From contig MCFE01000283.1 in assembly GCA_002104905.1 (NCBI GenBank), forward strand, positions 39,449-103,448: DNA of 64,000 bases. The letters run 5' to 3'. The notes below the pieces were generated by a model. It was given only the letters and a program-made list of their open reading frames with translations, did not search any database and had not been told where the DNA came from. Shown here piece after piece: positions 1-64,000 of the stretch. Each line of letters starts with the position of its first letter. Positions within the stretch are counted from its first letter, which is position 1. The position numbers were made by a program, and so were the translations under genes. Source of the stretch: Basidiobolus meristosporus CBS 931.73. Lineage: Eukaryota > Basidiobolomycota > Basidiobolomycetes > Basidiobolales > Basidiobolaceae.

Positions 1-892
1 TTCTCTTTGTCACTAGCTTGTTTCTACACCACTCCATACAGAATTTACACAAGCAAGAAACAGAGTACACCAATAAGGGGGACTAAGTTCCAGCAGGGAA
101 AAGAAATATATTGATTAAATAACAGGAAGTTCTTTGCAGATATTCAGGAGGCATTCATGGCAAAAGCAGTTGCAGCCAAGCATATGCTTGCAAGATGTTT
201 ATGTTACCATCAATACAAGGGATATGGCAACTTTGCAAGTATTACACTAAAAGCTGAAAATCTGAGGTGATAAAAGTATGTCAGTTATAGCATGAGTCTC
301 TGTGTGTAGAGGTTAGTAAGCAGGAGGCTATGGTTTTTTTTGTTTCAAACTATATGTGGAATACCTAAGGTAGTAATGGGTTAGCAAATACAGGGGGGTG
401 AATCCACAGTGGTAATATGAATGGTGCAAGGAGAGGTAGAAAAGAAAATACCATTTGGTAAATAGATATGATAGCATTATACAGAACTTGCTTTAGGATG
501 CCATTCTGCCACACCATTGCTAGCAGAGGTTGCAATGAAGCCATCAGATCACCTTCAGGTCTCTTGCCATCTATAGCAATGGGATGTATTGGCCAGTTGG
601 GTCCATTCAAATAAATGTGGGGCACATAAGGAGCATTAGAATGCCATGCAAATCTTGTCAAAAGACTGCTTATGCACCATCAAGTTTCTAACTTTATTTG
701 GCAGTAAAATCAGCAAAAGGCTGTCACAATCCAATCACAAGATTGTGAGGAGGGTCAATAATTTATAGCTGCCAGCATTATGATGGACTGATTGCAGGAA
801 CCTGATGGCTGACATTGAGTAGAAACATACATGTGACCAAGTTATTTCTCAAATGGGTGGGGATAGTAATAATGAGTGAGATATGGAATAAT
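1..892 (+). mobile_element. CACTA (tnp2-type) transposon remnant, 3' part of transposase region
   Basis: This stretch is a decayed copy of the same element seen on the minus strand at 6690-8340. For example, 130-250 (ttcaggaggcattcatggca and following) matches the reverse complement of about 7290-7400, 225-460 matches 7060-7290 reversed, and the block at 690-770 matches 6780-6850 reversed. No open frame survives. It is almost devoid of CpG. It is assigned to CACTA by its homology to the better preserved copies, where tnp2-like protein motifs can be read. It ends against the insertion of the DDE_Tnp_4 element at 895. Confidence 0.65.
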
Positions 893-1076
893 TAGACTTG
901 TTCCATTGGATAGTGCCACATAGTGCCAGCCTGTTTATAGTGCCGGATTGATCTGGCACTCTACAGCACTATCTGGCACTATAATTTCTACCATGATGCC
1001 AGTGGTATGATACAGCTACTGGTAATTTTACTCAATCTTACTTATGTTGCTCAGAATAGTGTTTTCCTTGCTTTAT

Positions 1077-1961
1077 TTACTCATCATAATGCTCCAGACA
1101 CATTTCTTGCAGTGGATGTCTTCTTGTATGAACATACTGTGCATTAATAAGTATCTTAACTATTTTACCTATTCTGCTGTTTGCACCTATATATTACTTT
1201 CCTCTGTATCTACCTGCCAATATGCTGAATCTCTTCAAATATCCAAATGTGTGCTCTACCCTTACTCTCAAATGATAAAATATCTCATTGTAGAGCTTCT
1301 GCTTCCTGCTAAGCACACCATTCCTTGGCTTCCTATAAGCTGTAATACATCCTAATCTCTGACAATCCTCTCCTATATAGGCTAAGTCTGCCATACATTT
1401 CTCCCCTCTACTGAATTCAGGATGATTCTCTACCCAGAGTGCTTTGTCATGCCTACTTGCAGCAAATGGCCCACTAAACCAGATGATGTTACCCTCAATG
1501 TTAGACAGTGCTTGAAACTTCACATGGTGTGCCTTGTACTTGCCAGAATAAAAGTGCCTCTGCCCTCTAGAAGGTCTGTTAATCCTCACCAGGAAGGTAT
1601 CCAAAATACTCCTGATATGGAACCTGTTGCTGAACACTCTGGGATATGGAAGTCTATTGGAGCTTCTGAACCTAGTATTCCAAGCTTGCTCTAAGTCATT
1701 CATACCCTCTGCAAGGTGGTTCTCCATTGCTGTCAGCTGGGAATGAAAGCTTCTAGGACTTTTGTTGCCATGGATGGTGGGATGAAACCTTGTAGGGCAA
1801 TAGTTCTTGTAATAGCAGAAAAGCTTAACAAGGGATCTCCTTGAGTAGATTGGGATTGATGGTCCACAGTACTTGGTATAGATCTCCTCCAGTGTGTCAA
1901 AAGGAAATCCAGTGGTAGTAATGGGATTGATGAGAAAAGACCATTCAGATGAGTAAGTCAT
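1077..1961 (-). pseudogene. DDE_Tnp_4 / HARBI1-like transposase, one in-frame stop
   Basis: This would be the transposase that cuts and pastes the surrounding element. The best ATG is at 1961; the open frame reaches further to 2003 only through a non-ATG codon. The protein shows the DDE_Tnp_4 core in order: DTFLVRINRP (first Asp), a YSGKYKAHHVKFQAL block, FSGPFAASRHDKALW, ADLAYIGE (second Asp, the usual GDxGY position), and VEHTFGYLKRF (Glu), then RYRGK. A TAA at 1194-1196 stops the frame directly after RYRGK, but the same frame stays open for another 38 codons to a TAA at 1077-1079. That tail (…GKIVKILINAQYVH…) looks like the C-terminal helix of the family, so the TAA at 1194 is probably a mutation. 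The catalytic triad appears intact. Confidence 0.8.
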
Positions 1962-2319
1962 ATTAAAATTGATGGATGATTGTATGGAGGCGGTTTGAAT
2001 CAATTTGGTGCAATCTGCGTTATTTATCTGATTTTTAACACATTATGGTTAAATCTCCATCAATTGCCATGTATCCCATCATTATGTCACAAAATCATCT
2101 GCAAACAATGCCTTGGTACTTTTATTGATGCTTTAATCATAGGTCTATAATCAAATAGGAAATCTGCAATTGATGTGATCTGATCCGTGTCAACGCAATC
2201 CGAGATGCATCATGCATAATATATGGAAAATTCAACAATCACTTTAGTTTTCATATATATTTCATATAAGACCAGGTTGATGCCAATATACTGCTGAAGA
2301 GGTATCCAAATCCGTTGCT

Positions 2320-3552
2320 ATGGTCCCCATACCAAGCCTCAACTCATCTTTAGTACAACCCAGACAAAACCCATCCCCCAGCTCACAAGCGCAGTCCGGA
2401 CCGGCAAAGTTGATGTTGGATCCGTTCAAGTTCTTGCCAAATGATTTTAGTATGGCCCAAGTGTCTATGATGAGCCTTCATACAGATATTTGGGCACTAC
2501 TGATTAATCTAGCAGAACTAGATACCTCAGAGAGTCAACAAAGATGGAAGAATTTGAGTAGAAAGCTGTGGCATGAGTTCTACATCAAGATGCCAGCCAA
2601 TGTATGTAAAAAGATATATAACAAGACAAGTATTGAAATCAAGAATGAGCTGAGAGTGAGGGGATTTGACAAAGAAGCCGCGTGGGAGCGTTTTTGCGCG
2701 CAATTTGCACAGTACAGGCCGGACACGTCCGTTCGTGCCTCAATTTTGGGAACCAAAGAGATTTTGAATGAGTTTTTGCCTCAAATGACTAATGTACTAC
2801 GTGATATATTAGTAGAGCTAAGTGGCTTCTGAGAGCAATATACACAGGACTCATCCAGGCAACAGCTCCAAAGTATCAGACAGAGGGTAAGTGAATACCT
2901 TGAGGAATCAGATGGTGAGCTTCAGGAGGAAGAATACAGACCGCAAGCAACATCGTCCAGATTGCGCCAGCACGCCTTGCTGCATTCCCTACCATCTCTT
3001 GCAACCACAGCATGCTGGCGCACATCAGTCCAGAGTACGCCAACACCCTTTACCAGAACGCCCCGCGTTGAGTCAACGCGCGCGCTTCAGAGCAAAACTA
3101 CGAGAACTTGCCAAACTGCTCATTTAGACACAAGTCCATTGGAGCGGACCAAGTTGCGTCAACATGCTGCATCACATCAAACTCAGCCAAGGGCCATCTC
3201 AACGCGTCAAGGCGCACCTGCGCGTGCCGTCTTGCCTGACCATCAGTGAGTTACTTCTGGTGAACTGACTGATGATGACCAACATGAAGTGCCTCAACCA
3301 CCGGAGCCCTTGGCAAGTAAAAGAACGTGTCCGTGCGTGGCACTACAGGCCGGTTCAGTTGGTTCAGTCGGAGCAATTCAGCGCGGCCAAGCTGCAGCAT
3401 TGCACTCATCAACTAGGAGGCAAAATACTGACTACAAATACACAAGTAGCCAAGATGATAGTCAGCGAGGAAGTAGTATAGGTGTGCAAAGTGAGTCACT
3501 ACCAATTGCTTTGGTAGTAATCCCTGTGAGAAAAAAACCCAGCAGAATATGA
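2320..3552 (+). pseudogene. Transposon accessory ORF (second protein of the DDE_Tnp_4 element), two in-frame stops
   Basis: The frame starts MVPIPSLNSS and runs in one reading frame to 3552, broken by TGA at 2830-2832 and another TGA just after DHQ at about 3247. The N-terminal 170 residues contain a conserved helical block (MSLHTDIWALLINLAEL, QQRWKNLSRKLWHEFY). The rest is low-complexity, rich in Gln, Thr, Arg and Ser. Copy 2 (9722-10984) lacks the first stop but keeps the second. Harbinger elements usually carry a second gene for a Myb/SANT-like DNA-binding partner; the W-spaced helices are compatible with that role, but no clear SANT signature is visible. The flanking position opposite the transposase supports an accessory role. 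Confidence 0.6.
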
Positions 3553-3672
3553 TGCAATTGCTTTGAATCGCTCACATTTGTAATGATCCCAACAACTCTT
3601 TTTTTTTGTAATCCAAATTGAGCCATTGCAAATCAGTCATCATCAAATTTTTGATAAAAGTGATATCAAGGT

Positions 3673-3711
3673 TGTCTCACATTTGAGACAGAACCCTTAT
3701 AAATAAACACT
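3673..3711 (+). promoter_or_regulatory. Hairpin plus TATA-like box inside the DDE_Tnp_4 element
   Basis: TGTCTCA and TGAGACA form a perfect 7-bp inverted repeat with a 4-nt loop (3673-3690), followed by TTATAAATAA around 3703. The same arrangement is conserved in copy 2 near 11105-11140, with one changed base in the stem. A 21-codon ATG frame (3793-3858, MTPCPITRIRDL…) follows in both copies. It could be a promoter for a lost third transcript or a 3' structure of the accessory gene. Confidence 0.35.
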
Positions 3712-4296
3712 CTGCATATATATACATCATCTGTACTACCAGTGTGGCTATTGGATCTGTTCTGCACCTACACAATTGCTTGCGTGCTAGCTATGACACC
3801 TTGTCCAATCACTAGGATCAGGGATTTATTTGCTCAATGGGCAAAATGGGATATTTGATGGCAAATCAGGTAGCTTTCTCAGTAGTCAATGAGCCAATTG
3901 GGGGCTGCCAGCTTCAGGATACTTTTGGACCAATTAACCACTGAGATACCGTCCAATTGGAGTGAGGGTAACCAAAATAGTAAGTATCAGTGTAGTTTAT
4001 AGTGTGATACACATTTATATCCATTTACATTAAAGAAACATATCCAAATACCGGATTTTACCTGCCATTATAGCGGTATCCAATTGCGCACGTGATGCAA
4101 ACATTACAAGTTGGCGCAATCATCCGTGCCAACCTCATTGTGTCAGATTGTGCCATAGTGTGCAAGATCGTCCCGCATGGTGCAAAATTGTCCAAGAACA
4201 ATCCTGCCTTCTGGTAGCCATAATATCGCGCCCAATTGTTCTTTGCAACCGCGGATCACGCCACGCGCCCTGGCACGGTACAATGGAACAAGTCTA

Positions 4297-4870
4297 ATAC
4301 CTTGGATCTCATGTATTCAACAGCTCTACTGCCCATTGCGGCCAGAAGAGCCAGCTATCTTGCTGATTGCTGGGATATCTCCCATGCAGATATTAATATG
4401 TGCTTTGACATTACAGTCATTTACTAATATCCTGCCAGATAGCATAAAAATTCTTCCAGCAATAGGTTTGTGTAGCCATCCAGGTTGCACAGTGATTTAT
4501 GCCCAGATAACAGCAAGACTACCATGAGATTTCTGCTCTAATACTGTAAAATTGGCAGCAGACTCAGGTTAATGTGAGTCAGCAGCCAACAGGATTTGCT
4601 GCTTGAGTACTTTTCAGTGAGTGTCCATCAAGTGCAAAGGCAAAGGTATGGTCAAGTATACCTTCAAAGTTGACCTTGCTTCTTAGTTGTCTGTAATGTT
4701 TGCCATCAAATACATTGGAGATGTTGGTGCTTGATTGTTGCTGAGTGCAGTACTTCATGGCTGCTCCATATTTAATGGACTGCATCAGCTTCTTTAGATA
4801 GGGTATTACCGGAATATATCTGGAGTGTGGAGAATGTCTTCCTATTGTGATGGTGGATACCTGATATTTG
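4297..4870 (-). mobile_element. CACTA transposase remnant, middle/N-terminal part
   Basis: Reading the minus strand gives broken tnp2-like motifs: ICMGDIPAISKIAG at about 4330-4400 (family pattern GDxPAxxKxxGFxGHNG) and, at 4600-4720, DGKHYRQLRSKV followed by FALDG, matching the GxxYxxLR…LxxDG region of CACTA transposases. Many stops interrupt the frame. The same segment occurs at 8505-8987 and, beyond that copy's insertion, at 11726 onward. Confidence 0.65.
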
Positions 4871-4899
4871 CCATTTGGCTTGACTTACTTATATATATA

Positions 4900-5313
4900 T
4901 ATACCAAAGCAAAGTTGTCTGGTTCCCAACTAAATTGGACTGCTGATAGCAGCAGAAGTGCAGTTGAACAACAGCTTACTCTGATATTTAGTGCAACAAG
5001 TGGTGCTACATCCAAAAAGTCCATGTAGACAGTGTACTCACAGAGGGTAATAATGCAAACTGTTCAGGTTCTATGTCATATTGGCAACTGGGCATCTGTG
5101 CAGAGCCACAAGCTGATCATAATGCTCATGGAGGTGAGAGTGTAGCAAATGCAGTACCTCCAGTAGATGACCAGCAAATGGTTGTCACAACAATACCACC
5201 ACTAGTACTAGCAAGTATGTTGTTAGCTTATACCAAAGCTTTAACAAGGCAGCTATGTGCAGTGGCCAACAGGATTGATACAATGACCCAGATAAATCAG
5301 GATATAGGCCAGA
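4900..5313 (+). repeat. Degenerate copy of the 12.8-kb repeat ORF region, upstream part
   Basis: Sequence from the word aaagcaaagttgtctggtt at about 4909 parallels 12815 onward, and the short frame at 5073-5354 parallels 12944-13294 (shared words NAVP, DQQ, KALx-QL-AVA). No intact gene remains. The repeat is interrupted by the solo LTR at 5314 and resumes at 6003. Confidence 0.5.
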
Positions 5314-6002
5314 TGTTGTATCCAAGAGAAAAGTGTAATAAAGCTCTTGAATGAGATAACTGAACCTAAGTGACAACTAAGCACAGAATCTTGGAATTGT
5401 CAAGGGTGACAGAAATATTAGAAGAGAAGTTCTGGTATAATATTGGTTTTGTACGTGGTAGAGTTGAGCTATAAATGCAACAGAGTTGGTTTGCTATACA
5501 GGCTAGGCTTGGGGTTCTTGGGAATGCCAGATATGCTAGGCTTGGGTGAAAACTAGAACAGAATTGCTGCATTCTTAACTTTGCTGAGGCACAATCTTAA
5601 TTTTTTGAGACACACACTGAACCAAAAGTTTCAGTAATCTTTATTTATATTTTTCTGATCAAGTTGAATTAGTCAGTGCCAAGAGACTGGACTAATTGAA
5701 ATCTGTTGGGGTATTGATAGGTGCATAAGATAAATGAAAAATTGCATCATTAATCAGCTGATATCTTGGCAACTACTAAGTGGTTGGTTAGATCTCAGAT
5801 GACTAATCCTTTAGAAAGGCCAGTTGAGGATGTAATGACCACATGAAAATTAATCAGGTGTGACAGCTAAAAATAGCCTCTGAGAAGTGATAAAATAATC
5901 CATAACAGGGATAGGTTATGTTTGGGTTAGGGAAAATCAGTTAGGGTACTAGATTTTCTAATGGAGGGAAATTGGCTAAGCTTCAAATGTTGATGCACAT
6001 CA
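5314..6002. mobile_element. Solo LTR (689 bp) with CCAGA target duplication
   Basis: It starts TGTTGTATCC and ends GCACATCA, so it has the TG…CA ends of an LTR. It is flanked by CCAGA at 5309-5313 and at 6003-6007. The paralogous unfilled site is at about 13220 (gtccagaaacaagatgagca), where the flanks are contiguous. A second copy with a different target duplication is at 48636-49333. No internal coding region accompanies either copy. It is not similar to the LTRs of the Gypsy element at 16342. Confidence 0.8.
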
Positions 6003-6680
6003 CCAGAGACAGGAAGAGTAGATATATATGTAGAGCAATCATTATCCCAGGTAGAGAATGCAGTATGTAGGTTGCAACAAAAGAGCACAAGTAGCATGAT
6101 GTTCAACCAAGAAACAAATCATTTCCCAATGTAAATGCAGAGGCATGCTAAACAGTATTTGAAGTACCACAATAGTGCCTAAAGATAAAGATGATAGAGA
6201 CGCTTAATAGAGCACAGGAGCAAGAGAATGCAATATTTGTAGCCAAGCCTACAAATACATTGACATCAAGGATCTGTAAAGCTGCTGAGTGCAATGATGA
6301 AGGGTGTGCTAATAATCAAGGGCCTACTAGAAGTCTAGAATGCCATCACCTTAATACCAGCATGCCATGGGGCCATCAGGAACTCAAGGCTAAGTACAAT
6401 GCAAGCAATCTGCTCCATGAGCATTTACCTGGACTCAAGCTAGCCAGCAGACTTTAGGCTAGCATTGGTATGTCAAGAAAGTATTGCATAAATAGTAGTA
6501 ACTGTCACAGGCTGAAGAACAAGGGTACCACAGCTAAAAAATAATAGCATCCTCCTAAACTCATCATAGGCAGGGCTGAGAACTCCAAATAAGGTGCAAA
6601 AAAGCATCAGCCACCAGAAGAGTACCTGTAAGGGGCAGGCAGGCAGGGAATAGAAGCATCAGTGCAACAGTTACCCTATG
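6003..6680 (+). repeat. Degenerate repeat ORF region, continuation after the solo LTR
   Basis: After the LTR the homology to 13220 onward resumes: tagagcaatcattatcccag aligns with ggagcaatcaatatcccag at 13249, and the LLHEHLPGLKLA frame near 6410 aligns with LLHEHYPGFKQA at 13480. The reading frame is broken by several stops. Nothing functional is expected. Confidence 0.5.
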
Positions 6681-6689
6681 AATAATAAC

Positions 6690-8340
6690 TTGGCCCCATG
6701 GGTAGACCCAATCTAGATCAGCCATCAGAATCCTGCTTGGAGACTGTCAAAATACCAGCAGCCTGGAATTAGTGACCCTCTTAACAATTTTGTGACAGAA
6801 TCTTAATGGTGTTTTACTAAATTTACTGCCAAATAAAGTAAAAAACCTGACAGAGTTTAATCAGTGCTATAGCAATATTTGCATGGCATTTTTGCGGTCT
6901 TAATGTGTTCTTCAACTATTTTGAACGGATCTAACCAGCCAGTACATCTAGTTGCCTTATATGACAAAAAACTGGATGGTGTTTTGAGGGCCTCATTGCA
7001 AGTCTTTGATGGCATCATCATGGTAGTATAGCAGCCTACAGGTAGTTCTGTACAATGCTGCCATGCCAATTTACTAATTGGTATTTTCTTTTTCTGCCTC
7101 CCCTTGCACAAATCATATATTCCACTGTATAATCACCCCTCTATGTTTGCTTACCCACTACTACCTTAGGTATTCCACATGTAGTTCAAATCAAAAAAAC
7201 TATGGCCTCCTGCTTACCAACCTCTCCAAATGCATACACCTGCCGCAATTGACATACTTCTTTCACCTCACTTTTATGGCTTTTTAGTGTGATACTTGCA
7301 AGGTTGCCATACACTTTTTACTGTGGATAAAATATCTTCTTGCAAACATGTGCTTGATTGCCACCACATCTACCATGTATACCTCCTGAATATCCTCAAT
7401 GAACTTTTTGGTATTTAGCCAATGTATTCCTTCTCCCTGCTGGATTCTAGTCCTCTGATTGGTGTGCTCAGGCTTTTGTTTGTGTGAATTCTGTTTTGAA
7501 TGGTGTAGAAGTTGGCTTGTGATCAAGAGAAACCAGGCATACTTTGGTAGAGCTTTCCTAATCAAAATTAGTTGCTTGTTGCACCCTTCCCAACTTTGCA
7601 TCACTTAACTGATTACCCAGACATTGGGGTTGCATAGCTTCCAAATTCCATAGGCATTGGTGTCTCTATGTGCACATCTGTCCTCAGTACTTCTCAGCTC
7701 TTCCTGGCTGTCCTCCATATACCAACTAATCATATCCATCGCAGACTTGAAGGTAATATTCTTGATGAGATTAGGATATGGTAGTGTCTGCAACCTGACT
7801 TGTCCTTTTATCTCCCTACACATCCACTCCATAGGAAACTCCCAAAAGGTGAAGCAAGGCCCAAAATTCTCCACACACCAAGCAAGAAGGAATAGAGACT
7901 GGATACAGTAGCAGCAGAAATCTACAAGTTCAGCTTTATGGTTATAGTATTGCTGCCCAAATCCTGTGACAAACTCCTTGTACAACTGCTGTAGATGTCT
8001 CAAGTTGGCATTGGTTTTCTGCTTCTGGATAAATATTCCTACAATGTCCACATATGACTCCCAATGCTTTGAGTGTACCCCTGGTAGGAATGGCTTCAGA
8101 AGGCTACTTGCATAAATACATATCCAGTTCATCCAGTCTTTGCATTTTTATTGTAGCATATGCATATTAATATTGATTGGAGCCCATGAGAAGTACTTAG
8201 GGTAGCAGATATTTTGCAATATCTTGCCAATTCTTTCAAAGATCTCTGGTATCTTGAAGGGCTCACTTGCTTGAAATGCCACATGTAAAGCTTAGTCATC
8301 AGTATATGGAGAATGTTGAAAAGTAAATGCATTGCTCCCA
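6690..8340 (-). mobile_element. CACTA transposase remnant, C-terminal part
   Basis: The longest surviving frame (7605-8132, minus) carries the CACTA C-terminal signature: GVHSKHWESYVD, then LFLLAWCVENFGPCFTFWEF and MEWMCREIK, which matches the GPLWxxWxFxMERxCGxL block of tnp2-type transposases. A downstream frame (7284-7604) and a further one (6857-7111, WLDPFKIVEEHIKTAKMP) continue the same protein with frameshifts. More degraded homologues are at 1-892 (plus), 16240-16341 plus 21971-22320 (plus) and 46430-47140 (minus). This copy continues rightwards into the segment at 8505-8987. Confidence 0.7.
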
Positions 8341-8504
8341 GTGGAAAGCTATTGCTCCAAGAGATACCCTCTATACTAGGTATCTCTGGTTTCCAATTGA
8401 TTCCATATTCTGGCTGATAGCCTATAGCTTGCCAACTTTACTGCAATTGCAAGCTGACTTCTGTACATTCTCTCTGTGGGAAGATGATGTTTTAGTGCTG
8501 GTAT

Positions 8505-8987
8505 TTGGGTAATAATAATGTATGTGAGTTATCAAATAAATCCCTGGATCTCACACATTTGACATCAATACTGTCCATTGTGCCCAGAAAAGCCAGCTAT
8601 CTTGCTGATGGCTGGATTATCTCCATTGCAGATAGCAATAAGCACTCTGACATGATGGCCATTTACTGTTATTTTGCTGGAATGCATACTAAATTCATCC
8701 AACAATGGATACAGGTAGCTATCCCGGTTGGACAGTAATCTAGGCCCAGATACCAGTCAGACTACCATTAGATCCTGGCTCTGATACTGTAAGATAGTTG
8801 GCAGATTCAGGTGGATGAGAATCAGTGGCCAGCAATATTCAATGGTAGAGTACTTGTTTAATGAGAATCCATCAAGTGCTAAAGCAAAGGCATGGTTGTA
8901 AATACCTTCATAGTAGCCCTTGCTTCTTAGCTGTTTGTAATGTCTGCCATCAAATATATCTGATATGTTTGCGCTTCATTGATACTA
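8505..8987 (-). mobile_element. CACTA transposase remnant, middle part (left of insertion)
   Basis: Minus-strand reading gives VRVLIAICNGDNPAISKIAG and then FSGHNGQY followed by a stop and CQMC. This is a very close match to the GDxPAxxKxxGFxGHNGxxxCRxC motif of CACTA transposases. The coding sequence is then interrupted by the 2.7-kb DDE_Tnp_4 copy at 8988-11725 and resumes at 11726. Comparison with the uninterrupted paralogue near 4735 shows the target was a single site. Confidence 0.75.
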
Positions 8988-11725
8988 GACTTGTTCTGTT
9001 GGATAGTGCCACATAGTGCCAGCCGGTTTATGGTGCCAGATTGATCTGGCACTCTACGGCACTATCTGGCACTATAATTTCTACCATGATGCCAGTGGTA
9101 TGATACAGTTACTGGTAATTTTACTCAATCTTACTTATGTTGCTCAGAGTAGTGCTTTCCTTGCTTTATTTACTCTTCATAATGCTCCAGACACATTTCT
9201 CTCAGTGGATGTCTTCTTGTATGAACATACTGTGCATTAATAAGTATCTTAACTATTTTGATGGTCCACAGTACTTGGAATAGATCTCCTCTAGTGTGTC
9301 AAAAGGAAATCCAGTGGTAGTGATGGGATTGATGAGAAAAGACCATTCAGATGAGTAAGTCATATTAAAATTGATGGATGATTGTATGGAGGCGGTTTGA
9401 ATCAATTTGGCGCAATCTGCTTTATTTATCTGATTTTTAATACATTATGGTTAAATCTCCATCAATTGCCATGTATCCCATCATTATGTCACAAAATCAT
9501 CTGCAAACAATGCCTTGGTACTTTTATTGATGCTTTAATCATAGGTCTATAATCAAATAGGAAATCTGCAATTGATGTGATCTGATCCATGTCAACGCAA
9601 TCCAAGATGCATCATGCATAATATATGGAAAATTCAACAATCACATTAGTTTTCATATATATTTCATATAAGACCAGGTTGATGCCAATATACTGCTGTA
9701 TAAGTATCCAAATCCATTGCTATGGTCCCCATACCAAGCCTCAACTCATCTTTAGTACAACCCAGACAAAACCCATCCCCCAGCTCACAAGCACGGTCCG
9801 GACCAGAAAAGTCAATGTTGGATCCGTTTGAGCTCTTGCCAAATGATTTTAGTATAGCCCAGGTGTCTATGATGAGCCTTCATACAGATATTTGGGCACT
9901 ACTGATTAATCTAGCAGAACTAGATACCTCAGAGAGTCAACAAAGATGGAAGAATTTGAGTAGAAAGCTGTGGCATGAGTTCTACATCAAGATGCCAGCC
10001 AATGTATGTAAAAAGATATATAACAAGACAAGTATTGAAATCAAGAATGAGCTGAGAGTGAGGGGAATTGACAAAGTAGCCACGCGGGAGCGATTTTGCG
10101 CGCAATTTGCACAGTACGGGCCGGACGCGTCTGTTTGTGCCTCAACTTTGGGAACCAAAGAGATTTTGAATGAGTTTTTGCCTCAAATGACTAATGTACT
10201 TTGTGATATATTAGTAGAGCTAAGTGGCTTCCAAGAGCAATATACACAGGACTCATCCAAGCAACAGCTCCAAAGTATCAGACAGAGGGTAAGTGAATAC
10301 CTTGAGGAATCAGATGGTGAGCTTCAGGAGGAAGAATACAGACCGCGAGCAACATTGTCCAGATTGCGCCAGCACGCCTTGCTGGATTCCCTACCATCTC
10401 TTGCAACCACAGCACACCAGCGCACGTCAGTCCAGAGTACGCCAACACCCTTTACCAGAACGCCCCGCATCAAGTCAACGCGCATCAAGTCAACATGCGT
10501 TGGGTCAACGCGCGTGCTTCAGAGCAAAACTACAAGAACTTGCCAAACTGCTCATTTAGACACAAGTCCATTGGAGCGGACCAAGTTGCGTCAACATGCG
10601 GCATCACATCAAACTCAGCCAAGGGCCATCTCAACACGTCAAGGCGCACCTGCGCGTGCCGTCTTGCCTGACCATCAGTGAGTTACTTCTGGTGAACTGA
10701 CTGATGATGACCAACATGAAGTGCCTCAACCACCGGAGCCCTTGGCAAGTAAAAGAATGCGTCAGCGCATGGCACTACAGGCTGGTGCAGTTGGTTCAGT
10801 TGGAGCAATTCAGTGCGGCCAAGCTGCAGCATTGCACTCATCAACTAGGAGGCAACATACTGAGTACAAATACACAAGTAGCCAAGATGATAGTCAGCCA
10901 GGAAGTAGTATAGGTGTGCAAAGTGAGTCACTACCAAATGCTTCAGTAGTAATCCCTGTGAGAAAGAAACCCAGGAGAAGATGATGCAATTGCTTTGAAT
11001 TGCTCACATTTGTAATGATCCCAACAACCCTTTTTTTTGCAATCCCAATTGAGCAATTGCAAATCAGTGATCATCAAATTTTTGATATAAGTAATATTAA
11101 GGTCGTCTCACATTTGAGACAGAACCCCTATAAATAAACACCCTGCATATATATATGTCATCTGTAATACCAGTGCAGCTATTGGATCTGTTTTGCACCT
11201 ACACAATTGCTTGTGTCCTAGCTATGACACCTTGTCCAATCACTAGGATCAGGGATTTACTTGCTCAATGGGCAAAATGGGATATTTGATGGCAAATCAG
11301 GTAGCTTTCTCAGTAGTCAATGAGCCAATTGGGGGCTGCCAGCTTCAGGATACTTTTGGACCAATTAACCACTGAGATACCGTCCAATTGGAGTGAGGGT
11401 AACCAAAATAGTAAGTATCAGTGTAGTTTATAGTGTGAGACACATTTACTTCCATTTACATTAAAGTAACATATCCAAATACCGGATTTTACCTGCCATA
11501 ATAGCGGTATCCAATTGCACACGTGATGCAAACATTACAAGTTGGCACAATCATCCATGCCAACCTCATTGTGTCAGATTGTGTCATAGTGTGCAAGATT
11601 GTCCTGCATAGTGCAAAATTGTCTAAGAACAATCCTGCCTTCTGGTAGCTATAATATTGCGCTTGATTGTTCTTTACAACCGCAGATTGCGCCGCGTGCC
11701 CTGGCACGGTACAATAGAACAAGTC
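8988..11725. mobile_element. PIF/Harbinger-like (DDE_Tnp_4) DNA transposon, copy 2, internally deleted
   Basis: The element is 2738 bp, with ends GACTTGTTCTGTTG… and the inverted …CAATAGAACAAGTC, flanked by TA on both sides (8986-8987 and 11726-11727). It is colinear with copy 1 except for a clean internal deletion: the sequence jumps from the equivalent of 1166 to 1858 (691 bp), which removes the DDE core of the transposase. Only the two transposase termini remain (9016-9390). The accessory ORF (9722-10984) is retained and is better preserved than in copy 1. The element is therefore non-autonomous. Confidence 0.85.
9722..10681 (+). CDS. Transposon accessory protein, 319 aa
   Basis: This is the best preserved form of the second ORF of the DDE_Tnp_4 element, starting at ATG (MVPIPSLNSS). 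Residues about 45-120 hold the conserved helical block with regularly spaced Trp/Leu. Residues 200-319 are Gln/Thr/Arg/Ser-rich, with short repeated words (KSTRIKSTC, VGSTRVLQSK). It ends DHQ followed by TGA, but the same frame then stays open to 10984 for about 100 more codons (VPQPPEPLASKR…), so the ancestral protein was probably about 420 aa and the TGA may derive from CGA by deamination. A DNA-binding partner of the transposase is the likely role, by analogy only. Confidence 0.55.
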   Translation: MVPIPSLNSSLVQPRQNPSPSSQARSGPEKSMLDPFELLPNDFSIAQVSMMSLHTDIWALLINLAELDTSESQQRWKNLSRKLWHEFYIKMPANVCKKIYNKTSIEIKNELRVRGIDKVATRERFCAQFAQYGPDASVCASTLGTKEILNEFLPQMTNVLCDILVELSGFQEQYTQDSSKQQLQSIRQRVSEYLEESDGELQEEEYRPRATLSRLRQHALLDSLPSLATTAHQRTSVQSTPTPFTRTPRIKSTRIKSTCVGSTRVLQSKTTRTCQTAHLDTSPLERTKLRQHAASHQTQPRAISTRQGAPARAVLPDHQ

Positions 11726-12650
11726 TACTGAGTGTGGTACTTTATAGCTTTGCAATATTTGTTGGACTGAATGAGCTTCTTTAAATGTGGTATTACTGGA
11801 AGTTATCTGGAGTCTGAACAATACTTTCCCTCAATGGTGGTTGATTCCTGACAATTTGAACATGTTGCAATGGTTGCATTTTTTGGATGTGAATGCTGTG
11901 CAACTGCTGGCACATTCTGGAATTAGGACAGTCTCTGTGTCATATGTTCCTAGCTGAATGATGGTTGTCCACTTGTACTATGTACATGATAAGTTGCATC
12001 CCAGAATGATTCTGGCAAGAAGTAGTAGTCAATTCTCAAGGCCACCATTATTGATACCAGTGAAATTGTGCCACTTCTCTAGCTACAACATTACATCATT
12101 CACCAGTAGATGGATTACTGGGCTCACTTGGCTCCATAAAGTATGCTTGGCATTTGTTTCAATGGGTGCTGCCTCATTACATATTGGGATTTGACCAGAC
12201 TCATACATGGTACTATATTTAGGGGATATATTCTTGCATTGCAACAGTGAGCCTTCATTCTCAGAGCTGTCACTCTGCATGCTATTTTCAGAAGGCTGAG
12301 GTCAGCCTAAGATGCCAGAAACTAACCTGACTCAGTTTGCGCAAGGTTACAAAGATGACCAAGGGCCAATATAGAAGTATCAACTGGCTGGCAAGATAAT
12401 GTTGGCAGAATACTGACTGATGAATGGTCAAATTTAACTTGTGTGGCAAAACACTGGCTTTGATGCCTGTAATACTTCCTATGCACTCTGCATGCTTCAT
12501 GGCTGAGAGGCTTGCTACAATAGCCACATGGTCTTTTTTCTCTTCTCTTATGGAGTTGAATCAAAGTGGTCTTGCCCATGGGGCATACAGTTTGACCCTA
12601 ACAATGTAACACTACCATATCACATTTTGGTCAATACTCATGTGAGTTTA
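11726..12650 (-). mobile_element. CACTA transposase remnant, N-terminal part (right of insertion)
   Basis: This is the continuation of the copy at 8505-8987: ctgagtgtggtactttat at 11728 aligns with ctgagtgcagtacttcat at about 4741 in the uninterrupted paralogue. Further right, the minus strand encodes a Cys/His-rich N-terminal piece (PCGYCSKPLSHEACRVHRKY at 12480-12560), as expected of a zinc-finger-like start of a tnp2 protein. There are several frameshifts and stops. Confidence 0.6.
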
Positions 12651-12800
12651 AGACAGTCTTGTATTTGAGACATTGCACTGAATGAATGTAACATCCACAT
12701 GATGACCCACCATAGTAAGCATTATAAATAAAGTTTTGGTATCACATACCTACATATATGTAACACTATTTTCCCATTGGTTTGACCCAGTTCCATATAT

Positions 12801-13476
12801 ATGCTGCCAAAAAATAAAGCGAAGTTGTCTGGTTCTCAACCAAACCCTGCCTCTGACAGCAGCAGAAGAATGATTGGACAACAGCTTGCTCTGACATTCA
12901 GTTCAACAAGCAGGGCTACATCCAAAAAGGCCATGTTGACAGTGTGCCCACTGAATATAATAATGCGTACTCCTCAGGCTCTCAGTCAAGTAGGCAATTG
13001 AGAACATTGGTGGTGCTACAAGCTGTCTGCTTTGCTCAGGCCAATGAGGGTGTTGTAAATGCAGTACCTTCAGTTAAAGACCAGCAAGTGGCCATTATAA
13101 CATCACCACCCCCCATATTAGCAAGTATTTTGTCAGCACATACAAAAGCATTGATGAAGCAATTAGGTGCAGTGGCTGATAGTATATATGCAATGACCCA
13201 GAGAAGTCACAAAATAGTCCAGAAACAAGATGAGCAGATAATATGTGTGGAGCAATCAATATCCCAGGTAGAGAAAGCAATATCTTTGCTGTAAAGAAGG
13301 AACTCAAGTAGCGCAATGTCACAGCCAAGAATTGAGCCATTTCCTGGTGTAAAAGCAGAGGAACACCATACAGTCTTTGAAGCACAACAACAGTGCCCAG
13401 AGGTCAGAAGTCTAGTGTACCTTCACCTTAAGGCCAGCATACCATAGGACCATCAGAAACTCAAGGCCAGCAGAAT
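12801..13476 (+). repeat. Repeat ORF region, 5' portion (frames broken)
   Basis: An open frame of 116 residues (12944-13294; the start is not assured) and flanking sequence parallel 4900-5313 and 6003-6200. The frame contains a possible helical stretch (AHTKALMKQLGAVADSIYAM) and ends before the larger frame at 13477. A TATATAT run and a poly-purine start near 12795 precede it. No domain is recognised; the family behaves as a dispersed repeat, so transposon origin is likely. Confidence 0.4.
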
Positions 13477-14421
13477 GTGATTGACTTGCTCCATGAGCAT
13501 TATCCTGGATTCAAACAGGCAAAAGGATTTTGGGCCAGCATTGGTTTGCTAAGAAAGTATCTTAAGAATAGCAGAAACTATCAAAGGCGGAAGAAAAAGG
13601 GTTGCATGGCTAAAAACCAGTGGCTTCCTCAAGAGCCTGTTAGAAGCAGGGCCAAAAGCTCCAAACAAGTGTCAAAGAGGTATCAGGTAGCTGGAAGAGT
13701 GCCAATCAGGGACAAACAGGCAGATATAGATGCACAAGCACAACATTTATCAAGGAAAAAACATAGGACCACTAAAGAAGCACTCAGTCATAGTAGCAGC
13801 AATAAAAACCAGCTGCTTTCTCAGGAGCCCATCACAACTACAGCTGGGAGCTCAAAACAAGTGGTAAAGAAATGTCAAGTTGCCAGGAGAGTGCCAGCAA
13901 GGGACAAGCAGGCTAAAACAGATGCGTTAGAGCAGAATTTATCAAGGAAGAAATGTAGTTCATTACTAGAAGCACTTGGACAAAGCAGCAGTGATAAAGG
14001 AAAAGGTAAAGGGAAAAGTGTCTACCCAAGCCTGAGACAGGGAAGCATACAAAAAATACTGCAGTTCTTGCCAATTAACACCATAAGCCTGGAACTGACT
14101 GAATCCCAGCATGGCCAAGAAGAATCACCAACAAGAAAACAGTTGTTTTTACAAGAGTTGGAAGCACAGGTAGTTGAGCTACACTCCAGCAAGGTAGATG
14201 AGTTTGCTGAAAAAGGCAACTTTTCTACCACAGCCTCCACATCCTCCATTGCTGACAGAGTGGAGATCCCACTGATAGACAAGGCAACAATGTCAAGAAC
14301 TCAAAAGCCTATCATAATGCCTTTGGTCAAACTTTTGAACATTAATAGGTACACCAAGAGGTTGCAGAACTTCTTCACAAGCAGTGCTCAAGAAAACCCA
14401 CTTAAATATTGCAAGGATTAA
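13477..14421 (+). CDS. Repeat-associated Lys/Ser/Gln-rich ORF, 314 aa
   Basis: The open frame has 314 codons and begins near LLHEHYPGFKQAKGF. No ATG opens it (the first codons are atgtgattgac, out of frame), so it is probably the 3' part of a longer broken gene. Residues about 45-175 hold an internal repeat in two to three units: KNQ-x-L-x-QEP, SSKQV-x-K-x-xQVA-x-RVP-x-RDKQA, LSRKK. The C-terminal third (NINRYTKRLQNFF…NPLKYCKD) is conserved in a second copy at 15537-15881 (SINRHTERLQHFF…NALEYCKE). It is very basic in the middle. No known domain is recognised; a transposon-borne nucleic-acid-binding protein is possible. Confidence 0.4.
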   Translation: MIDLLHEHYPGFKQAKGFWASIGLLRKYLKNSRNYQRRKKKGCMAKNQWLPQEPVRSRAKSSKQVSKRYQVAGRVPIRDKQADIDAQAQHLSRKKHRTTKEALSHSSSNKNQLLSQEPITTTAGSSKQVVKKCQVARRVPARDKQAKTDALEQNLSRKKCSSLLEALGQSSSDKGKGKGKSVYPSLRQGSIQKILQFLPINTISLELTESQHGQEESPTRKQLFLQELEAQVVELHSSKVDEFAEKGNFSTTASTSSIADRVEIPLIDKATMSRTQKPIIMPLVKLLNINRYTKRLQNFFTSSAQENPLKYCKD

Positions 14422-14867
14422 TTGCAATGGCTGGCAGATGAGGTGCTAGACCTTGCAGTGCTGGTTAAATACCAGGATGTATGGGATCCAGTGAAGGAAC
14501 AGTGGCATAAAGCTGTTGGGTTCCTGCAGGAGTCATGGAAACAGAGTGTTACAGCAGAAACACTTATGAGTGGTGGATCTTAATGGTGTTACTTGCTGAG
14601 TGTGAGGTTGGGCTAAATGTTAGTGTAGGGTACAGGGACTTGAATAGGTCACTACAATTGGTGATTGAGGTACTACTGAAGTTTCATCAGAAATAAATCA
14701 ATTTGTATGCATAAAAAGTAAGAGAAACAGTTGAGTCAGGAAGTAAGGAGCATGAAAAAGAGGCAATAACCAATCAGTGTACACAAATGCAGGAGGTGAT
14801 TAAATATCAAGGATCAGAAAGTGAGAAAATTGGCAGGGAACCAATCAAAAGCCACTAATATAATGTT

Positions 14868-15037
14868 GGGATGAAAAATTTTGACCAAGTTTTTTGTGAA
14901 ATCTGGGGTGCAATTATTTTTCAACGGTCTCTGCATGGTGTCCTTACAGGATCAGTACCTCTTAGTCACAAGACTTTCAATATGTGATGGCCTTTTGACA
15001 GGATCATCACAGTAATTTTTCATTGGGTTATTAAGGA
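14868..15037. mobile_element. Possible short MITE-like insertion
   Basis: About 170 bp lie between two homologous repeat copies, bounded by an inverted pair: ATGAAAAATT at about 14882 and AATTTTTCAT at about 15016. Outside the pair are TTGGG and TGGGTTA. The interior has no coding potential. Only a 10-bp perfect inverted repeat is visible and no target duplication is certain. Confidence 0.3.
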
Positions 15038-15960
15038 AAAAATGTAGTTCAATACAAGAAACACCTTGTCAAAGTAGCAGACAAGGGCCTGATGGTGACA
15101 AAAACCTGTAGCTTCCTTGGGAGCCTATTACAAGCATAGCTGACAGCTTGAAACAAGTGGCAAAGAAATGTCAGGCTACCATGAGAGTGCCAGCAAGAGT
15201 CAAGCAGGCAATAATAGATGTACTAGTGCAGGAATCATCTAGAAGAAAACATAGCACAACAGAAGAAGCTCTTGTCCAATTATTGGTGAAGACTTTGGGG
15301 TGACAAATGTACAGGTAAATAGAGAAAAGCCTACCCATGTCAGAGACAGGGAAGCATAAGAGAAAAGCTGCAGTGCTTGCCAATTAACACATTGGCCCAC
15401 AACAGGCTGAATCCCATAATAGCCAAGCACTACCAACAAGACAACAGCTGTTTTCTCAGTAAGGAAAGTACAGCCAGTTGCTCTATACTCCAGTGAGGTA
15501 GATGAGCTTGCAGAGAAAGGCATTTTAAAAACCACTGTGTCCACATCCTCAATTGCAGATGGAGTGGAGATCCTACTGACTAACAAAGCAACAATGTCAC
15601 AAACTCAAAACAATATCATAATGCCTACAGAGGAATTTTGGAGCATTAATAGGCACACTGAGAGGTTGCAGCACTTCTTTAGGAGCAGTGCTCTAGAAAA
15701 TGCACTTGAATATTGCAAGGAATCATTGCAAAGCCTGACAGATAATGTACCAGACTTTGCAGTACTGGATGAAGACCATGACATATGGAACCAAGTGAAA
15801 GAACTATGGCATAAAGCCATAGGGTTCCAGCTACAGTTGTTAAAAAAGGGCATTACAGCAAAAATACTTATTGAATGGTGAATATTAATGAAGCAACCTG
15901 TTGAGTGAGGGGTTGGCCTTAATGTTAGTGTTGTGTTTGGGGACTTGTTTAATGAGCTGA
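15038..15960 (+). repeat. Second, decayed copy of the Lys/Ser-rich repeat ORF
   Basis: ttaaggaaaaaatgtagttc at 15029 aligns with tcaaggaagaaatgtagttc at about 13938, and homology continues to the tail ending near gtgagg(g)ttgg at 15906 (compare 14600). The last third is still open for 114 codons (15537-15881; ADGVEILLTNKATMSQTQ, SINRHTERLQHFF). Upstream the frame is broken by stops and an early TAA at about 15460. It supports a tandem duplication of this unit. Confidence 0.5.
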
Positions 15961-16239
15961 AAAATATGAAGCACAGATGTTAAAGTAGGGAAACCTATTC
16001 AGCTGATTTTGATAATCCAAGTGGCCTCAGTATCTTACTAATCAGTCTTATGAGGTAACATTGAGCTGGATGCAATAAGCAACTTATTTCCATTAGGACA
16101 ACTTAACCAAAGTAAGCTAGATATCTCCCAGGTACAAGTCAATTTCTTTGCCTTTCAATATAGATTTCAGACTAAGAGAATAGCAGAGCACAAATAAGTG
16201 TGGCAATAATCCAGTGGGGTGCAGGAATATATTGTCAAA
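15961..16239. other. Intergenic, no feature seen
   Basis: AT-rich, CpG-poor sequence with only short frames. No homology to other parts of the window was noticed. Confidence 0.5.
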
Positions 16240-16341
16240 GCACTAAAAGGTTCTTAGCATAGACTCATGAGGTTTTCATTACCTTGGTGGCAGCAACCAA
16301 GCTTATGATTGTGAGATGTGTATGTTTCCAGCAACACAAGG
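16240..16341 (+). mobile_element. CACTA remnant, left of Gypsy insertion
   Basis: cagcaaccaagcttatgatt…cagcaacacaagg aligns with 165-225 (cagccaagcatatgcttg…caatacaaggg). It is continuous with 21971 onward once the Gypsy element and one CAAGG copy are removed, so the Gypsy element landed in an existing CACTA remnant. Confidence 0.65.
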
Positions 16342-16873
16342 TGTCATGAGTAGACACAAGGCAGGAGAGTAGAGCTAGGCAAGGCAGGACCAGGAAAGGA
16401 CTAGGTGTGGATCAACAAGGCAAGATGTGTTTCCAAGGCAAGGTGGATTTTCAAGGCAAGGCTGTTTATTGAAGACCTGTGTTTATCAGACTGAGGAATA
16501 CATAAGGGGGGATAGGACTATATATACTTTTTGGCAATATGGATGCCAAGAGATATTGGCTAATACTGATTGGGTTCTGGGATGAGGCACAGTAAGTGTG
16601 CCAAGATAGAATATACTAAAGAACAGACTGGAATATCACACAGAGATATGTCAGAGGTCAGCTGATCATGTGACATGTAGTTACCTTATGTGGCATGGGA
16701 CTACATAAATTCTAACAGGAAGCTTCCATAGAATGTTCCATTGTGTAATGTTGACTTGGAGCTTTCAAGAAGTTGCCAGAATGTAGAAGAACTTTCTAGA
16801 AGGAACTTGGATTTCTTCACTAACTTGGTTTGGCTAGATAACTGGAGACCAGGGATGTCATATGATCATGACA
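16342..16873 (-). repeat. Gypsy 3' LTR (532 bp)
   Basis: Read on the minus strand it begins TGTCATGATCATATGACATC and ends CTCATGACA. A purine-rich tract (AAAAGAGGAGAATAG) sits immediately upstream on the minus strand, as expected for the polypurine tract. It differs from the 5' LTR by scattered substitutions and small indels, so the insertion is not recent. Confidence 0.9.
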
Positions 16874-18260
16874 CTATTCTCCTCTTTTGAGGGGCACTCC
16901 TAAAGCTTTTGGCTTTGGCTTTTTAGGGGATATCTGGTGGAATAGGGCAACTAGATCTTGGCAGTATGTTAGGTTTGCTGCTGGTTCCCAAGTTTGATCA
17001 TTTGGGCTGTAACCAACCCAATCTACCAGATAGTGAAGTTAGGATCTTATGTACTTTCAATACAACACTTGCTGAGCTTCAAACTCTTAGTGTTTGTCCA
17101 CTTGGATGGCTGGGGGACTTGCTGGGTGCTGGTTGGGTAGAGTACTTTTGTTGAATGGTTTTAGGAGGGATACATGGAATGTGCCATGAATTTTCATACT
17201 TGGTGGCAACTGTAGTTGGTATACAATTGGACTAAGTTTCTTCTTGAGCTTGAATGGACCTAGTCTCTTGTAGTCTAATTTGTCATAAGGGTGGCTGGTT
17301 GTAATATTTCTTCTCAAGAGCCATACTAAATCTCCTTCATTAAGCTTGGGGCTAGGCCGCCGTTTGTTGTCTGCAAACTTCTTGTACCCCTCATGTGCTA
17401 AGGATAGTTCTTTCTTGAGTGTTTCTTGGATTTCTAGAATTGTTGATGCATGTTCAGCTGCTGGGGGGCTCATAGTGTTTGTTGGGATCTGAATATCAAA
17501 TATGCAGACAAAAACCATCATTTGCATAGAATGTAGTGAGACCTGTTGCACCATGACATGAGTTGTTGTAGGCAAACTCTGCAAGTGGTAGCAGTTGGGT
17601 CTAGTTGTCCTGCTGATAGTTAATAGAGCACCAGAGGTAATGCTCAGGGATCTGGTTAATTCTCTCAGTCTGGCCATCTGACTGTGGATGCAAGCAGTTG
17701 AGAGCTTGACTTGCACACCAAGATATTGGATGAAGTGTTTCCAGAATTTTGATGTGAACTGGGGTCCTCTATGTGATACAATGTCATTGGGGATATCATG
17801 GAGCCTGAAAATGTTCTTGATCACTAAGTGGGTAGTCTCCTTTGCATCTATGTTCTTTGAGCAGGGAATGAAGTGAGCCATCTTGGTGAGCCAATCTGCC
17901 ACTACTAGGATTAAATTGAATTGGTTAGATTCTGGGAGGTCAGTGATGAAGTCCATTGAAAGTGATTTCCATTGCTGGTCAGGGATTGGCAAGGGTTGGA
18001 GAAGCCCATATGGCTGGTGTCTAGCAGATTTTACACAGTTACATGTATCACAGGATTGGAGGTACTCCTTGACAAGAGATATCATCTTGGGTCACCAGAA
18101 GTCCCTCTTGATTGCATTCAGGGTTTTGGCAGTACCAAAATGTCCTGCAGCCATTGAATCATTGCAAGAATGGATGATATCCAACTGGGTATCAAGGTCT
18201 GGAACAAACAGTTGGTACTTGTGGTAGATGATGTCATTGACTAGATGTAGGTGCTTGTCT
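16874..18260 (-). pseudogene. Gypsy integrase with C-terminal chromodomain (broken)
   Basis: The HHCC zinc-binding region is at about 18086-18210 (IIHSCNDSMAAGHFG… CDTCNCVK) and contains a TGA after RDFW. The core domain (17087-18085) shows MDFITDLP with the first Asp. The second catalytic site reads SHRGPQF where SDRGPQF is expected, so the Asp is replaced by His, and the Glu region (usually HPQTDGQTERVN) is scrambled by indels. The C-terminal GPFKLKK…HGTFHVSLLKPF region is intact. After it, three in-frame stops precede a clear chromodomain (YLVDWVGYSPNDQTWEP, about 16950-17010). Two of the stops (LY-stop-K, S-stop-L) fit CGA or CAA turned into TGA or TAA. A chromodomain at this position targets chromovirus integration to marked chromatin. 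Confidence 0.85.
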
Positions 18261-18325
18261 CAGGTTGAGTACTTTTGGGATGGTAAAGTACTCAAGGTTC
18301 TTTTGGTCACAGAAGATCTTTACTT

Positions 18326-20071
18326 TTAGGCTTCACCATCAAGGTATTGTCTCCATTGTTCAAAGGCAACAATGATTGCAAGTAGTTCCTTATCATAGAT
18401 ATCATAGTCTACTTCAGCTGGAGTAAATTTCCAGGAGTAGAATGCAATAGGGTGTAGTACATTCTTGTCATTGTACGGAGAAAGGACTGCACCAAATGCA
18501 AAGTCAGAGGCATCAGTTTCTATGATGAAAGGTTTCTCAGGGTCAGGGTAAGCAAGCTGGGGAGCATACAGGAAGGATTTCTTGATGGAATTAAAGGACT
18601 TGGACTGTTCCTCATTCCAGGCAAAAGGCAGATTCTTCTGGGTGAGCTTTGTCAAGGGAGTTGCTATCTTGGAGTAGTTGGCTATAAATCTACAATAGAA
18701 TTTGGCAAATCCAAGGAAGGACTGCACTTCTTTTACAGAACAGGGAGTTTTCCATGACTGGATGGCTTCTACTTTCATGGGGTCCATTTGTGTTCCATTT
18801 GAGCTGATAAGATAACCTAAGCACTCAACTTCTTTCTGGTCAAACTCACATTTCTCCAGTCTGGCATAGTGGCCAGCAGTGTCAAGTTTGGTTAAGACTC
18901 TCTTGACATGGGAATTATGTTCTTCTTGGGTCTTAGAGTAGATCAAGATGTCATCAAGGTAGATAACCACAAATTGGCCAAGGCATTCACAGAATATGTC
19001 ATTCATCAGGTGTTGAAAGATAGCTGGGGCATTGGTGAGACTAAATGGCATAACTGTATACTCAAAATGACCATATCTTGTTCTGAATGCAGTTTTCCAT
19101 TCATCACCAGGCTTGATCCTGACAAGGTTATATGCTCCTCTGAGGTCAATCTTAGTAAATACTTTGGCAGCAGACAGTTGATCCAACAGGGTGTTGATCA
19201 GGGGCAATGGATACTGGTTCTTGATTGTGGTCTTATTCAGTGCACAGTAGTCTACACACACTCTTAGGGTACCATCCTTTTTTTTGACAAAGAGGATTGG
19301 GGCACCAGCTGGGGACTTAGAGTGCTGAATAAAACCTTTCTGGAGGTTTTCTTGAGTATAGGCATGGAGTTCTTTCAACTTGGGTTGCAAGAGGTTGTAA
19401 ATAGGACCAAAAGGTGGGGCTTTTCCTTCTTCAAGGTCAATGGGACAATCATAGGGTCCATGAGCTGGGAGTAGCTTGGCTTTCTTCTTGTCAAAGACAT
19501 GGGCAAACTCTTGATACTTGGCAGATATTCCATTGAAGGGGGTTCCCTCAGTGATAATGGGCTCCTGGGTCTGGGGTAGCTTAGGAAAAGATACTTCTTT
19601 ACCTGAAAAATCAGGTTGTTTCATAAAGTTGACATGGTGGATTCTGGGGAATGTCAGGATTTTGGTCTTCCAGGTGATAGCTAGGTCATGGTGACTAAGC
19701 CATGAGCTTCCAAGGACTACGGAGTAGTGGGGAGAGTTGATGATGTTGAAGGCTAGTGTCTTGTGGTGACCAGTACTGGACAACTGGAGTAGACATGTCT
19801 CATGGGTTACAGCACCAGAAGAGTGGGACCTTCCATCAATAACTTCTACTTGGACAGGACAGGATTTCAGGACAGTGGGGATTTGGTGCCTCTGGACAAA
19901 TAACTGGTCAATGAAACAGGAGGAGGCACCAAAATCTATGAGGGCAAGTATGCAGACAGGGCTGGATTCAGGGAGGTGGATGTTGACAGGCATTCTTAAG
20001 GACTGGATGGACTTGTTAGCGTATGATGTTTCTTGAATGTGCTGGATCTTCAATGGAGGGTCCAGTTGCAA
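18326..20071 (-). pseudogene. Gypsy protease, reverse transcriptase and RNase H region, 581-codon frame
   Basis: Residues about 45-60 hold the protease active site, but it reads LIDFGASS where D-S/T-G is required. The reverse transcriptase follows (about 230-420): VCVDYCALNK (usual CVDYRALNK), LRGAYNLVRI, MPFSLTNAPAIFQ (usual MPFGLTNAP) and an intact YLDDILIYS catalytic motif. RNase H begins with IIETDASDFAFGAVLSP and has YDKELLAI. The frame stops at DGEA; the rest of RNase H is deleted, with remnants (KVLNLRQA) before the integrase. Three of the altered residues (S-to-F, R-to-C, G-to-S) are single C-to-T or G-to-A changes. Confidence 0.88.
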
Positions 20072-20099
20072 GCCTGTCAGTGTGACTGGACATTGGAGT

Positions 20100-21000
20100 T
20101 TCTCAATAATTCAGGAGAAGATTGCTCACAGGATGATTACAGGAGCTTGAAGCTGGACTTCCTGTTAGGACAAGACTTGGCAAAGTGGCCTGGCTAACCA
20201 CAGTAAAGGCAGAGGTTTGCCTGTTGACATCTAGATCTTTCTTCTTTTGTGAGTTTCTTATATTTAGCACTGTCAATTTGCATAGGATCATCAGGCTTAG
20301 TGTTGGGTGACTGGATTACTAGGAAGAAGGTTGGCCAGAATTTCTGTTTCTTCTGGAAAAGACAATTGTCACATTGGATTGCTTGATGAATAGCTTCACC
20401 CAAAGTAGTTGGGCCAGGGAGAGTGAGAAGTAGGTCACTGACTTCATCACTGAGCCCATCTTGAAATGATCTAATTAGGGCAGTGTCACCCCAAAGGCTC
20501 AAATCACTGGCTGGTAGCCAGAATTCAGAAGCATACACAGATGCAGGTCTGTTTCCTTGCTTCAGGCTCTTGATCTTGTTGGCAGAAGTTCTGGCTTGGT
20601 CAGTGTTGCTAAATGTTAGCTCCATTTCTGTGAGGATGGCATGGTACTTGCTGAGTAGAGGGGAGTTGGTTTCCACCAAAGGGGAGAACCATTTGTGGGC
20701 AGTTCCAGTAAGCAGGTTAGAGATATAATCAACTTTTGCTTGATCTGTTGGGAACCAATTGGGTTGTAGTGACAAGTGGTGTTACACTATTTTGATTAAA
20801 CCTTGGAATTCATTCTGGGAGCCACCAAACCTGGTAGTTGAAGTGATCTTGGGATCATGGTAGGAGGGAGCCTGGATAGGCTGTTGAGCATTTTGGCTCT
20901 GGAGCTGAGCAACAGAGTTCTGAGGTCTGCATTGTCTTGTGGCAGCTGGGCAAAGGCAGCCATGAGACTTGCAAAGTTATACTCTGGACTGGATATGTCA
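20100..21000 (-). pseudogene. Gypsy gag with CCHC zinc knuckle (broken)
   Basis: The open part (20194-20775) encodes a capsid-like region: NWFPTDQAKVDYISNLLTGTAHKWF…, RTSANKIKSLKQG, SVYASEFW, LIRSFQDGLSDEVSDLL. It ends LCLYCG then TAG, and the frame continues PGHFAKSCP, so the knuckle C-x2-C-x4-H-x4-C is intact apart from a Gln-to-stop change. Upstream of 20775 the same frame has a TAA, but homologous gag residues (PKITSTTRFGGSQNEFQG) continue to about 20870. The true start is not identifiable. Confidence 0.8.
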
Positions 21001-21417
21001 TAGTAGCAGGGGGCAGAGAAGTCTCTTGGACTTGTTCAGGAATACTGGATATTGCTAGCTAATTTGTGGGTTATAAAGCCACTTAGTTTGTCAAGAATAC
21101 AATTATTGAGCCACAATCCCCAACTTTGAATAAGTTAGTGTCACTTCAGAAGGTACTGGCTTTAATGATCCTTTGATAGAGTATTGTACTAAAGCTTGCA
21201 ATAATGTAACAACTGTAAACTACACCAGCAGGGTAATAAAGTGAATGCAGCTTTGGCCAATAATCTTACAAAGATAAAGTATCTTTGCCTTTAGAGGACA
21301 AGACTAGGGAAAAATCCAGGGTGATACCCATGGTAGGTATTCCTTTACAAGTTCTTCTTAAGAACTTTAGGTAGAAGGCAGAGTTCCACAGGTAAGTCAG
21401 GAGCAGTCTGATAAAAC

Positions 21418-21965
21418 TGTTATGAATAGACACAAGGCAGGAGAGTAGAGCTAGGCAAGGCAGGACTAGGAAAGGACTTAGGTGTGGATCAACAAGGCAA
21501 GACATGTTTCCTAGGCAAGGTGAATTTCCAAGACAAGTCTGTTTATTCAAGACCTGTGTTTATCAGACTGAGGAATACATAAGGGGGTATAGAACTATAT
21601 ATACTTTTTGGCAATATGGATGCCAAGAGATATTGGCTAATACTGATGGGGTTCTGAGGATGAGGCACAGTAAGTGTGCCAAGATAGAACATACTAAAAG
21701 AACAGACTTGAATATCACATGGAGATATGTCAGGGGTCAACTGATCATGTTACTTGGTCATGTGACATGTAGCTACAATATATGGCATGGGACTACATAA
21801 ACTCTAATGGGAAGCTTCCATAGAATGTTCCATTGTGTAATGTTGACTTGGAGCTTTCAAGAAGTTGCTAGAATGTAGTAGAACTTTCTAGAAGGAACTG
21901 GGATTTCTTCACTGACTTGATTTGGCTAGATAATAGGAGACCAGGGATGTCATGTGATTGCAACA
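21418..21965 (-). repeat. Gypsy 5' LTR (548 bp)
   Basis: Plus-strand ends are TGTTATGAATAG… and …GATTGCAACA, followed by the CAAGG target duplication. It is longer than the other LTR by small insertions such as the extra ttacttggtcatg at about 21751. No conventional primer-binding site beginning TGG is visible directly inside it; the adjacent minus-strand sequence is GTTTTATCAGACTG. Confidence 0.88.
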
Positions 21966-21970
21966 CAAGG

Positions 21971-22330
21971 CATATGGTAGCTTTGCAGATTATATACTGA
22001 AAAGCTATACAGAGGAGAGAGGAGTATGCCAGTTACAGCAGGTATGCATGTATGTAGAGGTTGGTTATCAGTGGCCATGGCTTTCTCTTGTTGAAACTAG
22101 ATGTGGAATACCAATGGTAATAGTTGCTGAGCTAGTAAAAGGCTTAATTGAACAGTGAAATATACAAATAGCACAAGGGGAGGTGGAATAATAAAATAGC
22201 ATTTGGCTAATTGGTACAGTAGCACTATATATGACCAGCAGTTGGCTGCTATGCTTGCATGCTAAGCATGACAGAGGTCTGTACACTGGCTGCCAAAACA
22301 ATGTCAGACTTTTTGCTGCTTAAAGCTGAT
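21971..22330 (+). mobile_element. CACTA remnant, right of Gypsy insertion
   Basis: catatggtagctttgcagat aligns with ggatatggcaactttgcaag at 219, and homology with 225-500 continues (gtagaggttgg…, tagatgtggaataccaa…, caaggggaggtgga…). No open frame remains. Confidence 0.65.
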
Positions 22331-24000
22331 AAAATATGCTGAACAGCTGTCAAGATTACTGGCATCCTTACTGCTGTATTGGTCAGTGCAGACAGCACCA
22401 CACTGTTACAACCCCACCTTAACATTGTACAGAGGGCAAAGCTTTCTAAACTGTTAGCATAGTTTTGACCTCATTGTGGGATCATGGCAAGGCAGCATTG
22501 GTGCTTAGTGCAATAGCATCAAGATTAGATGGTGCCAATGGCCAATGTTCCCAGTAGGTATAATCAAGTAGCAGTGATTGAAATGTTGTGTTGGTAACAG
22601 CATCTGAGAAATGCAGTACCTCAACTTGAGCTTCTACTTGGCCTAGACAGGGTGTAAAAGTGACAGGAAAAAGTTCTTTCTGAGCAAAAGTTAGAACAAG
22701 GACACAATATACAGCACCATTATAGATGAGATCTGCATGTTTAACTAGACTAGGGTTAGGGACTTGTGTTGTGACCAGTGTTCTCAAGAACTATTTAAGT
22801 CTTTCTGCATAACAGGTTTCTTGGATAAGGTGAAATCTAGTGTAGTTTAGTTGCACATCTATTATTGATGTCAGATATCTCAGCATTACAACAGACCTGG
22901 ACTGGGAAGGCTGCTGGATGATTACATTGGCTCAAAGCTAGACCCCATCCCCATGCCTAGTGCTTCAGAGCAGCCTGGTCTGCAGCAATACAGTTAGAAG
23001 CAGGTTGGTGGCTGTTGGCTCTTCTCACTATTCATTAATGTCTTTTACTTGGCACAGTCTATGAATATACCTTCTAACTCAGTCCATACAAAAGATACAC
23101 AGAGATGGCATAATATGATGCAGATTCAGTAACAGTGTTTAATTGGATTGTACCTCACTACCAAATACTTAAGCTTCCATATATCTCTGTTTTTGCCTGT
23201 TCACTGTTTGCTGACTTATGCAAGTATGCTTATCAAGTCAATGCTTGCAGGTGCTGGAGCAAAACATTAAGAACAACAAATGCTAATAGCCTGAAGAAAT
23301 ATACCACAGGTTTGATAAGAGGTGGATACACTGTAATCCAAGGGCCACAGTGCTGAAGAATAGCAGCCATACATCTTTAGTCCTGATTGCACTGTCAACA
23401 TTGACTGCAAATCTCCCAATTGCAAGCACAGCATCCATCCTGAGTGCCATATGCAAAAAAAGTAAAATGCATATGTAATAATGTGGATGATGACTTCTCA
23501 GTAGTGTAGCAATGTAAATAGTATTGAGTATTTGCTCCTATATATGCAGTATTGCACACCAATGGGCAAGTGCTTATTAGCCAGGCCACTCACCCATGCA
23601 ATAGTTGCATTACATAAAGAGAAAGAGCTGTGTATCACTTGGTCAATAGTTTTTGCATCTTGCTGCTAGCTCATTAGTAACTAAGGGTTACAATGATATT
23701 GATGCAACAAAACATTAGGAAACCCATCTTTCTGTATACTAATGAGCTTGCTTGGTGCAGTATTATCTCACTATAATTAAGTTGTGTTGTAGTTTGTTAT
23801 ATGTAGTTGTGAACTAAGAGAATGAGAATGGCTCACATAAAAAATTTGCTTAATCAAATTGATCAACTATTGGCTGTTATTTTGTAGAAACTGGCCCATT
23901 ATACCGGCACCTTAATTGCACATATGAAATCCTGACTGAAACCAGGATAATATAGATCACGTTGTTTAATTAACCGTGGGTGCTGTATTTCACATTGTAT
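22331..24000. other. CpG-poor transposon-derived DNA, no intact gene
   Basis: A minus-strand frame of 101 codons (22482-22787, without ATG) and another of 64 codons (23395-23589, Cys-rich) are the longest stretches. Neither resembles a known domain. CpG depletion like that of the flanking elements suggests old repeat DNA. CpG becomes normal from about 24.0 kb. Confidence 0.5.
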
Positions 24001-24120
24001 AGTAGCCATAAGCGATATTTGTTGTCTGTCCAAAAAAGGAATGGGCCATTGTGAGTGCGGTGGGAGTGCGGCAAGATATATACATGTACTTGCCTGGTAT
24101 GATATACAACCGTTGATACA

Positions 24121-25146
24121 ATGAGCAGCACTTACCTGAAAGCCCTACTGTTGATGGGAGAGGTTTCTAGCCGTGAAGAAGGATTCAAAATACTTGCTTT
24201 AGTGTGTAGCACACTCCAGCAGCTGGGAATTTGCCAATTACATCTTCAGAATGGCATTTTAAATGCTTCGTGGCACGGGGGAGAATATCAAGAGGAAGAT
24301 GTGGCTGTCGGGGGGATACAGATAGGTGACTTGCTACCCACGGAAGGGGCTTTGCCAGACGCACCACCACACTCTGCAATGGATCCAGAGCACAATAATG
24401 ATGCGCAAGGAGACCAACCAGCTGATGATGCGGTTGTCAGCCGACTGGTGGGCGGCGAGGATATATCCCAAAATCCTGGCACCAGTGAAAACAATGTCTT
24501 GACCTTTATTGAAGATATATGTAAGGCTGCTGTTGAGGCTACAACGGGTGTGATGTCTTCTGAGTCACTCACTGCTCAAGAGAATCCAAGTCCGCTCTAC
24601 ACAGTGAACAACGCTGAAGAAATGTTACAAGAAATGGTCAACTTGCAAGAGGCAATCAGCAACCTGGACTTGCTGCTGCCGGGACCAAAGCAAAGTGCCA
24701 ACTTGAAATACTATTCGTTATATGAGTACTTCAGTATGTTTGCAAGACAACAGCTTAGAAGCAACAGTACACGCCATTTGACTAACCCCATTGCTGTGAA
24801 CAAACATATATTGCGAGCACTGAGACGTAAGATGAGAGAGCAGAGCCCTGAGTTTAACTATCATCGCTTTAAGAGGATATTGGATCGAGCTGGCCCTTTA
24901 TTCATGCTAACAAACTTTTTGGGGCCTGAGATCCTCAACTACGAGCAGGTGTTTACGGCAAACCGTCTAGCCAATCTGAAAGCGAAGGGACTTCGATCGG
25001 TATATTCATTTTTTATTGGAAATCCTAATTTCCGCAACATGTTCGCCGATCCAACCAAGGAAAGCATGTATGATCTATTTAGTGCCGAACTCCTATTTGA
25101 TTCATTTAAAAGCAAATATTGGACAATGCCATCAGCTAATGAATAA
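24121..25146 (+). CDS. Hypothetical protein, 341 aa, single exon
   Basis: The frame is intact from ATG to TAA. TATA-like words (gatatatacatg, gatatacaac) lie within about 50 bp upstream. The first 60 residues are hydrophobic/helical but not a signal peptide (LGICQLHLQNGILNASW). Residues 70-160 are acidic and Gly/Asp/Glu-rich. Residues 195-341 look globular and helical, with basic patches (RALRRKMREQSPEFNYHRF) and a conserved-looking end (GNPNFRNMF, ELLFDSFKSKYW). No domain is recognised and no second copy exists in the window. It sits at the boundary between the CpG-poor transposon block and the secreted-protein array. It is probably intracellular. Confidence 0.6.
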   Translation: MSSTYLKALLLMGEVSSREEGFKILALVCSTLQQLGICQLHLQNGILNASWHGGEYQEEDVAVGGIQIGDLLPTEGALPDAPPHSAMDPEHNNDAQGDQPADDAVVSRLVGGEDISQNPGTSENNVLTFIEDICKAAVEATTGVMSSESLTAQENPSPLYTVNNAEEMLQEMVNLQEAISNLDLLLPGPKQSANLKYYSLYEYFSMFARQQLRSNSTRHLTNPIAVNKHILRALRRKMREQSPEFNYHRFKRILDRAGPLFMLTNFLGPEILNYEQVFTANRLANLKAKGLRSVYSFFIGNPNFRNMFADPTKESMYDLFSAELLFDSFKSKYWTMPSANE

Positions 25147-25218
25147 ATGTTGTTGTGAACCGTTGCTCCTTTCAAAGAAAATGCTGTAGTGAATCACTGC
25201 TCTTTTCACAGAAAATAG

Positions 25219-25575
25219 CAAATAATATGGGTAATTAAGTGCAGTCGTCGGTACATTCAGTGTCACTACAGGATAAGTATACTTCGAGTCCTGATTAGCA
25301 CAATCATCGCCACATAGGATAAGGGCTCCCTTCAACTTCCGGTGTGGAGTAGATCTCCTCTTGTGCGGGCTGAATCATAATAATGGGGTAATCAGAGTGT
25401 TCAGCCCCCTTCAGTTTGGCGTACTCAGATGCACTGGCTGAACCTTCTACTTCGAGGTTGGGCCTGCTTGAAGTTAACACTAAGACTTTTGTCACTAATG
25501 GTGCTAATAGTGTTCAGATAGCCATGCTTTCTGGTCACGGTGGTGAACACTTGACGCAACGTTGGTACTTGGTCA
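25219..25575 (-). pseudogene. Family B relic (first in array)
   Basis: Minus-strand frames match family B piecewise: HGGEH region (VFTTVTRKH equivalent at about 25530-25560), LEVEGSASASEYAKLKGAEH (25400-25460), and the C-terminal Cys repeat region with internal deletions. The signal peptide and N-terminal Cys region are missing. It corresponds to a B-prime copy at the left edge of the array. Confidence 0.7.
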
Positions 25576-25659
25576 AAGACAGAACCCTAAATATAGCTCA
25601 GTATACTATCGAATGATGGCAGTAAAGATATTAATTCATCCGTAATCCCACAAAGTAAC

Positions 25660-25775
25660 TACAGGCTTCTTTATCACGAGAGTAGCTTAGCATTCTACGG
25701 CAATGGAATTAAGAACTACGTAAGAACGACGCCATTCCTGTGTGCTCACCTCAAGCCATAGTATGAATCATTGTG
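25660..25775 (+). promoter_or_regulatory. Conserved array spacer element (TATA-ATG-GTAAG motif), copy 1
   Basis: aagaactacgtaagaacga at 25710 followed by cattcctgtgtgctcacctc is repeated in each array unit (32371, 36341, 40135, 43640), with a relic at 51581. Here the ATG is replaced (gcaatggaattaag) and 12 bp of the downstream part are missing, so this is a degenerate copy. The function is unknown. Confidence 0.4.
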
Positions 25776-26055
25776 GTTTATCTCTTCACAACCGCAAATG
25801 CCATTCCAAAGTGGAATTGAAGAGAAATGTTTATTTACTTTTCTTCATGTACTGAAGTGATTGGTCGCCTGGATTACGGTGTTAATCAACACCTATTCAC
25901 TGATCATTGCAATGAAAGTGAAACGCTGATTAACTTTACTCACCTTTGCTGCATAGTTTAGTAAACTGGGTTTGGTTGCTGATGATCGCTGATGAATCTA
26001 GCAAAGCATACATAAAAGCAACTGTTTGCCTTCCAGTGTGTCATCAAGAGCCAAC

Positions 26056-26457
26056 ATGCAACGCACTTTACGCATTCTATCCGCCTTTGTATTCCTATTC
26101 GGTGTATCTTATGCATCGCCCATTGCAACGTATGACAACCAGCAAGTAGACCAGGATCCGTGGACTTCGACAGTGAACCATTAATGCCATATACACTCAA
26201 CATACTATCAACTAGAGTCTCCAGACGCCTATCCATTGTTGGACAACGCTCAGACTAATTCTGCACAGAATGCTGAGGCACTTTCCAACCAGAATCAATA
26301 TGAGCAAGTGCAGCAAGTAGATCAGACATTGTACCAACCATCTGCGTCGACATATGCGCCATCATTTACTCCCGATGAGGATGACACTCAAGACTCGAGT
26401 GACGACGACAATCAGCCATCGTGTAAACGTAGACGTGGATACAGAGGCGGCTTTTGA
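26056..26457 (+). pseudogene. Family A pseudogene, frameshifted
   Basis: It starts with the family signal peptide (MQRTLRILSAFVFLFGVSYA) and then small deletions near 26150-26180 shift the frame to a TAA after STVNH. From 26236 a second frame carries the rest of family A: LLDNAQTNSAQNAEALSNQN, DQTLYQP, the acidic DEDDTQDSSDDD stretch and a shortened tail (CKRRRGYRGGF) lacking the second Cys. Upstream sequence matches the promoters of intact A copies, including cataaaag at about 26012. Confidence 0.85.
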
Positions 26458-27050
26458 TGAAATCGGATCGTGTAAACACTAGTTTGGCATTCATAATAAT
26501 CCTATCAAATAATTGCTATTTCTGCAAGCTATCAAACGCACATTTCTTCTGCAAGCAAGATTATACCAACTGACATCAGGAAGAAATAGCGGAGACGTGA
26601 CCACAGGGATGAGTGGAATGAGGATCAACAGAAACAATCAAGTATAGATAGGAATACGCAGCACTCTTCTGTCAGCCATATATGTTCAGAGCATCATGAT
26701 AGAGAACAATAATGAACATTCAATAGGTACCAGCATTCTGGTAACGACTCCTCACATGATAGTGTGAATCATTTTGGTTTCTATAAATGGTTAAATTACT
26801 AAAATGGAATGTGGTGAGTAGTTGTGGTGAGCAACAGATGGATGATGATATAAGCAATGTAGATCGATGGCACATAGGTTCAATTGGCTGTGCATTGTTT
26901 TTATCCTAATTTTTGTCCTTTGATGATTGGCCACATAGAATAGCTATCAACATAGGATTAGCTTCACTCAACTGAGCTTCGATTGCTGATGATCGTTGAT
27001 AAATCTTGTCCATCAAACATAAAGCAACTGTTTACATTACAGTGTGTAAC
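26458..27050. other. Array spacer between A and A-prime
   Basis: Repeated in each unit (29151-29636, 33237-33662, 40955-41404). It carries cattcataataa-type sequence close to the A stop codon, a block tgagtggaatgag…, a ttggcc(a/g)ca block and an upstream piece of the A-type promoter (gctgatgatcgttgataaat). No gene is seen. Confidence 0.5.
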
Positions 27051-27408
27051 ATGCAACGTAATTTCCGCATCTTATCCACCTTAGTATTCCTATTCGGTGT
27101 ATCCTGTGCATCGCCCATTGCTACATATGGTAGCCAACAAGTAGACCTAGGTGTCCCGGTGGACTATGGGGACTGAACCATCGATGCCATATGCACCGAC
27201 TGACTACCAGCTGGAGTCCCCAGTCACCTATCCCTTGTTGGTCAATGTTCAAACTGATTCCGCACTAAATGCTCAGGCACTTTCCAACCATCTACGTCAA
27301 CATATGTGCAATCATTTACCCCAGGCGAGGATGAGATCCAAGACTCAAGTGACGACGACGATCAGCCATCGTGTACACCGTAGTGGTAGATACAGAGACA
27401 GCTATTGA
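27051..27408 (+). pseudogene. Family A-prime pseudogene
   Basis: ATG and signal peptide (MQRNFRILSTLVFLFGVSCA) are present, followed by a TGA after DYGD. Downstream, the sequence jumps from the first CCAACCA (ALSN) directly to the second CCAACCA, losing the 49 bp that encode the shared core (NQ-x-x-QVQQVDQTLYQ), which also shifts the frame. The tail sequence (GRYRDSY in another frame) is retained. The same 49-bp deletion is seen in the A-prime copies at 29637, 33663 and 44215. Confidence 0.85.
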
Positions 27409-28071
27409 TAAGAATAGGTTTAATACCATTGTGATCCCAGTATAATAAATAAGAAAATGTATTGTAAAATCGACATCACTCTAGTTTCCCTATTGATGTA
27501 AGCTATCAAATGCACGCAATTCTTCCGCGAACCAGTTTCTGACAATAAACACCAGGAAAAAGCCACAAAAGAGACATGACCAAAGGGATGGGTGGAACAA
27601 CGGCGAGTATCGGCAGAGATTGAGGTAAGGGAAAGAGCCGAACAAGCACCAATTTTCAAAATTACAATAAGAATGCATATTAGTTATGTGCTGGTAATGG
27701 TAGTGAGCAATAGTTAGGATTTCGTATTTTATCGCTCTGCTGGTGTTCATTGCTAAATTCACTCGGGAACATATAGCATGGGAACCATTATCACATGGTT
27801 ACAACATTGATGGTAGCAATAGTTCATTAACTTTGATGAACTCACACTTTATCAGATTGAAAAGCAGCATTCGCTCTACCATCATCGGCTCAATCGCATT
27901 GATATCGCGTAGTTTATATGGTTACAGCACGATAAATACACTGATAAATACACCAATGTATACCTAATATATACACATATGCTTTTGATATTTCAGCTGT
28001 AGTGTGGTAATTCACGGATTACGGCTGATGATGTTTCATATTAATATTAGGTAGCCTAATGATATATTTAT
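27409..28071. other. Array spacer A-prime to C; family B gene missing
   Basis: The left part (27626-27740) is the standard A-prime to B spacer (taagggaaagagccgaacaa; also at 34225, 37335, 41660). At about 27743 it joins ttcattgctaaattcactcg…aacatatagcatgggaacca, which is the upstream promoter of a family B gene (compare 30855-30900). The B coding sequence that should lie between is gone, so this unit lost B by a deletion that left its TATA region. Confidence 0.65.
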
Positions 28072-28447
28072 TTAATCAATGTATCGATTCCCACTGAAAT
28101 ATCTGATCTTGAAGTACTTATATGCAGACCTCTTGTACTTCTTCTGGCCTCCACCGTAGCCACGGGTGGCTGGCTGAGTGATGATGATCTGGGGCTGTTG
28201 CTGCTTAGGCTGATAGAGGGTTTGGTTGATAACCTGCGCTTGGTCAAACTGATTAGAGTTCGACAGGGCATCAGCATCACTGAACGAGTGAACGTTCACT
28301 CTGTCCAACAATGCCTTTCTGGGTTGCATGTCGGCTACATTGAAGTTTGGCATGTTGTAGGATGACTCTGGCTGAGTTGAAGTGTCATCCATTGAGTCCT
28401 CACCTTCGCCCTCATTCTCATCCATATAGTGATCACCCTCGTCCTGT
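28072..28447 (-). pseudogene. Family C pseudogene, 5' truncated
   Basis: The C-terminal 117 codons are open (MDENEGEGEDSMDD…, ALSNSNQFDQAQVINQTLYQP, QKKYKRSAYKYFKIRYFSGN) but homology ends at caccctcgtcctg (28446). There the sequence switches to the spacer that normally precedes gene A (accaaagtggtatagc). The signal peptide, the two N-terminal Cys and the promoter are missing. The core has N for the usual D in DQTLYQP. Confidence 0.85.
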
Positions 28448-28715
28448 CATACCAAAGTGGTATAGCACGCCCAGAATTGAAGAGAAATGTTGATTTATTT
28501 TTCTTGATGTGCTGAAGTGATTGGTCGCTTGAATTACGGTGTTAATCAACTCTTACTCACTGATCATTGCAATGAAAGTGAAATGCTGATTAACTTTACT
28601 CACCTTTGCTTCATAATTTAGTAAACTGGGTTTGGTTGCTGATGATCGTTGATGGATCTAGCAAACCATACATAAAAGCAACTGTTTGCCTTCCAGTGTG
28701 TCATCAAGAGCCAAC

Positions 28716-29150
28716 ATGCAACGCACTTTCCACATTCTATCCGTTTTAGTATTCCTATTCGGTGCATCTTATGCATCGCCCATTGCAACGTATGACAACC
28801 AGCAAGTAGATCAGGGCATCCCGGTGGATTTTGGTGACAATGCCGACAATGATCCATTGATGTCATACACACCAACATACTATCAACTAGAGTCTCCAGA
28901 CACCTATCCATTGTTGGACAACGCTCAGACTAATTCTGCACAGAACGCTGAGGCACTTTCCAACCAGAATCAATTTGAGCAAGTGCAGCAAGTAGATCAG
29001 ACATTGTACCAACCATCTGCACCGACATATGTGCAATCAAATACTCCCGACGAGGATGACACTGAAGACTCGAGTGACGACGACAATCAGCCATCGTGCA
29101 AACGTTGTCAACGACGCTACCGTAGACGTGGATACAGAGGCAGCTCTTGA
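28716..29150 (+). CDS. Family A secreted protein, 144 aa
   Basis: This is an intact single-exon gene. The ATG at 28716 is the first in frame and gives a good signal peptide (residues 1-20, cleavage after SYA). The mature protein has a Tyr/Pro/Asn/Gln-rich region, a core at about 80-100 (ALSNQNQFEQ then DQTLYQP), an acidic stretch at 112-126 (DEDDTEDSSDDD) and a basic Tyr tail at 127-144 with two Cys (SCKRCQRRYRRRGYRG). A TATA-like cataaaag lies 38-45 bp upstream and AATAAA is at 29188-29193. The tail contains dibasic sites that a Kex2-type protease could cut. The family is not recognised from known proteins. Secretion is well supported; function is unknown. Confidence 0.85.
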   Translation: MQRTFHILSVLVFLFGASYASPIATYDNQQVDQGIPVDFGDNADNDPLMSYTPTYYQLESPDTYPLLDNAQTNSAQNAEALSNQNQFEQVQQVDQTLYQPSAPTYVQSNTPDEDDTEDSSDDDNQPSCKRCQRRYRRRGYRGSS

Positions 29151-29636
29151 TTCAATCAGATCATGTAAACACTAGTTTGGCATTCATAATAAATCCCATC
29201 ATATAATCGCTATTTCTGCAAGCTATAAAACACACACATTTCTTCTGCAAACAAGATTATAACAACTGATATCCGGAAGAAACAGCGGAGACGTGACCAC
29301 TGGGATGAGTGGAATGAGCATCATGAACATTCTGGCAATGAACCCTTAAACAATAGTGTGAATCATTTTGGTTTTGTACCCTCCAATTTGCGAGCAATAT
29401 TGAACAAACTACTAAAATGAAATAGTGGTGAGCAATCGTGGATAGCAATAAATGGATGATGGTATAGCTAATGAAATACGTAGATCGATGATACATGAGT
29501 TAAATTGGCTGTGGATTGTTTTTATTGATGATTGGCCACCTAGAATAGCTATCAACTTAGCTGAGCTTCGGCCGCTGATGATTGTTGATAAAACAAAAGC
29601 AACTTTTTGTATTCCAGTGTGTAACTAAGTGCCAAT

Positions 29637-29960
29637 ATGCAACGTAATTTCCGCATTTTATTCACCTTGGTATTCCTATTTGGTGTATCCTGTGCATCGC
29701 CTATTGTTACATATGGCAACCAATAAGTAGACCAGGGTGTCCAAGTGGACTATGAGACTGAACCATCGATTCCATATGCACCGACAGATTGTCAGCTAGA
29801 GTTCCCAGTCACCTATCGTTGTTGGACAATGTTTAAACTAACTCCGCACAGAATGCTCAGGCACTTTCCAACCATCTACGTCGACATATGTGTAACCATT
29901 TACTCCCGACGAGGATGAAGACCAAGACTTGAGTGACGATGACGGTCAGCCACACTCTAG
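29637..29960 (+). pseudogene. Family A-prime pseudogene
   Basis: It starts MQRNFRILFTLVFLFGVSCA and then stops at a TAA in ggcaaccaataag, a stop shared with the copies at 33663 and 44215 (intact A genes have CAGCAA here). The 49-bp core deletion between CCAACCA repeats is present. Homology ends soon after gacgatgacggtcagcc, before the Cys tail. Confidence 0.85.
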
Positions 29961-30262
29961 GATGTCCGATCTCCATATTGACTAAGCCCTTGTTGAGCTT
30001 ATTAAATGAGCCACCCACTACCTCCAAGCAGGACTTAAAGACGTGCATAGCCGAGCTTTACCAGTTTCTTACCCCTCTCCTGAATTGGTGGCTGGACTTC
30101 GGGTCATCAGAGGGAAGTATGGAGATTGGCGTGGTGTTGAGTTTGTCAAACGCTCTTGTTCCCATATTTCGTAATGGCTATATCTCTGCAATCACATATG
30201 AGACGAAAAATAAAATGAATAATGTAACTTTATTGGATTTGGACTTAAGTGCAGTCTTTGGT
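29961..30262. other. Array spacer A-prime to B
   Basis: Matches the corresponding spacers before 34775, 37830 and 42080 (gggtcatcagagggaagt…, gaataatgtaactttattgg). It contains the 3' untranslated region of the B gene; the minus-strand poly(A) signal is within ttcattttatttt-type sequence. No gene is seen. Confidence 0.5.
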
Positions 30263-30841
30263 TCATTGAGTGTCTTCCATGGGCTCAGTATACTGTGAGT
30301 TCTGATTAGCACAGTCATCGACACATTGAACATCCTCCATGGGCTCAGTGTACTGTGCATCTTGGTTAGAGCATCCTTCAGCGCATTGGGTGTCCACTAC
30401 TGGTGTGGAGTATGTCTCATCTTGTGCTGGCTGAATTATAACAGTGGGGTAATTGGTGCCATCTTCTGAGTGTTCAGCATCCTTCTGTTTGGCGTACTCG
30501 GATGCGCTGGCTGAGCCTTCTACTTCGAGACTAGGGCCTGCTTGAAACTGAACATCGAGACTCTTGTCACTGTTGGCGTTGGCAGTGTTCAGATTGTCAT
30601 GCTTTCTGGTCACGGTGGTGAACACCTGACGCAACAATGGCACTTGGACGTTTGGCGTTTCAACAGTGGGCTGAACCTGGACTTGCTGGTAGCAGTTGCT
30701 TGCTTGGTCTGAGCATGAATACCTGCGATAACGGACTCTTCTATGCTCACGGTTGCATGATTCGGAGCATGGGACTGGAGCAGCAACGGCGGCTTGAAGA
30801 GAGGCAAGGCCCAAAATCAATGATACAATGAATGCACGCAT
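30263..30841 (-). CDS. Family B secreted Cys-rich repeat protein, 192 aa
   Basis: This is an intact single-exon gene. The signal peptide is residues 1-20 (MRAFIVSLILGLASLQAAVA). The mature N-terminus has four Cys (25, 29, 43, 50) around an Arg/Tyr-rich segment (RRVRYRRYSC). The middle holds VPLLRQVFTTVTRKHDNLN and AGPSLEVEGSASASEYAKQK. The C-terminus (149-192) is two 20-aa repeats of the form [VE]D-x-QC-x3-C-x2-Q-x2-QYTEPM plus a partial third (EDTQ), adding four Cys. A TATATA box is at 30883-30888, about 45 bp upstream of ATG. The gene lies tail-to-tail with the A genes to its left and head-to-tail with C. No known domain. An extracellular structural or host-facing role is inference. Confidence 0.88.
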   Translation of the reverse strand: MRAFIVSLILGLASLQAAVAAPVPCSESCNREHRRVRYRRYSCSDQASNCYQQVQVQPTVETPNVQVPLLRQVFTTVTRKHDNLNTANANSDKSLDVQFQAGPSLEVEGSASASEYAKQKDAEHSEDGTNYPTVIIQPAQDETYSTPVVDTQCAEGCSNQDAQYTEPMEDVQCVDDCANQNSQYTEPMEDTQ

Positions 30842-31176
30842 CTTTGAGAACTACTGAGTTCATTGCCAAGTACACTCGGGAATATATAGCATGGGAACCA
30901 GTATAACATGGTTACAACGTTGATGGTAGCAATAGTTAGTTAACTTGGATGAACTCACACTTTGTCAGATTGAAAATTAGCATTCGCTCTACCATCATCG
31001 GCTCAATCGCATTGATATCGCGTAGATTATATGGTTACAGCACGATAAATACACTGATAAATACACCAATATATACGCATATGCTTTTGACAAAATTTCA
31101 GCTTTGGTGTGGTAATTCACGAAGCACGGCTGATGATGTTTCATATTAATATAAGGTGGCCAAATGAAATGTTTAT

Positions 31177-31731
31177 TTAATCAATGTATCGATTCCCACT
31201 GAAATATCTGATCTTGAAGAACTTATGTGCCGACCTCTTGTACTTCTTCTGGCCTCCACCATAGCCACGGGTGACTGGCTGAGTGATAATGATCCGGGGC
31301 TGTTGCTGCTTAGGCTGATAGAGGGTTTGGTCGATAACCTGCGCTTGGTCAAACTGATTAGAGTTCGACAGAGCATCAGCATCACTGGATGAGTGAGCGT
31401 TCACTCTGTCCAACAAGGCCTGTCTTGGTTGCATATCGGCTATATTGAAGTTGGGCATGTTGTAGGATGACTCTGGCTGAGTTGTAGTGCCATCCATTGA
31501 GTCCGCACCTTCGCCTTCATCTTCGCCCTCATTCTCATCCATATAGCTATCACCCTCATCCTGTTCCGGCTGATAGTCATATGCAGGCGATTGAGTTTCT
31601 TGGTAGCAAGGACTTATTTGCTCCCCGCACAAGTTGTTCTCGTTGCTAACCTGAGAAGAGGTATCTTCTGTGGCGGGTAATGCATGGATAGATGCAAAGT
31701 GCAGAGCGAACAAAGCGAGAGTAAGCTGCAT
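31177..31731 (-). CDS. Family C secreted protein, 184 aa
   Basis: This is an intact gene. The signal peptide is residues 1-17 (MQLTLALFALHFASIHA). Two Cys lie at 35 and 42. A long acidic region at about 55-85 (DEGDSYMDENEGEDEGEG) is followed by the core at 120-140 (ALSNSNQFDQ then DQTLYQP), the same motif as family A. A Gln/Ile patch (KQQQPRIIITQP) and a basic aromatic tail (QKKYKRSAHKFFKIRYFSGN) complete it. A TATAAA (minus strand) is at 31768-31773, about 40 bp upstream of ATG. Its overall acidic-core-basic plan is like family A although the flanking sequences are unrelated. Function is unknown. Confidence 0.88.
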   Translation of the reverse strand: MQLTLALFALHFASIHALPATEDTSSQVSNENNLCGEQISPCYQETQSPAYDYQPEQDEGDSYMDENEGEDEGEGADSMDGTTTQPESSYNMPNFNIADMQPRQALLDRVNAHSSSDADALSNSNQFDQAQVIDQTLYQPKQQQPRIIITQPVTRGYGGGQKKYKRSAHKFFKIRYFSGNRYID

Positions 31732-31918
31732 TTTGATGAATAGCGTAAAACTAGTCGTAAGCTCACTTTATAGTGGTATTTGGCGTAGTCTATTATACTG
31801 CATCCTATATCTGACTCACTTGAAGCCATGAATTCACATGCCATGTCCAGCCGTGGTTGACTTTCCACTAAGTACTTGTGAAGATATGGGCTCATATGGA
31901 TAATCGAGATTTATTGAA

Positions 31919-32070
31919 TTAAGTGCAGTTATCGGTACATTAAGTGTCCTCCATAAAGTCTGCAGTCGGTGAGTCCTGCTAAGCACAATCATTACAACAC
32001 TGAGCATATTCCGTGGGCTCAGTGTATTGAAGCAGCAACGACGGCCAAAAGAAAAAGTAGCTACGTCATT
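31919..32070 (-). pseudogene. Family B-prime relic
   Basis: Short minus-strand homology to the C-terminal repeat region of family B (gtgtcctccataaagtctgc, tccgtgggctcagtgtatt) is joined directly to a piece of the signal-peptide region (agcagcaacgacggcc). Most of the gene is deleted. An equivalent relic occupies the same place at 39500-39790. Confidence 0.65.
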
Positions 32071-32370
32071 GAGCATTTGGAAAGCCATATGTTAATAGTC
32101 GCAGTGATAAATTCACATTAATACCCTAAGCAACCACTATTCCTATGAATCTACAATTTGAAATCAACGCAAATCTAGGTTCATGTATCGACTTGAAGTT
32201 CATCTGCGGCGTTAGAGATCCCTTGGATAGAGGCGCTGTATCATCTTGTGGTGGTTGATGCAATGCTTGATGCTAAATCGTTAATCTAGCTCAGTATGCT
32301 ACCGAATGATGACTGGTAAAATATGAATTCATTCATAATCCCATAATACGCATTAAAATAGCTACAGGTC

Positions 32371-32494
32371 GCTATATAACCCGAGCAGGTTACAATTCTA
32401 CGACTATGAAATCAAGAACTACGTAAGAACGAAGCCATTCCTGTGTGCTCACCTCAAGCCATAGCTTGAAAAGGCGTAGTATGAGTCATTTTGG
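32371..32494 (+). promoter_or_regulatory. Conserved array spacer element, copy 2
   Basis: It contains, in order, a TATA box (gctatataac, 32371), ATGAAATCAAGAACTAC at about 32405, a GTAAGAAC that looks like a splice donor, CTCACCTCAAG, and CATAG/GCGTAG acceptor-like sites, then tatgagtcattttgg. The order is conserved in four units. It could be a short spliced transcript or the promoter and leader of a lost gene. Confidence 0.4.
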
Positions 32495-32783
32495 TTTGTC
32501 TCTTCACAACTGCTAATGTCATTCCCAAATCGTGCGGCAGCGCAGAATTGAAGAATGTTTATTTATTTTTCTTCATGTACTGAAGTGATTGGTCGCCGGA
32601 ATTACGGTGTTAATCAGCACCTATTCACTGATCATTACAATGAAAGTGAAATGCTGATTAACTTTACTCACCTTTGCTTCATAATTTAGTAAGCTGGGTT
32701 TGGTAGCTGATGATCGCTGATGAATCTAGCAAACCATACATAAAAGCAACTGTTTGCCTTCCACTGCGTCATCAAGAGCCAAC

Positions 32784-33236
32784 ATGCAACGCACTTTCCG
32801 CATTCTATCCGCCTCGGTATTCCTATTCGGTGTATCTTCTGCGTCGCCCATTACAACGTATGACAACCAGCAAATAGAACAGTATCCGTACTTCGACCAG
32901 GGTATCCAAGCGGACTTTGGTGGCAACACCGACAATGAACCGTCAATGTCATACACTCCAACATACTATCAACTAGAGTCCCCAAACGCCTATCCATTGC
33001 TAGACAACGCTCAGACGAATTCCGCACAGAACGCTCAGGCACTTTCCAACCAGAATCAGTACGACCAGGTGCAGCAAGTAGATCAGACATTGTACCAACC
33101 ATCTGCACCGACATATATGCAATCAATTACTCCCGACGAGGATGACACTGAAGACTCGAGTGACGACGACGATCAGCCATCGTGTAAACGTTGTCAACGA
33201 CGCTACCGTAGACGTGGATACAGCGGCCGCTTTTGA
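32784..33236 (+). CDS. Family A secreted protein, 150 aa
   Basis: Intact. It differs from the 144-aa copies by a 6-residue insertion just after the signal peptide region (EQYPYFDQG). The signal peptide ends at SSA. The core reads ALSNQNQYDQ then DQTLYQP, the acidic stretch is DEDDTEDSSDDDDQ and the tail CKRCQRRYRRRGYSGRF. A cataaaag box is 38-45 bp upstream. AATAAA occurs at about 33275. Confidence 0.85.
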   Translation: MQRTFRILSASVFLFGVSSASPITTYDNQQIEQYPYFDQGIQADFGGNTDNEPSMSYTPTYYQLESPNAYPLLDNAQTNSAQNAQALSNQNQYDQVQQVDQTLYQPSAPTYMQSITPDEDDTEDSSDDDDQPSCKRCQRRYRRRGYSGRF

Positions 33237-33662
33237 TTCAATCGGGTCATGATAACACTAGTTTGGCATTCAAAATAAATCCTATAAAATAATCGCTACT
33301 TCTGTAAGCTATCCAACACACACATTACACCAACTGACATCAGAGGAGACGTGACCACAGGGATGTGTGGAATGAGCAATGCCTCCTCACATGAAACATT
33401 TTGGTTTAGTACCCTCCAATTTGCGAGCAATATTGAATAAACTAAAATGGAATAATGGCAAGCAGTCGTGGTGAGCAATAAATGGATGATGGTATAGGTA
33501 ATGAAATACGTAGATCGATGATACATAGGCTCAATTGGCTGTGGATTGTTTTTATTGATGATTGGCCGCATAGAATAGCTATCAACTGAGCTTCGGCTGC
33601 TGATGATTGTTGATAAAAACAAAAGCAACTTTTTGTATTCCAGTATGTAACTAAGTGCCAAT

Positions 33663-34025
33663 ATGCGACGTAATTTCCGAATTTTATCCACGCATTTTGT
33701 CCACATTGGTATTTCTATTCGGTGTATCCTATGCATTGCCCATTGCTACATATGGCAATCAATAAGTAAACCAGAGTGTCCAAGTGGACTATGAGACTGA
33801 ATAATCGATGCCATATGCGCCGGCAGGTTACCAGCTGGAGTCCCCGATCACCTATCCCTAGTTGAACAATGTTGAAACTAATTCCGTACAGAATGCTCGG
33901 GCACTTTCCAACCATCTACGTCGACATTTGTACAATCATTTACCCCAGACGAGGATGAAAACCAAGACTTGGGTAACCACGATGATCAGCCATCGTGTAG
34001 ACGTAGATACAGAGACTGCTATTGA
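33663..34025 (+). pseudogene. Family A-prime pseudogene
   Basis: The signal peptide region has an internal duplication (ttttatccacgcattttgtc), the TAA in ggcaatcaataag is present, and so is the 49-bp core deletion between CCAACCA repeats. The tail (cgtagatacagagactgct) is of the RYRD type seen in A-prime at 27051 and in the chimeric A at 36758. Confidence 0.85.
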
Positions 34026-34774
34026 TGAGAACAGGTTGTTGGTATTTCTACATTTTATTACTTACATGTAATCGATGTCACACCAGTTTCCCTATTTATG
34101 TAGACTATCAAGTACACACAATTATTGTGTAAATAAGCTTTCAAATATGAACACTGGAAAAAAAGATACATAAGAGATGTGCCCACAGGGATGGGTGGAA
34201 CAAGGGCGAGTATCAACAGAGATCGAAGTAAGGGAAAGAGCCGATCAAGCACCAATTTTCTCAATTACAATAAGAATCATTTGTCTGTAGTGCATATTAG
34301 TTATGTGCTGGTAATGGTAGTAAGCAATAGTTGGGCTTTGGTATTTTCTCACTCTGCTGGTACCAGTGAGTATAAGTCAAAAGCACCTGACTATTGGATT
34401 TGACACACACCGAATTCTCCTTATTTATCATGTATCCTACCCTCTATAATAGCGGACTCATGTTAGAACTTCTTGGAATGGTGATATGCTCAAGGAGACC
34501 CGATTTCCATATTGACTAAACCCACATAAAACCTATTGAATAAGCTACCCATGACCTTCAAGCAGTACTTCAAGACGTTTCTTACCCTTTTCCTGGATTG
34601 GTCACTGGACTTCGGGTTATCAGAGGGAAATGCGGAAATTGGCATGGTGTTGAGTTAGTAAAATACCCTTATTTTCTTGATGGTAACGGCTATATTTCTG
34701 CTATCCCATACGAGGCGAAAAATAACATGAATAATGAAATTTTATTGGATTTGGGCTCAAGTGCAGTCGTTGGT
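34026..34774. other. Array spacer A-prime to B, long form
   Basis: This is the fullest version of this spacer, including a block (34235-34460) also present at 37340-37560 and partly at 27630 and 41660, with words such as gtgctggtaatggtagt and ttctccttatttatcatg. Short frames in it are not conserved. No gene is seen. Confidence 0.5.
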
Positions 34775-35353
34775 TCATTGAGTGTCTTCCATGGGCTCAG
34801 TATACTGTGGGTCCTGATTAGCACAGTTATCACCACATTGAACATCTACCATGGGCTCAGTGTACTGTGTATCTTGGTCAGAGCATCCTTCGATGCATTG
34901 GGTGTCCACTACTGGTGTGGAGTATGTCTCATCTTCTGCAGGCTGAATTATAACAGTAGGGTAGTCAGAGCCATCGTCTGAGTGCTCAGCACCCTTCTGT
35001 TTGGCATACTCGGATGCGCTGGCTGAACCTTCTACTTCGAGGCTAGGGCCTGCTTGAAACTGAACATCGAGACTCTTGTCACTGTTGGCGTTGGCAGTGT
35101 TCAGATTGTCATGCTTTCTGGTCACGGTGGTGAACACCTGACGCAACAGTGGCACTTGAACGTTTGACGTTTCAACAGTGGGCTGAACCTGGGATTGCTG
35201 GTAGCAGTTGCTTTCTTGGTCCGAGCATGAATACCTGCGATAACGGACTCTTCTATGCTCACGGTTGCATGATTCGGAGCATGGGACTGGAGCAGCAACG
35301 GCGGCTTGAAGAGAGGTAAGGCCCAAGATCAATGAAACAATGAATGCACGCAT
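34775..35353 (-). CDS. Family B secreted protein, 192 aa
   Basis: Intact. It differs from the 30263 copy at scattered residues (for example GLTSLQ in the signal peptide, SDQESN, QSQVQP). It has eight Cys and both C-terminal repeats (CIEGCSDQDTQYTEPM, CGDNCANQDPQYTEPM). A TATATA box is at 35395-35400. Confidence 0.88.
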   Translation of the reverse strand: MRAFIVSLILGLTSLQAAVAAPVPCSESCNREHRRVRYRRYSCSDQESNCYQQSQVQPTVETSNVQVPLLRQVFTTVTRKHDNLNTANANSDKSLDVQFQAGPSLEVEGSASASEYAKQKGAEHSDDGSDYPTVIIQPAEDETYSTPVVDTQCIEGCSDQDTQYTEPMVDVQCGDNCANQDPQYTEPMEDTQ

Positions 35354-35609
35354 CTTTGAGAACTACTGAGTTCATTGCTGAATTCACTCTGGAATATATA
35401 GCATGGGAGCCAGTATAATATGGTTTTAACATTGATGGCAGCAATAGTTAGTTAACTTTGATCAGATTGAAAATTTGCATTCTGTCTACCATCATCGCGT
35501 AGTTTGCATGATTACAGGAGGATAAATACACTGATAAATACACCAATAAATGCACATATGCTTTTGATATTCCAGCTGTAGTATAGTGATTTACGAATCA
35601 ATGCTGATG

Positions 35610-36060
35610 TTTCATTTTAATATAAGGTGGTCAAGTGAAATGATGTTCATTGTGTCTATTTCCACTATAATATCCGAGCCGATCTCTTGTATTCCTTTCA
35701 GTATCTTGATCAGCGCATCCTTCAACGCATTGGGTGTCTACTACTGGTGTAGTGTATGTCTCATCTTGTGCAGGCTAAGTCACAACAATGGGAAATTAGA
35801 GTCATCGTCTGATTGCTCAGCACTCTTCAGTTTGGCGTACTCGGATGCGCTGGCTGAACCTTCTACTTCGAGGCTAGGGCCAGCTTGGTATTAAGACTCT
35901 TTTCCCTATCAGCGTTAGCAGTGCTCAGATTGCCATGTTTTTTGGTAACAGTGGTGAACACTTGACATAATAATGGCACTTGGACATTCGACGTTTCAAC
36001 AGTATGCAGAACTTGGACTTGCTGTTAACAGTCACTTGCTCGGTCGGGGCATTAGAAACT
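35610..36060 (-). pseudogene. Family C 3' stub joined to family B-prime relic
   Basis: At 35610-35700 the sequence resembles only the 3' end of a family C gene (tgtctatttccactataata…gatctcttgtattcc). It then switches, at about 35700, to family B homology running to 36060 (ggcgtactcggatgcgctgg, gtggtgaacacttgac). That frame has stops (aggctaagtc). So in this unit C was deleted together with the 3' end of B-prime. No intact C exists between 31731 and 38741. Confidence 0.7.
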
Positions 36061-36340
36061 AGCAGTTGAAGTGCTGTGATAAATACACATTAATACCCTT
36101 AACAATCACTATTCTTACGGCTCTTCAGTTTCAGATCAACACAACTCGAAGATTCGTCTGCTACACTGGAAGATCACTTGGACAGAGGTGATGGTGAGTC
36201 ACATTTTTGCTAAGCTAAGCTGATTGGTGCAATGCATAATGCTACATCGTAAATTCAACTCAGTATACTATCGACTGAAGGCTGGTGAAGATATTAATTC
36301 AGTCATGATCCCATAACACTCACAAAGATTGTTACAGGTT

Positions 36341-36464
36341 GTTATATAACCAGAGTAGCCTAGCGTTCTACGACTATGAAATCAAGAACTACGTAAGAAT
36401 GAAGCCATTCCTGTGTGCTCACTTCAAGCCATAGCTTGAAAAGGCGTAGTATGAGTCATTTTGG
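36341..36464 (+). promoter_or_regulatory. Conserved array spacer element, copy 3
   Basis: Same order as copy 2: gttatataaccagag, then ATGAAATCAAGAACTAC, GTAAGAATG, CTCACTTCAAG and CATAG, GCGTAG, tatgagtcattttgg. Splicing from GTAAG to CATAG would leave a short open frame that differs between units after the acceptor, so coding capacity is doubtful. Confidence 0.4.
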
Positions 36465-36757
36465 CGAGTCCCTTCGCTACCGTGTTTGTCATTCCAAAGT
36501 GGTATGCCAAGCCCAGAATTGAAGACGAATGTTTATTTATTTTTCTTGATGTACTGAAGTGATTGGTCGCTTGGATTACGGTGTTAATCAGCTTTTACTC
36601 ATCGATCATTACAATGAAAATGAAATGCTGATTAACTTTACTCACCTTTGCTTCATAATTTAGTAAACTGGGTTTGGTTGCTGATGATCGCTGATGAATC
36701 TAGCAAACTATACATAAAAGAAACTGTTTGCCTTCCAGTGTGTCATCAAGAGCCAAC

Positions 36758-37192
36758 ATGCAACGCACTTTCCGCATTCTATCCGCCTTAGTATTCCTAT
36801 TCGGTGTATCTTATGCATCGCCCATTACAACGTACGGCAACCAGCAAATAGACCAGGGCATCCCAGTGGACTTTGGTGGCAACACCGACAATGAACCATC
36901 AATGTCATACACTCCAACATACTATCAACTAGAGTCCCCAAACGCCTATCCATTGTTGGACAATGTGAAGACGAATTCCGCACAGAACGCTCAGGCACTT
37001 TCCAACCAGAATCAGTACGACCAGGTGCAGCAAGTAGATCAAACATTGTACCAACCATCTGCGCCGACATTTGTGCAATCGTTTACTCCCGACGAGGATG
37101 ACGCTGAAGACTCGAGTGACGACGACGATCAGCCATCGTGTAAACGTTGTCAACGACGCTACCGTAGACGTAGATACAGAGACAGCTATTGA
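36758..37192 (+). CDS. Family A secreted protein, 144 aa, A/A-prime chimera
   Basis: Intact frame with the A-type start, signal peptide (…FGVSYA), core (ALSNQNQYDQ, DQTLYQP) and acidic stretch. The last codons (RRYRRRRYRDSY) and the downstream sequence (tgatatgaataggtttaata) match the A-prime copy at 27051 rather than other A genes, and no separate A-prime follows. The gene therefore looks like the product of recombination between A and A-prime that removed the spacer. A cataaaag box is present upstream. Confidence 0.85.
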   Translation: MQRTFRILSALVFLFGVSYASPITTYGNQQIDQGIPVDFGGNTDNEPSMSYTPTYYQLESPNAYPLLDNVKTNSAQNAQALSNQNQYDQVQQVDQTLYQPSAPTFVQSFTPDEDDAEDSSDDDDQPSCKRCQRRYRRRRYRDSY

Positions 37193-37829
37193 TATGAATA
37201 GGTTTAATAAATAAGATAATGCAATATATAACCGACATCACTCCATCTTCCGACAATTAACACTAGGAAAAAATCACAAAAGAGACATGACCACAGGGAT
37301 AGGTGGAACAATGGCGAGTATCAACAGATGTTGAAGTAAGGGAAAGAGCCGATCAAGCACCAATTTTCACAATTACAATAAGAATGCATATTAGTTATGT
37401 GCTGGTAATGGTAGTGAGCAATAATTGGGCTTTGGTATTTCCTCACTCTGCTGATACCAATAAGTATGAGTCAAAAGTTCCAGATTATTGGATTTGACAC
37501 GCTCCGAGTTCTCCTTACATTATCATGTATTCTACCCTCTATAATAGCTGACTCTAGCTTGGAATGGCGATACACTCAAGGAGACCCGATTTGCATATTG
37601 ACTAAACCCATAAAAAACTTATTGAATAAGCTACCCATTACCTTCCAGCAGTACTTCAAGACGTTTCTTACCCTTCTCCTGGATTAGTCGCTGGACTTTG
37701 GGTCATCAGTTTGTCAAATACCCTTGTTTTCATGATGGTAACGACTATATTTCTGTTATCACGTAAAAGGCGAAAAACAAAATGAATAATGGAACTTTAT
37801 TGGATTTATGCTCAAGTGCAGTCGCTGGG
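37193..37829. other. Array spacer A to B
   Basis: Same spacer as 34026-34774 with small deletions; it includes the B 3' untranslated region at its right end. Nothing coding is conserved. Confidence 0.5.
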
Positions 37830-38408
37830 TCATTGAGTGTCTTCCATGGACTCAGTATACTGTGAGTCCTGATTATCACAGTTGTCGCCACATTGAACAT
37901 CTTCCATGGGCTCAGAGTACTGTGTATCTTGGTCAGAGCATCCTTCGATGCATTGGGTGTCCACTACTGGTGTGGAGTATGTCTCATCTTGTGCAGGCTG
38001 AATTATAACAGTGGGGTAACCAGAGCCATCTTCGGAGTGCTCAGCACCCTTCTGTTTGGCATACTCTGATGCGCTGGCTGAACCTTCTACATCGAGGCTA
38101 GGGCCTGCCTGAAACTGAGCATCGAGACTCTTGTCACTGTTGGTGTTGGCAGTGTTCAGATTGTCATGCTTTCTGGTCACGGTGGTGAACACCTGACGCA
38201 ACAATGGCACTTGGACGTTTGGCGTTTCAACAGTGGGCTGAACCTGGACTTGCTGGTAGCAGTCGCTCGCTTGGTCCGAGCATGAATACCTGCGATAACG
38301 GACTCTTCTATGCTCACGGTTGCATGATTCAGAGCATGGGACTGGAGCAGCAACGGCGGCTTGAAGAGAGGCAAGGCCCAAGATCAAGGATACAATGAAT
38401 GTACGCAT
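37830..38408 (-). CDS. Family B secreted protein, 192 aa
   Basis: Intact. It starts MRTFIVS where the others have MRAFIVS. The eight-Cys pattern is complete and the repeats read CIEGCSDQDTQYSEPM and CGDNCDNQDSQYTESM, so the YTEPM repeat ends are slightly diverged. A TATATA box is at 38449-38454. Confidence 0.88.
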   Translation of the reverse strand: MRTFIVSLILGLASLQAAVAAPVPCSESCNREHRRVRYRRYSCSDQASDCYQQVQVQPTVETPNVQVPLLRQVFTTVTRKHDNLNTANTNSDKSLDAQFQAGPSLDVEGSASASEYAKQKGAEHSEDGSGYPTVIIQPAQDETYSTPVVDTQCIEGCSDQDTQYSEPMEDVQCGDNCDNQDSQYTESMEDTQ

Positions 38409-38740
38409 CTGTAAGAACTACTGAGTTCATTGCCAAGTACACTCGGGAATATATAGCATGGGAACCAGTATAACATGGTTACAACGTTGATGGTAGCAAT
38501 AGTTAGTTAACTTGGATGAACTCACACTTTGTCAGATTGAAAATTAGCATTCGCTCTACCATCATCGGCTCAATCGCATTGATATCGCGTACTTTATTTG
38601 GTTACAGCACGATAAATACACTGATAAATACACCAATATATACGCATATGCTTTTGATATTTCAGCAGTAGTGTGGTAATTCACGAACCACAGCTGATGA
38701 TGTTTCATATCAATATTAGGTGACCAAATGAAATGTTTAT

Positions 38741-39295
38741 TTATTCAATGTATCGATTCCCACTGAAATATCTGATCTTGAAGTACTTATGTGCCGACCT
38801 CTTGTACTTCTTCTGGCCTCCACCATAGCTACGGGTGGCTGGCTGAGTGATAATGATCTGAGGCTGTTGCTGCTTAGGCTGATAGAGGGTTTGGTCGATA
38901 ACCTGCGCTTGGTCAAACTGATCAGAGTTCGACAGAGCATCAGCATCACTGGATGAATGAGCGTTCACTCTGTCCAACAAGGCCTGTCTTGGTTGCAGGT
39001 CGGCTATATTGAAGTTGGGCATCTCGTAGGATGATTCTGGCTGAGTTGTAGTGCCATCCATTGAGTCCACACCTTCGCCTTCATCTTCACCCCCATTCTC
39101 ATCCATATAGTGATCACCCTCGTCCTGTTCCGGCTGATAGTCATCTGCAGGTGATTGAGTTTCTGGGTAGCAAGGACTTACTTGCTCCCCGCACAAATTG
39201 TCACCGTAGCTCACCTGAGAAGAGGTATCTTCTGTGGCAGGGAATGCATGGATATAAGCAAAGTACAAAGCGAGTAAAGTGAGAGTAAGCTGCAT
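38741..39295 (-). CDS. Family C secreted protein, 184 aa
   Basis: Intact. The signal peptide is MQLTLTLLALYFAYIHA and two Cys follow (LCGEQVSPC). The acidic region has DHYMDENGGEDEGEG, the core ALSNSDQFDQ and DQTLYQP, and the tail KKYKRSAHKYFKIRYFSGN ends …RYIE. A TATAAA (minus) is at 39331-39336. It is about 330 bp upstream of the family B start, in the same orientation. Confidence 0.88.
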   Translation of the reverse strand: MQLTLTLLALYFAYIHAFPATEDTSSQVSYGDNLCGEQVSPCYPETQSPADDYQPEQDEGDHYMDENGGEDEGEGVDSMDGTTTQPESSYEMPNFNIADLQPRQALLDRVNAHSSSDADALSNSDQFDQAQVIDQTLYQPKQQQPQIIITQPATRSYGGGQKKYKRSAHKYFKIRYFSGNRYIE

Positions 39296-39499
39296 TTTGA
39301 TGAATATCGTAAAACCAGTCGTAAGCTCACTTTATAGTGGTATTTGACATAGTCTACTATACTACACCCTGTATCAGACTCACTTGAGGCCAGGAATTCA
39401 CATGCTATGTCCTGCTTTTGTTGCCCATCAACTAACTACCTGGTTTAGCTATTAGCAATCAAGTTAGATTGGCGTTAAGAGCAAATGATATGGATAATC

Positions 39500-39790
39500 G
39501 AGATTTATTGAATTAAGTGCAGTTGTCGGTACGTTGAGTGTCGTCCATAAAGTCAGCATACAGTAAGTCCTGATTAGCACAGTCATTGCCAAACTGAGCA
39601 ACTTCCATGGGCTCAGTGTTTTGTATATCCTGATCAACGCATCCTTCAACGTACAATCGTACTTGGGCATTCGAAGTCTCTACAGTTGGCAGAACTCGGG
39701 CCTGCTGGTGGCAGTTACTTGCTCAATCGGAGCATGACGAACTACGATAATGATTTGGAGCGTGGAATTGGAGCAACAACGATGGCCAAA
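39500..39790 (-). pseudogene. Family B-prime relic, internally deleted
   Basis: C-terminal repeat sequence (cttccatgggctcagtgttt, gatcaacgcatccttcaac) jumps directly to the N-terminal half (acttgggcattcgaagtctc, ggagcatgacgaactacgat). The middle of the gene and the signal peptide are missing. It corresponds in position to 31919-32070. Confidence 0.7.
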
Positions 39791-40134
39791 AGAAAAAGTA
39801 GCTACATCATTGAAGATTTGGAAAGCCACATGCTGATAGTCATAGTGATAGGTACACATTAATACCCTTAGCGATCACTATCCCTATGAATCTACGATCT
39901 CAAATCAACGCAACTCTAGGTTCATCTGCTGCAATAGAGATCGCTTGGATAGAGGTGATATATGAAGCCAGCAAAGTGATGGCGAGTTACATTTTTGCTA
40001 AGCGGACTTGAGGTGGTCGAAGCAATGCATAATGCTAAATCGTAAATATAGTTCAGTATACTATCGACTGATGGCCGGTGAAGATGTTAATTCGTTCATA
40101 ATCCCAACATACTCATAAAAATAGCTGCAGGGTA

Positions 40135-40255
40135 CTATATAATCAGAGTAGCTTAGTAGCCTTCGACGATGAAATCGAGAACTACGCAAGAACGACGCGA
40201 TTCCTGTGTGCTCACCTCAAGCCATAGCTTGAAAAGGCGTAGTATGAGTCATTTT
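40135..40255 (+). promoter_or_regulatory. Conserved array spacer element, copy 4
   Basis: ctatataatcagag, then gATGAAATCGAGAACTAC, here followed by GCAAGAACG instead of GTAAGAACG, then CTCACCTCAAG, CATAG and GCGTAG. The donor-like GT has changed to GC, the most common non-canonical donor. Confidence 0.35.
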
Positions 40256-40519
40256 AGTTTGTCCCTTCCAAAGTGGTAGAGCAAGCCCAGAATTGAAGAC
40301 GAATGTTTATTTATTTTTCTTGATGTACTGAAGTGATTGGTCGCCGGGATTACGGTGTTAATCAACACCTATTCACTGATCATTGCAATGAAAGTGAAAT
40401 GCTGATTAACTTTACTCACCTTTGCTTCATAATTTAGTAAACTGGGTTTGGTTGCTGATGATCGCTGATGAATCTAGCAAAGCAACTGTTTGCCTTCCAG
40501 TGTGTCATCAGGAGCCAAC

Positions 40520-40954
40520 ATGCAACGCACTTTCCGCATTCTATCCGCCTTAGTATTCCTATTCGGTGTATCTTATGCATCACCCATTGCAACATATGAC
40601 AACCAGCAAGTAAGCCAGGGTATCCCAGTGGACTTTGGCGGCAATGCCGACAATGAACCATTAGTGTCATATGCACCAACATACTATCAACTAGAGTCCC
40701 CGAACGCCTATCCATTGTTGGACAACGCTCAGACTCATTCTGCACAGAACGCTCAGGCACTTTCCAACCAGAATCAATTTGAGCAAGTGCAGCAAGTAGA
40801 TCAGACATTATACCAACCATCTGCACCGACATATGTACAATCAATTACTCCCGACGAGGATGATACTCAAGACTCGAGTGACGACGACGATCAGCCATCG
40901 TGCAAACGTTGTCAACGACGCTACCGTAGAAGTAGATACAGCGGCCGCTTTTGA
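40520..40954 (+). CDS. Family A secreted protein, 144 aa
   Basis: Intact. Signal peptide …FGVSYA, core ALSNQNQFEQ and DQTLYQP, acidic stretch DEDDTQDSSDDDDQ, tail CKRCQRRYRRSRYSGRF. The promoter differs: tctagcaaagcaactg lacks the 12 bp (accatacataaa) that carry the TATA-like box in the other A genes, so expression may be reduced. An AATAAA follows at about 40991. Confidence 0.82.
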   Translation: MQRTFRILSALVFLFGVSYASPIATYDNQQVSQGIPVDFGGNADNEPLVSYAPTYYQLESPNAYPLLDNAQTHSAQNAQALSNQNQFEQVQQVDQTLYQPSAPTYVQSITPDEDDTQDSSDDDDQPSCKRCQRRYRRSRYSGRF

Positions 40955-41399
40955 CTCAATCGGATCATGTAAACATTGGTTTGGCATTCATAATAAATCC
41001 TGTCATATAATCGCTATTTGTGCATGCTATAAAACACGCACATTTCTTCTGCAAATAAGATTATAACAACTGATATCCGGAAGAAACAGCGGAGATGTGA
41101 CTACAGGGATGAGTGGAATGAGCATCAACCGAAATAACCAAACATAGATATGGATACGCAGTGCCTTTCGGTCAGGCATATTCGACGTTAAAACCTTTAT
41201 GCTCAGAACATCTGACAACTCCTCACATGACAATGTGAATTATTTTGGTTGTGTCCCCTCTGAATTGCGAATAATAACGAATAAGTTACTAAAATGGAAT
41301 AGTGGTGAGTAGTCGTGGATTGTTTGATGATTGGCCGCATAGAATAGCTTTTAACATAGGATTGATTTAACTCAAGTTAGTTCAATAATATAGTAAACT

Positions 41400-41525
41400 A
41401 AACTTTGTATTCCTATTCAGTGTATCCTATGCATCACCCATTGCTACATATGGTAACCAACAAGTAGGCCCCAGTGGACTTTGGTGGCAGCACTGTGACT
41501 GAACCATCGATGTCACACCAGTTTC
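41400..41525 (+). pseudogene. Family A-prime relic, 5' part only
   Basis: tttgtattcctattcagtgt, catcacccattgctacatat and aaccaacaagtaggccccag match the signal-peptide and early region of A-prime. The ATG and first codons are lost. After tgaaccatcgatgtcaca the sequence joins the spacer (ccagtttccctattcatgta), so the core and tail are gone. Confidence 0.75.
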
Positions 41526-42079
41526 CCTATTCATGTAAGCTATCAAGTACACACAGTTCTTCTGTAAGCAAGCTTTCAAATATGGACACTAGGAAAAAAA
41601 GATACATAAGAGATGTGCCCACAGGGATGGGTGGAACAAACGAGTATCAACAGAGATCGAAGTAAGGGAAAGAGCCGATCAAGCGCTAATTTTCTTAATT
41701 ATAATTAGTGGTGCATATTATATGTGCACTCAGGATACCATGTTTTCTGGTAATGGTAGTGAGCAGTAGTTGGACTTTTTGAGATAGCGATACACTCTAG
41801 GATGCCCGATCTCCATATTGACTAAGCCCTCGTTGAGCATATCAAATAAGCCTCTCACTACCTTCAAGCAGTACTTCAAGACGTTTCTTACCCTTCTCCT
41901 GAATTGGTGACTGGACTTCGGATCATCAGAATGAAGTGTGGAAATTGGCTTGGTTTTTGGTTTGTCAAACGCTCTTTGCTCCCATGCTGTTAATGGCTAT
42001 ATTTCTGCTCACATATGAGGCGAAAAATAAAATGAATAATGGAACTTTATTGCATTTGGGCTCAAGTGCAGTCGTTGGG
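41526..42079. other. Array spacer A-prime to B
   Basis: Shortened version of 34026-34774, ending in the B 3' untranslated region. No gene is seen. Confidence 0.5.
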
Positions 42080-42658
42080 TCATTGAGTGTCTTCCATGGG
42101 CTCAGTATACTGTGGGTCCTGATTAGCACAGTTATCGCCACATTGAACATCTTCCATGGGCTCAGTGTACTGTGTATCTTGGTCAGAGCATCCTTCGATG
42201 CATTGGGTGTCCACTACTGGTGTGGAGTATGTCTCATCTTGCGCAGGCTGAACCATAACAATGGGGTAACCAGAGCCATCTTCGGAGTGTTCAGCACCCT
42301 TCTGTTTGGCGTACTCGGATGCGCTGGCTGAGCCTTCTACTTCGAGGCTAGGACCTGCTTGAAACTGAGCATTGAGACTCTTGTCACTGTTGGCGTTGGC
42401 AGTGTTCAGATTGTCATGCTTTCTGGTCACGGTGGTGAACACCTGACGCAACAATGGCACTTGGACGTTTGACGTTTCAACAGTGGGCTGAACCTGGACT
42501 TGCTGGTAGCAGTTGCTTTCTTGGTCCGAGCATGAATACCTGCGATAACGGACTCTTCTATGCTCACGGTTGCATGATTCGGAGCATGGGACTGGAGCAG
42601 CAACGGCGGCTTGAAGAGAGGCAAGGCCCAAGATCAAGGATACAATGAATGCACGCAT
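42080..42658 (-). CDS. Family B secreted protein, 192 aa
   Basis: Intact. Differences are few: SLNAQFQ, GYPIVMVQPAQ. Repeats read CIEGCSDQDTQYTEPM and CGDNCANQDPQYTEPM, identical to the 34775 copy in this part, which suggests recent gene conversion or duplication. A TATATA box is at 42700-42705. Confidence 0.88.
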   Translation of the reverse strand: MRAFIVSLILGLASLQAAVAAPVPCSESCNREHRRVRYRRYSCSDQESNCYQQVQVQPTVETSNVQVPLLRQVFTTVTRKHDNLNTANANSDKSLNAQFQAGPSLEVEGSASASEYAKQKGAEHSEDGSGYPIVMVQPAQDETYSTPVVDTQCIEGCSDQDTQYTEPMEDVQCGDNCANQDPQYTEPMEDTQ

Positions 42659-43009
42659 CTTTGAGAACTACTGAGTTCATTGCCAAGTACACTTGGGAAT
42701 ATATAGCATGGGAACCATTATAACATGGTTACAACGCTGATCGTAGCAATAGTTAGTTAACTTTGATGAACTCACACTTTATCAGATTGAAAATTAGCAT
42801 TCGCTCTGCCATCATCGGCTGAATCGCATTGATATCGCGTACTTTATTTGGTTACAACACGATAAATACACTGATAAATACACCAATATATACCCTAATA
42901 TATACACATATGCTTTTGATATTTCAGCAGTAGTGTGGTAATTCACGAATCACGGCTGATGATGTTTCATATTAATCTAAGGTGGCCAAATGTCATATTT
43001 ATTTATTCA

Positions 43010-43356
43010 ATGTATCTGTTCTTGAAGTACTTATGCGCAGATCTCTTGTACTTCTGGCGTCCAACATGGCTACGGGTGGCTGGCTGGGTGATGACGATCT
43101 AAGGGCTGTTGCTGCTCAGGCTGATAGAGGGTTCGGTCGATAACCTGCGCTTGGTCAAACTGATTGGAGTTCGACAGAGCATCAGCACCACTGGATGAGT
43201 GAGCGTTCACTCTGTCCAACAAGGCCTGTCTTGGTTGCCTATCGACTATATTGCAGTTTGGCATGTTGTAGGATGACTCTGGCTGAGCTGAAGTGTCTTC
43301 TATCGAGTCCTCACCTTCGCCTCCATCTTTGCCCTCATTCACATCCTTATAGTTGT
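43010..43356 (-). pseudogene. Family C pseudogene, truncated and frameshifted
   Basis: The core is present (ALSNSNQFDQAQVIDRTLYQP) but a deletion near 43100 shifts the frame after EQQQP, and the last residues (FSGNRY) are deleted: the sequence ends at tattcaatgtatctgttctt. The 5' end breaks at catccttatagttgtg (43356), so the signal peptide is lost. Confidence 0.85.
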
Positions 43357-43639
43357 GATAATTTTATGATGAATACACATTGATACCCTTGGCTATCACT
43401 ACTCTTATGGCTCTATAATTTCAACTCAACACAACCCCCGGTTAATGCTCCGACTTGAAGACTTATCTGGTGCAATAGAGGTCAATTGGGTAGAGGCGAT
43501 GTATGAAGTGATGGAGAGTTGCATTTTTGCTAAACCCACCTAAGGTGGTTGATGCAATGCATCGTAAATCTGGCTCAGTATACTATCGGCTGATGGCTGG
43601 TGAAGATATCCCAAAACACTCACAAAGATTGCTACAGGT

Positions 43640-43764
43640 TGCTATATAACCAGATTAGCTTAGCATTCTAAAACTATGAAATCAAGAACTACGTAAGACC
43701 GAAGCCATTCCTGTGTGCTCACCTCAAGCCATAGCTTGAAGAGGCGTAGTATGAGTTATTTTAG
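43640..43764 (+). promoter_or_regulatory. Conserved array spacer element, copy 5
   Basis: gctatataaccagatt, ATGAAATCAAGAACTAC, GTAAGACCG, CTCACCTCAAG, CATAG and GCGTAG are all present. It is the last well-preserved copy; a weak relic is at 51581-51640. Confidence 0.4.
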
Positions 43765-44214
43765 TTTGTCCCTTCCAAAGTGGTATAGCAAGATCAAAAT
43801 TGAAGAGGATTGTTTATTTATTTTTCTTGATGTCATAATAAATCCCATCACAAAATCGCTATATCTGTAGGCTATCCAACACATACAAACAAGATTACAC
43901 CAACTGATATCAGGAAGAAACAGCGTAGGACAAGCAATAAGAATACTTCTGTCAGGCATATTAGACGTCAAAACCTAATCATGGACATTCATGTAAACAC
44001 TCCCATGATTCATTTTCGTTTTGTTCCCACAAAATTACGAATAATAACAGATAAACTACTAAAATGGAATGGTGGTGAGCTATCGTGGTGAGCTATCGTG
44101 GTGAGCAATAGATGGAAGATTGTTGAGGCAATGAAGAACGTGGATCAATTGGCTGTGGATTGCTTGATGATTGGGCACCTCGAATAGCTATCAACATAGG
44201 ACTCAACTGTCATC

Positions 44215-44503
44215 AATTTCCGCCTCTTTTCTAATCACTTCATCCTATTCGGTGTGTATTTTGCCACACCCATAGCTACACATGACAACCAATAAGTAGA
44301 CCATGGGACTGAACCATCGATGCCATCCCTGGTTGGACAATGTTTAAACTAACTCCGCACAGAATGCTCAGGCACTTTCCAACCATCTACGCTGACATAT
44401 GTGCAATCATTTACTCCCGACAAGGATGAAAACCAAGACTCGATTGAAGATGACGATCAGACATCATGTTACCGTAGACGTAGATACAGAGACAGCTAAT
44501 GAT
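44215..44503 (+). pseudogene. Family A-prime pseudogene (last in array)
   Basis: The start is degraded (ttccgcctcttttctaatca), the TAA in gacaaccaataag is shared with other A-prime copies, and the 49-bp core deletion is present (ctttccaaccatctacgctg). The tail is of the RYRDS type. Confidence 0.8.
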
Positions 44504-44879
44504 ATGAACAGGCCTAATACTATTGTGATCCCACTACAATAAATAGGTTCATGGATCATGTAGTCATTACTACTCCTATTCATGTAAGCAATTAGCAAGT
44601 AGAGCAGTCTCCGTACAATGCCATATATGCCGAAATTCTGGAGTCCATCGCTTCACAGCTCTCAGGAACTTGACCAGATATTGTATCAACTATCTGCGCC
44701 AGCTGACTTATCCATTTTGGCTACTCAGAAAGGTACTACTGGCTGATATTGCGGGACTGCTTTATTCTGCTCTAACCTTACTCTTGTTCCTGTGCTGGCA
44801 TGGATCATACTTCTGCTATTACATATTAAGCAAGCAATATATAATCAACGCAAATCTAATGGCTTTAAGGTCATTCCAC

Positions 44880-45070
44880 AGACTCAATATAGTGCTCATT
44901 TTGTTTAGCACACTCATTGCCATATTGGGCATCTTCCATGGGCTCTGTGAACTGTGTATCTTGGTTAGAGCATCCATCAATATAACAGGTGTCTTCATCT
45001 GCTATGGAGTATGTCCTATATTGCACAGGCTGATCCATAACAATGAGGAAATATTTGTCATACCTGGATG
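44880..45070 (-). pseudogene. Family B relic (right edge of array)
   Basis: gcatcttccatgggctctgt, tgtatcttggttagagcatc and tggagtatgtcctatattg match the C-terminal repeat region of family B. It is more diverged than the other relics and CpG-poor. It marks the right end of recognisable array sequence. Confidence 0.6.
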
Positions 45071-46429
45071 AACTGTCTTTACCTTCTTACTCAGGCCAGG
45101 GCATGCCTGGAACCTGACATCAGCTCTTCTGTTTATACCCAAGAGTTAAAGGCTGGGATCTGTATCCTTAGGCTCATAACTACCTACAATTGCCATATAA
45201 GTCTCTTATTTGTTGCAAACAACAATACTGCTCTCTATGCAGCTGAGATACATAGCCTCAGGCTGTGGCCTTCAGAGGTCTTCAGCCTGAGGCTTCAATA
45301 TGTCTATAGTCTGCAAGCACAAAACTCAGTGACTAAAAGATCCCAATGGAGACTGAATGTCAGTTTATAATTGATACACTAAGGGTATATATTAGCAATG
45401 CCATATACTCTCAGTCACTAAATGGTGGGGATGTTAAATCAAAAGGCTATGGACCTCTCAAGAACATGTTGATAGTCAGCCAGGGTGCCATGAGTACAAA
45501 GCAGAAAAACATCAGGTATTAGGAAGGGCACTACCCAAGTAGTAGCTGCACTGTGGTATTCACAAAGAAACAGGCAAAGAATAGTATTCAGAATCAATGA
45601 TACTGGCAGCAGTGAAGTTATGACAGAATAGTAAGCTAGGCCAAATAATCAAAGTTCTAGCTAATGCTTGGTGTATCCATACAAGTAGACATCCATCACA
45701 GGGGATGGTTATGGACCACTAAGAGGAGTGAATTAACAAATAATAGTCCAACCTTGAATACATGAGCACCATGGCAAAGAAATCCTGCTTATGTACTGTA
45801 CAACTGAGTGGTTGTGGCTTCATAGTGGCATACTGTCTCATATAGTGCAGTATGCTCCCAGGCTCTAGTATGCTTGGCCTTTTCCAAGAGATTCTTGGGC
45901 ATTGGTTGAAGAAAGTGAAGGTAGCTAGCATTTGGGACTATGACAATTAAACTCCACTTGCAGATGTCAGGGATGTCTTAGGGATAAGTTTGCAACCTGC
46001 TTGACCATGTAAGAAGTAATTTGATCCTACAGGTGGATCCAATCCATATTTGCCATCAGGATCCCACATTGACACCACTGCAATACTAGCAAGTACAAAC
46101 TTGTGCTGCTCTCAATTGACTTTTGGAGGCATTGTAATAGTATTGATGACTAGACTGTCTGATATGGTACAAAACTTGGCAGCACTTTGCAGTGTCTACA
46201 GTCCTAATACCACAAACATGTGGCTTCTGAGTGTAATACTTGTAAACTTGCTCTATGCCTTGCATTGCTGATAGAATATGCCTTTTACAAATGTACATCT
46301 AGCTGCCATCACATGGCAAAGAGTATCTGCCCAATATCTCAAAATACTCCCAGACTTCTGGCTAATAAACTTCCTTTCCCTACTCCATTCTGGTCCCCTG
46401 TATGTGTGTAATCCCATTCCTTTTTGTGT
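45071..46429. other. CpG-poor DNA without recognisable genes
   Basis: Only short, non-conserved frames. A 12-bp perfect inverted repeat (AGCCTCAGGCTG … CAGCCTGAGGCT) lies at 45254-45294 with a loop of about 17 nt. No terminator or RNA gene is evident around it. Confidence 0.45.
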
Positions 46430-47140
46430 AAATTGCTTTTGAAACGGTATTCAAGTTGGCTGGCATGCAAGAGTTACCTGACATACCTTGATATGGTTGT
46501 CTTCAGAAGTAATACTTGGTTGTTGTGCCAAGCCAGGCATTGCCTTATCTGACTTACTCCACATTTACTGAGACTGTTGTGCTTCTCAATACAAAAGGGA
46601 TATTTGCTCACTTCTTTTCTACTGTACTTGATGTTCCTCCATAAGTCATTCTTTGGATTGCAGATGTACTTGAATGTAATTATTCTGATGGTACTTGAAT
46701 ATGACAGAACCTGTAATTTATTCTTCTTCCTATCTCCTTAAATATCCACACCTCAGGAGACTCTAGGTGAACATAAATCTATGTTCTCTAAGCATCTAGT
46801 AAAAGTAGAGAAACCATAAATCAGAGATTTATATGTGCATCCTTATGCTTGCAGCAAAGCCTCCCAAGTCTTGATGAAAGCTCCTTACCTAAAATCAGTA
46901 GATGCATCATATTGCCATTGGTTGGCAGCTCCTGGGCACTTTCTCCTACACTGTCAACATATGACACCCAATGCTTCCAATGAACTCCAGGTACCACAGC
47001 TGTGGATGGACAGTGAGATAAATATGTATCTAGATCCTCCAAAAGAATTAGGTGCCTTGTGGATAATAATGGACTTTGTCATACAAACATGTATCTTCAC
47101 TGAAATATTTTGTACCTAGTAATAAGTAATAGATGTGCTT
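46430..47140 (-). mobile_element. CACTA transposase remnant
   Basis: The minus-strand frame at 46821-47042 reads GVHWKHWVSYVDSVGE, matching GVHSKHWESYVDIVG at 8040-8080, and flanking sequence back to 46430 parallels 7480-7600. All frames are broken. It is the most diverged of the CACTA fragments. Confidence 0.6.
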
Positions 47141-47546
47141 ACTGCTCTGACATTTATAGCAGTTAGATAGAGCATGTTTGGCCAGTACTCCATCTAGTAC
47201 CTCAGTACCTGAGCTTCAACTCAGGGGACAGCTGCTGAAAGTACATAAGCATACAAGTGTGCACCTGTAATAAGCAACAAAAGAGGCACTATTGGCAGGT
47301 TGTTAACTTTCCTTGCCACTAAAGTTTAATTGAATGCAATCTGGCAGTATAGATGACAAATGACATAAAGTCTCCTAGAGATGTTCTCTCAGCTTGGTAC
47401 TAAAGTAAACTACTTTGTAATCACATCATAGACTCCAAAACACATATGTACTCACAGACATATGGCATATCAGAGGTATAAAGATTATAAGCTCAATGCT
47501 CTGATACATGTATTGCCATGATGTAGTGTTTATAGCCAGAATACAA
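47141..47546. other. CpG-poor DNA, nothing recognised
   Basis: No conserved frame or repeat was noticed, apart from the TA (47547-47548) that flanks the foldback element. Confidence 0.4.
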
Positions 47547-47548
47547 TA

Positions 47549-48262
47549 GACTTGTTCTGTTGGATAGTGCCACATTGATCCATGAGTGCCAAATGATGCC
47601 ATAGTGTGCCAGAGAGGCCAAGTGAGCCTATACTGGGCCACAGAGTGTGGAACATAGATCTGCATCTTCATGGAAAGCAGCCCCGGTGTTTCACCTATGA
47701 TGCAGGAGAAAATCCATTTTTTGATGTTTTTTTGTGGATCAATGTTGTGCAGGATGTGTAAGAGCACAGAAGAACTGAAGACATGCATCAGGTTCTCAAT
47801 ACCCATGGCACTCTGAATCTAGCTCCTGTGGCTTGTAGCATGTCACAACAATGCATGGCACTTATCTGGCACAATTAGTGCTTTGTATTGATCTTACTTT
47901 AGGGCTAGTATTTAAATATAGTGTCAGATAGTACCAGTGGACCAAGATAGTGCCATGCATTGTTGTGACATGTTACAAGCCACAGGAGCTAGATTCAGAG
48001 TGCCATGGGTATTGAGTACCAAATGCATATTTTCAATCCTTTTGTGCTCTTACACATCCCACACAACATTGACGTAAAAAAAAAGGTCAAAAAATGGATT
48101 TTCTCCAACACCATTGGTGAAACACAGGGGCTGCTTTGCATGAAAATGCAGATCTATATTTCACACTCTGTGGCCAAGTATAGGTTCACTTAGCCTCCCT
48201 GGCACACTATGGCATCATTTGGCACTCATGGCTCAATGTGGCACTATCCAACAGAACAAGTC
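47549..48262. mobile_element. Foldback element (714 bp) of the DDE_Tnp_4 family
   Basis: The whole element is an imperfect palindrome. The first 62 bases match the reverse complement of the last 62 with one mismatch, and the two halves continue to pair over about 300 bp each (for example gctcctgtggcttgtag and its inverse). The ends GACTTGTTCTGTTGG are the same as those of the DDE_Tnp_4 copy at 8988, and TA flanks both sides (47547-47548, 48263-48264). It has no transposase and is probably mobilised by the DDE_Tnp_4 enzyme. Short mirror-image frames in the two arms are products of the palindrome. Confidence 0.85.
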
Positions 48263-48264
48263 TA

Positions 48265-48635
48265 ATTAGTGTGCAAAAAACTGATCTTCAACAGAGGGAT
48301 AGTTACCTAAGATGCATAAGGAGCACTTTTGTTGGCCTGGGCATCATATAAATGTGCACATACAACTTTAGAGCTGATGCTACCCATGAGAAGTGCACAC
48401 ATGATAGAAACTGCAAGATTTCTTGGCACTATTACTACAGGGAGGTAATATATGGATGACATTGAGCAGCTAAATAGGTGTATACCTTTAAAGCACTGTT
48501 GTATGTACTTCTTTCAATAGTTGTTGTCCATATATAATATCAAAGAATATAATCATTATATGGTAATATTGCTCTATAAGTAGCTTACAACATGGTAGTG
48601 CAAGATCAAACAACTCTGCAGACAAAGTAAGTCAG
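48265..48635. other. CpG-poor DNA, nothing recognised
   Basis: AT-rich, no conserved frame. Its last bases (gtcag, 48631-48635) are the target duplication of the solo LTR. Confidence 0.4.
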
Positions 48636-49333
48636 TGTTTTGTTTAAGAGAAAAGTGTAATAAGACTCTTGAATGGTTTAACTGAACCTAAGTGACAACT
48701 AAGTGCAGAATCTTAGAATTGTCAGAGAGTGGTGGAAATATCAGCAGAGAGGTTCTGGTCTAATATTGGTCTTGTATAAAGTTGGGTTTGGCTATAAAGG
48801 CAACAGAGTTGGTTTGCTATGCAGGCTAGGTTTGGTGTTTTTGGGAGTGCTAGATATGCTAGGCTTGGGTAGAAACTACAACAGAATTGCTAAATTCTTG
48901 ATTTGCTGAGACACAATCTTAATTTTGTTGAGACACACACTAAACCAAAAGGTTCAGTAAGCTTTGCTTATACTTTGCTGATCAAGTTGAATTAGTAAGT
49001 GCCAAGAGACTAGACTAATTGAAATCAGTTTGGATGCTGATGGGTGCATAAGATTAATGAAAACTGCATCACTGATCAGCTGATGTCTTGGTAACTGCTA
49101 AGTAGTTGGATAGATCTCAGATGACTAATCACTTGGAAAGGCTTAGTATATCAGTTGAGGACATAATGACCACATGAGAATTGATCAGGTGTGACAGCTG
49201 AAAATAGACTCTGAGAAGTGATAAATCAAACCATGACAGGGATTAGTTATGCTTGGGTTAGGGAAAATTAGTTAGAGTACCAGATTTTCTGACAAAGTAA
49301 AATTGGCTAGGTTTTAAATGTCAATGCACAGCA
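48636..49333. mobile_element. Solo LTR (698 bp) with GTCAG target duplication
   Basis: It starts TGTTTTGTTTAAGAG, ends CAATGCACAGCA, and is flanked by GTCAG at 48631-48635 and 49334-49338. It aligns end to end with the solo LTR at 5314-6002. Two solo copies without internal sequence suggest recombination between LTRs after insertion. Confidence 0.82.
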
Positions 49334-49797
49334 GTCAGTACCATGGGGTACCTGAAATATTTCAGAGGCACTGATGCACTGACCATTGGCCTCCTGTGCA
49401 TCCAGCCATGCACTCTGAAAGTATCCTCTCTCACATGCACTAGCCCAGGTTAAGTACATCATTGATCAAGAGTAACAAATTAAACAGTGGAAGTGCAAAG
49501 CTGGCATGCAACAGCCAAACTGGTAATATGGTAATACCTGCATAGTAATATTGGCAAAGTTTTAAAGGTTGATGAACAGCAGTCAGTACTACATAGGGTT
49601 CCTGAAATATTGCAGAGGTGCTGATGCATTGACCATTGGCCTCCTTTCTATCCAGCCTTGTATACTGAAAGTATCCTCTACCTCATACACCAGCCCAGGT
49701 CAAGTACATCATTGACTAAGAGTAACAAATAAAACATTGGAAGTGCAAAGCTGGTGTGCAACAGCCAAACTGGCTATATGGCAATACCTGCATGCAC
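49302..49797. repeat. 248-bp direct tandem duplication
   Basis: Unit 1 (49302-49549) and unit 2 (49550-49797) align throughout: attggc…gttttaaa, gcagtcagta, gtacatcattga, aagagtaacaaat, gccaaactgg, aatacctgcat. Unit 1 begins inside the 3' end of the solo LTR, so the duplication happened after LTR insertion. Confidence 0.8.
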
Positions 49798-50860
49798 TTA
49801 ACATATTCTCAGCACAGCTGTATGCATTACTCTTGGATCAGAGGGAACAATGCACAGGTAGAGCAAAGGGAGCACTACCTTGCTGTTGTTATTCACTGAC
49901 ATGCAGCTATCATCACCCTATTTTGCTTGCATTGCTGATTTTACCTGTTACTTTCCAGGTATTTAGGATGACCTTTTTGGCAGTAAGTGCTTACCTATGG
50001 AGGTCATCAGGGGTCTGTTGACCAGCATAAGCACTTACTGTAAGCCCATTTGGTGCTGCTCTTGAACTCCAGTACAGAAACTAGTTCACAATGAAAAATA
50101 GCTGCCAGATAGCTTAGTTGGATAATGTATACTATTGTTGATGCTTTTTGCATCCTTCTCATCTTACTTATAGTGTTTATGCTTTGAGAAAAGAACAAGA
50201 AAGGACCTTCTGAATACCATTACATGTCAGTTGAGTTCCAGGTCTCACTAAACTTACAGCTGTCAACATGTATAGTAATAGCTATTTGGCAGACTTACTT
50301 TTCAGTTAGAGACAAGACTAACTAGTATTCATACCAAATTTGATCATCAACTACTCTCTACTTGCCCCTAAAGTGCAGCTAGAAATCCAAAGGAAAAGCA
50401 CCAGCAGAATGCCTGCAGCATATCATTGGAATACCAGCAGAATGCCAGCTGATTATTAGATGAATTCTAGGTCTGAGATATCTCAAAGGGATGTGACATC
50501 TATGCTTTCTGTACACCTAGATTGTGATTTACAAATCTTTAAGAGCTCTAGCAATTGACCTTGTAAGAGTCACTCAGCACAAGTATCAAATACCTAAGAC
50601 ATGAAATAACTGAGAGTTGTCATAACAGCCCCAAACTTTGCACACATATTCTTGGAACCATCATAATTGCATTCTTCATGTTTGCATTGTTAAGACCATG
50701 GTGAAGTAAAGATGATACTCTTATATTTGATGAATGATTAGGAGCAGACCGCAAATTCTGCTTGTTCTCCCATTCACTTCCAGTATCTCTGAGACTCTTG
50801 AAACATTATACTCTATAATCTGCACAACCACTCTTATTTTTATCAAATTTGCTTATGCTC
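49798..50860. other. CpG-poor DNA, no gene recognised
   Basis: The longest frame (49737-50021) has no recognisable features and no ATG-started homologue. Nothing else was noticed. Confidence 0.4.
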
Positions 50861-50869
50861 AGCTATTTG

Positions 50870-51490
50870 TGTCCTCACAAGAGCCTAAATCCTTCTTAGT
50901 TTGACTTTTGAATAAGTTAACAGTTGGGTAGAGTGGTGTCTTTCTGTATCTCAAGCTTCTGGAGAACTGATTGGTTGAAGGCTTCAGTAGTGGGTCACTT
51001 CTGATGATTTCTATCCATGTTTTTTGGAGCCTAGTGTTGACATGGGCATCTTCAAGTAATTGTGAGATGTCAAGGTTATTAAAGACTTGGGGAATGCGTG
51101 AGGCTGGCAACAGAGCAACGAAAACCAAGCACACTGGAGCAGTCTGAGTGGATGGTCATCAGTAGGCGCTACAACAAAGTGAGACTATCGACTTACTCTT
51201 TTCCGATTTTTATACAAAGTTGTGTGCCCGCTTAAACATTCCGTTATGAATTTGATTTTAAAGATCAGAAAATTGTAGTCGTAATCAAACAAGTGTGTCA
51301 TTTTGCAAACAAAATTTTAAGCATTTTTCCTTTCAAAGTGATTTTGTAGCAATATAGATTGATATTTTGATTTGATTTTTGAACGATAGTTGGATAACAG
51401 CAAGCGGTCAGAATGAGCGTACTGGGAATGTACTATATACATAATCCTGTAAAGTACAGATGCTCTCTATTTATAGGAAAAAATTCGTTG
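50870..51490 (-). repeat. Dispersed repeat, copy 1 (with 91-codon frame)
   Basis: This aligns with 63150-64000 in the same orientation. The minus-strand frame (50859-51134; VFVALLPASRIPQVFNNL, SQLLEDAHVNTRLQ, DPLLKPSTNQFSRSL) is conserved in copy 2 but opens with GTG, not ATG, so it may be an exon or a fragment. About 170 bp present in copy 2 (about 63735-63900) are missing here at gagcgt/actgggaatg. Both copies share the end tgtactatatacataatcct and a tttatagg motif. Confidence 0.6.
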
Positions 51491-51580
51491 GAAATTTTCT
51501 CGCATTTCGTTGCCTAATCCCATAATATTGAAATCGACGAAACTAAATGTATTATATGTACTGTCGTAGACGGCAAACAT

Positions 51581-51640
51581 TGACTATGAAATAACCAGTG
51601 CCATTCCTGTGTGCACGCATCGTAGTACGAGTCGTTTTGC
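51581..51640 (+). repeat. Relic of the array spacer element
   Basis: tgactatgaaataaccagtg, cattcctgtgtgcacgcat and gtagtacgagtcgtttt match the array element degenerately. It shows that array-type sequence once extended to this side of the transposon block. Confidence 0.5.
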
Positions 51641-51929
51641 GTCTCACGAATAAGACAATCGTATGTTGACTTAAACGGCAATTTAACTCCCAAAATCGAT
51701 ACATTTATTTTAAAGTTCGATGGAGTAAGTATATAAACATTGAAACTGGCGCTCACAAGAGCTTACTGACATCCTAAAGTATCTTCAAATGTGGAGCGCT
51801 CCCATTTCTTTTGGTGTCTGTCGATTTTTTTGGACCAGTACACTGTATCTGCGATGGATTGATATTCAATGAGACTGTGAGAGTAGAGTAGTCGTGCAAA
51901 GAATGATTATTTGTTTTGCCTACCCAACA

Positions 51930-52376
51930 TCCTCAGTTTAGGTTGATTTATCTGTTGGGGGGAATTGTCTCTGCCAAGGGGTTGTGTATTGTACGACTTG
52001 AGTGGACTGCGTCAGAACGTAGCGATATGAAGAGCTATTATCTGGATTTTCGCTCCCTTTTGCTTGGCATATTCCAGCGCGTTGGCCCCACCCTCCAGGT
52101 CGAGAATGGGTCCTGCTTGATACTTGACATTGAAGCCTTTATTGCTGTTGGCATTAGCAATGTTCAGGTTATTGTGGTTTCTGGTCACGGTGGTCAAACC
52201 TGGCACAATAGCGGGGATTGAACATTGGACGACTTAACAACGTTTTGGTAGCAATCATTCGCATACTGTACACATGGTAAACTGCGATAATGAACCCTTC
52301 CATACTCGCGAGTGCATGGAGAGTAACCGCTGATTGCGGCAAGGTCTAGAATCACTGCTACGGTAATAAAGCGCAT
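51930..52376 (-). pseudogene. Family B pseudogene
   Basis: It starts at ATG 52376 with a decayed signal peptide (MRFITVAVILDLAAI…) followed by GYSPCTREYGRVHYRSLPC and SPLLCQV, then frameshifts at about 52195 into LTTVTRNHNNLNIANANSN and LEGGANALEYAKQKGA. It is most similar to the intact copy at 53829 (CTREY-RVHYRSLPC), not to the array copies. The C-terminal Cys unit is lost. Confidence 0.8.
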
Positions 52377-52763
52377 GTGGAGTGAATAACGTATTTGTGG
52401 GCTGGTATATAGGCTTGGCTGGACAAATTGCTATAACTTATTTCATGGATTAATCAGGTCATTACTCACACTATCGCTATGATACTTATATGCTGCCCTT
52501 GTATATTGTTGATGTGACACCACTTTGTGCTGCATATCCAATACTATACGAGATAATCCCTACTCCACCATGCCACTAAATTCCTTGAAAGTTACTGTTT
52601 CCGCACTTGCTCCTCTCCCGCAGCAATCTTTGTTACAACCGCAAATATCATTACCGCCCTTTTGCTGGGTAACCCCACAGACTAGGCTTAAGTTCTCCCG
52701 GCTTTTTCTGTCTTCTAAAAGCAATCCAGGGCGACAAAAAATATGTCGATCCCATGAGTTGCA

Positions 52764-53015
52764 TCAAGAACACGCTTTGCCACGCTTCCACTCTGTGTAC
52801 CTAGGCTTTGAGAAAGCTCCTGGATCATCCTCACGCATTCTGCGAACCTTACTTCCTGTCCAGAATGAAGATGGAAATTCTTCACTACACGCCTTTACGT
52901 TTTTATATAGCTCTACATACTCGGGGGTTGCCGTAGTATTGTGTTGGTTGCGTTCAAGAGGAGCGGCAAAAGAGGATGCAAGTATCAAAGCACTGGCTAA
53001 GAGGATATCTTGAGT
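52764..53015 (-). pseudogene. Secreted-type ORF lacking an ATG
   Basis: The minus-strand frame reads ILLASALILASSFAAPLERN, a typical signal-peptide hydrophobic core with an Ala-x-Ala-type cleavage site. About 65 mature residues follow (PEYVELYKNVKACSEEF, FWTGSKVRRMREDDPGAF) with two Cys, ending KACS and TGA. A TATAAA (minus, 53034-53039) lies just upstream, but no in-frame ATG exists between it and the hydrophobic core (the codons read CAA GAT ATC CTC). Either the start was lost or a short upstream exon is missed. The family is not recognised. Confidence 0.5.
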
Positions 53016-53357
53016 AGACACTCCTCTACGGCCTTTATATTCGTAATTATACCTTCTTGGTTTATAAGTCACACAACATGCAACTTTAATATTAATCACG
53101 TTTGGGATTTAAACAGTCTAGTTCATCCGGTATAAAGTAGTACTTTTCTTGGATTGGATTCATTACTAAGCCATATCTCTTACATTTGTGCATCGATAAC
53201 AACAGTGTCTTGAACGACCATTACTCACTACTCAGTATCATCTAGACAATTACGACAAAACAATAGGTAAAGATACTTTATGATGCTTGCTTCGAGTGAT
53301 GGTAGTACTTCAAGAATATTTCCTTTTAAACCCTTTCGTAAGGTCTAAGTACAAGCT

Positions 53358-53439
53358 GGTGAGGTGGCCGAGTGGTCTAAGGCGCTGCGTTCAGGTCGCA
53401 GTCTCTTCGGAGGCGTGGGTTCGAACCCCACCCTCATCA
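53358..53439 (+). tRNA. tRNA-Leu (anticodon CAG)
   Basis: A full cloverleaf can be drawn. The acceptor stem is GGTGAGG with CCTCATC (one G-T pair) and discriminator A at 53439. The D arm is TGGCCGAGTGGTCTAAGGC. The anticodon stem is CTGCG/CGCAG with loop TTCAGGT (anticodon CAG, 53392-53394). A long variable arm (TCTTCGGAGGC region) is typical of class II tRNAs, and the T arm is GTGGG-TTCGAAC-CCCAC. No intron is present. The A and B box promoter elements are internal (TGGCCGAGTGG, GGTTCGAACCC). Confidence 0.96.
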
Positions 53440-53828
53440 TCCATTTTACTCTTAGCTTGCACAAAAATGATAAGAGGAAATATCACAATGCTAACAGTCA
53501 TTGGGCAGTCTGTCAATCTCGAATCTTTGTATTACCAAAGTCAATCCGGTAACCCTGCCAGACATTCTCTCTAATATCAACCTTTTCGGTGGAGGGCAGC
53601 ATCACTAAAGACTGAGGGTGAGTATGTTAGTACGTAAGCGAATATCTAATATTAATGCCCGCAGTTCTGATAATGATACAGGTGTGTGCAAGCAAAGAGC
53701 ACTGGAGACACAGTTAATGATAATCACAAGTAACAACAAATATAAGAATGTCATTTCAATTTTATTGATTGAAGATTTTCAGTAATAGTGTGGTGATGGC
53801 TGCCTACATTTGAAGCATTGTCACCGCA

Positions 53829-54326
53829 CTAATTGTATTGAACATTTTGCTCTGGGCAATCTTCTACGCATTGCATTTCTGCGACAGGGGCCGTGTATTG
53901 TACATCTTGAGTGGGCTGCATCAGAACGTAGGGAGAGAAAGAACTATCTTCCGAGTGTTCCGCTCCCTTTTGCTTGGCGTATTCTAATGCGTTGGCCCCA
54001 CCCTCCAGTTCGAGACTGGGCCCTGCTTGATACTTGACATCGAAGCCTTTGTTGCTGTTGGCGTTAGCAATGTTCAGGTTATCGTGCTTTCTGGTCACCG
54101 TGGTGAAAACCTGGCGCAATAACGGGGATTGGACATTCGTCGTCTTAACGACAGGCAAAACTCGAGCGTTTTGGTAGCAATCGCTCGCATACTGTGCACA
54201 TGGTAAGCTGCGATAATGCACCCTTCTATACTCGCGAGTGCATGGAGAAGAACAGCCGATTGGGGCAGCAACGGCAACTTGAAGAGCGGCAAGGCCTAGA
54301 ATCACTGCTACGGTAGTAGAGCGCAT
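53829..54326 (-). CDS. Family B secreted protein, 165 aa, outside the array
   Basis: Intact. Signal peptide MRSTTVAVILGLAALQVAVA; four N-terminal Cys are kept (CSSPCTREYRRVHYRSLPC…C), as are the middle SPLLRQVFTTVTRKHDNLN and LEGGANALEYAKQKGAEH. The C-terminus has only one Cys unit (MQCVEDCPEQNVQYN) in place of the two and a bit in array copies, which explains the shorter length. It is about 350 bp from a family C gene in the same orientation, as in the array. It probably reflects the pre-amplification arrangement. Confidence 0.88.
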   Translation of the reverse strand: MRSTTVAVILGLAALQVAVAAPIGCSSPCTREYRRVHYRSLPCAQYASDCYQNARVLPVVKTTNVQSPLLRQVFTTVTRKHDNLNIANANSNKGFDVKYQAGPSLELEGGANALEYAKQKGAEHSEDSSFSPYVLMQPTQDVQYTAPVAEMQCVEDCPEQNVQYN

Positions 54327-54678
54327 GCTGAAGAATAGCTGAGAAATGAGTTAGTTGCATAGGCCGCTATATAGCATGGGAGGCTATATAATAAGGTTAA
54401 GTCGAGGGCATAAAGTGAGTCTTGTTACATTCTATAGACTTTATTGAGGAAGCCTGTAACATATAAAACACATGCACTGGAATGACAGCCTCTGTATATA
54501 TATATGGCTCTATCACCGCTGCCCATACTTCTCTTCAATACTCACAATGACATTGTGTACAACGATAAGTGCCACTGTTTCTGTGTGTGCATATCAGCAA
54601 ATTCTTGAGTACTGTACATCATCAGTATACCGAGTAATATGTTGCTCATTTTATTTCGTAAATTTACTTTCACTAGAC

Positions 54679-55203
54679 TTAATATCTGTTTCCACTGAAA
54701 TATCTAACTTTGAAGTGGCGACGAGCAGATCTCTTATACTTCTTGTACCCACCTCTAAGCGCACGCGCTGCTGGCTGAGTGATGATAATTTGTGGCTGTT
54801 GCTGCTTGGGCTGGTACAGGGTTTGGTCGATGACTTGCGCTTGGTCGAACTGGTTTGAGTTGGACAAGGCATTGGCTTTACTGGAGGAATGGCCATTGAT
54901 TTTGTCCAGCAAGGCTTGGGATGGTTGAAGATTGGAAATATCGAACCCTTGCAACCCAGAGGATCCTGGCTGCTCACCCGAAGTCTCGCTTGTCTGCATT
55001 GGCTCACTCATCTCCGAATCATCACCCTCCTCACTTGACGGCTGGTATTCTTGACTGGGGGCCGAAGTGTCCTGATAACAAGCACCCTGTTGTTCGACGC
55101 ATGGCTCATTGGTGAAGGCTACCTGGGAGTCACCGAGTGGGGTAGCGGAGATTGCTTGCAACGAAGCGATGGCGGAAACTAGCAAGAGGAAGGAAAGCTG
55201 CAT
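54679..55203 (-). CDS. Family C secreted protein, 174 aa, outside the array
   Basis: Start chosen at MQLSF (55203), which aligns with MQLTL of the array copies; an in-frame ATG 21 bp upstream (55224) would add MRLHQPV. Signal peptide about residues 1-21 (…LQAISA). Two Cys follow (PCVEQQGAC), with an acidic but shorter region, the core ALSNSNQFDQ and DQTLYQP fully conserved, KQQQPQIIITQP, and the tail KKYKRSARRHFKVRYFSGNRY. The core and tail are far more conserved than the rest when compared with array copies, which points to functional constraint there. Confidence 0.88.
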   Translation of the reverse strand: MQLSFLLLVSAIASLQAISATPLGDSQVAFTNEPCVEQQGACYQDTSAPSQEYQPSSEEGDDSEMSEPMQTSETSGEQPGSSGLQGFDISNLQPSQALLDKINGHSSSKANALSNSNQFDQAQVIDQTLYQPKQQQPQIIITQPAARALRGGYKKYKRSARRHFKVRYFSGNRY

Positions 55204-55224
55204 GACTGGCTGGTGGAGTCTCAT

Positions 55225-56541
55225 GCGAATTTTGCCGATTTATATCACCTCGATCCCACTCAATTAGGCTTCGTTCATAGCACTTGCTTTATGCGAGCTA
55301 GATTGATTTAACCTTTGCTACTTTACCTCTTCGTACCAAGGCTACACAGTATAGGTTGCACTTCAAAGTGTGAAGAATGAGGGAGATCTGGTCAATGATA
55401 TCCTTAATATCGTTCAAAATTCTCTCAGTTTTTGCAATAACTATCCGTGTTAGTAAGGACTTCGGTAATTTTTTACTAATGAGCTTAAGTGTTACCGTCG
55501 AGAAAGTCCAAGGTCATTGCGGTCAATTTCAATGGGGTTTGGTACTCCTTTGTATCAGTGTAGTACTGTGAGCTTAACATGCACTTTTGGCATTGTTATT
55601 CCATCTTTAAGGCAAGTATCTCTTACGATAGTCCTGTCATTGCCTGGAAGGTATTGTCCTTTGGTAGTGCTGTTTTCTTGCTATACACATGCTTAAATAT
55701 ATTGCTGATCTGACCCTGCCGCAACTGGAGAGCAGCCACCACAGTCAAGCTTTGGGGCAGGCGTATCAAATTAACCTGTTATTACAAGAACCTAGGGTTG
55801 TCGCTGATTGGTGAACAATACGACTGTCTTGGGGTGTACAGCACAGTACAGGCAAGAATAAATTGATCAGCTGTTTGCCAAGAGTTGGGGATATTGAGTG
55901 GATAGTGCTTGGGATAGTTGAGGCTGCCTTGGAATTTCTTGTTGTAGTACACGCGTTTTCAATTAGTTATTTGTCAAGAAACAAGCCAAATGTGCCTGTT
56001 CACTTTATTTGTGTTACGCATTATCTATGCTGCTACCATTGATAGCTTGGATGGCGATGCTTTCTTGCAAGACACATGCACTTATCTATTGCAAACTTTA
56101 CCCTGCCACAGATGGAGTACAGCGTCGGATTAAGAGCTCAGCCACCGACTACCACGGTCATTCTTTTGGGCAGGTAGATTATATAACCTGTTATTTCAAG
56201 AACAGACTCATTGCTGATTGGTGCAAATCCTTGTCACCAATGACCGGCATGGTGCATAGAGACGGTGCCGGCATGAAGGAAATATTCATGGATGTGTTTA
56301 GCTAGTACTGGTTTCCTCAGGTAATATTGCAGATTTGGCCTCAACTGTAACCATTCATGATTTCTGGATCATTTCTCCAAGCTTGGCCTAAGACTCAGCA
56401 CTTTAGGTGGGAAGCCGCTATACTTAGTAGAAAAGGGCACATGAAGCAGCCAACACTAAGCCACCACTTGGATAAGGTGATATAAAGCAGCAGGTGTGGG
56501 CTTGTTAGTCTCAAGACTTATTGCACTCCACTTCCTCAGCC
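55225..56541. repeat. Gene-free stretch with a diverged tandem duplication
   Basis: Sequence at about 55670-55830 (acacatgctta…, cctgttattacaagaac…, cgctgattggtg) is repeated with divergence at 56060-56230 (acacatgcactta…, cctgttatttcaagaac…, tgctgattggtg), an offset of roughly 380 bp. No coding sequence is recognised. A TATA-like gatataaagcagcag lies at about 56480, upstream of the next ORF. Confidence 0.45.
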
Positions 56542-56760
56542 ATGGTATCCGATCAAGAAGCCCGTTTGTATTCTGCCGATGTCAGAGAAGAAATTGCCAG
56601 AGCCAAGAGAGCTAACAACGGAAACTACGCCTCAGTCACAGTCAAAGGGATTCGCTGGACTTGGAGAGGACCCGGAACTGGCGAGCTGTCCTTCAAGCAG
56701 ATCCTCGAAGGGAGAAAGGGGACCGCCTGCGTGGATAGCCAGACTTGGATAATCTCGTAG
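56542..56760 (+). CDS. Small ORF, 72 aa, first of a duplicated pair
   Basis: ATG start (MVSDQEARLYSADVREE), preceded about 60 bp upstream by gatataaagcagcag. The N-terminal half is charged and helical (EEIARAKRANNGNYAS); the second half is Gly/Trp/Lys-rich. It stops at TAG after WIIS, yet beyond the stop the same frame is open for 21 codons (GLVGACVAGGLLEML…), a hydrophobic tail that is conserved in the second copy. No family is recognised and no signal peptide is seen. Confidence 0.5.
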   Translation: MVSDQEARLYSADVREEIARAKRANNGNYASVTVKGIRWTWRGPGTGELSFKQILEGRKGTACVDSQTWIIS

Positions 56761-57519
56761 GGTTTGGTTGGTGCTTGCGTAGCCGGTGGACTCTTGGAGA
56801 TGTTGCTGTTAAGGATATTTAGCTGAAACATTGCGAAATAAATTCATCCAAATCCGCATTCCTTTGACCTAGCTGTGATATGCTCAATGATGCAAAAAGA
56901 ATTGCATTACAAACATCCAGCACATTTGCTACCTCAAGTCCACATAACAGTGACATTTGGTACCTTAAGCCTTGCACTTCCACAGTTTTCAACGATATAT
57001 TACAAGTCACTGGAATATCCAATCCTCAATGCGTATTTTCTAAATCGTTGCATTATTAAGTCGGTGTGAATCTTCCCTTTAATAACTTATTGCATGGTTA
57101 AGCCGTGTACGTGTAACCATCAGTCCATGGAGATGTTGGGGCTGCACCGTCTTGGCTGTATAACTTACTGAGTGTCATTGTTGCAAGAGATAACAAGTGT
57201 GGATATTGGATAATATATACTGATTGTCGTGGGTGTCTTTGGCTTCACCACAGTTGGCCATCCAGTCTTTGCATCTGGTTCATGCCATGCTTGACCAATC
57301 CACTCAATATAAGCAACTATTCATCTGGAAGGTGCGTGGATGGTTTGTTACCGGTGTACAGTCAATCTGGATTGCTTGCTATAAATTGTTGCGGGCTGTA
57401 TGGAAGAAGTGAGGCGTCAAAATGCCGTAGTATTGAGTCACCGTCTGGGCGGGATAGATATAAAGCAGCAGTTGTGGACTTGTCTGTCTTAAGACTTATT
57501 GCACTCCACTTCCTCAGCC

Positions 57520-57744
57520 ATGATATCTGATCAAGAAGCCCGTTTGTACTCTGCTGATGTCAGAGAAGAAATTGCCAGAGCCAAGAGAGCTAACAACGGA
57601 AACTACGCCTCAGTCACAGTGAAAGGGATTTGCTGGACTTGGAGAGGACTCGGAACTGGCGAACTTTCCTTCAAGCAGATCCTCAAAGGGAGAAAGGGGA
57701 CCGCCTGCGTGGATAGGTTTGGTTGGTGCCTACATAGCCGGTAG
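57520..57744 (+). CDS. Small ORF, 74 aa, second of a duplicated pair
   Basis: It is nearly identical to 56542-56760 for the first 66 codons (MISDQEARLYSADVREE…), including promoter and leader (gatataaagcagcag). A 23-bp deletion after ACVD changes the frame, so it ends DRFGWCLHSR. The hydrophobic tail sequence (LVGAYIAGRLLEML) is still open but in another frame. It is probably a decaying or alternatively spliced duplicate. Confidence 0.45.
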   Translation: MISDQEARLYSADVREEIARAKRANNGNYASVTVKGICWTWRGLGTGELSFKQILKGRKGTACVDRFGWCLHSR

Positions 57745-58585
57745 ACTCTTGGAGATGTTGCTGTTAAGGATATTTAGCTGAAGCATTGTGAAGTAATAAA
57801 CATTCCTTTGACCCAGCTGTATTATGCTCATTGCACTTTATTAAATATATGTGAATTGCTATTTTGATTGTCTAAGTGTGCAACTGCCATGTACAGGCTA
57901 AACTTGCAGCTTTCAGTATCTCAGGTTCTATTGTTTTTACAGACAAAGATAAATATTTTCTCGGGGGTGAATAGGCTGAACATCCTTTCCACAAGACTTG
58001 GTAATATGTTATCGTGAAATTCACACTTACCAGGTGTGGGGCAAGTATTACTGTTGTCCAAGGTTGATGATTCTGTGAACAGAATAGGAAATTTCAAAGG
58101 CGCCTTCATTATACCTTTTTCGAATAACCGTCATACAGATACAACACGCTTTACGATACAGTTGAAAGATAAAGATGTGATATCGAAGAGTGTTATTGTA
58201 GGGATGTGTAGAGTTCAAGAGTGAATGGCAACTACTTCAACGAATATTCTTGGCGTATTTTTAGTTGCAGTGGAGAGTATTTCTTCAGATACCGGGAGCA
58301 AAAACGGATATTTTGAATAAACATTAAAGTGATTTAATGGTATCACGGGCCCTGATCTTGGGGGAATAAATAGTCACATACGTCTACTAGTGTATTTATG
58401 CTTATTGTCCAGCATCCACCAGAGGTTTTTGACAGAGTAGCACTGTTATTTATACCGTTGTAAATGATGTGTAGCATGTATGGTTAGAATACCCCAACAT
58501 ACACTGTTTACTTCTTTATACAGCTACTTTGTATACTTGCATTATTTCTAGCATTCAACATTGAACGTAATAGATTTATTAATCA
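57745..58585. other. Intergenic, no gene recognised
   Basis: Short frames only, with no homologues in the window. It includes the 3' flank of the six-Cys gene at its right end. Confidence 0.4.
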
Positions 58586-58783
58586 TCAGATACAGCATCT
58601 CTGGCCAGACTTGCATCCAGTATCCCAGAACACGGATCTCCAACCGGTGGGGCAGCTACCGGAAACGCACAAGGAGCCTCTTGAGTTCCCTTGGGCTTGG
58701 CACGAGAGAGCATCTACGGAGCCGGAACTGGAGCTGGCCACAAGGAAGGCGACCATCAAGGAGACTGCAAATTTCTTCATCAT
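58586..58783 (-). CDS. Six-cysteine secreted peptide, 65 aa
   Basis: Intact single exon starting with two consecutive ATG codons. Signal peptide about residues 1-25 (MMKKFAVSLMVAFLVASSSS… cleavage near VDA). The mature peptide of about 40 residues has six Cys at 28, 39, 44, 57, 63 and 64 (spacing C-x10-C-x4-C-x12-C-x5-CC), compatible with three disulphides. A TATA-like gcctatatatt (minus) is about 55 bp upstream. Two further copies follow at 59845 and 61121. It is a typical size and layout for a fungal small secreted Cys-rich protein; no specific family or activity is recognised. Confidence 0.8.
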   Translation of the reverse strand: MMKKFAVSLMVAFLVASSSSGSVDALSCQAQGNSRGSLCVSGSCPTGWRSVFWDTGCKSGQRCCI

Positions 58784-59844
58784 TGTTTTGATTGAGAGAT
58801 TAGTGTGTGAATGATGTCTAGCAGCAAGGTTAGCTCAATATATAGGCGTCATTTCCACATTGCTGCACATACTTTTGTCAATAGTCGCTGTGGCTAGCTC
58901 TACGAATGGTTGTACAAGAGAAGAAGGTTACCTCGGTAATGTAAACCAGTTCCAGGAAATTATATGTATTGATGGCCAACATCAAAAGAGCAGTAGCATT
59001 TACATGGTATTTCTTGTATGGCATAGTGTCACCTCTTTGTTCATACATATAAATGATGCGGCAATAATATGCAAAATCAAAGGTAGCAATCCTTGAACTG
59101 GGCTACTCATCACATTTTGTGCCACACAGCTTTTGCCGTGCAATACACTCATCTACGAAGAATGTTCTAAATGCAGTACCACACGGCTGAAAGTAAGCCT
59201 TCCCTGTTATTTTCAAGTGTAGAACTACTTTGCCGATAGTTCAATAGATAATTTATTAGGTAGATACAACATCTTTGGTGTCCCGGAATACCAACCTTTT
59301 ACCAATACCTGAAGGGCGCAAGTAGAGAGTGTCAACACAGCTGGCCTCAATAATGGCAGGTAAGGAGAGTTGTAATCTGTAAAGTAAACAAGTACTCTTG
59401 AAGCATGTGCAATATAGGTCATTACGTACACTGCTAATTATCCTTCCTCTGTGCAAAGCACTCACTCAGCGGTTGTTGTGGCTAGGCAGTCTGTAACAAT
59501 GGAATATGTAAACCAGCTCTATACACAAATAGCAATGTAATGGTTACATTCACTCTACTTATTGACAGTTATAGCAATCATGAATATGCAGCATTGTTGC
59601 TTATACAGTGTAAATGATATATAGCACTGTGGCGAACAACAGTTCAATAGATGGTTCCCAATACAGTTGCACATATTAAGCCCCAAAGATGAGACCAGCA
59701 TATTTTGCTACACTATTGGCTCCCATTATACTGCTATATAGTTGCTTCTTAAGCACTAATCTCCGTATATACAATACGGCTTGTCTCTAGCATCTGCATT
59801 GTCATGTGTACGCTCCACATTGAACGTATTGGATTTATTGATTA
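58784..59844. repeat. Flanking repeat of the six-Cys gene unit
   Basis: The promoter-proximal part (cctatatattgagctaacct on minus, gctgtggctagctctac) is repeated after each six-Cys copy. A module at 59240-59470 (ggtagatacaacatctttgg … cttcctctgtgcaaa) recurs at 60740-60970. It holds a 69-codon minus-strand frame that is open in both copies (TCLLY, LSLPA, EASCVDTLYLRPS) but lacks an ATG. Confidence 0.5.
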
Positions 59845-60040
59845 TCAGATACAGCATCTCTGGCCAGATTTGCATCCGGTATCCCAGAATACTGATCTCC
59901 AACCGGTGGGGCAGCCACCGGAAACGCACAAGGAGCCTCTTGAGTTCCTTGGGCTTGGCACGAGAGAGCATCTACGGAGCCGGAACTGGAGCTGGCCACA
60001 AGAAAGGCAACCATCAGGGAGACTGCAAACTTCTCATCAT
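59845..60040 (-). pseudogene. Six-cysteine peptide pseudogene
   Basis: Colinear with the copy at 58586 but with two single-base deletions: one directly after the start (aacttctcatcat for aatttcttcatcat) and one in gagttccttgggc (gagttcccttgggc in the intact copies). Together they do not restore the frame. The promoter region is conserved. Confidence 0.85.
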
Positions 60041-61120
60041 TGTTTTGATTGAGAGATTAGTGTGTGAATGATGTCTAGCAGCAGGGTTGGCTCAATATAT
60101 AGGCGTCATTTCCACATTGTTGTACATACTTTTGTCAATAGTTCGCTGTGGCTAGCTCTACAAATGATTGTACATGAGAAGAAGGCTACCTGGGTAATGT
60201 AAACCAGTTCCACAGAGCTGCAGCATTGAGATGATGTTAATACACAAAAATAAATTGGCAATCCATGAACCGGGTTGCTCATCAGACATGCTATTGTGTA
60301 GTGGTAGTCCTACACCAATAAAGCATCTTTGGCCTCTAACTGGAAAGTAAATCAAGACCTCAAGATGCATAGACAATCTCGATAATTACGTTTACTGTAA
60401 CATGTACATTCCATGACTGTTGTGGCTAAGCAGTCTGTGACAACGGAATGAGTGTGGGTACATTGATTACAGTCAAATCTACCATTTGAGACTTAAAGCG
60501 GTAATGATATTCAATCGGGATATGCAAAGTCCTAGGTAACACTGTCGCTTATAAAGCATAAATGAATCTTGATTTTTAGGCCTAGATGCTGCTATTTGCA
60601 ATAACACGCAAGTATTTGATATAACTTTAGTGTTTGTAACGACTTGCATTGATTTTGCTACAAGTAAATATAGATATGAGATTGCTGTCCCACTTGGGAA
60701 TTGAAATATGTTGTATTCTTTACAACGACTTACCCGATAATTCATTAGATAATTTATTAGGTAGATACAACATCTTTGGTGTTCCGGAATATCAAACTTT
60801 GACTTGTGTCTGAAGGGCGCAAGTAGAGAGTGTCAACACAACTGGCCTCCATACTGGCAGGTAAGGAAAGTTGTAATATGTAAAGTAAGCAAGTCCTCTT
60901 GACGCATGAGCAATATAGGTCATTATGTACACTGTTACTTATCCTTCCTCTGTGCAAAACACTCACTCACATAAAGAGGAGGCAAACATATTTTGCTACA
61001 CTTTGGCTATATAGTTGCTGCTTGCTTCTTAAGCGCCAATCTCCGAATACTCTGTCCTGTTTCTAGCATCTGCATTATTGTGTGTAAATTCAACATTGAA
61101 CATATTGGATTTATTAACTC
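60041..61120. repeat. Flanking repeat of the six-Cys gene unit, second
   Basis: Repeats the flank at 58784 (gcgtcatttccacattgttg…) and carries the second copy of the 69-codon frame module at 60757-60966 (SVLHRGRI…, EASCVDTLYLRPS), again without ATG. No other gene is seen. Confidence 0.5.
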
Positions 61121-61318
61121 TCAGATACAGCATCTTTGGCCAGACTTGCATCCAGTATCCCAGAACACGGATCTCCAACCGGTGGGGCAGCCACCGGAAA
61201 CGCACAAGGAGCCTCTTGAGTTCCCTTGGGCTTGGCACGAGAGAGCATCTACGGAGCCGGAACTGGAGCTGGCCACAAGGAAGGCGACCATCAAGGAGAC
61301 CGCAAGTTTCTTCATCAT
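61121..61318 (-). CDS. Six-cysteine secreted peptide, 65 aa
   Basis: Intact. It differs from the 58586 copy at only two residues (L for F at position 5 and G for S at position 43). All six Cys and the CCI end are kept. The offset from copy 2 is about 1.28 kb and copies 1 and 2 are about 1.26 kb apart, giving a tandem triplication in one orientation. Confidence 0.8.
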   Translation of the reverse strand: MMKKLAVSLMVAFLVASSSSGSVDALSCQAQGNSRGSLCVSGGCPTGWRSVFWDTGCKSGQRCCI

Positions 61319-62400
61319 TGTTTTGATTGAGAGCTTAGTGTGTGAATGATGTCTAGCAGCAAGGTTAGCTCAATATATAGGCGTCATTTCCCCATTGTTG
61401 CACATACTTTCGTCGATAGTCGCTGTGGCTAGCTCTACAAATGGTTGTGCAAGAGAAGAAAGTTACCCGGGTAATGTAAACCAGCTCAGAAGGTTACCTG
61501 GGTAATGTAAACCAGTCCCACAAAGCTGCAGCATTATGGCATAGTGGTACAGAGTCAATGTGGTATTAATACACAAAATCAAAATCCATAAACCGGGTTG
61601 CTCATCAGATATGCTATTGTGTAGTGGTAGTTCTACACCAATAAAGCATCTTTGGCCTCTAACGGGAAAGTAAATCAGGACCTCGAGATGCATAGCCAAT
61701 GTTGATAATTACGTTTACTGTAGCATGTACATTCCATGGCTGTTGTGGCTAAGCAGTCTGTAACAATGGAATGAGAGTGAATACCGTTTGAGACTTAAAG
61801 CGGTAATGATATTCAATCAACATATCGCAGGTAACACTGTCGCTTATAAAGTATAAATGATATATAATATTGTTGCACATGGTCTGCAATAAACACTTGC
61901 TAGAGAACCCAAAAATACCGATGAATCTTGATTTTTAAATCTAGATGCCGCTATTTGCAATAACACGCAAGTGTTTGTTGGACTCTAGTATGACTGAGAA
62001 GGTAACACTCTTTGATTTTTCGTCATTCCACATACAAGTAAATATAGATGTGACTAAGTGGGATGCAATGGCTTTGTGGATAAGAAGCTTACTACTTTCC
62101 ATTCATTAAAGTGGTGAAGTTTATCCGCAGCTTACATTAATAAGACTTTACCCGTGGAAATACACACTGAAGATTAAGATATTTACCATCTGGGCACTAA
62201 CTGCCTGATCCTCTTTCCCTCATATCCTGACATGTGCTTGTGCATACAAGTGCGTTGTTAGACTTTTAGGTAGCATTGGTATTGCCACTATTGCCCTACT
62301 TAGAGTTGAACCAAGAGTACTGGTGAAATGAGCAAAGTGCCATTTAATGAATCAATAAGTGCTGTTCATTGTCCTTGTCAAGCCATAACAAAATATTCGG
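61319..62400. other. Third flank of the six-Cys unit, then unique DNA
   Basis: Up to about 61860 it repeats 60060-60560 (caataaagcatctttggcc, ggtaacactgtcgcttataa). There is a short local duplication of gttacc(c/t)gggtaatgtaaacc at 61465 and 61494. After that no features are recognised. Confidence 0.45.
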
Positions 62401-62601
62401 TTAGGCCATCAATCCATTCAAGTTGTTCATGTCTCTAGAGCGGGTTAAGTCTTGGCATAGTGGTGGGCTGAGATGATAGACCCGAATCGAGGCTACATTC
62501 ACTGCGTTGGTGGCAAAAACTGAGTATGTAACACCGCAGGTTTGTTCATTCATTTCAATGAAGCCTTTTTGGATGAGAAATAGAAGTACGATAACAGCCA
62601 T
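62401..62601 (-). CDS. Doubtful small ORF, 66 aa
   Basis: ATG-started (MAVIVLLFLIQKGFIEM) with a short hydrophobic N-terminus, then a polar region with two Cys. There is no homologue in the window, no clear cleavage site and no nearby TATA box. It may be a chance frame. Confidence 0.2.
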   Translation of the reverse strand: MAVIVLLFLIQKGFIEMNEQTCGVTYSVFATNAVNVASIRVYHLSPPLCQDLTRSRDMNNLNGLMA

Positions 62602-63149
62602 GCATCCTCAATACTTCGGTGTATGCGTTGGTATGCCAGCCAAACTCCACACTTTCCATTGTAAGATGAGCTATGGGGAATCAAGTCGGCAATCTCCAGA
62701 ATAACCGTGTCAAACACTCTTCTTCCGGATTGAGCGTTTTCTTTGGCGCATTTGTCTACCCATAGACCATGGTTACTGAGATGTGAGTGTAGTATACAAC
62801 AATGCAAGGCATATTTTAAGAGAACACGTACGCTTTTGGACCTGGCTTACCGGAGTAAGGACTTCACCTTTGAAACAGTGTCTGTGGTACTAGGGGATCG
62901 AGCTAGAAGCGAGATAAATAGATTGATGATTACAATGCCTCTCTGTACCCCCCCCCACTGGCCCTATGCCCCAGCACAGATAGCTATTGCCCGAAATCAT
63001 TACGCAGGAGTGTCACCATACAGTCATTCCTGAGGTATGTGAGTGTGGTATGGGTCTACTAAGGAACAGTAAAGGTAGCTTAAAGCGATGGTAATGAATA
63101 TTAAAGCATTGTAATAAATAATCTCAATCCCATAACTCTTAGCCCCTTC
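62602..63149. other. Intergenic, no gene recognised
   Basis: Contains a C9 run at about 62949-62957 and short frames on both strands without recognisable features. Confidence 0.35.
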
Positions 63150-64000
63150 ATTCTATCTTTCGCTAAATTTGGATTTTCGAACAAGTGAGCAGTTGGGTAG
63201 AGTGGCGTCTATCTGTAGCTCAAGCTTCTGGAGAACTGGTTGGGTGAAGGCTTGAGTAGTGGGTCCCTGCTGATGATTTCGATCCATGTCGAGGGCGTTG
63301 TCCTCTGGAGCCTAGTGTTGACATTGGCATCTTCAAGTAATTGCGAGATGGCAAGGTTATTAAAGACTTGGGGAACGCGTGAGGCTGGCAACAGAGCAAC
63401 GAAAACCAAGCGCACTGGAGCAGTCAGAGGTTGGCAAGTCTGAGTGGATGGTCACCAGTAGCCGCTACAATAAAGTTCGACTACCGACTTACTCTTTTCC
63501 GATTTTTATGCAAAGTTGTGTGCCCGCTTAAACATCCAGTTATGAATTTTGATTTTAAAGATCAGAAAACTGTAATCGTAATCAAACAAGTATGTCATTT
63601 TGCAAACAAAATTTTAAGTATTTTTCTTTTCTTTGCTTGCTGATTTTCAATATGAATATGTAGCGAGAGAGATATTGGTATTTTGATTTGATTTTTGAAT
63701 GATATTTGGTTAACAACAAGCTGTCAGAATGTGCAGACCGTCCTCGCCAGGCTGTTGGAATAATCAACCGGCAAGTTCATCAACTGAACAGGTCCTAAGG
63801 TCCCGAAAGACCGATCGGCCACAGTTCACACTTCCCTTTACGGACAGCGCACTACATCTCATCTACCAGCTTGGTATTAGTGTCTTTGTTGGGAAACAAA
63901 GACTGGGAATGTACTATATACATAATCCTGTAAAGTACAGTCGTAACGATACCAAAACGACAGATGCCCCCTATTTATAGGGAAAAAATCGATAAAAATT
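63150..64000 (-). repeat. Dispersed repeat, copy 2
   Basis: Direct repeat of 50870-51490. The minus-strand frame at 63209-63415 (VFVALLPASRVPQVFNNL, SQLLEDANVNTRLQ, DPLLKPSPNQFSRSL) is conserved with a 4-residue insertion (TPST) and ends earlier. It contains the 63735-63900 segment missing from copy 1. Homology runs to the end of the window, so the repeat may continue beyond it. Confidence 0.6.

Follow-up and report, generated by a model that had tools for sequence, protein, structure and literature searches.

In the window, i.e., the whole 64,000-nucleotide stretch of Basidiobolus meristosporus DNA that was analyzed, cassettes with the gene order A(+), A′(+), B(−), C(−), B′(−) were found to be arranged in tandem with a period of approximately 4 kb (Table 1). 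Basidiobolus is an early-diverging fungus known from the guts of reptiles and amphibians and an occasional pathogen. Repeat finding and tblastn both recovered the tandem units, so the periodic block proposed in the initial annotation is real; its start positions for A were exact (spacings 4068, 3974, and 3762 bp), and its counts of intact copies (four of A, four of B, two of C) agreed with tblastn. All copies of A′ and B′ in the window were decayed or fragmentary. The units were unequal: the unit at 34.8 kb did not contain C, the unit at 37.8 kb did not contain A′, and the first unit did not contain B. Stretches of more than 1 kb showed 79.9–88.6% DNA identity between units, well over chance. 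The conserved spacer element that had been claimed corresponds to a DNA repeat of approximately 258 bp upstream of A, with copies 67–83% identical to the reference copy. Co-amplification as a block was likewise supported, and no housekeeping gene was detected among the frames scanned within the block.

Table 1. Positions of the cassette genes, relicts, spacers and related features in the window.
Feature	Position	Strand	Remarks
Family A	28716..29150	+	intact, 144 aa
Family A	32784..33236	+	intact, 150 aa
Family A	36758..37192	+	intact, 144 aa, reference
Family A	40520..40954	+	intact, 144 aa
Family A	26056..26427	+	one stop, first unit; tblastn
A′ relict	27051..27374	+	3 stops
A′ relict	29637..29875	+	two pieces, stops
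A′ relict	33691..34029	+	3 stops
A′ fragments	41404..41518	+	
A′ relict	44218..44469	+	2 stops
Family B	30263..30841	-	intact, 192 aa
Family B	34775..35353	-	intact, 192 aa
Family B	37830..38408	-	intact, 192 aa, reference
Family B	42080..42658	-	intact, 192 aa
Family C	31177..31731	-	intact, 184 aa
Family C	38741..39295	-	intact, 184 aa, reference
Family C	28072..28446	-	without N-terminal third
Family C	43006..43354	-	broken copy
B′ pieces	25276..25571	-	left edge of array
B′ fragment	31894..32029	-	known solely as DNA repeat matching 39488-39623 (family D16)
B′ relict	35691..36057	-	three pieces
B′ relict	39534..39764	-	two pieces
B′ fragment	44874..45086	-	right edge of array
Spacer	32248..32505		conserved, upstream of A; DNA repeat family D13
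Spacer	36218..36475		conserved, upstream of A; DNA repeat family D13
Spacer	40011..40268		conserved, upstream of A; DNA repeat family D13
Spacer	43518..43775		conserved, last decayed unit; DNA repeat family D13
C2	54679..55203	-	diverged C paralogue outside array, intact, 54% identical to C
B2	53829..54326	-	diverged B paralogue downstream of C2, 62% identical to B
SRP (7SL) RNA gene	63192..63491	+	class 1
U3 snoRNA gene	63719..63944	-	adjoining class-1 SRP RNA gene
SRP RNA	50923..51194	+	class 2, partly deleted, probable relict

Many copies of A, B, and C are present at dispersed places in the genome, and retroelement and transposase frames lie to the left of the array, as would be expected if the three were transposon parts, an origin that the initial annotation itself had named as speaking against its reading. 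However, the transposon-type frames were confined to the left flank (1194–2003, 17087–18085, and 18326–20071). The block frames of at least 100 aa consisted of A, B, C, frames overlapping them or the relicts, the frame at 33296–33736 and an edge frame at 45068–45370. Besides A, B, and C, five other block frames were scanned, a set without the three that lie antisense to B or B′; none of the five showed a Pfam match over the cut-off, and no transposase, integrase or reverse transcriptase was detected in A, B, C or these five. Together with purifying selection at the protein level (see below) and copies that share flanking DNA on one side, this makes a transposon origin highly improbable.

The N-termini of A, B, and C were hydrophobic and signal-peptide-like as judged by eye. 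The three families had not been recognized in the initial annotation, and this held: no family member scanned matched a Pfam entry above its cut-off, and PDB profile searches with family sequences gave nothing useful. The sole PDB match for B, a cryptophyte phycocyanin chain (E 0.12), was taken as chance, as were a Pfam Evasin match under the cut-off and the match of B2 to Myticin prepro (PF10690; E 0.0047, 17.6 bits compared to a gathering cut-off of 28.5); further Myticin prepro scores in the family were 14.5, 14.0, and 12.3 bits. All named homologues found were from Basidiobolus, and the families thus appear, in the searches made so far, to be restricted to this genus. No description of them was found in the literature located (largely without subscription papers), including the accessible parts of PMC7329392, PMC8778642, PMC7466969, and PMC10386755; in the main text of PMC7466969, the word "secreted" occurred 0 times.

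Profile comparison showed that A, B, and C are not simply three different families, as had been stated. A and C were shown to have a common core (hhalign probability 98%, E 2e-13, 39 columns, 54% identity), and B and C showed a weaker N-terminal similarity spanning the signal peptide and a CxxQxxxCY motif (84%, E 8e-6). No similarity of the B core to the A/C core was detected by hhalign. On another contig (C566, L036:1115-2215, strand −), B′ and C were found fused in a single frame without interruption, 366 aa long or 356 aa when counted from the probable start, and in P0029, a 270-aa database entry from B. ranarum, a B core and an A/C core are joined within one polypeptide. Both P0029 and P0014 represent gene models; in DNA the fusion frame was seen on C566 alone, its relative on C418 being interrupted by a stop in the B part. 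Such a natural fusion suggests, without proof, that the B and C products interact as physical partners.

C was almost constantly followed by B in the genome. A B gene on the same strand started within 1200 bp of C for 53 of the 59 near-full-length C matches (median 883 bp), compared to an expectation of approximately 0.001 pairs per C under uniform spread, the copies not being independent. Among near-full-length matches of at least 80% identity, 33/36 of B, 31/35 of A and 18/19 of C were open, as were all 31 C2-type matches taken. Most array copies had their nearest relative in another array and not in their own (compared for the 25/27 A, 29/29 B, and 13/16 C copies whose contig carried at least one further copy), which indicates that the array was probably formed first and block-copied afterwards, and gives no support to an independent amplification at this locus. 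The copied blocks carry flanking DNA. On all eight array contigs read, the array lay within approximately 40 kb of a contig end; no telomere-repeat runs were detected at these eight ends, although telomere repeats occur in the genome, and a subtelomeric location is thus not supported. A search of 14 upstream regions for a common promoter motif gave k-mers at or barely above shuffles, and no motif is put forward. On one contig (C390), where A and C are divergent, the DNA upstream of A recurs in reversed form, by eye, within the DNA upstream of C.

Selection was compared among the intact copies within 36 A, 38 B, and 28 C matches of at least 75% identity on eight contigs, truncated or short copies being left out. 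The dN/dS values were 0.27 for A (n = 27), 0.34 for B (n = 29) and 0.31 for C (n = 16). By region, they were 0.06 for core 2, 0.17 for the Cys-rich N-terminus and 0.24 for core 1 of B, 0.13 for the core and 1.11 for the basic tail of A, and 0.20 for the core and 0.28 for the tail of C. A, B, and C are thus under purifying selection, which is strongest in the cores. These values, the constant C–B pairing and the natural fusion frame support the earlier suggestion of selection on the combination. The dN/dS values also bear on the view that the proteins are host- or microbe-facing effectors, amplified to vary dealings with the vertebrate gut, arthropods or bacteria. Small size, signal-peptide-like N-termini, genus restriction in the searches made, the lack of a Pfam family, the retroelement and transposase frames flanking the array on its left and the proximity to contig ends are all consistent with effectors, but dN/dS was well under 1, the cores were among the most constrained parts, only the A tail among 18 regions exceeded 1, which is not the pattern of a diversifying effector family, and the contig ends read had no telomere-repeat runs; we consider effectors rather unlikely. 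The codon adaptation index was 0.47 for B (expected 0.33), 0.42 for C (0.35) and 0.35 for A (0.31), compared to 0.85–0.86 for EF1A and 0.47 for a retroelement frame of the window. The adaptation is thus moderate in B and C but weak in A, and a dominant structural protein is not favored.

The charges are segregated along the chains: in A and C an acidic stretch is followed by a basic tail, whereas B has a Cys-rich basic N-terminus and an acidic C-terminus; the mature pI was 4.2–4.3. This organization would fit a precursor role, in which a protease releases a cationic peptide with antimicrobial or signalling function whose basic charge the acidic pro-parts had balanced. The sequence of the C tail, FK[IV]RYFSGNR, is also retained in B. 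ranarum P0068, besides the sub-threshold likeness of B2 to Myticin prepro. However, the KR of the C tail is KK in P0068, so that the Kex2 site is not conserved, the cores are more constrained than the tails of A and C, and the Myticin and Evasin matches lie far under the cut-offs. Peptide precursors are therefore regarded as unlikely. AlphaFold2 gave no confident fold (pLDDT 45 for B and 53 for C, pTM 0.10 each); the alignments were shallow (27 and 19 rows), and the low confidence may result from this instead of from disorder.

Genes for SRP RNA were found in the same neighborhoods. Of 42 DNA matches, 25 marked near-full-length SRP-RNA-like places, and each of these 25 had a B-family gene no more than 9 kb away (median 1.1 kb). 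Class-1 SRP RNA was present at 14 places in the genome with 99–100% identity to the window copy, and the DNA between SRP and U3 differed by 3.5% in the single pair compared. The class-2 copy in the window drifts about like its flanks and is probably a relict. A cargo-and-carrier amplicon, in which the secreted cassette would be multiplied with the SRP RNA gene needed for its export and the products would join into an extracellular assembly of two or three components, is conceivable but doubtful; if true, SRP RNA genes sit within clusters of secreted genes, a testable case of joint multiplication. Alternatively, A, B, and C may be passengers: in a redundant genome, segmental duplications or homologous chromosomes would carry them along, with another driver such as SRP RNA copy number. 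The flanking DNA taken along in the copied blocks, the SRP RNA and U3 genes nearby and the decayed A′, B′, and SRP-2 relicts travelling with them agree with this, but most of the listed A, B, and C copies are open with dN/dS well under 1 while the adjoining A′ and B′ decay, and passenger amplification seems distinctly improbable.

The reading that we tentatively prefer, at a little less than an even chance, is that A, B, and C form one modular, Basidiobolus-restricted secreted family that is kept and amplified together because its products act jointly outside the cell. In its favor are the A/C core, the weaker B–C motif, the fusion frame, the C-then-B pairing, the purifying selection and the closeness of array copies to those of other arrays. 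The modest codon adaptation, the lack of hhalign similarity between the B core and that of A and C, and the dN/dS of the A tail speak against it. The proteins would be exported via the SRP/Sec route, and in the medium or wall their conserved cores would bind each other, aided by the segregated opposite charges. A mixed assembly, e.g., a surface coat, matrix or spore adhesive, could result, with dosage supplied by copy number. An extracellular function, whether structural or host-facing, is predicted here from sequence. The array would then represent a modular secreted-protein family without a Pfam entry in an early-diverging fungus of the vertebrate gut.

Tandem clusters of small secreted proteins occur in fungi. 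Like these, A, B, and C are short, begin with signal-peptide-like stretches, have no known domain, are lineage-restricted and are arranged in tandem, here as head-to-tail repeated units. KEP and RiPP precursors are secreted, as A, B, and C are predicted to be, and strain CBS 931.73 of B. meristosporus was reported to have the most KEPs (43; PMC7329392); by eye, however, the alignments showed one core per protein and no repeated KR/RR-bounded peptides. Myticin prepro resembles the B type in its signal peptide and Cys-rich basic stretch followed by an acidic part, but the weak B2 match falls too far below the Pfam cut-off for membership. Compared to the fungal clusters, the array differs by families that share modules in a fixed cassette, by a natural fusion frame, by purifying selection and by related arrays on several contigs.

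A, B and C are co-amplified as an array of cassettes. A self-repeat search detected, among the 20 largest of 35 repeat families, families of 3–6 copies at spacings of mostly 2.6–4.5 kb, located from about 25.4 to 45.1 kb of the window, C517:39449-103448, the right end of which is the contig end. Placing of the members by tblastn confirmed the tandem periodic cassette array of the initial annotation, its unit order A, A′, B, C, B′, except that individual units were missing members, and its intact copies, including the four A starts (see table). A′ and B′ were decayed in all units of the window.

Features of the window (positions in nt)
Feature	Strand	Position	Method
Intact A (four)	+	starts 28716, 32784, 36758, 40520	tblastn
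Intact B (four)	-	30263, 34775, 37830, 42080	tblastn
Intact C (two)	-	31177, 38741	tblastn
B2 (diverged B paralogue)	-	53829..54326	
C2 (diverged C paralogue)	-	54679..55203	
SRP-2 (SRP RNA gene copy)		50923-51194	
SRP-1 (SRP RNA gene)		63192-63491	
Foldback element		47547-48264	
Retroelement frames (reverse transcriptase, integrase) and DDE transposase frame, left of array		17087-20071 and 1194-2003	

The three families had been described as unrecognised, and this was borne out: no family member scanned had a Pfam match reaching the cut-off (five among the 10 proteins of one scan, 10 of 10 in another), and PDB sequence searches gave no useful match. Among 5.8 billion proteins, 29 hits from 78 candidates were found for B, 20 from 23 for A and 22 from 79 for C, in a search requiring short words in common, which remote homologues in other fungi could escape. 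Every named hit was from Basidiobolus (P0021, P0029 and P0068 from B. ranarum, the remainder from B. meristosporus); three unnamed A hits were listed as the window's own.

On sequence grounds, A, B and C belong to a single modular family. The profiles of A and C aligned across a 39-residue core containing DQTLYQP, and B and C matched more weakly, in the region of the signal peptide and in a CxxQxxxCY motif, so that their description as three different families was not supported. Between the profiles of A and B there was no significant similarity. On contig C566 of the same genome, a single uninterrupted 366-aa fusion frame (L036:1115-2215, minus) reads through B′ into C, with no second signal peptide; the gene model P0014 is similar, and a related copy on C418 carries a stop in the B part. 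B. ranarum P0029, known as a database protein only, is a 270-aa chain with the B core and the A/C core. P0015, P0019, P0023, P0024, P0028 and other long database proteins were not counted as fusions, as they may be predicted merges of adjacent genes. Contig C916 (L033, L034) contained distant C-like matches (36–45% identity, mostly in the C-terminal half), 4 of 5 within open frames of 220–240 aa; none of its frames passed a two-motif filter.

C and B are also paired: a same-strand B start lay within 1200 bp in 53 of 59 near-full-length C rows, the exceptions being C390:23875, C926:40559, C1015:26387, C356:139383, C232:3523 and C104:477. Diverged C2-B2 pairs were dispersed, one of them at 53.8–55.2 kb of the window, and all 31 C2-type rows taken were open.

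The copies are under constraint. Among the near-full-length rows listed (identity ≥80%), frames were open in at least 33 of the 36 B rows, 31 of the 35 A rows and 18 of the 19 C rows, and dN/dS was 0.27 for A (27 copies), 0.34 for B (29) and 0.31 for C (16); its minima fell in the cores of A and C and in the second part of the B core. Mean dS was unequal (A 0.21, C 0.16, B 0.09), which suggests that gene conversion may homogenise the B copies. Codon adaptation was weak in A and moderate in B and C, not above that of a retroelement frame of the window. A, B and C may alternatively be passengers of the amplification.

The array was probably formed first and block copying came afterwards, because the closest relative sits in a different array for 23/25 A, 25/29 B and 13/13 C copies, and stretches of about 6.9 kb colinear with C136, C772, C851 and C1026 showed 92.6–94.5% identity, compared to 79.9–88.6% between units inside the window (over >1 kb). 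The right flank (45.3–57 kb) was partly common to the window, these four contigs and C363, but was not found on the stretches read of C640 and C1289; sharing of the left flank with other arrays was limited to scattered matches at 5.3–6.0 and 16.3–16.9 kb. Homologous chromosomes of a redundant genome may account for some of the arrays. The foldback element has 316-nt inverted arms (90% complementary) and is missing at the corresponding place on C1026 and C136; inspection by eye points to a probable 3-bp target duplication. TTAGGG x4 occurred 7428 times forward vs 81 reverse in the genome; telomere runs therefore appear almost always in the same contig orientation, which may be a habit of the assembly.

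With the window SRP gene, 42 DNA matches were found (40 of 46 candidates scored), 25 covering at least 286 of 300 bases. Each of these 25 had a B-family gene within 9 kb (median 1.1 kb), the greatest distance, 8.9 kb, being that of SRP-1, which adjoins the contig end. Because these 25 places are not independent but trace back to a small number of linked ancestors, the cautious interpretation is hitchhiking. The other 17 matches were shorter; the ones on C628 and C1150 were on contigs missing from the B matches listed, as were U3 copies on C20, C732, C317, C154, C805 and C824. In the Rfam SRP search, 26 of the 1015 loose candidates were scored, so that diverged copies may exist elsewhere; all 26 matched, 24 above the cut-off. 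SRP-1 looks functional, since in the one pair compared, the window and C1050, it was 100% identical, whereas the DNA separating it from U3 was 96.5% identical. SRP-2 is partly deleted and has drifted about as much as its flanks (95.2% identity to C1026; flanks 86–97.5%).

A, B and C are small and acidic (mature pI 4.2–4.3), with segregated charges; AlphaFold2 with shallow alignments gave no usable fold for B (pLDDT 45) or C (pLDDT 53; pTM 0.10 each). The proteins may be effectors or peptide precursors. We infer that, extracellularly, the conserved cores of A, B and C most likely bind to each other; the proteins would be exported and would serve as coat, matrix or adhesive.
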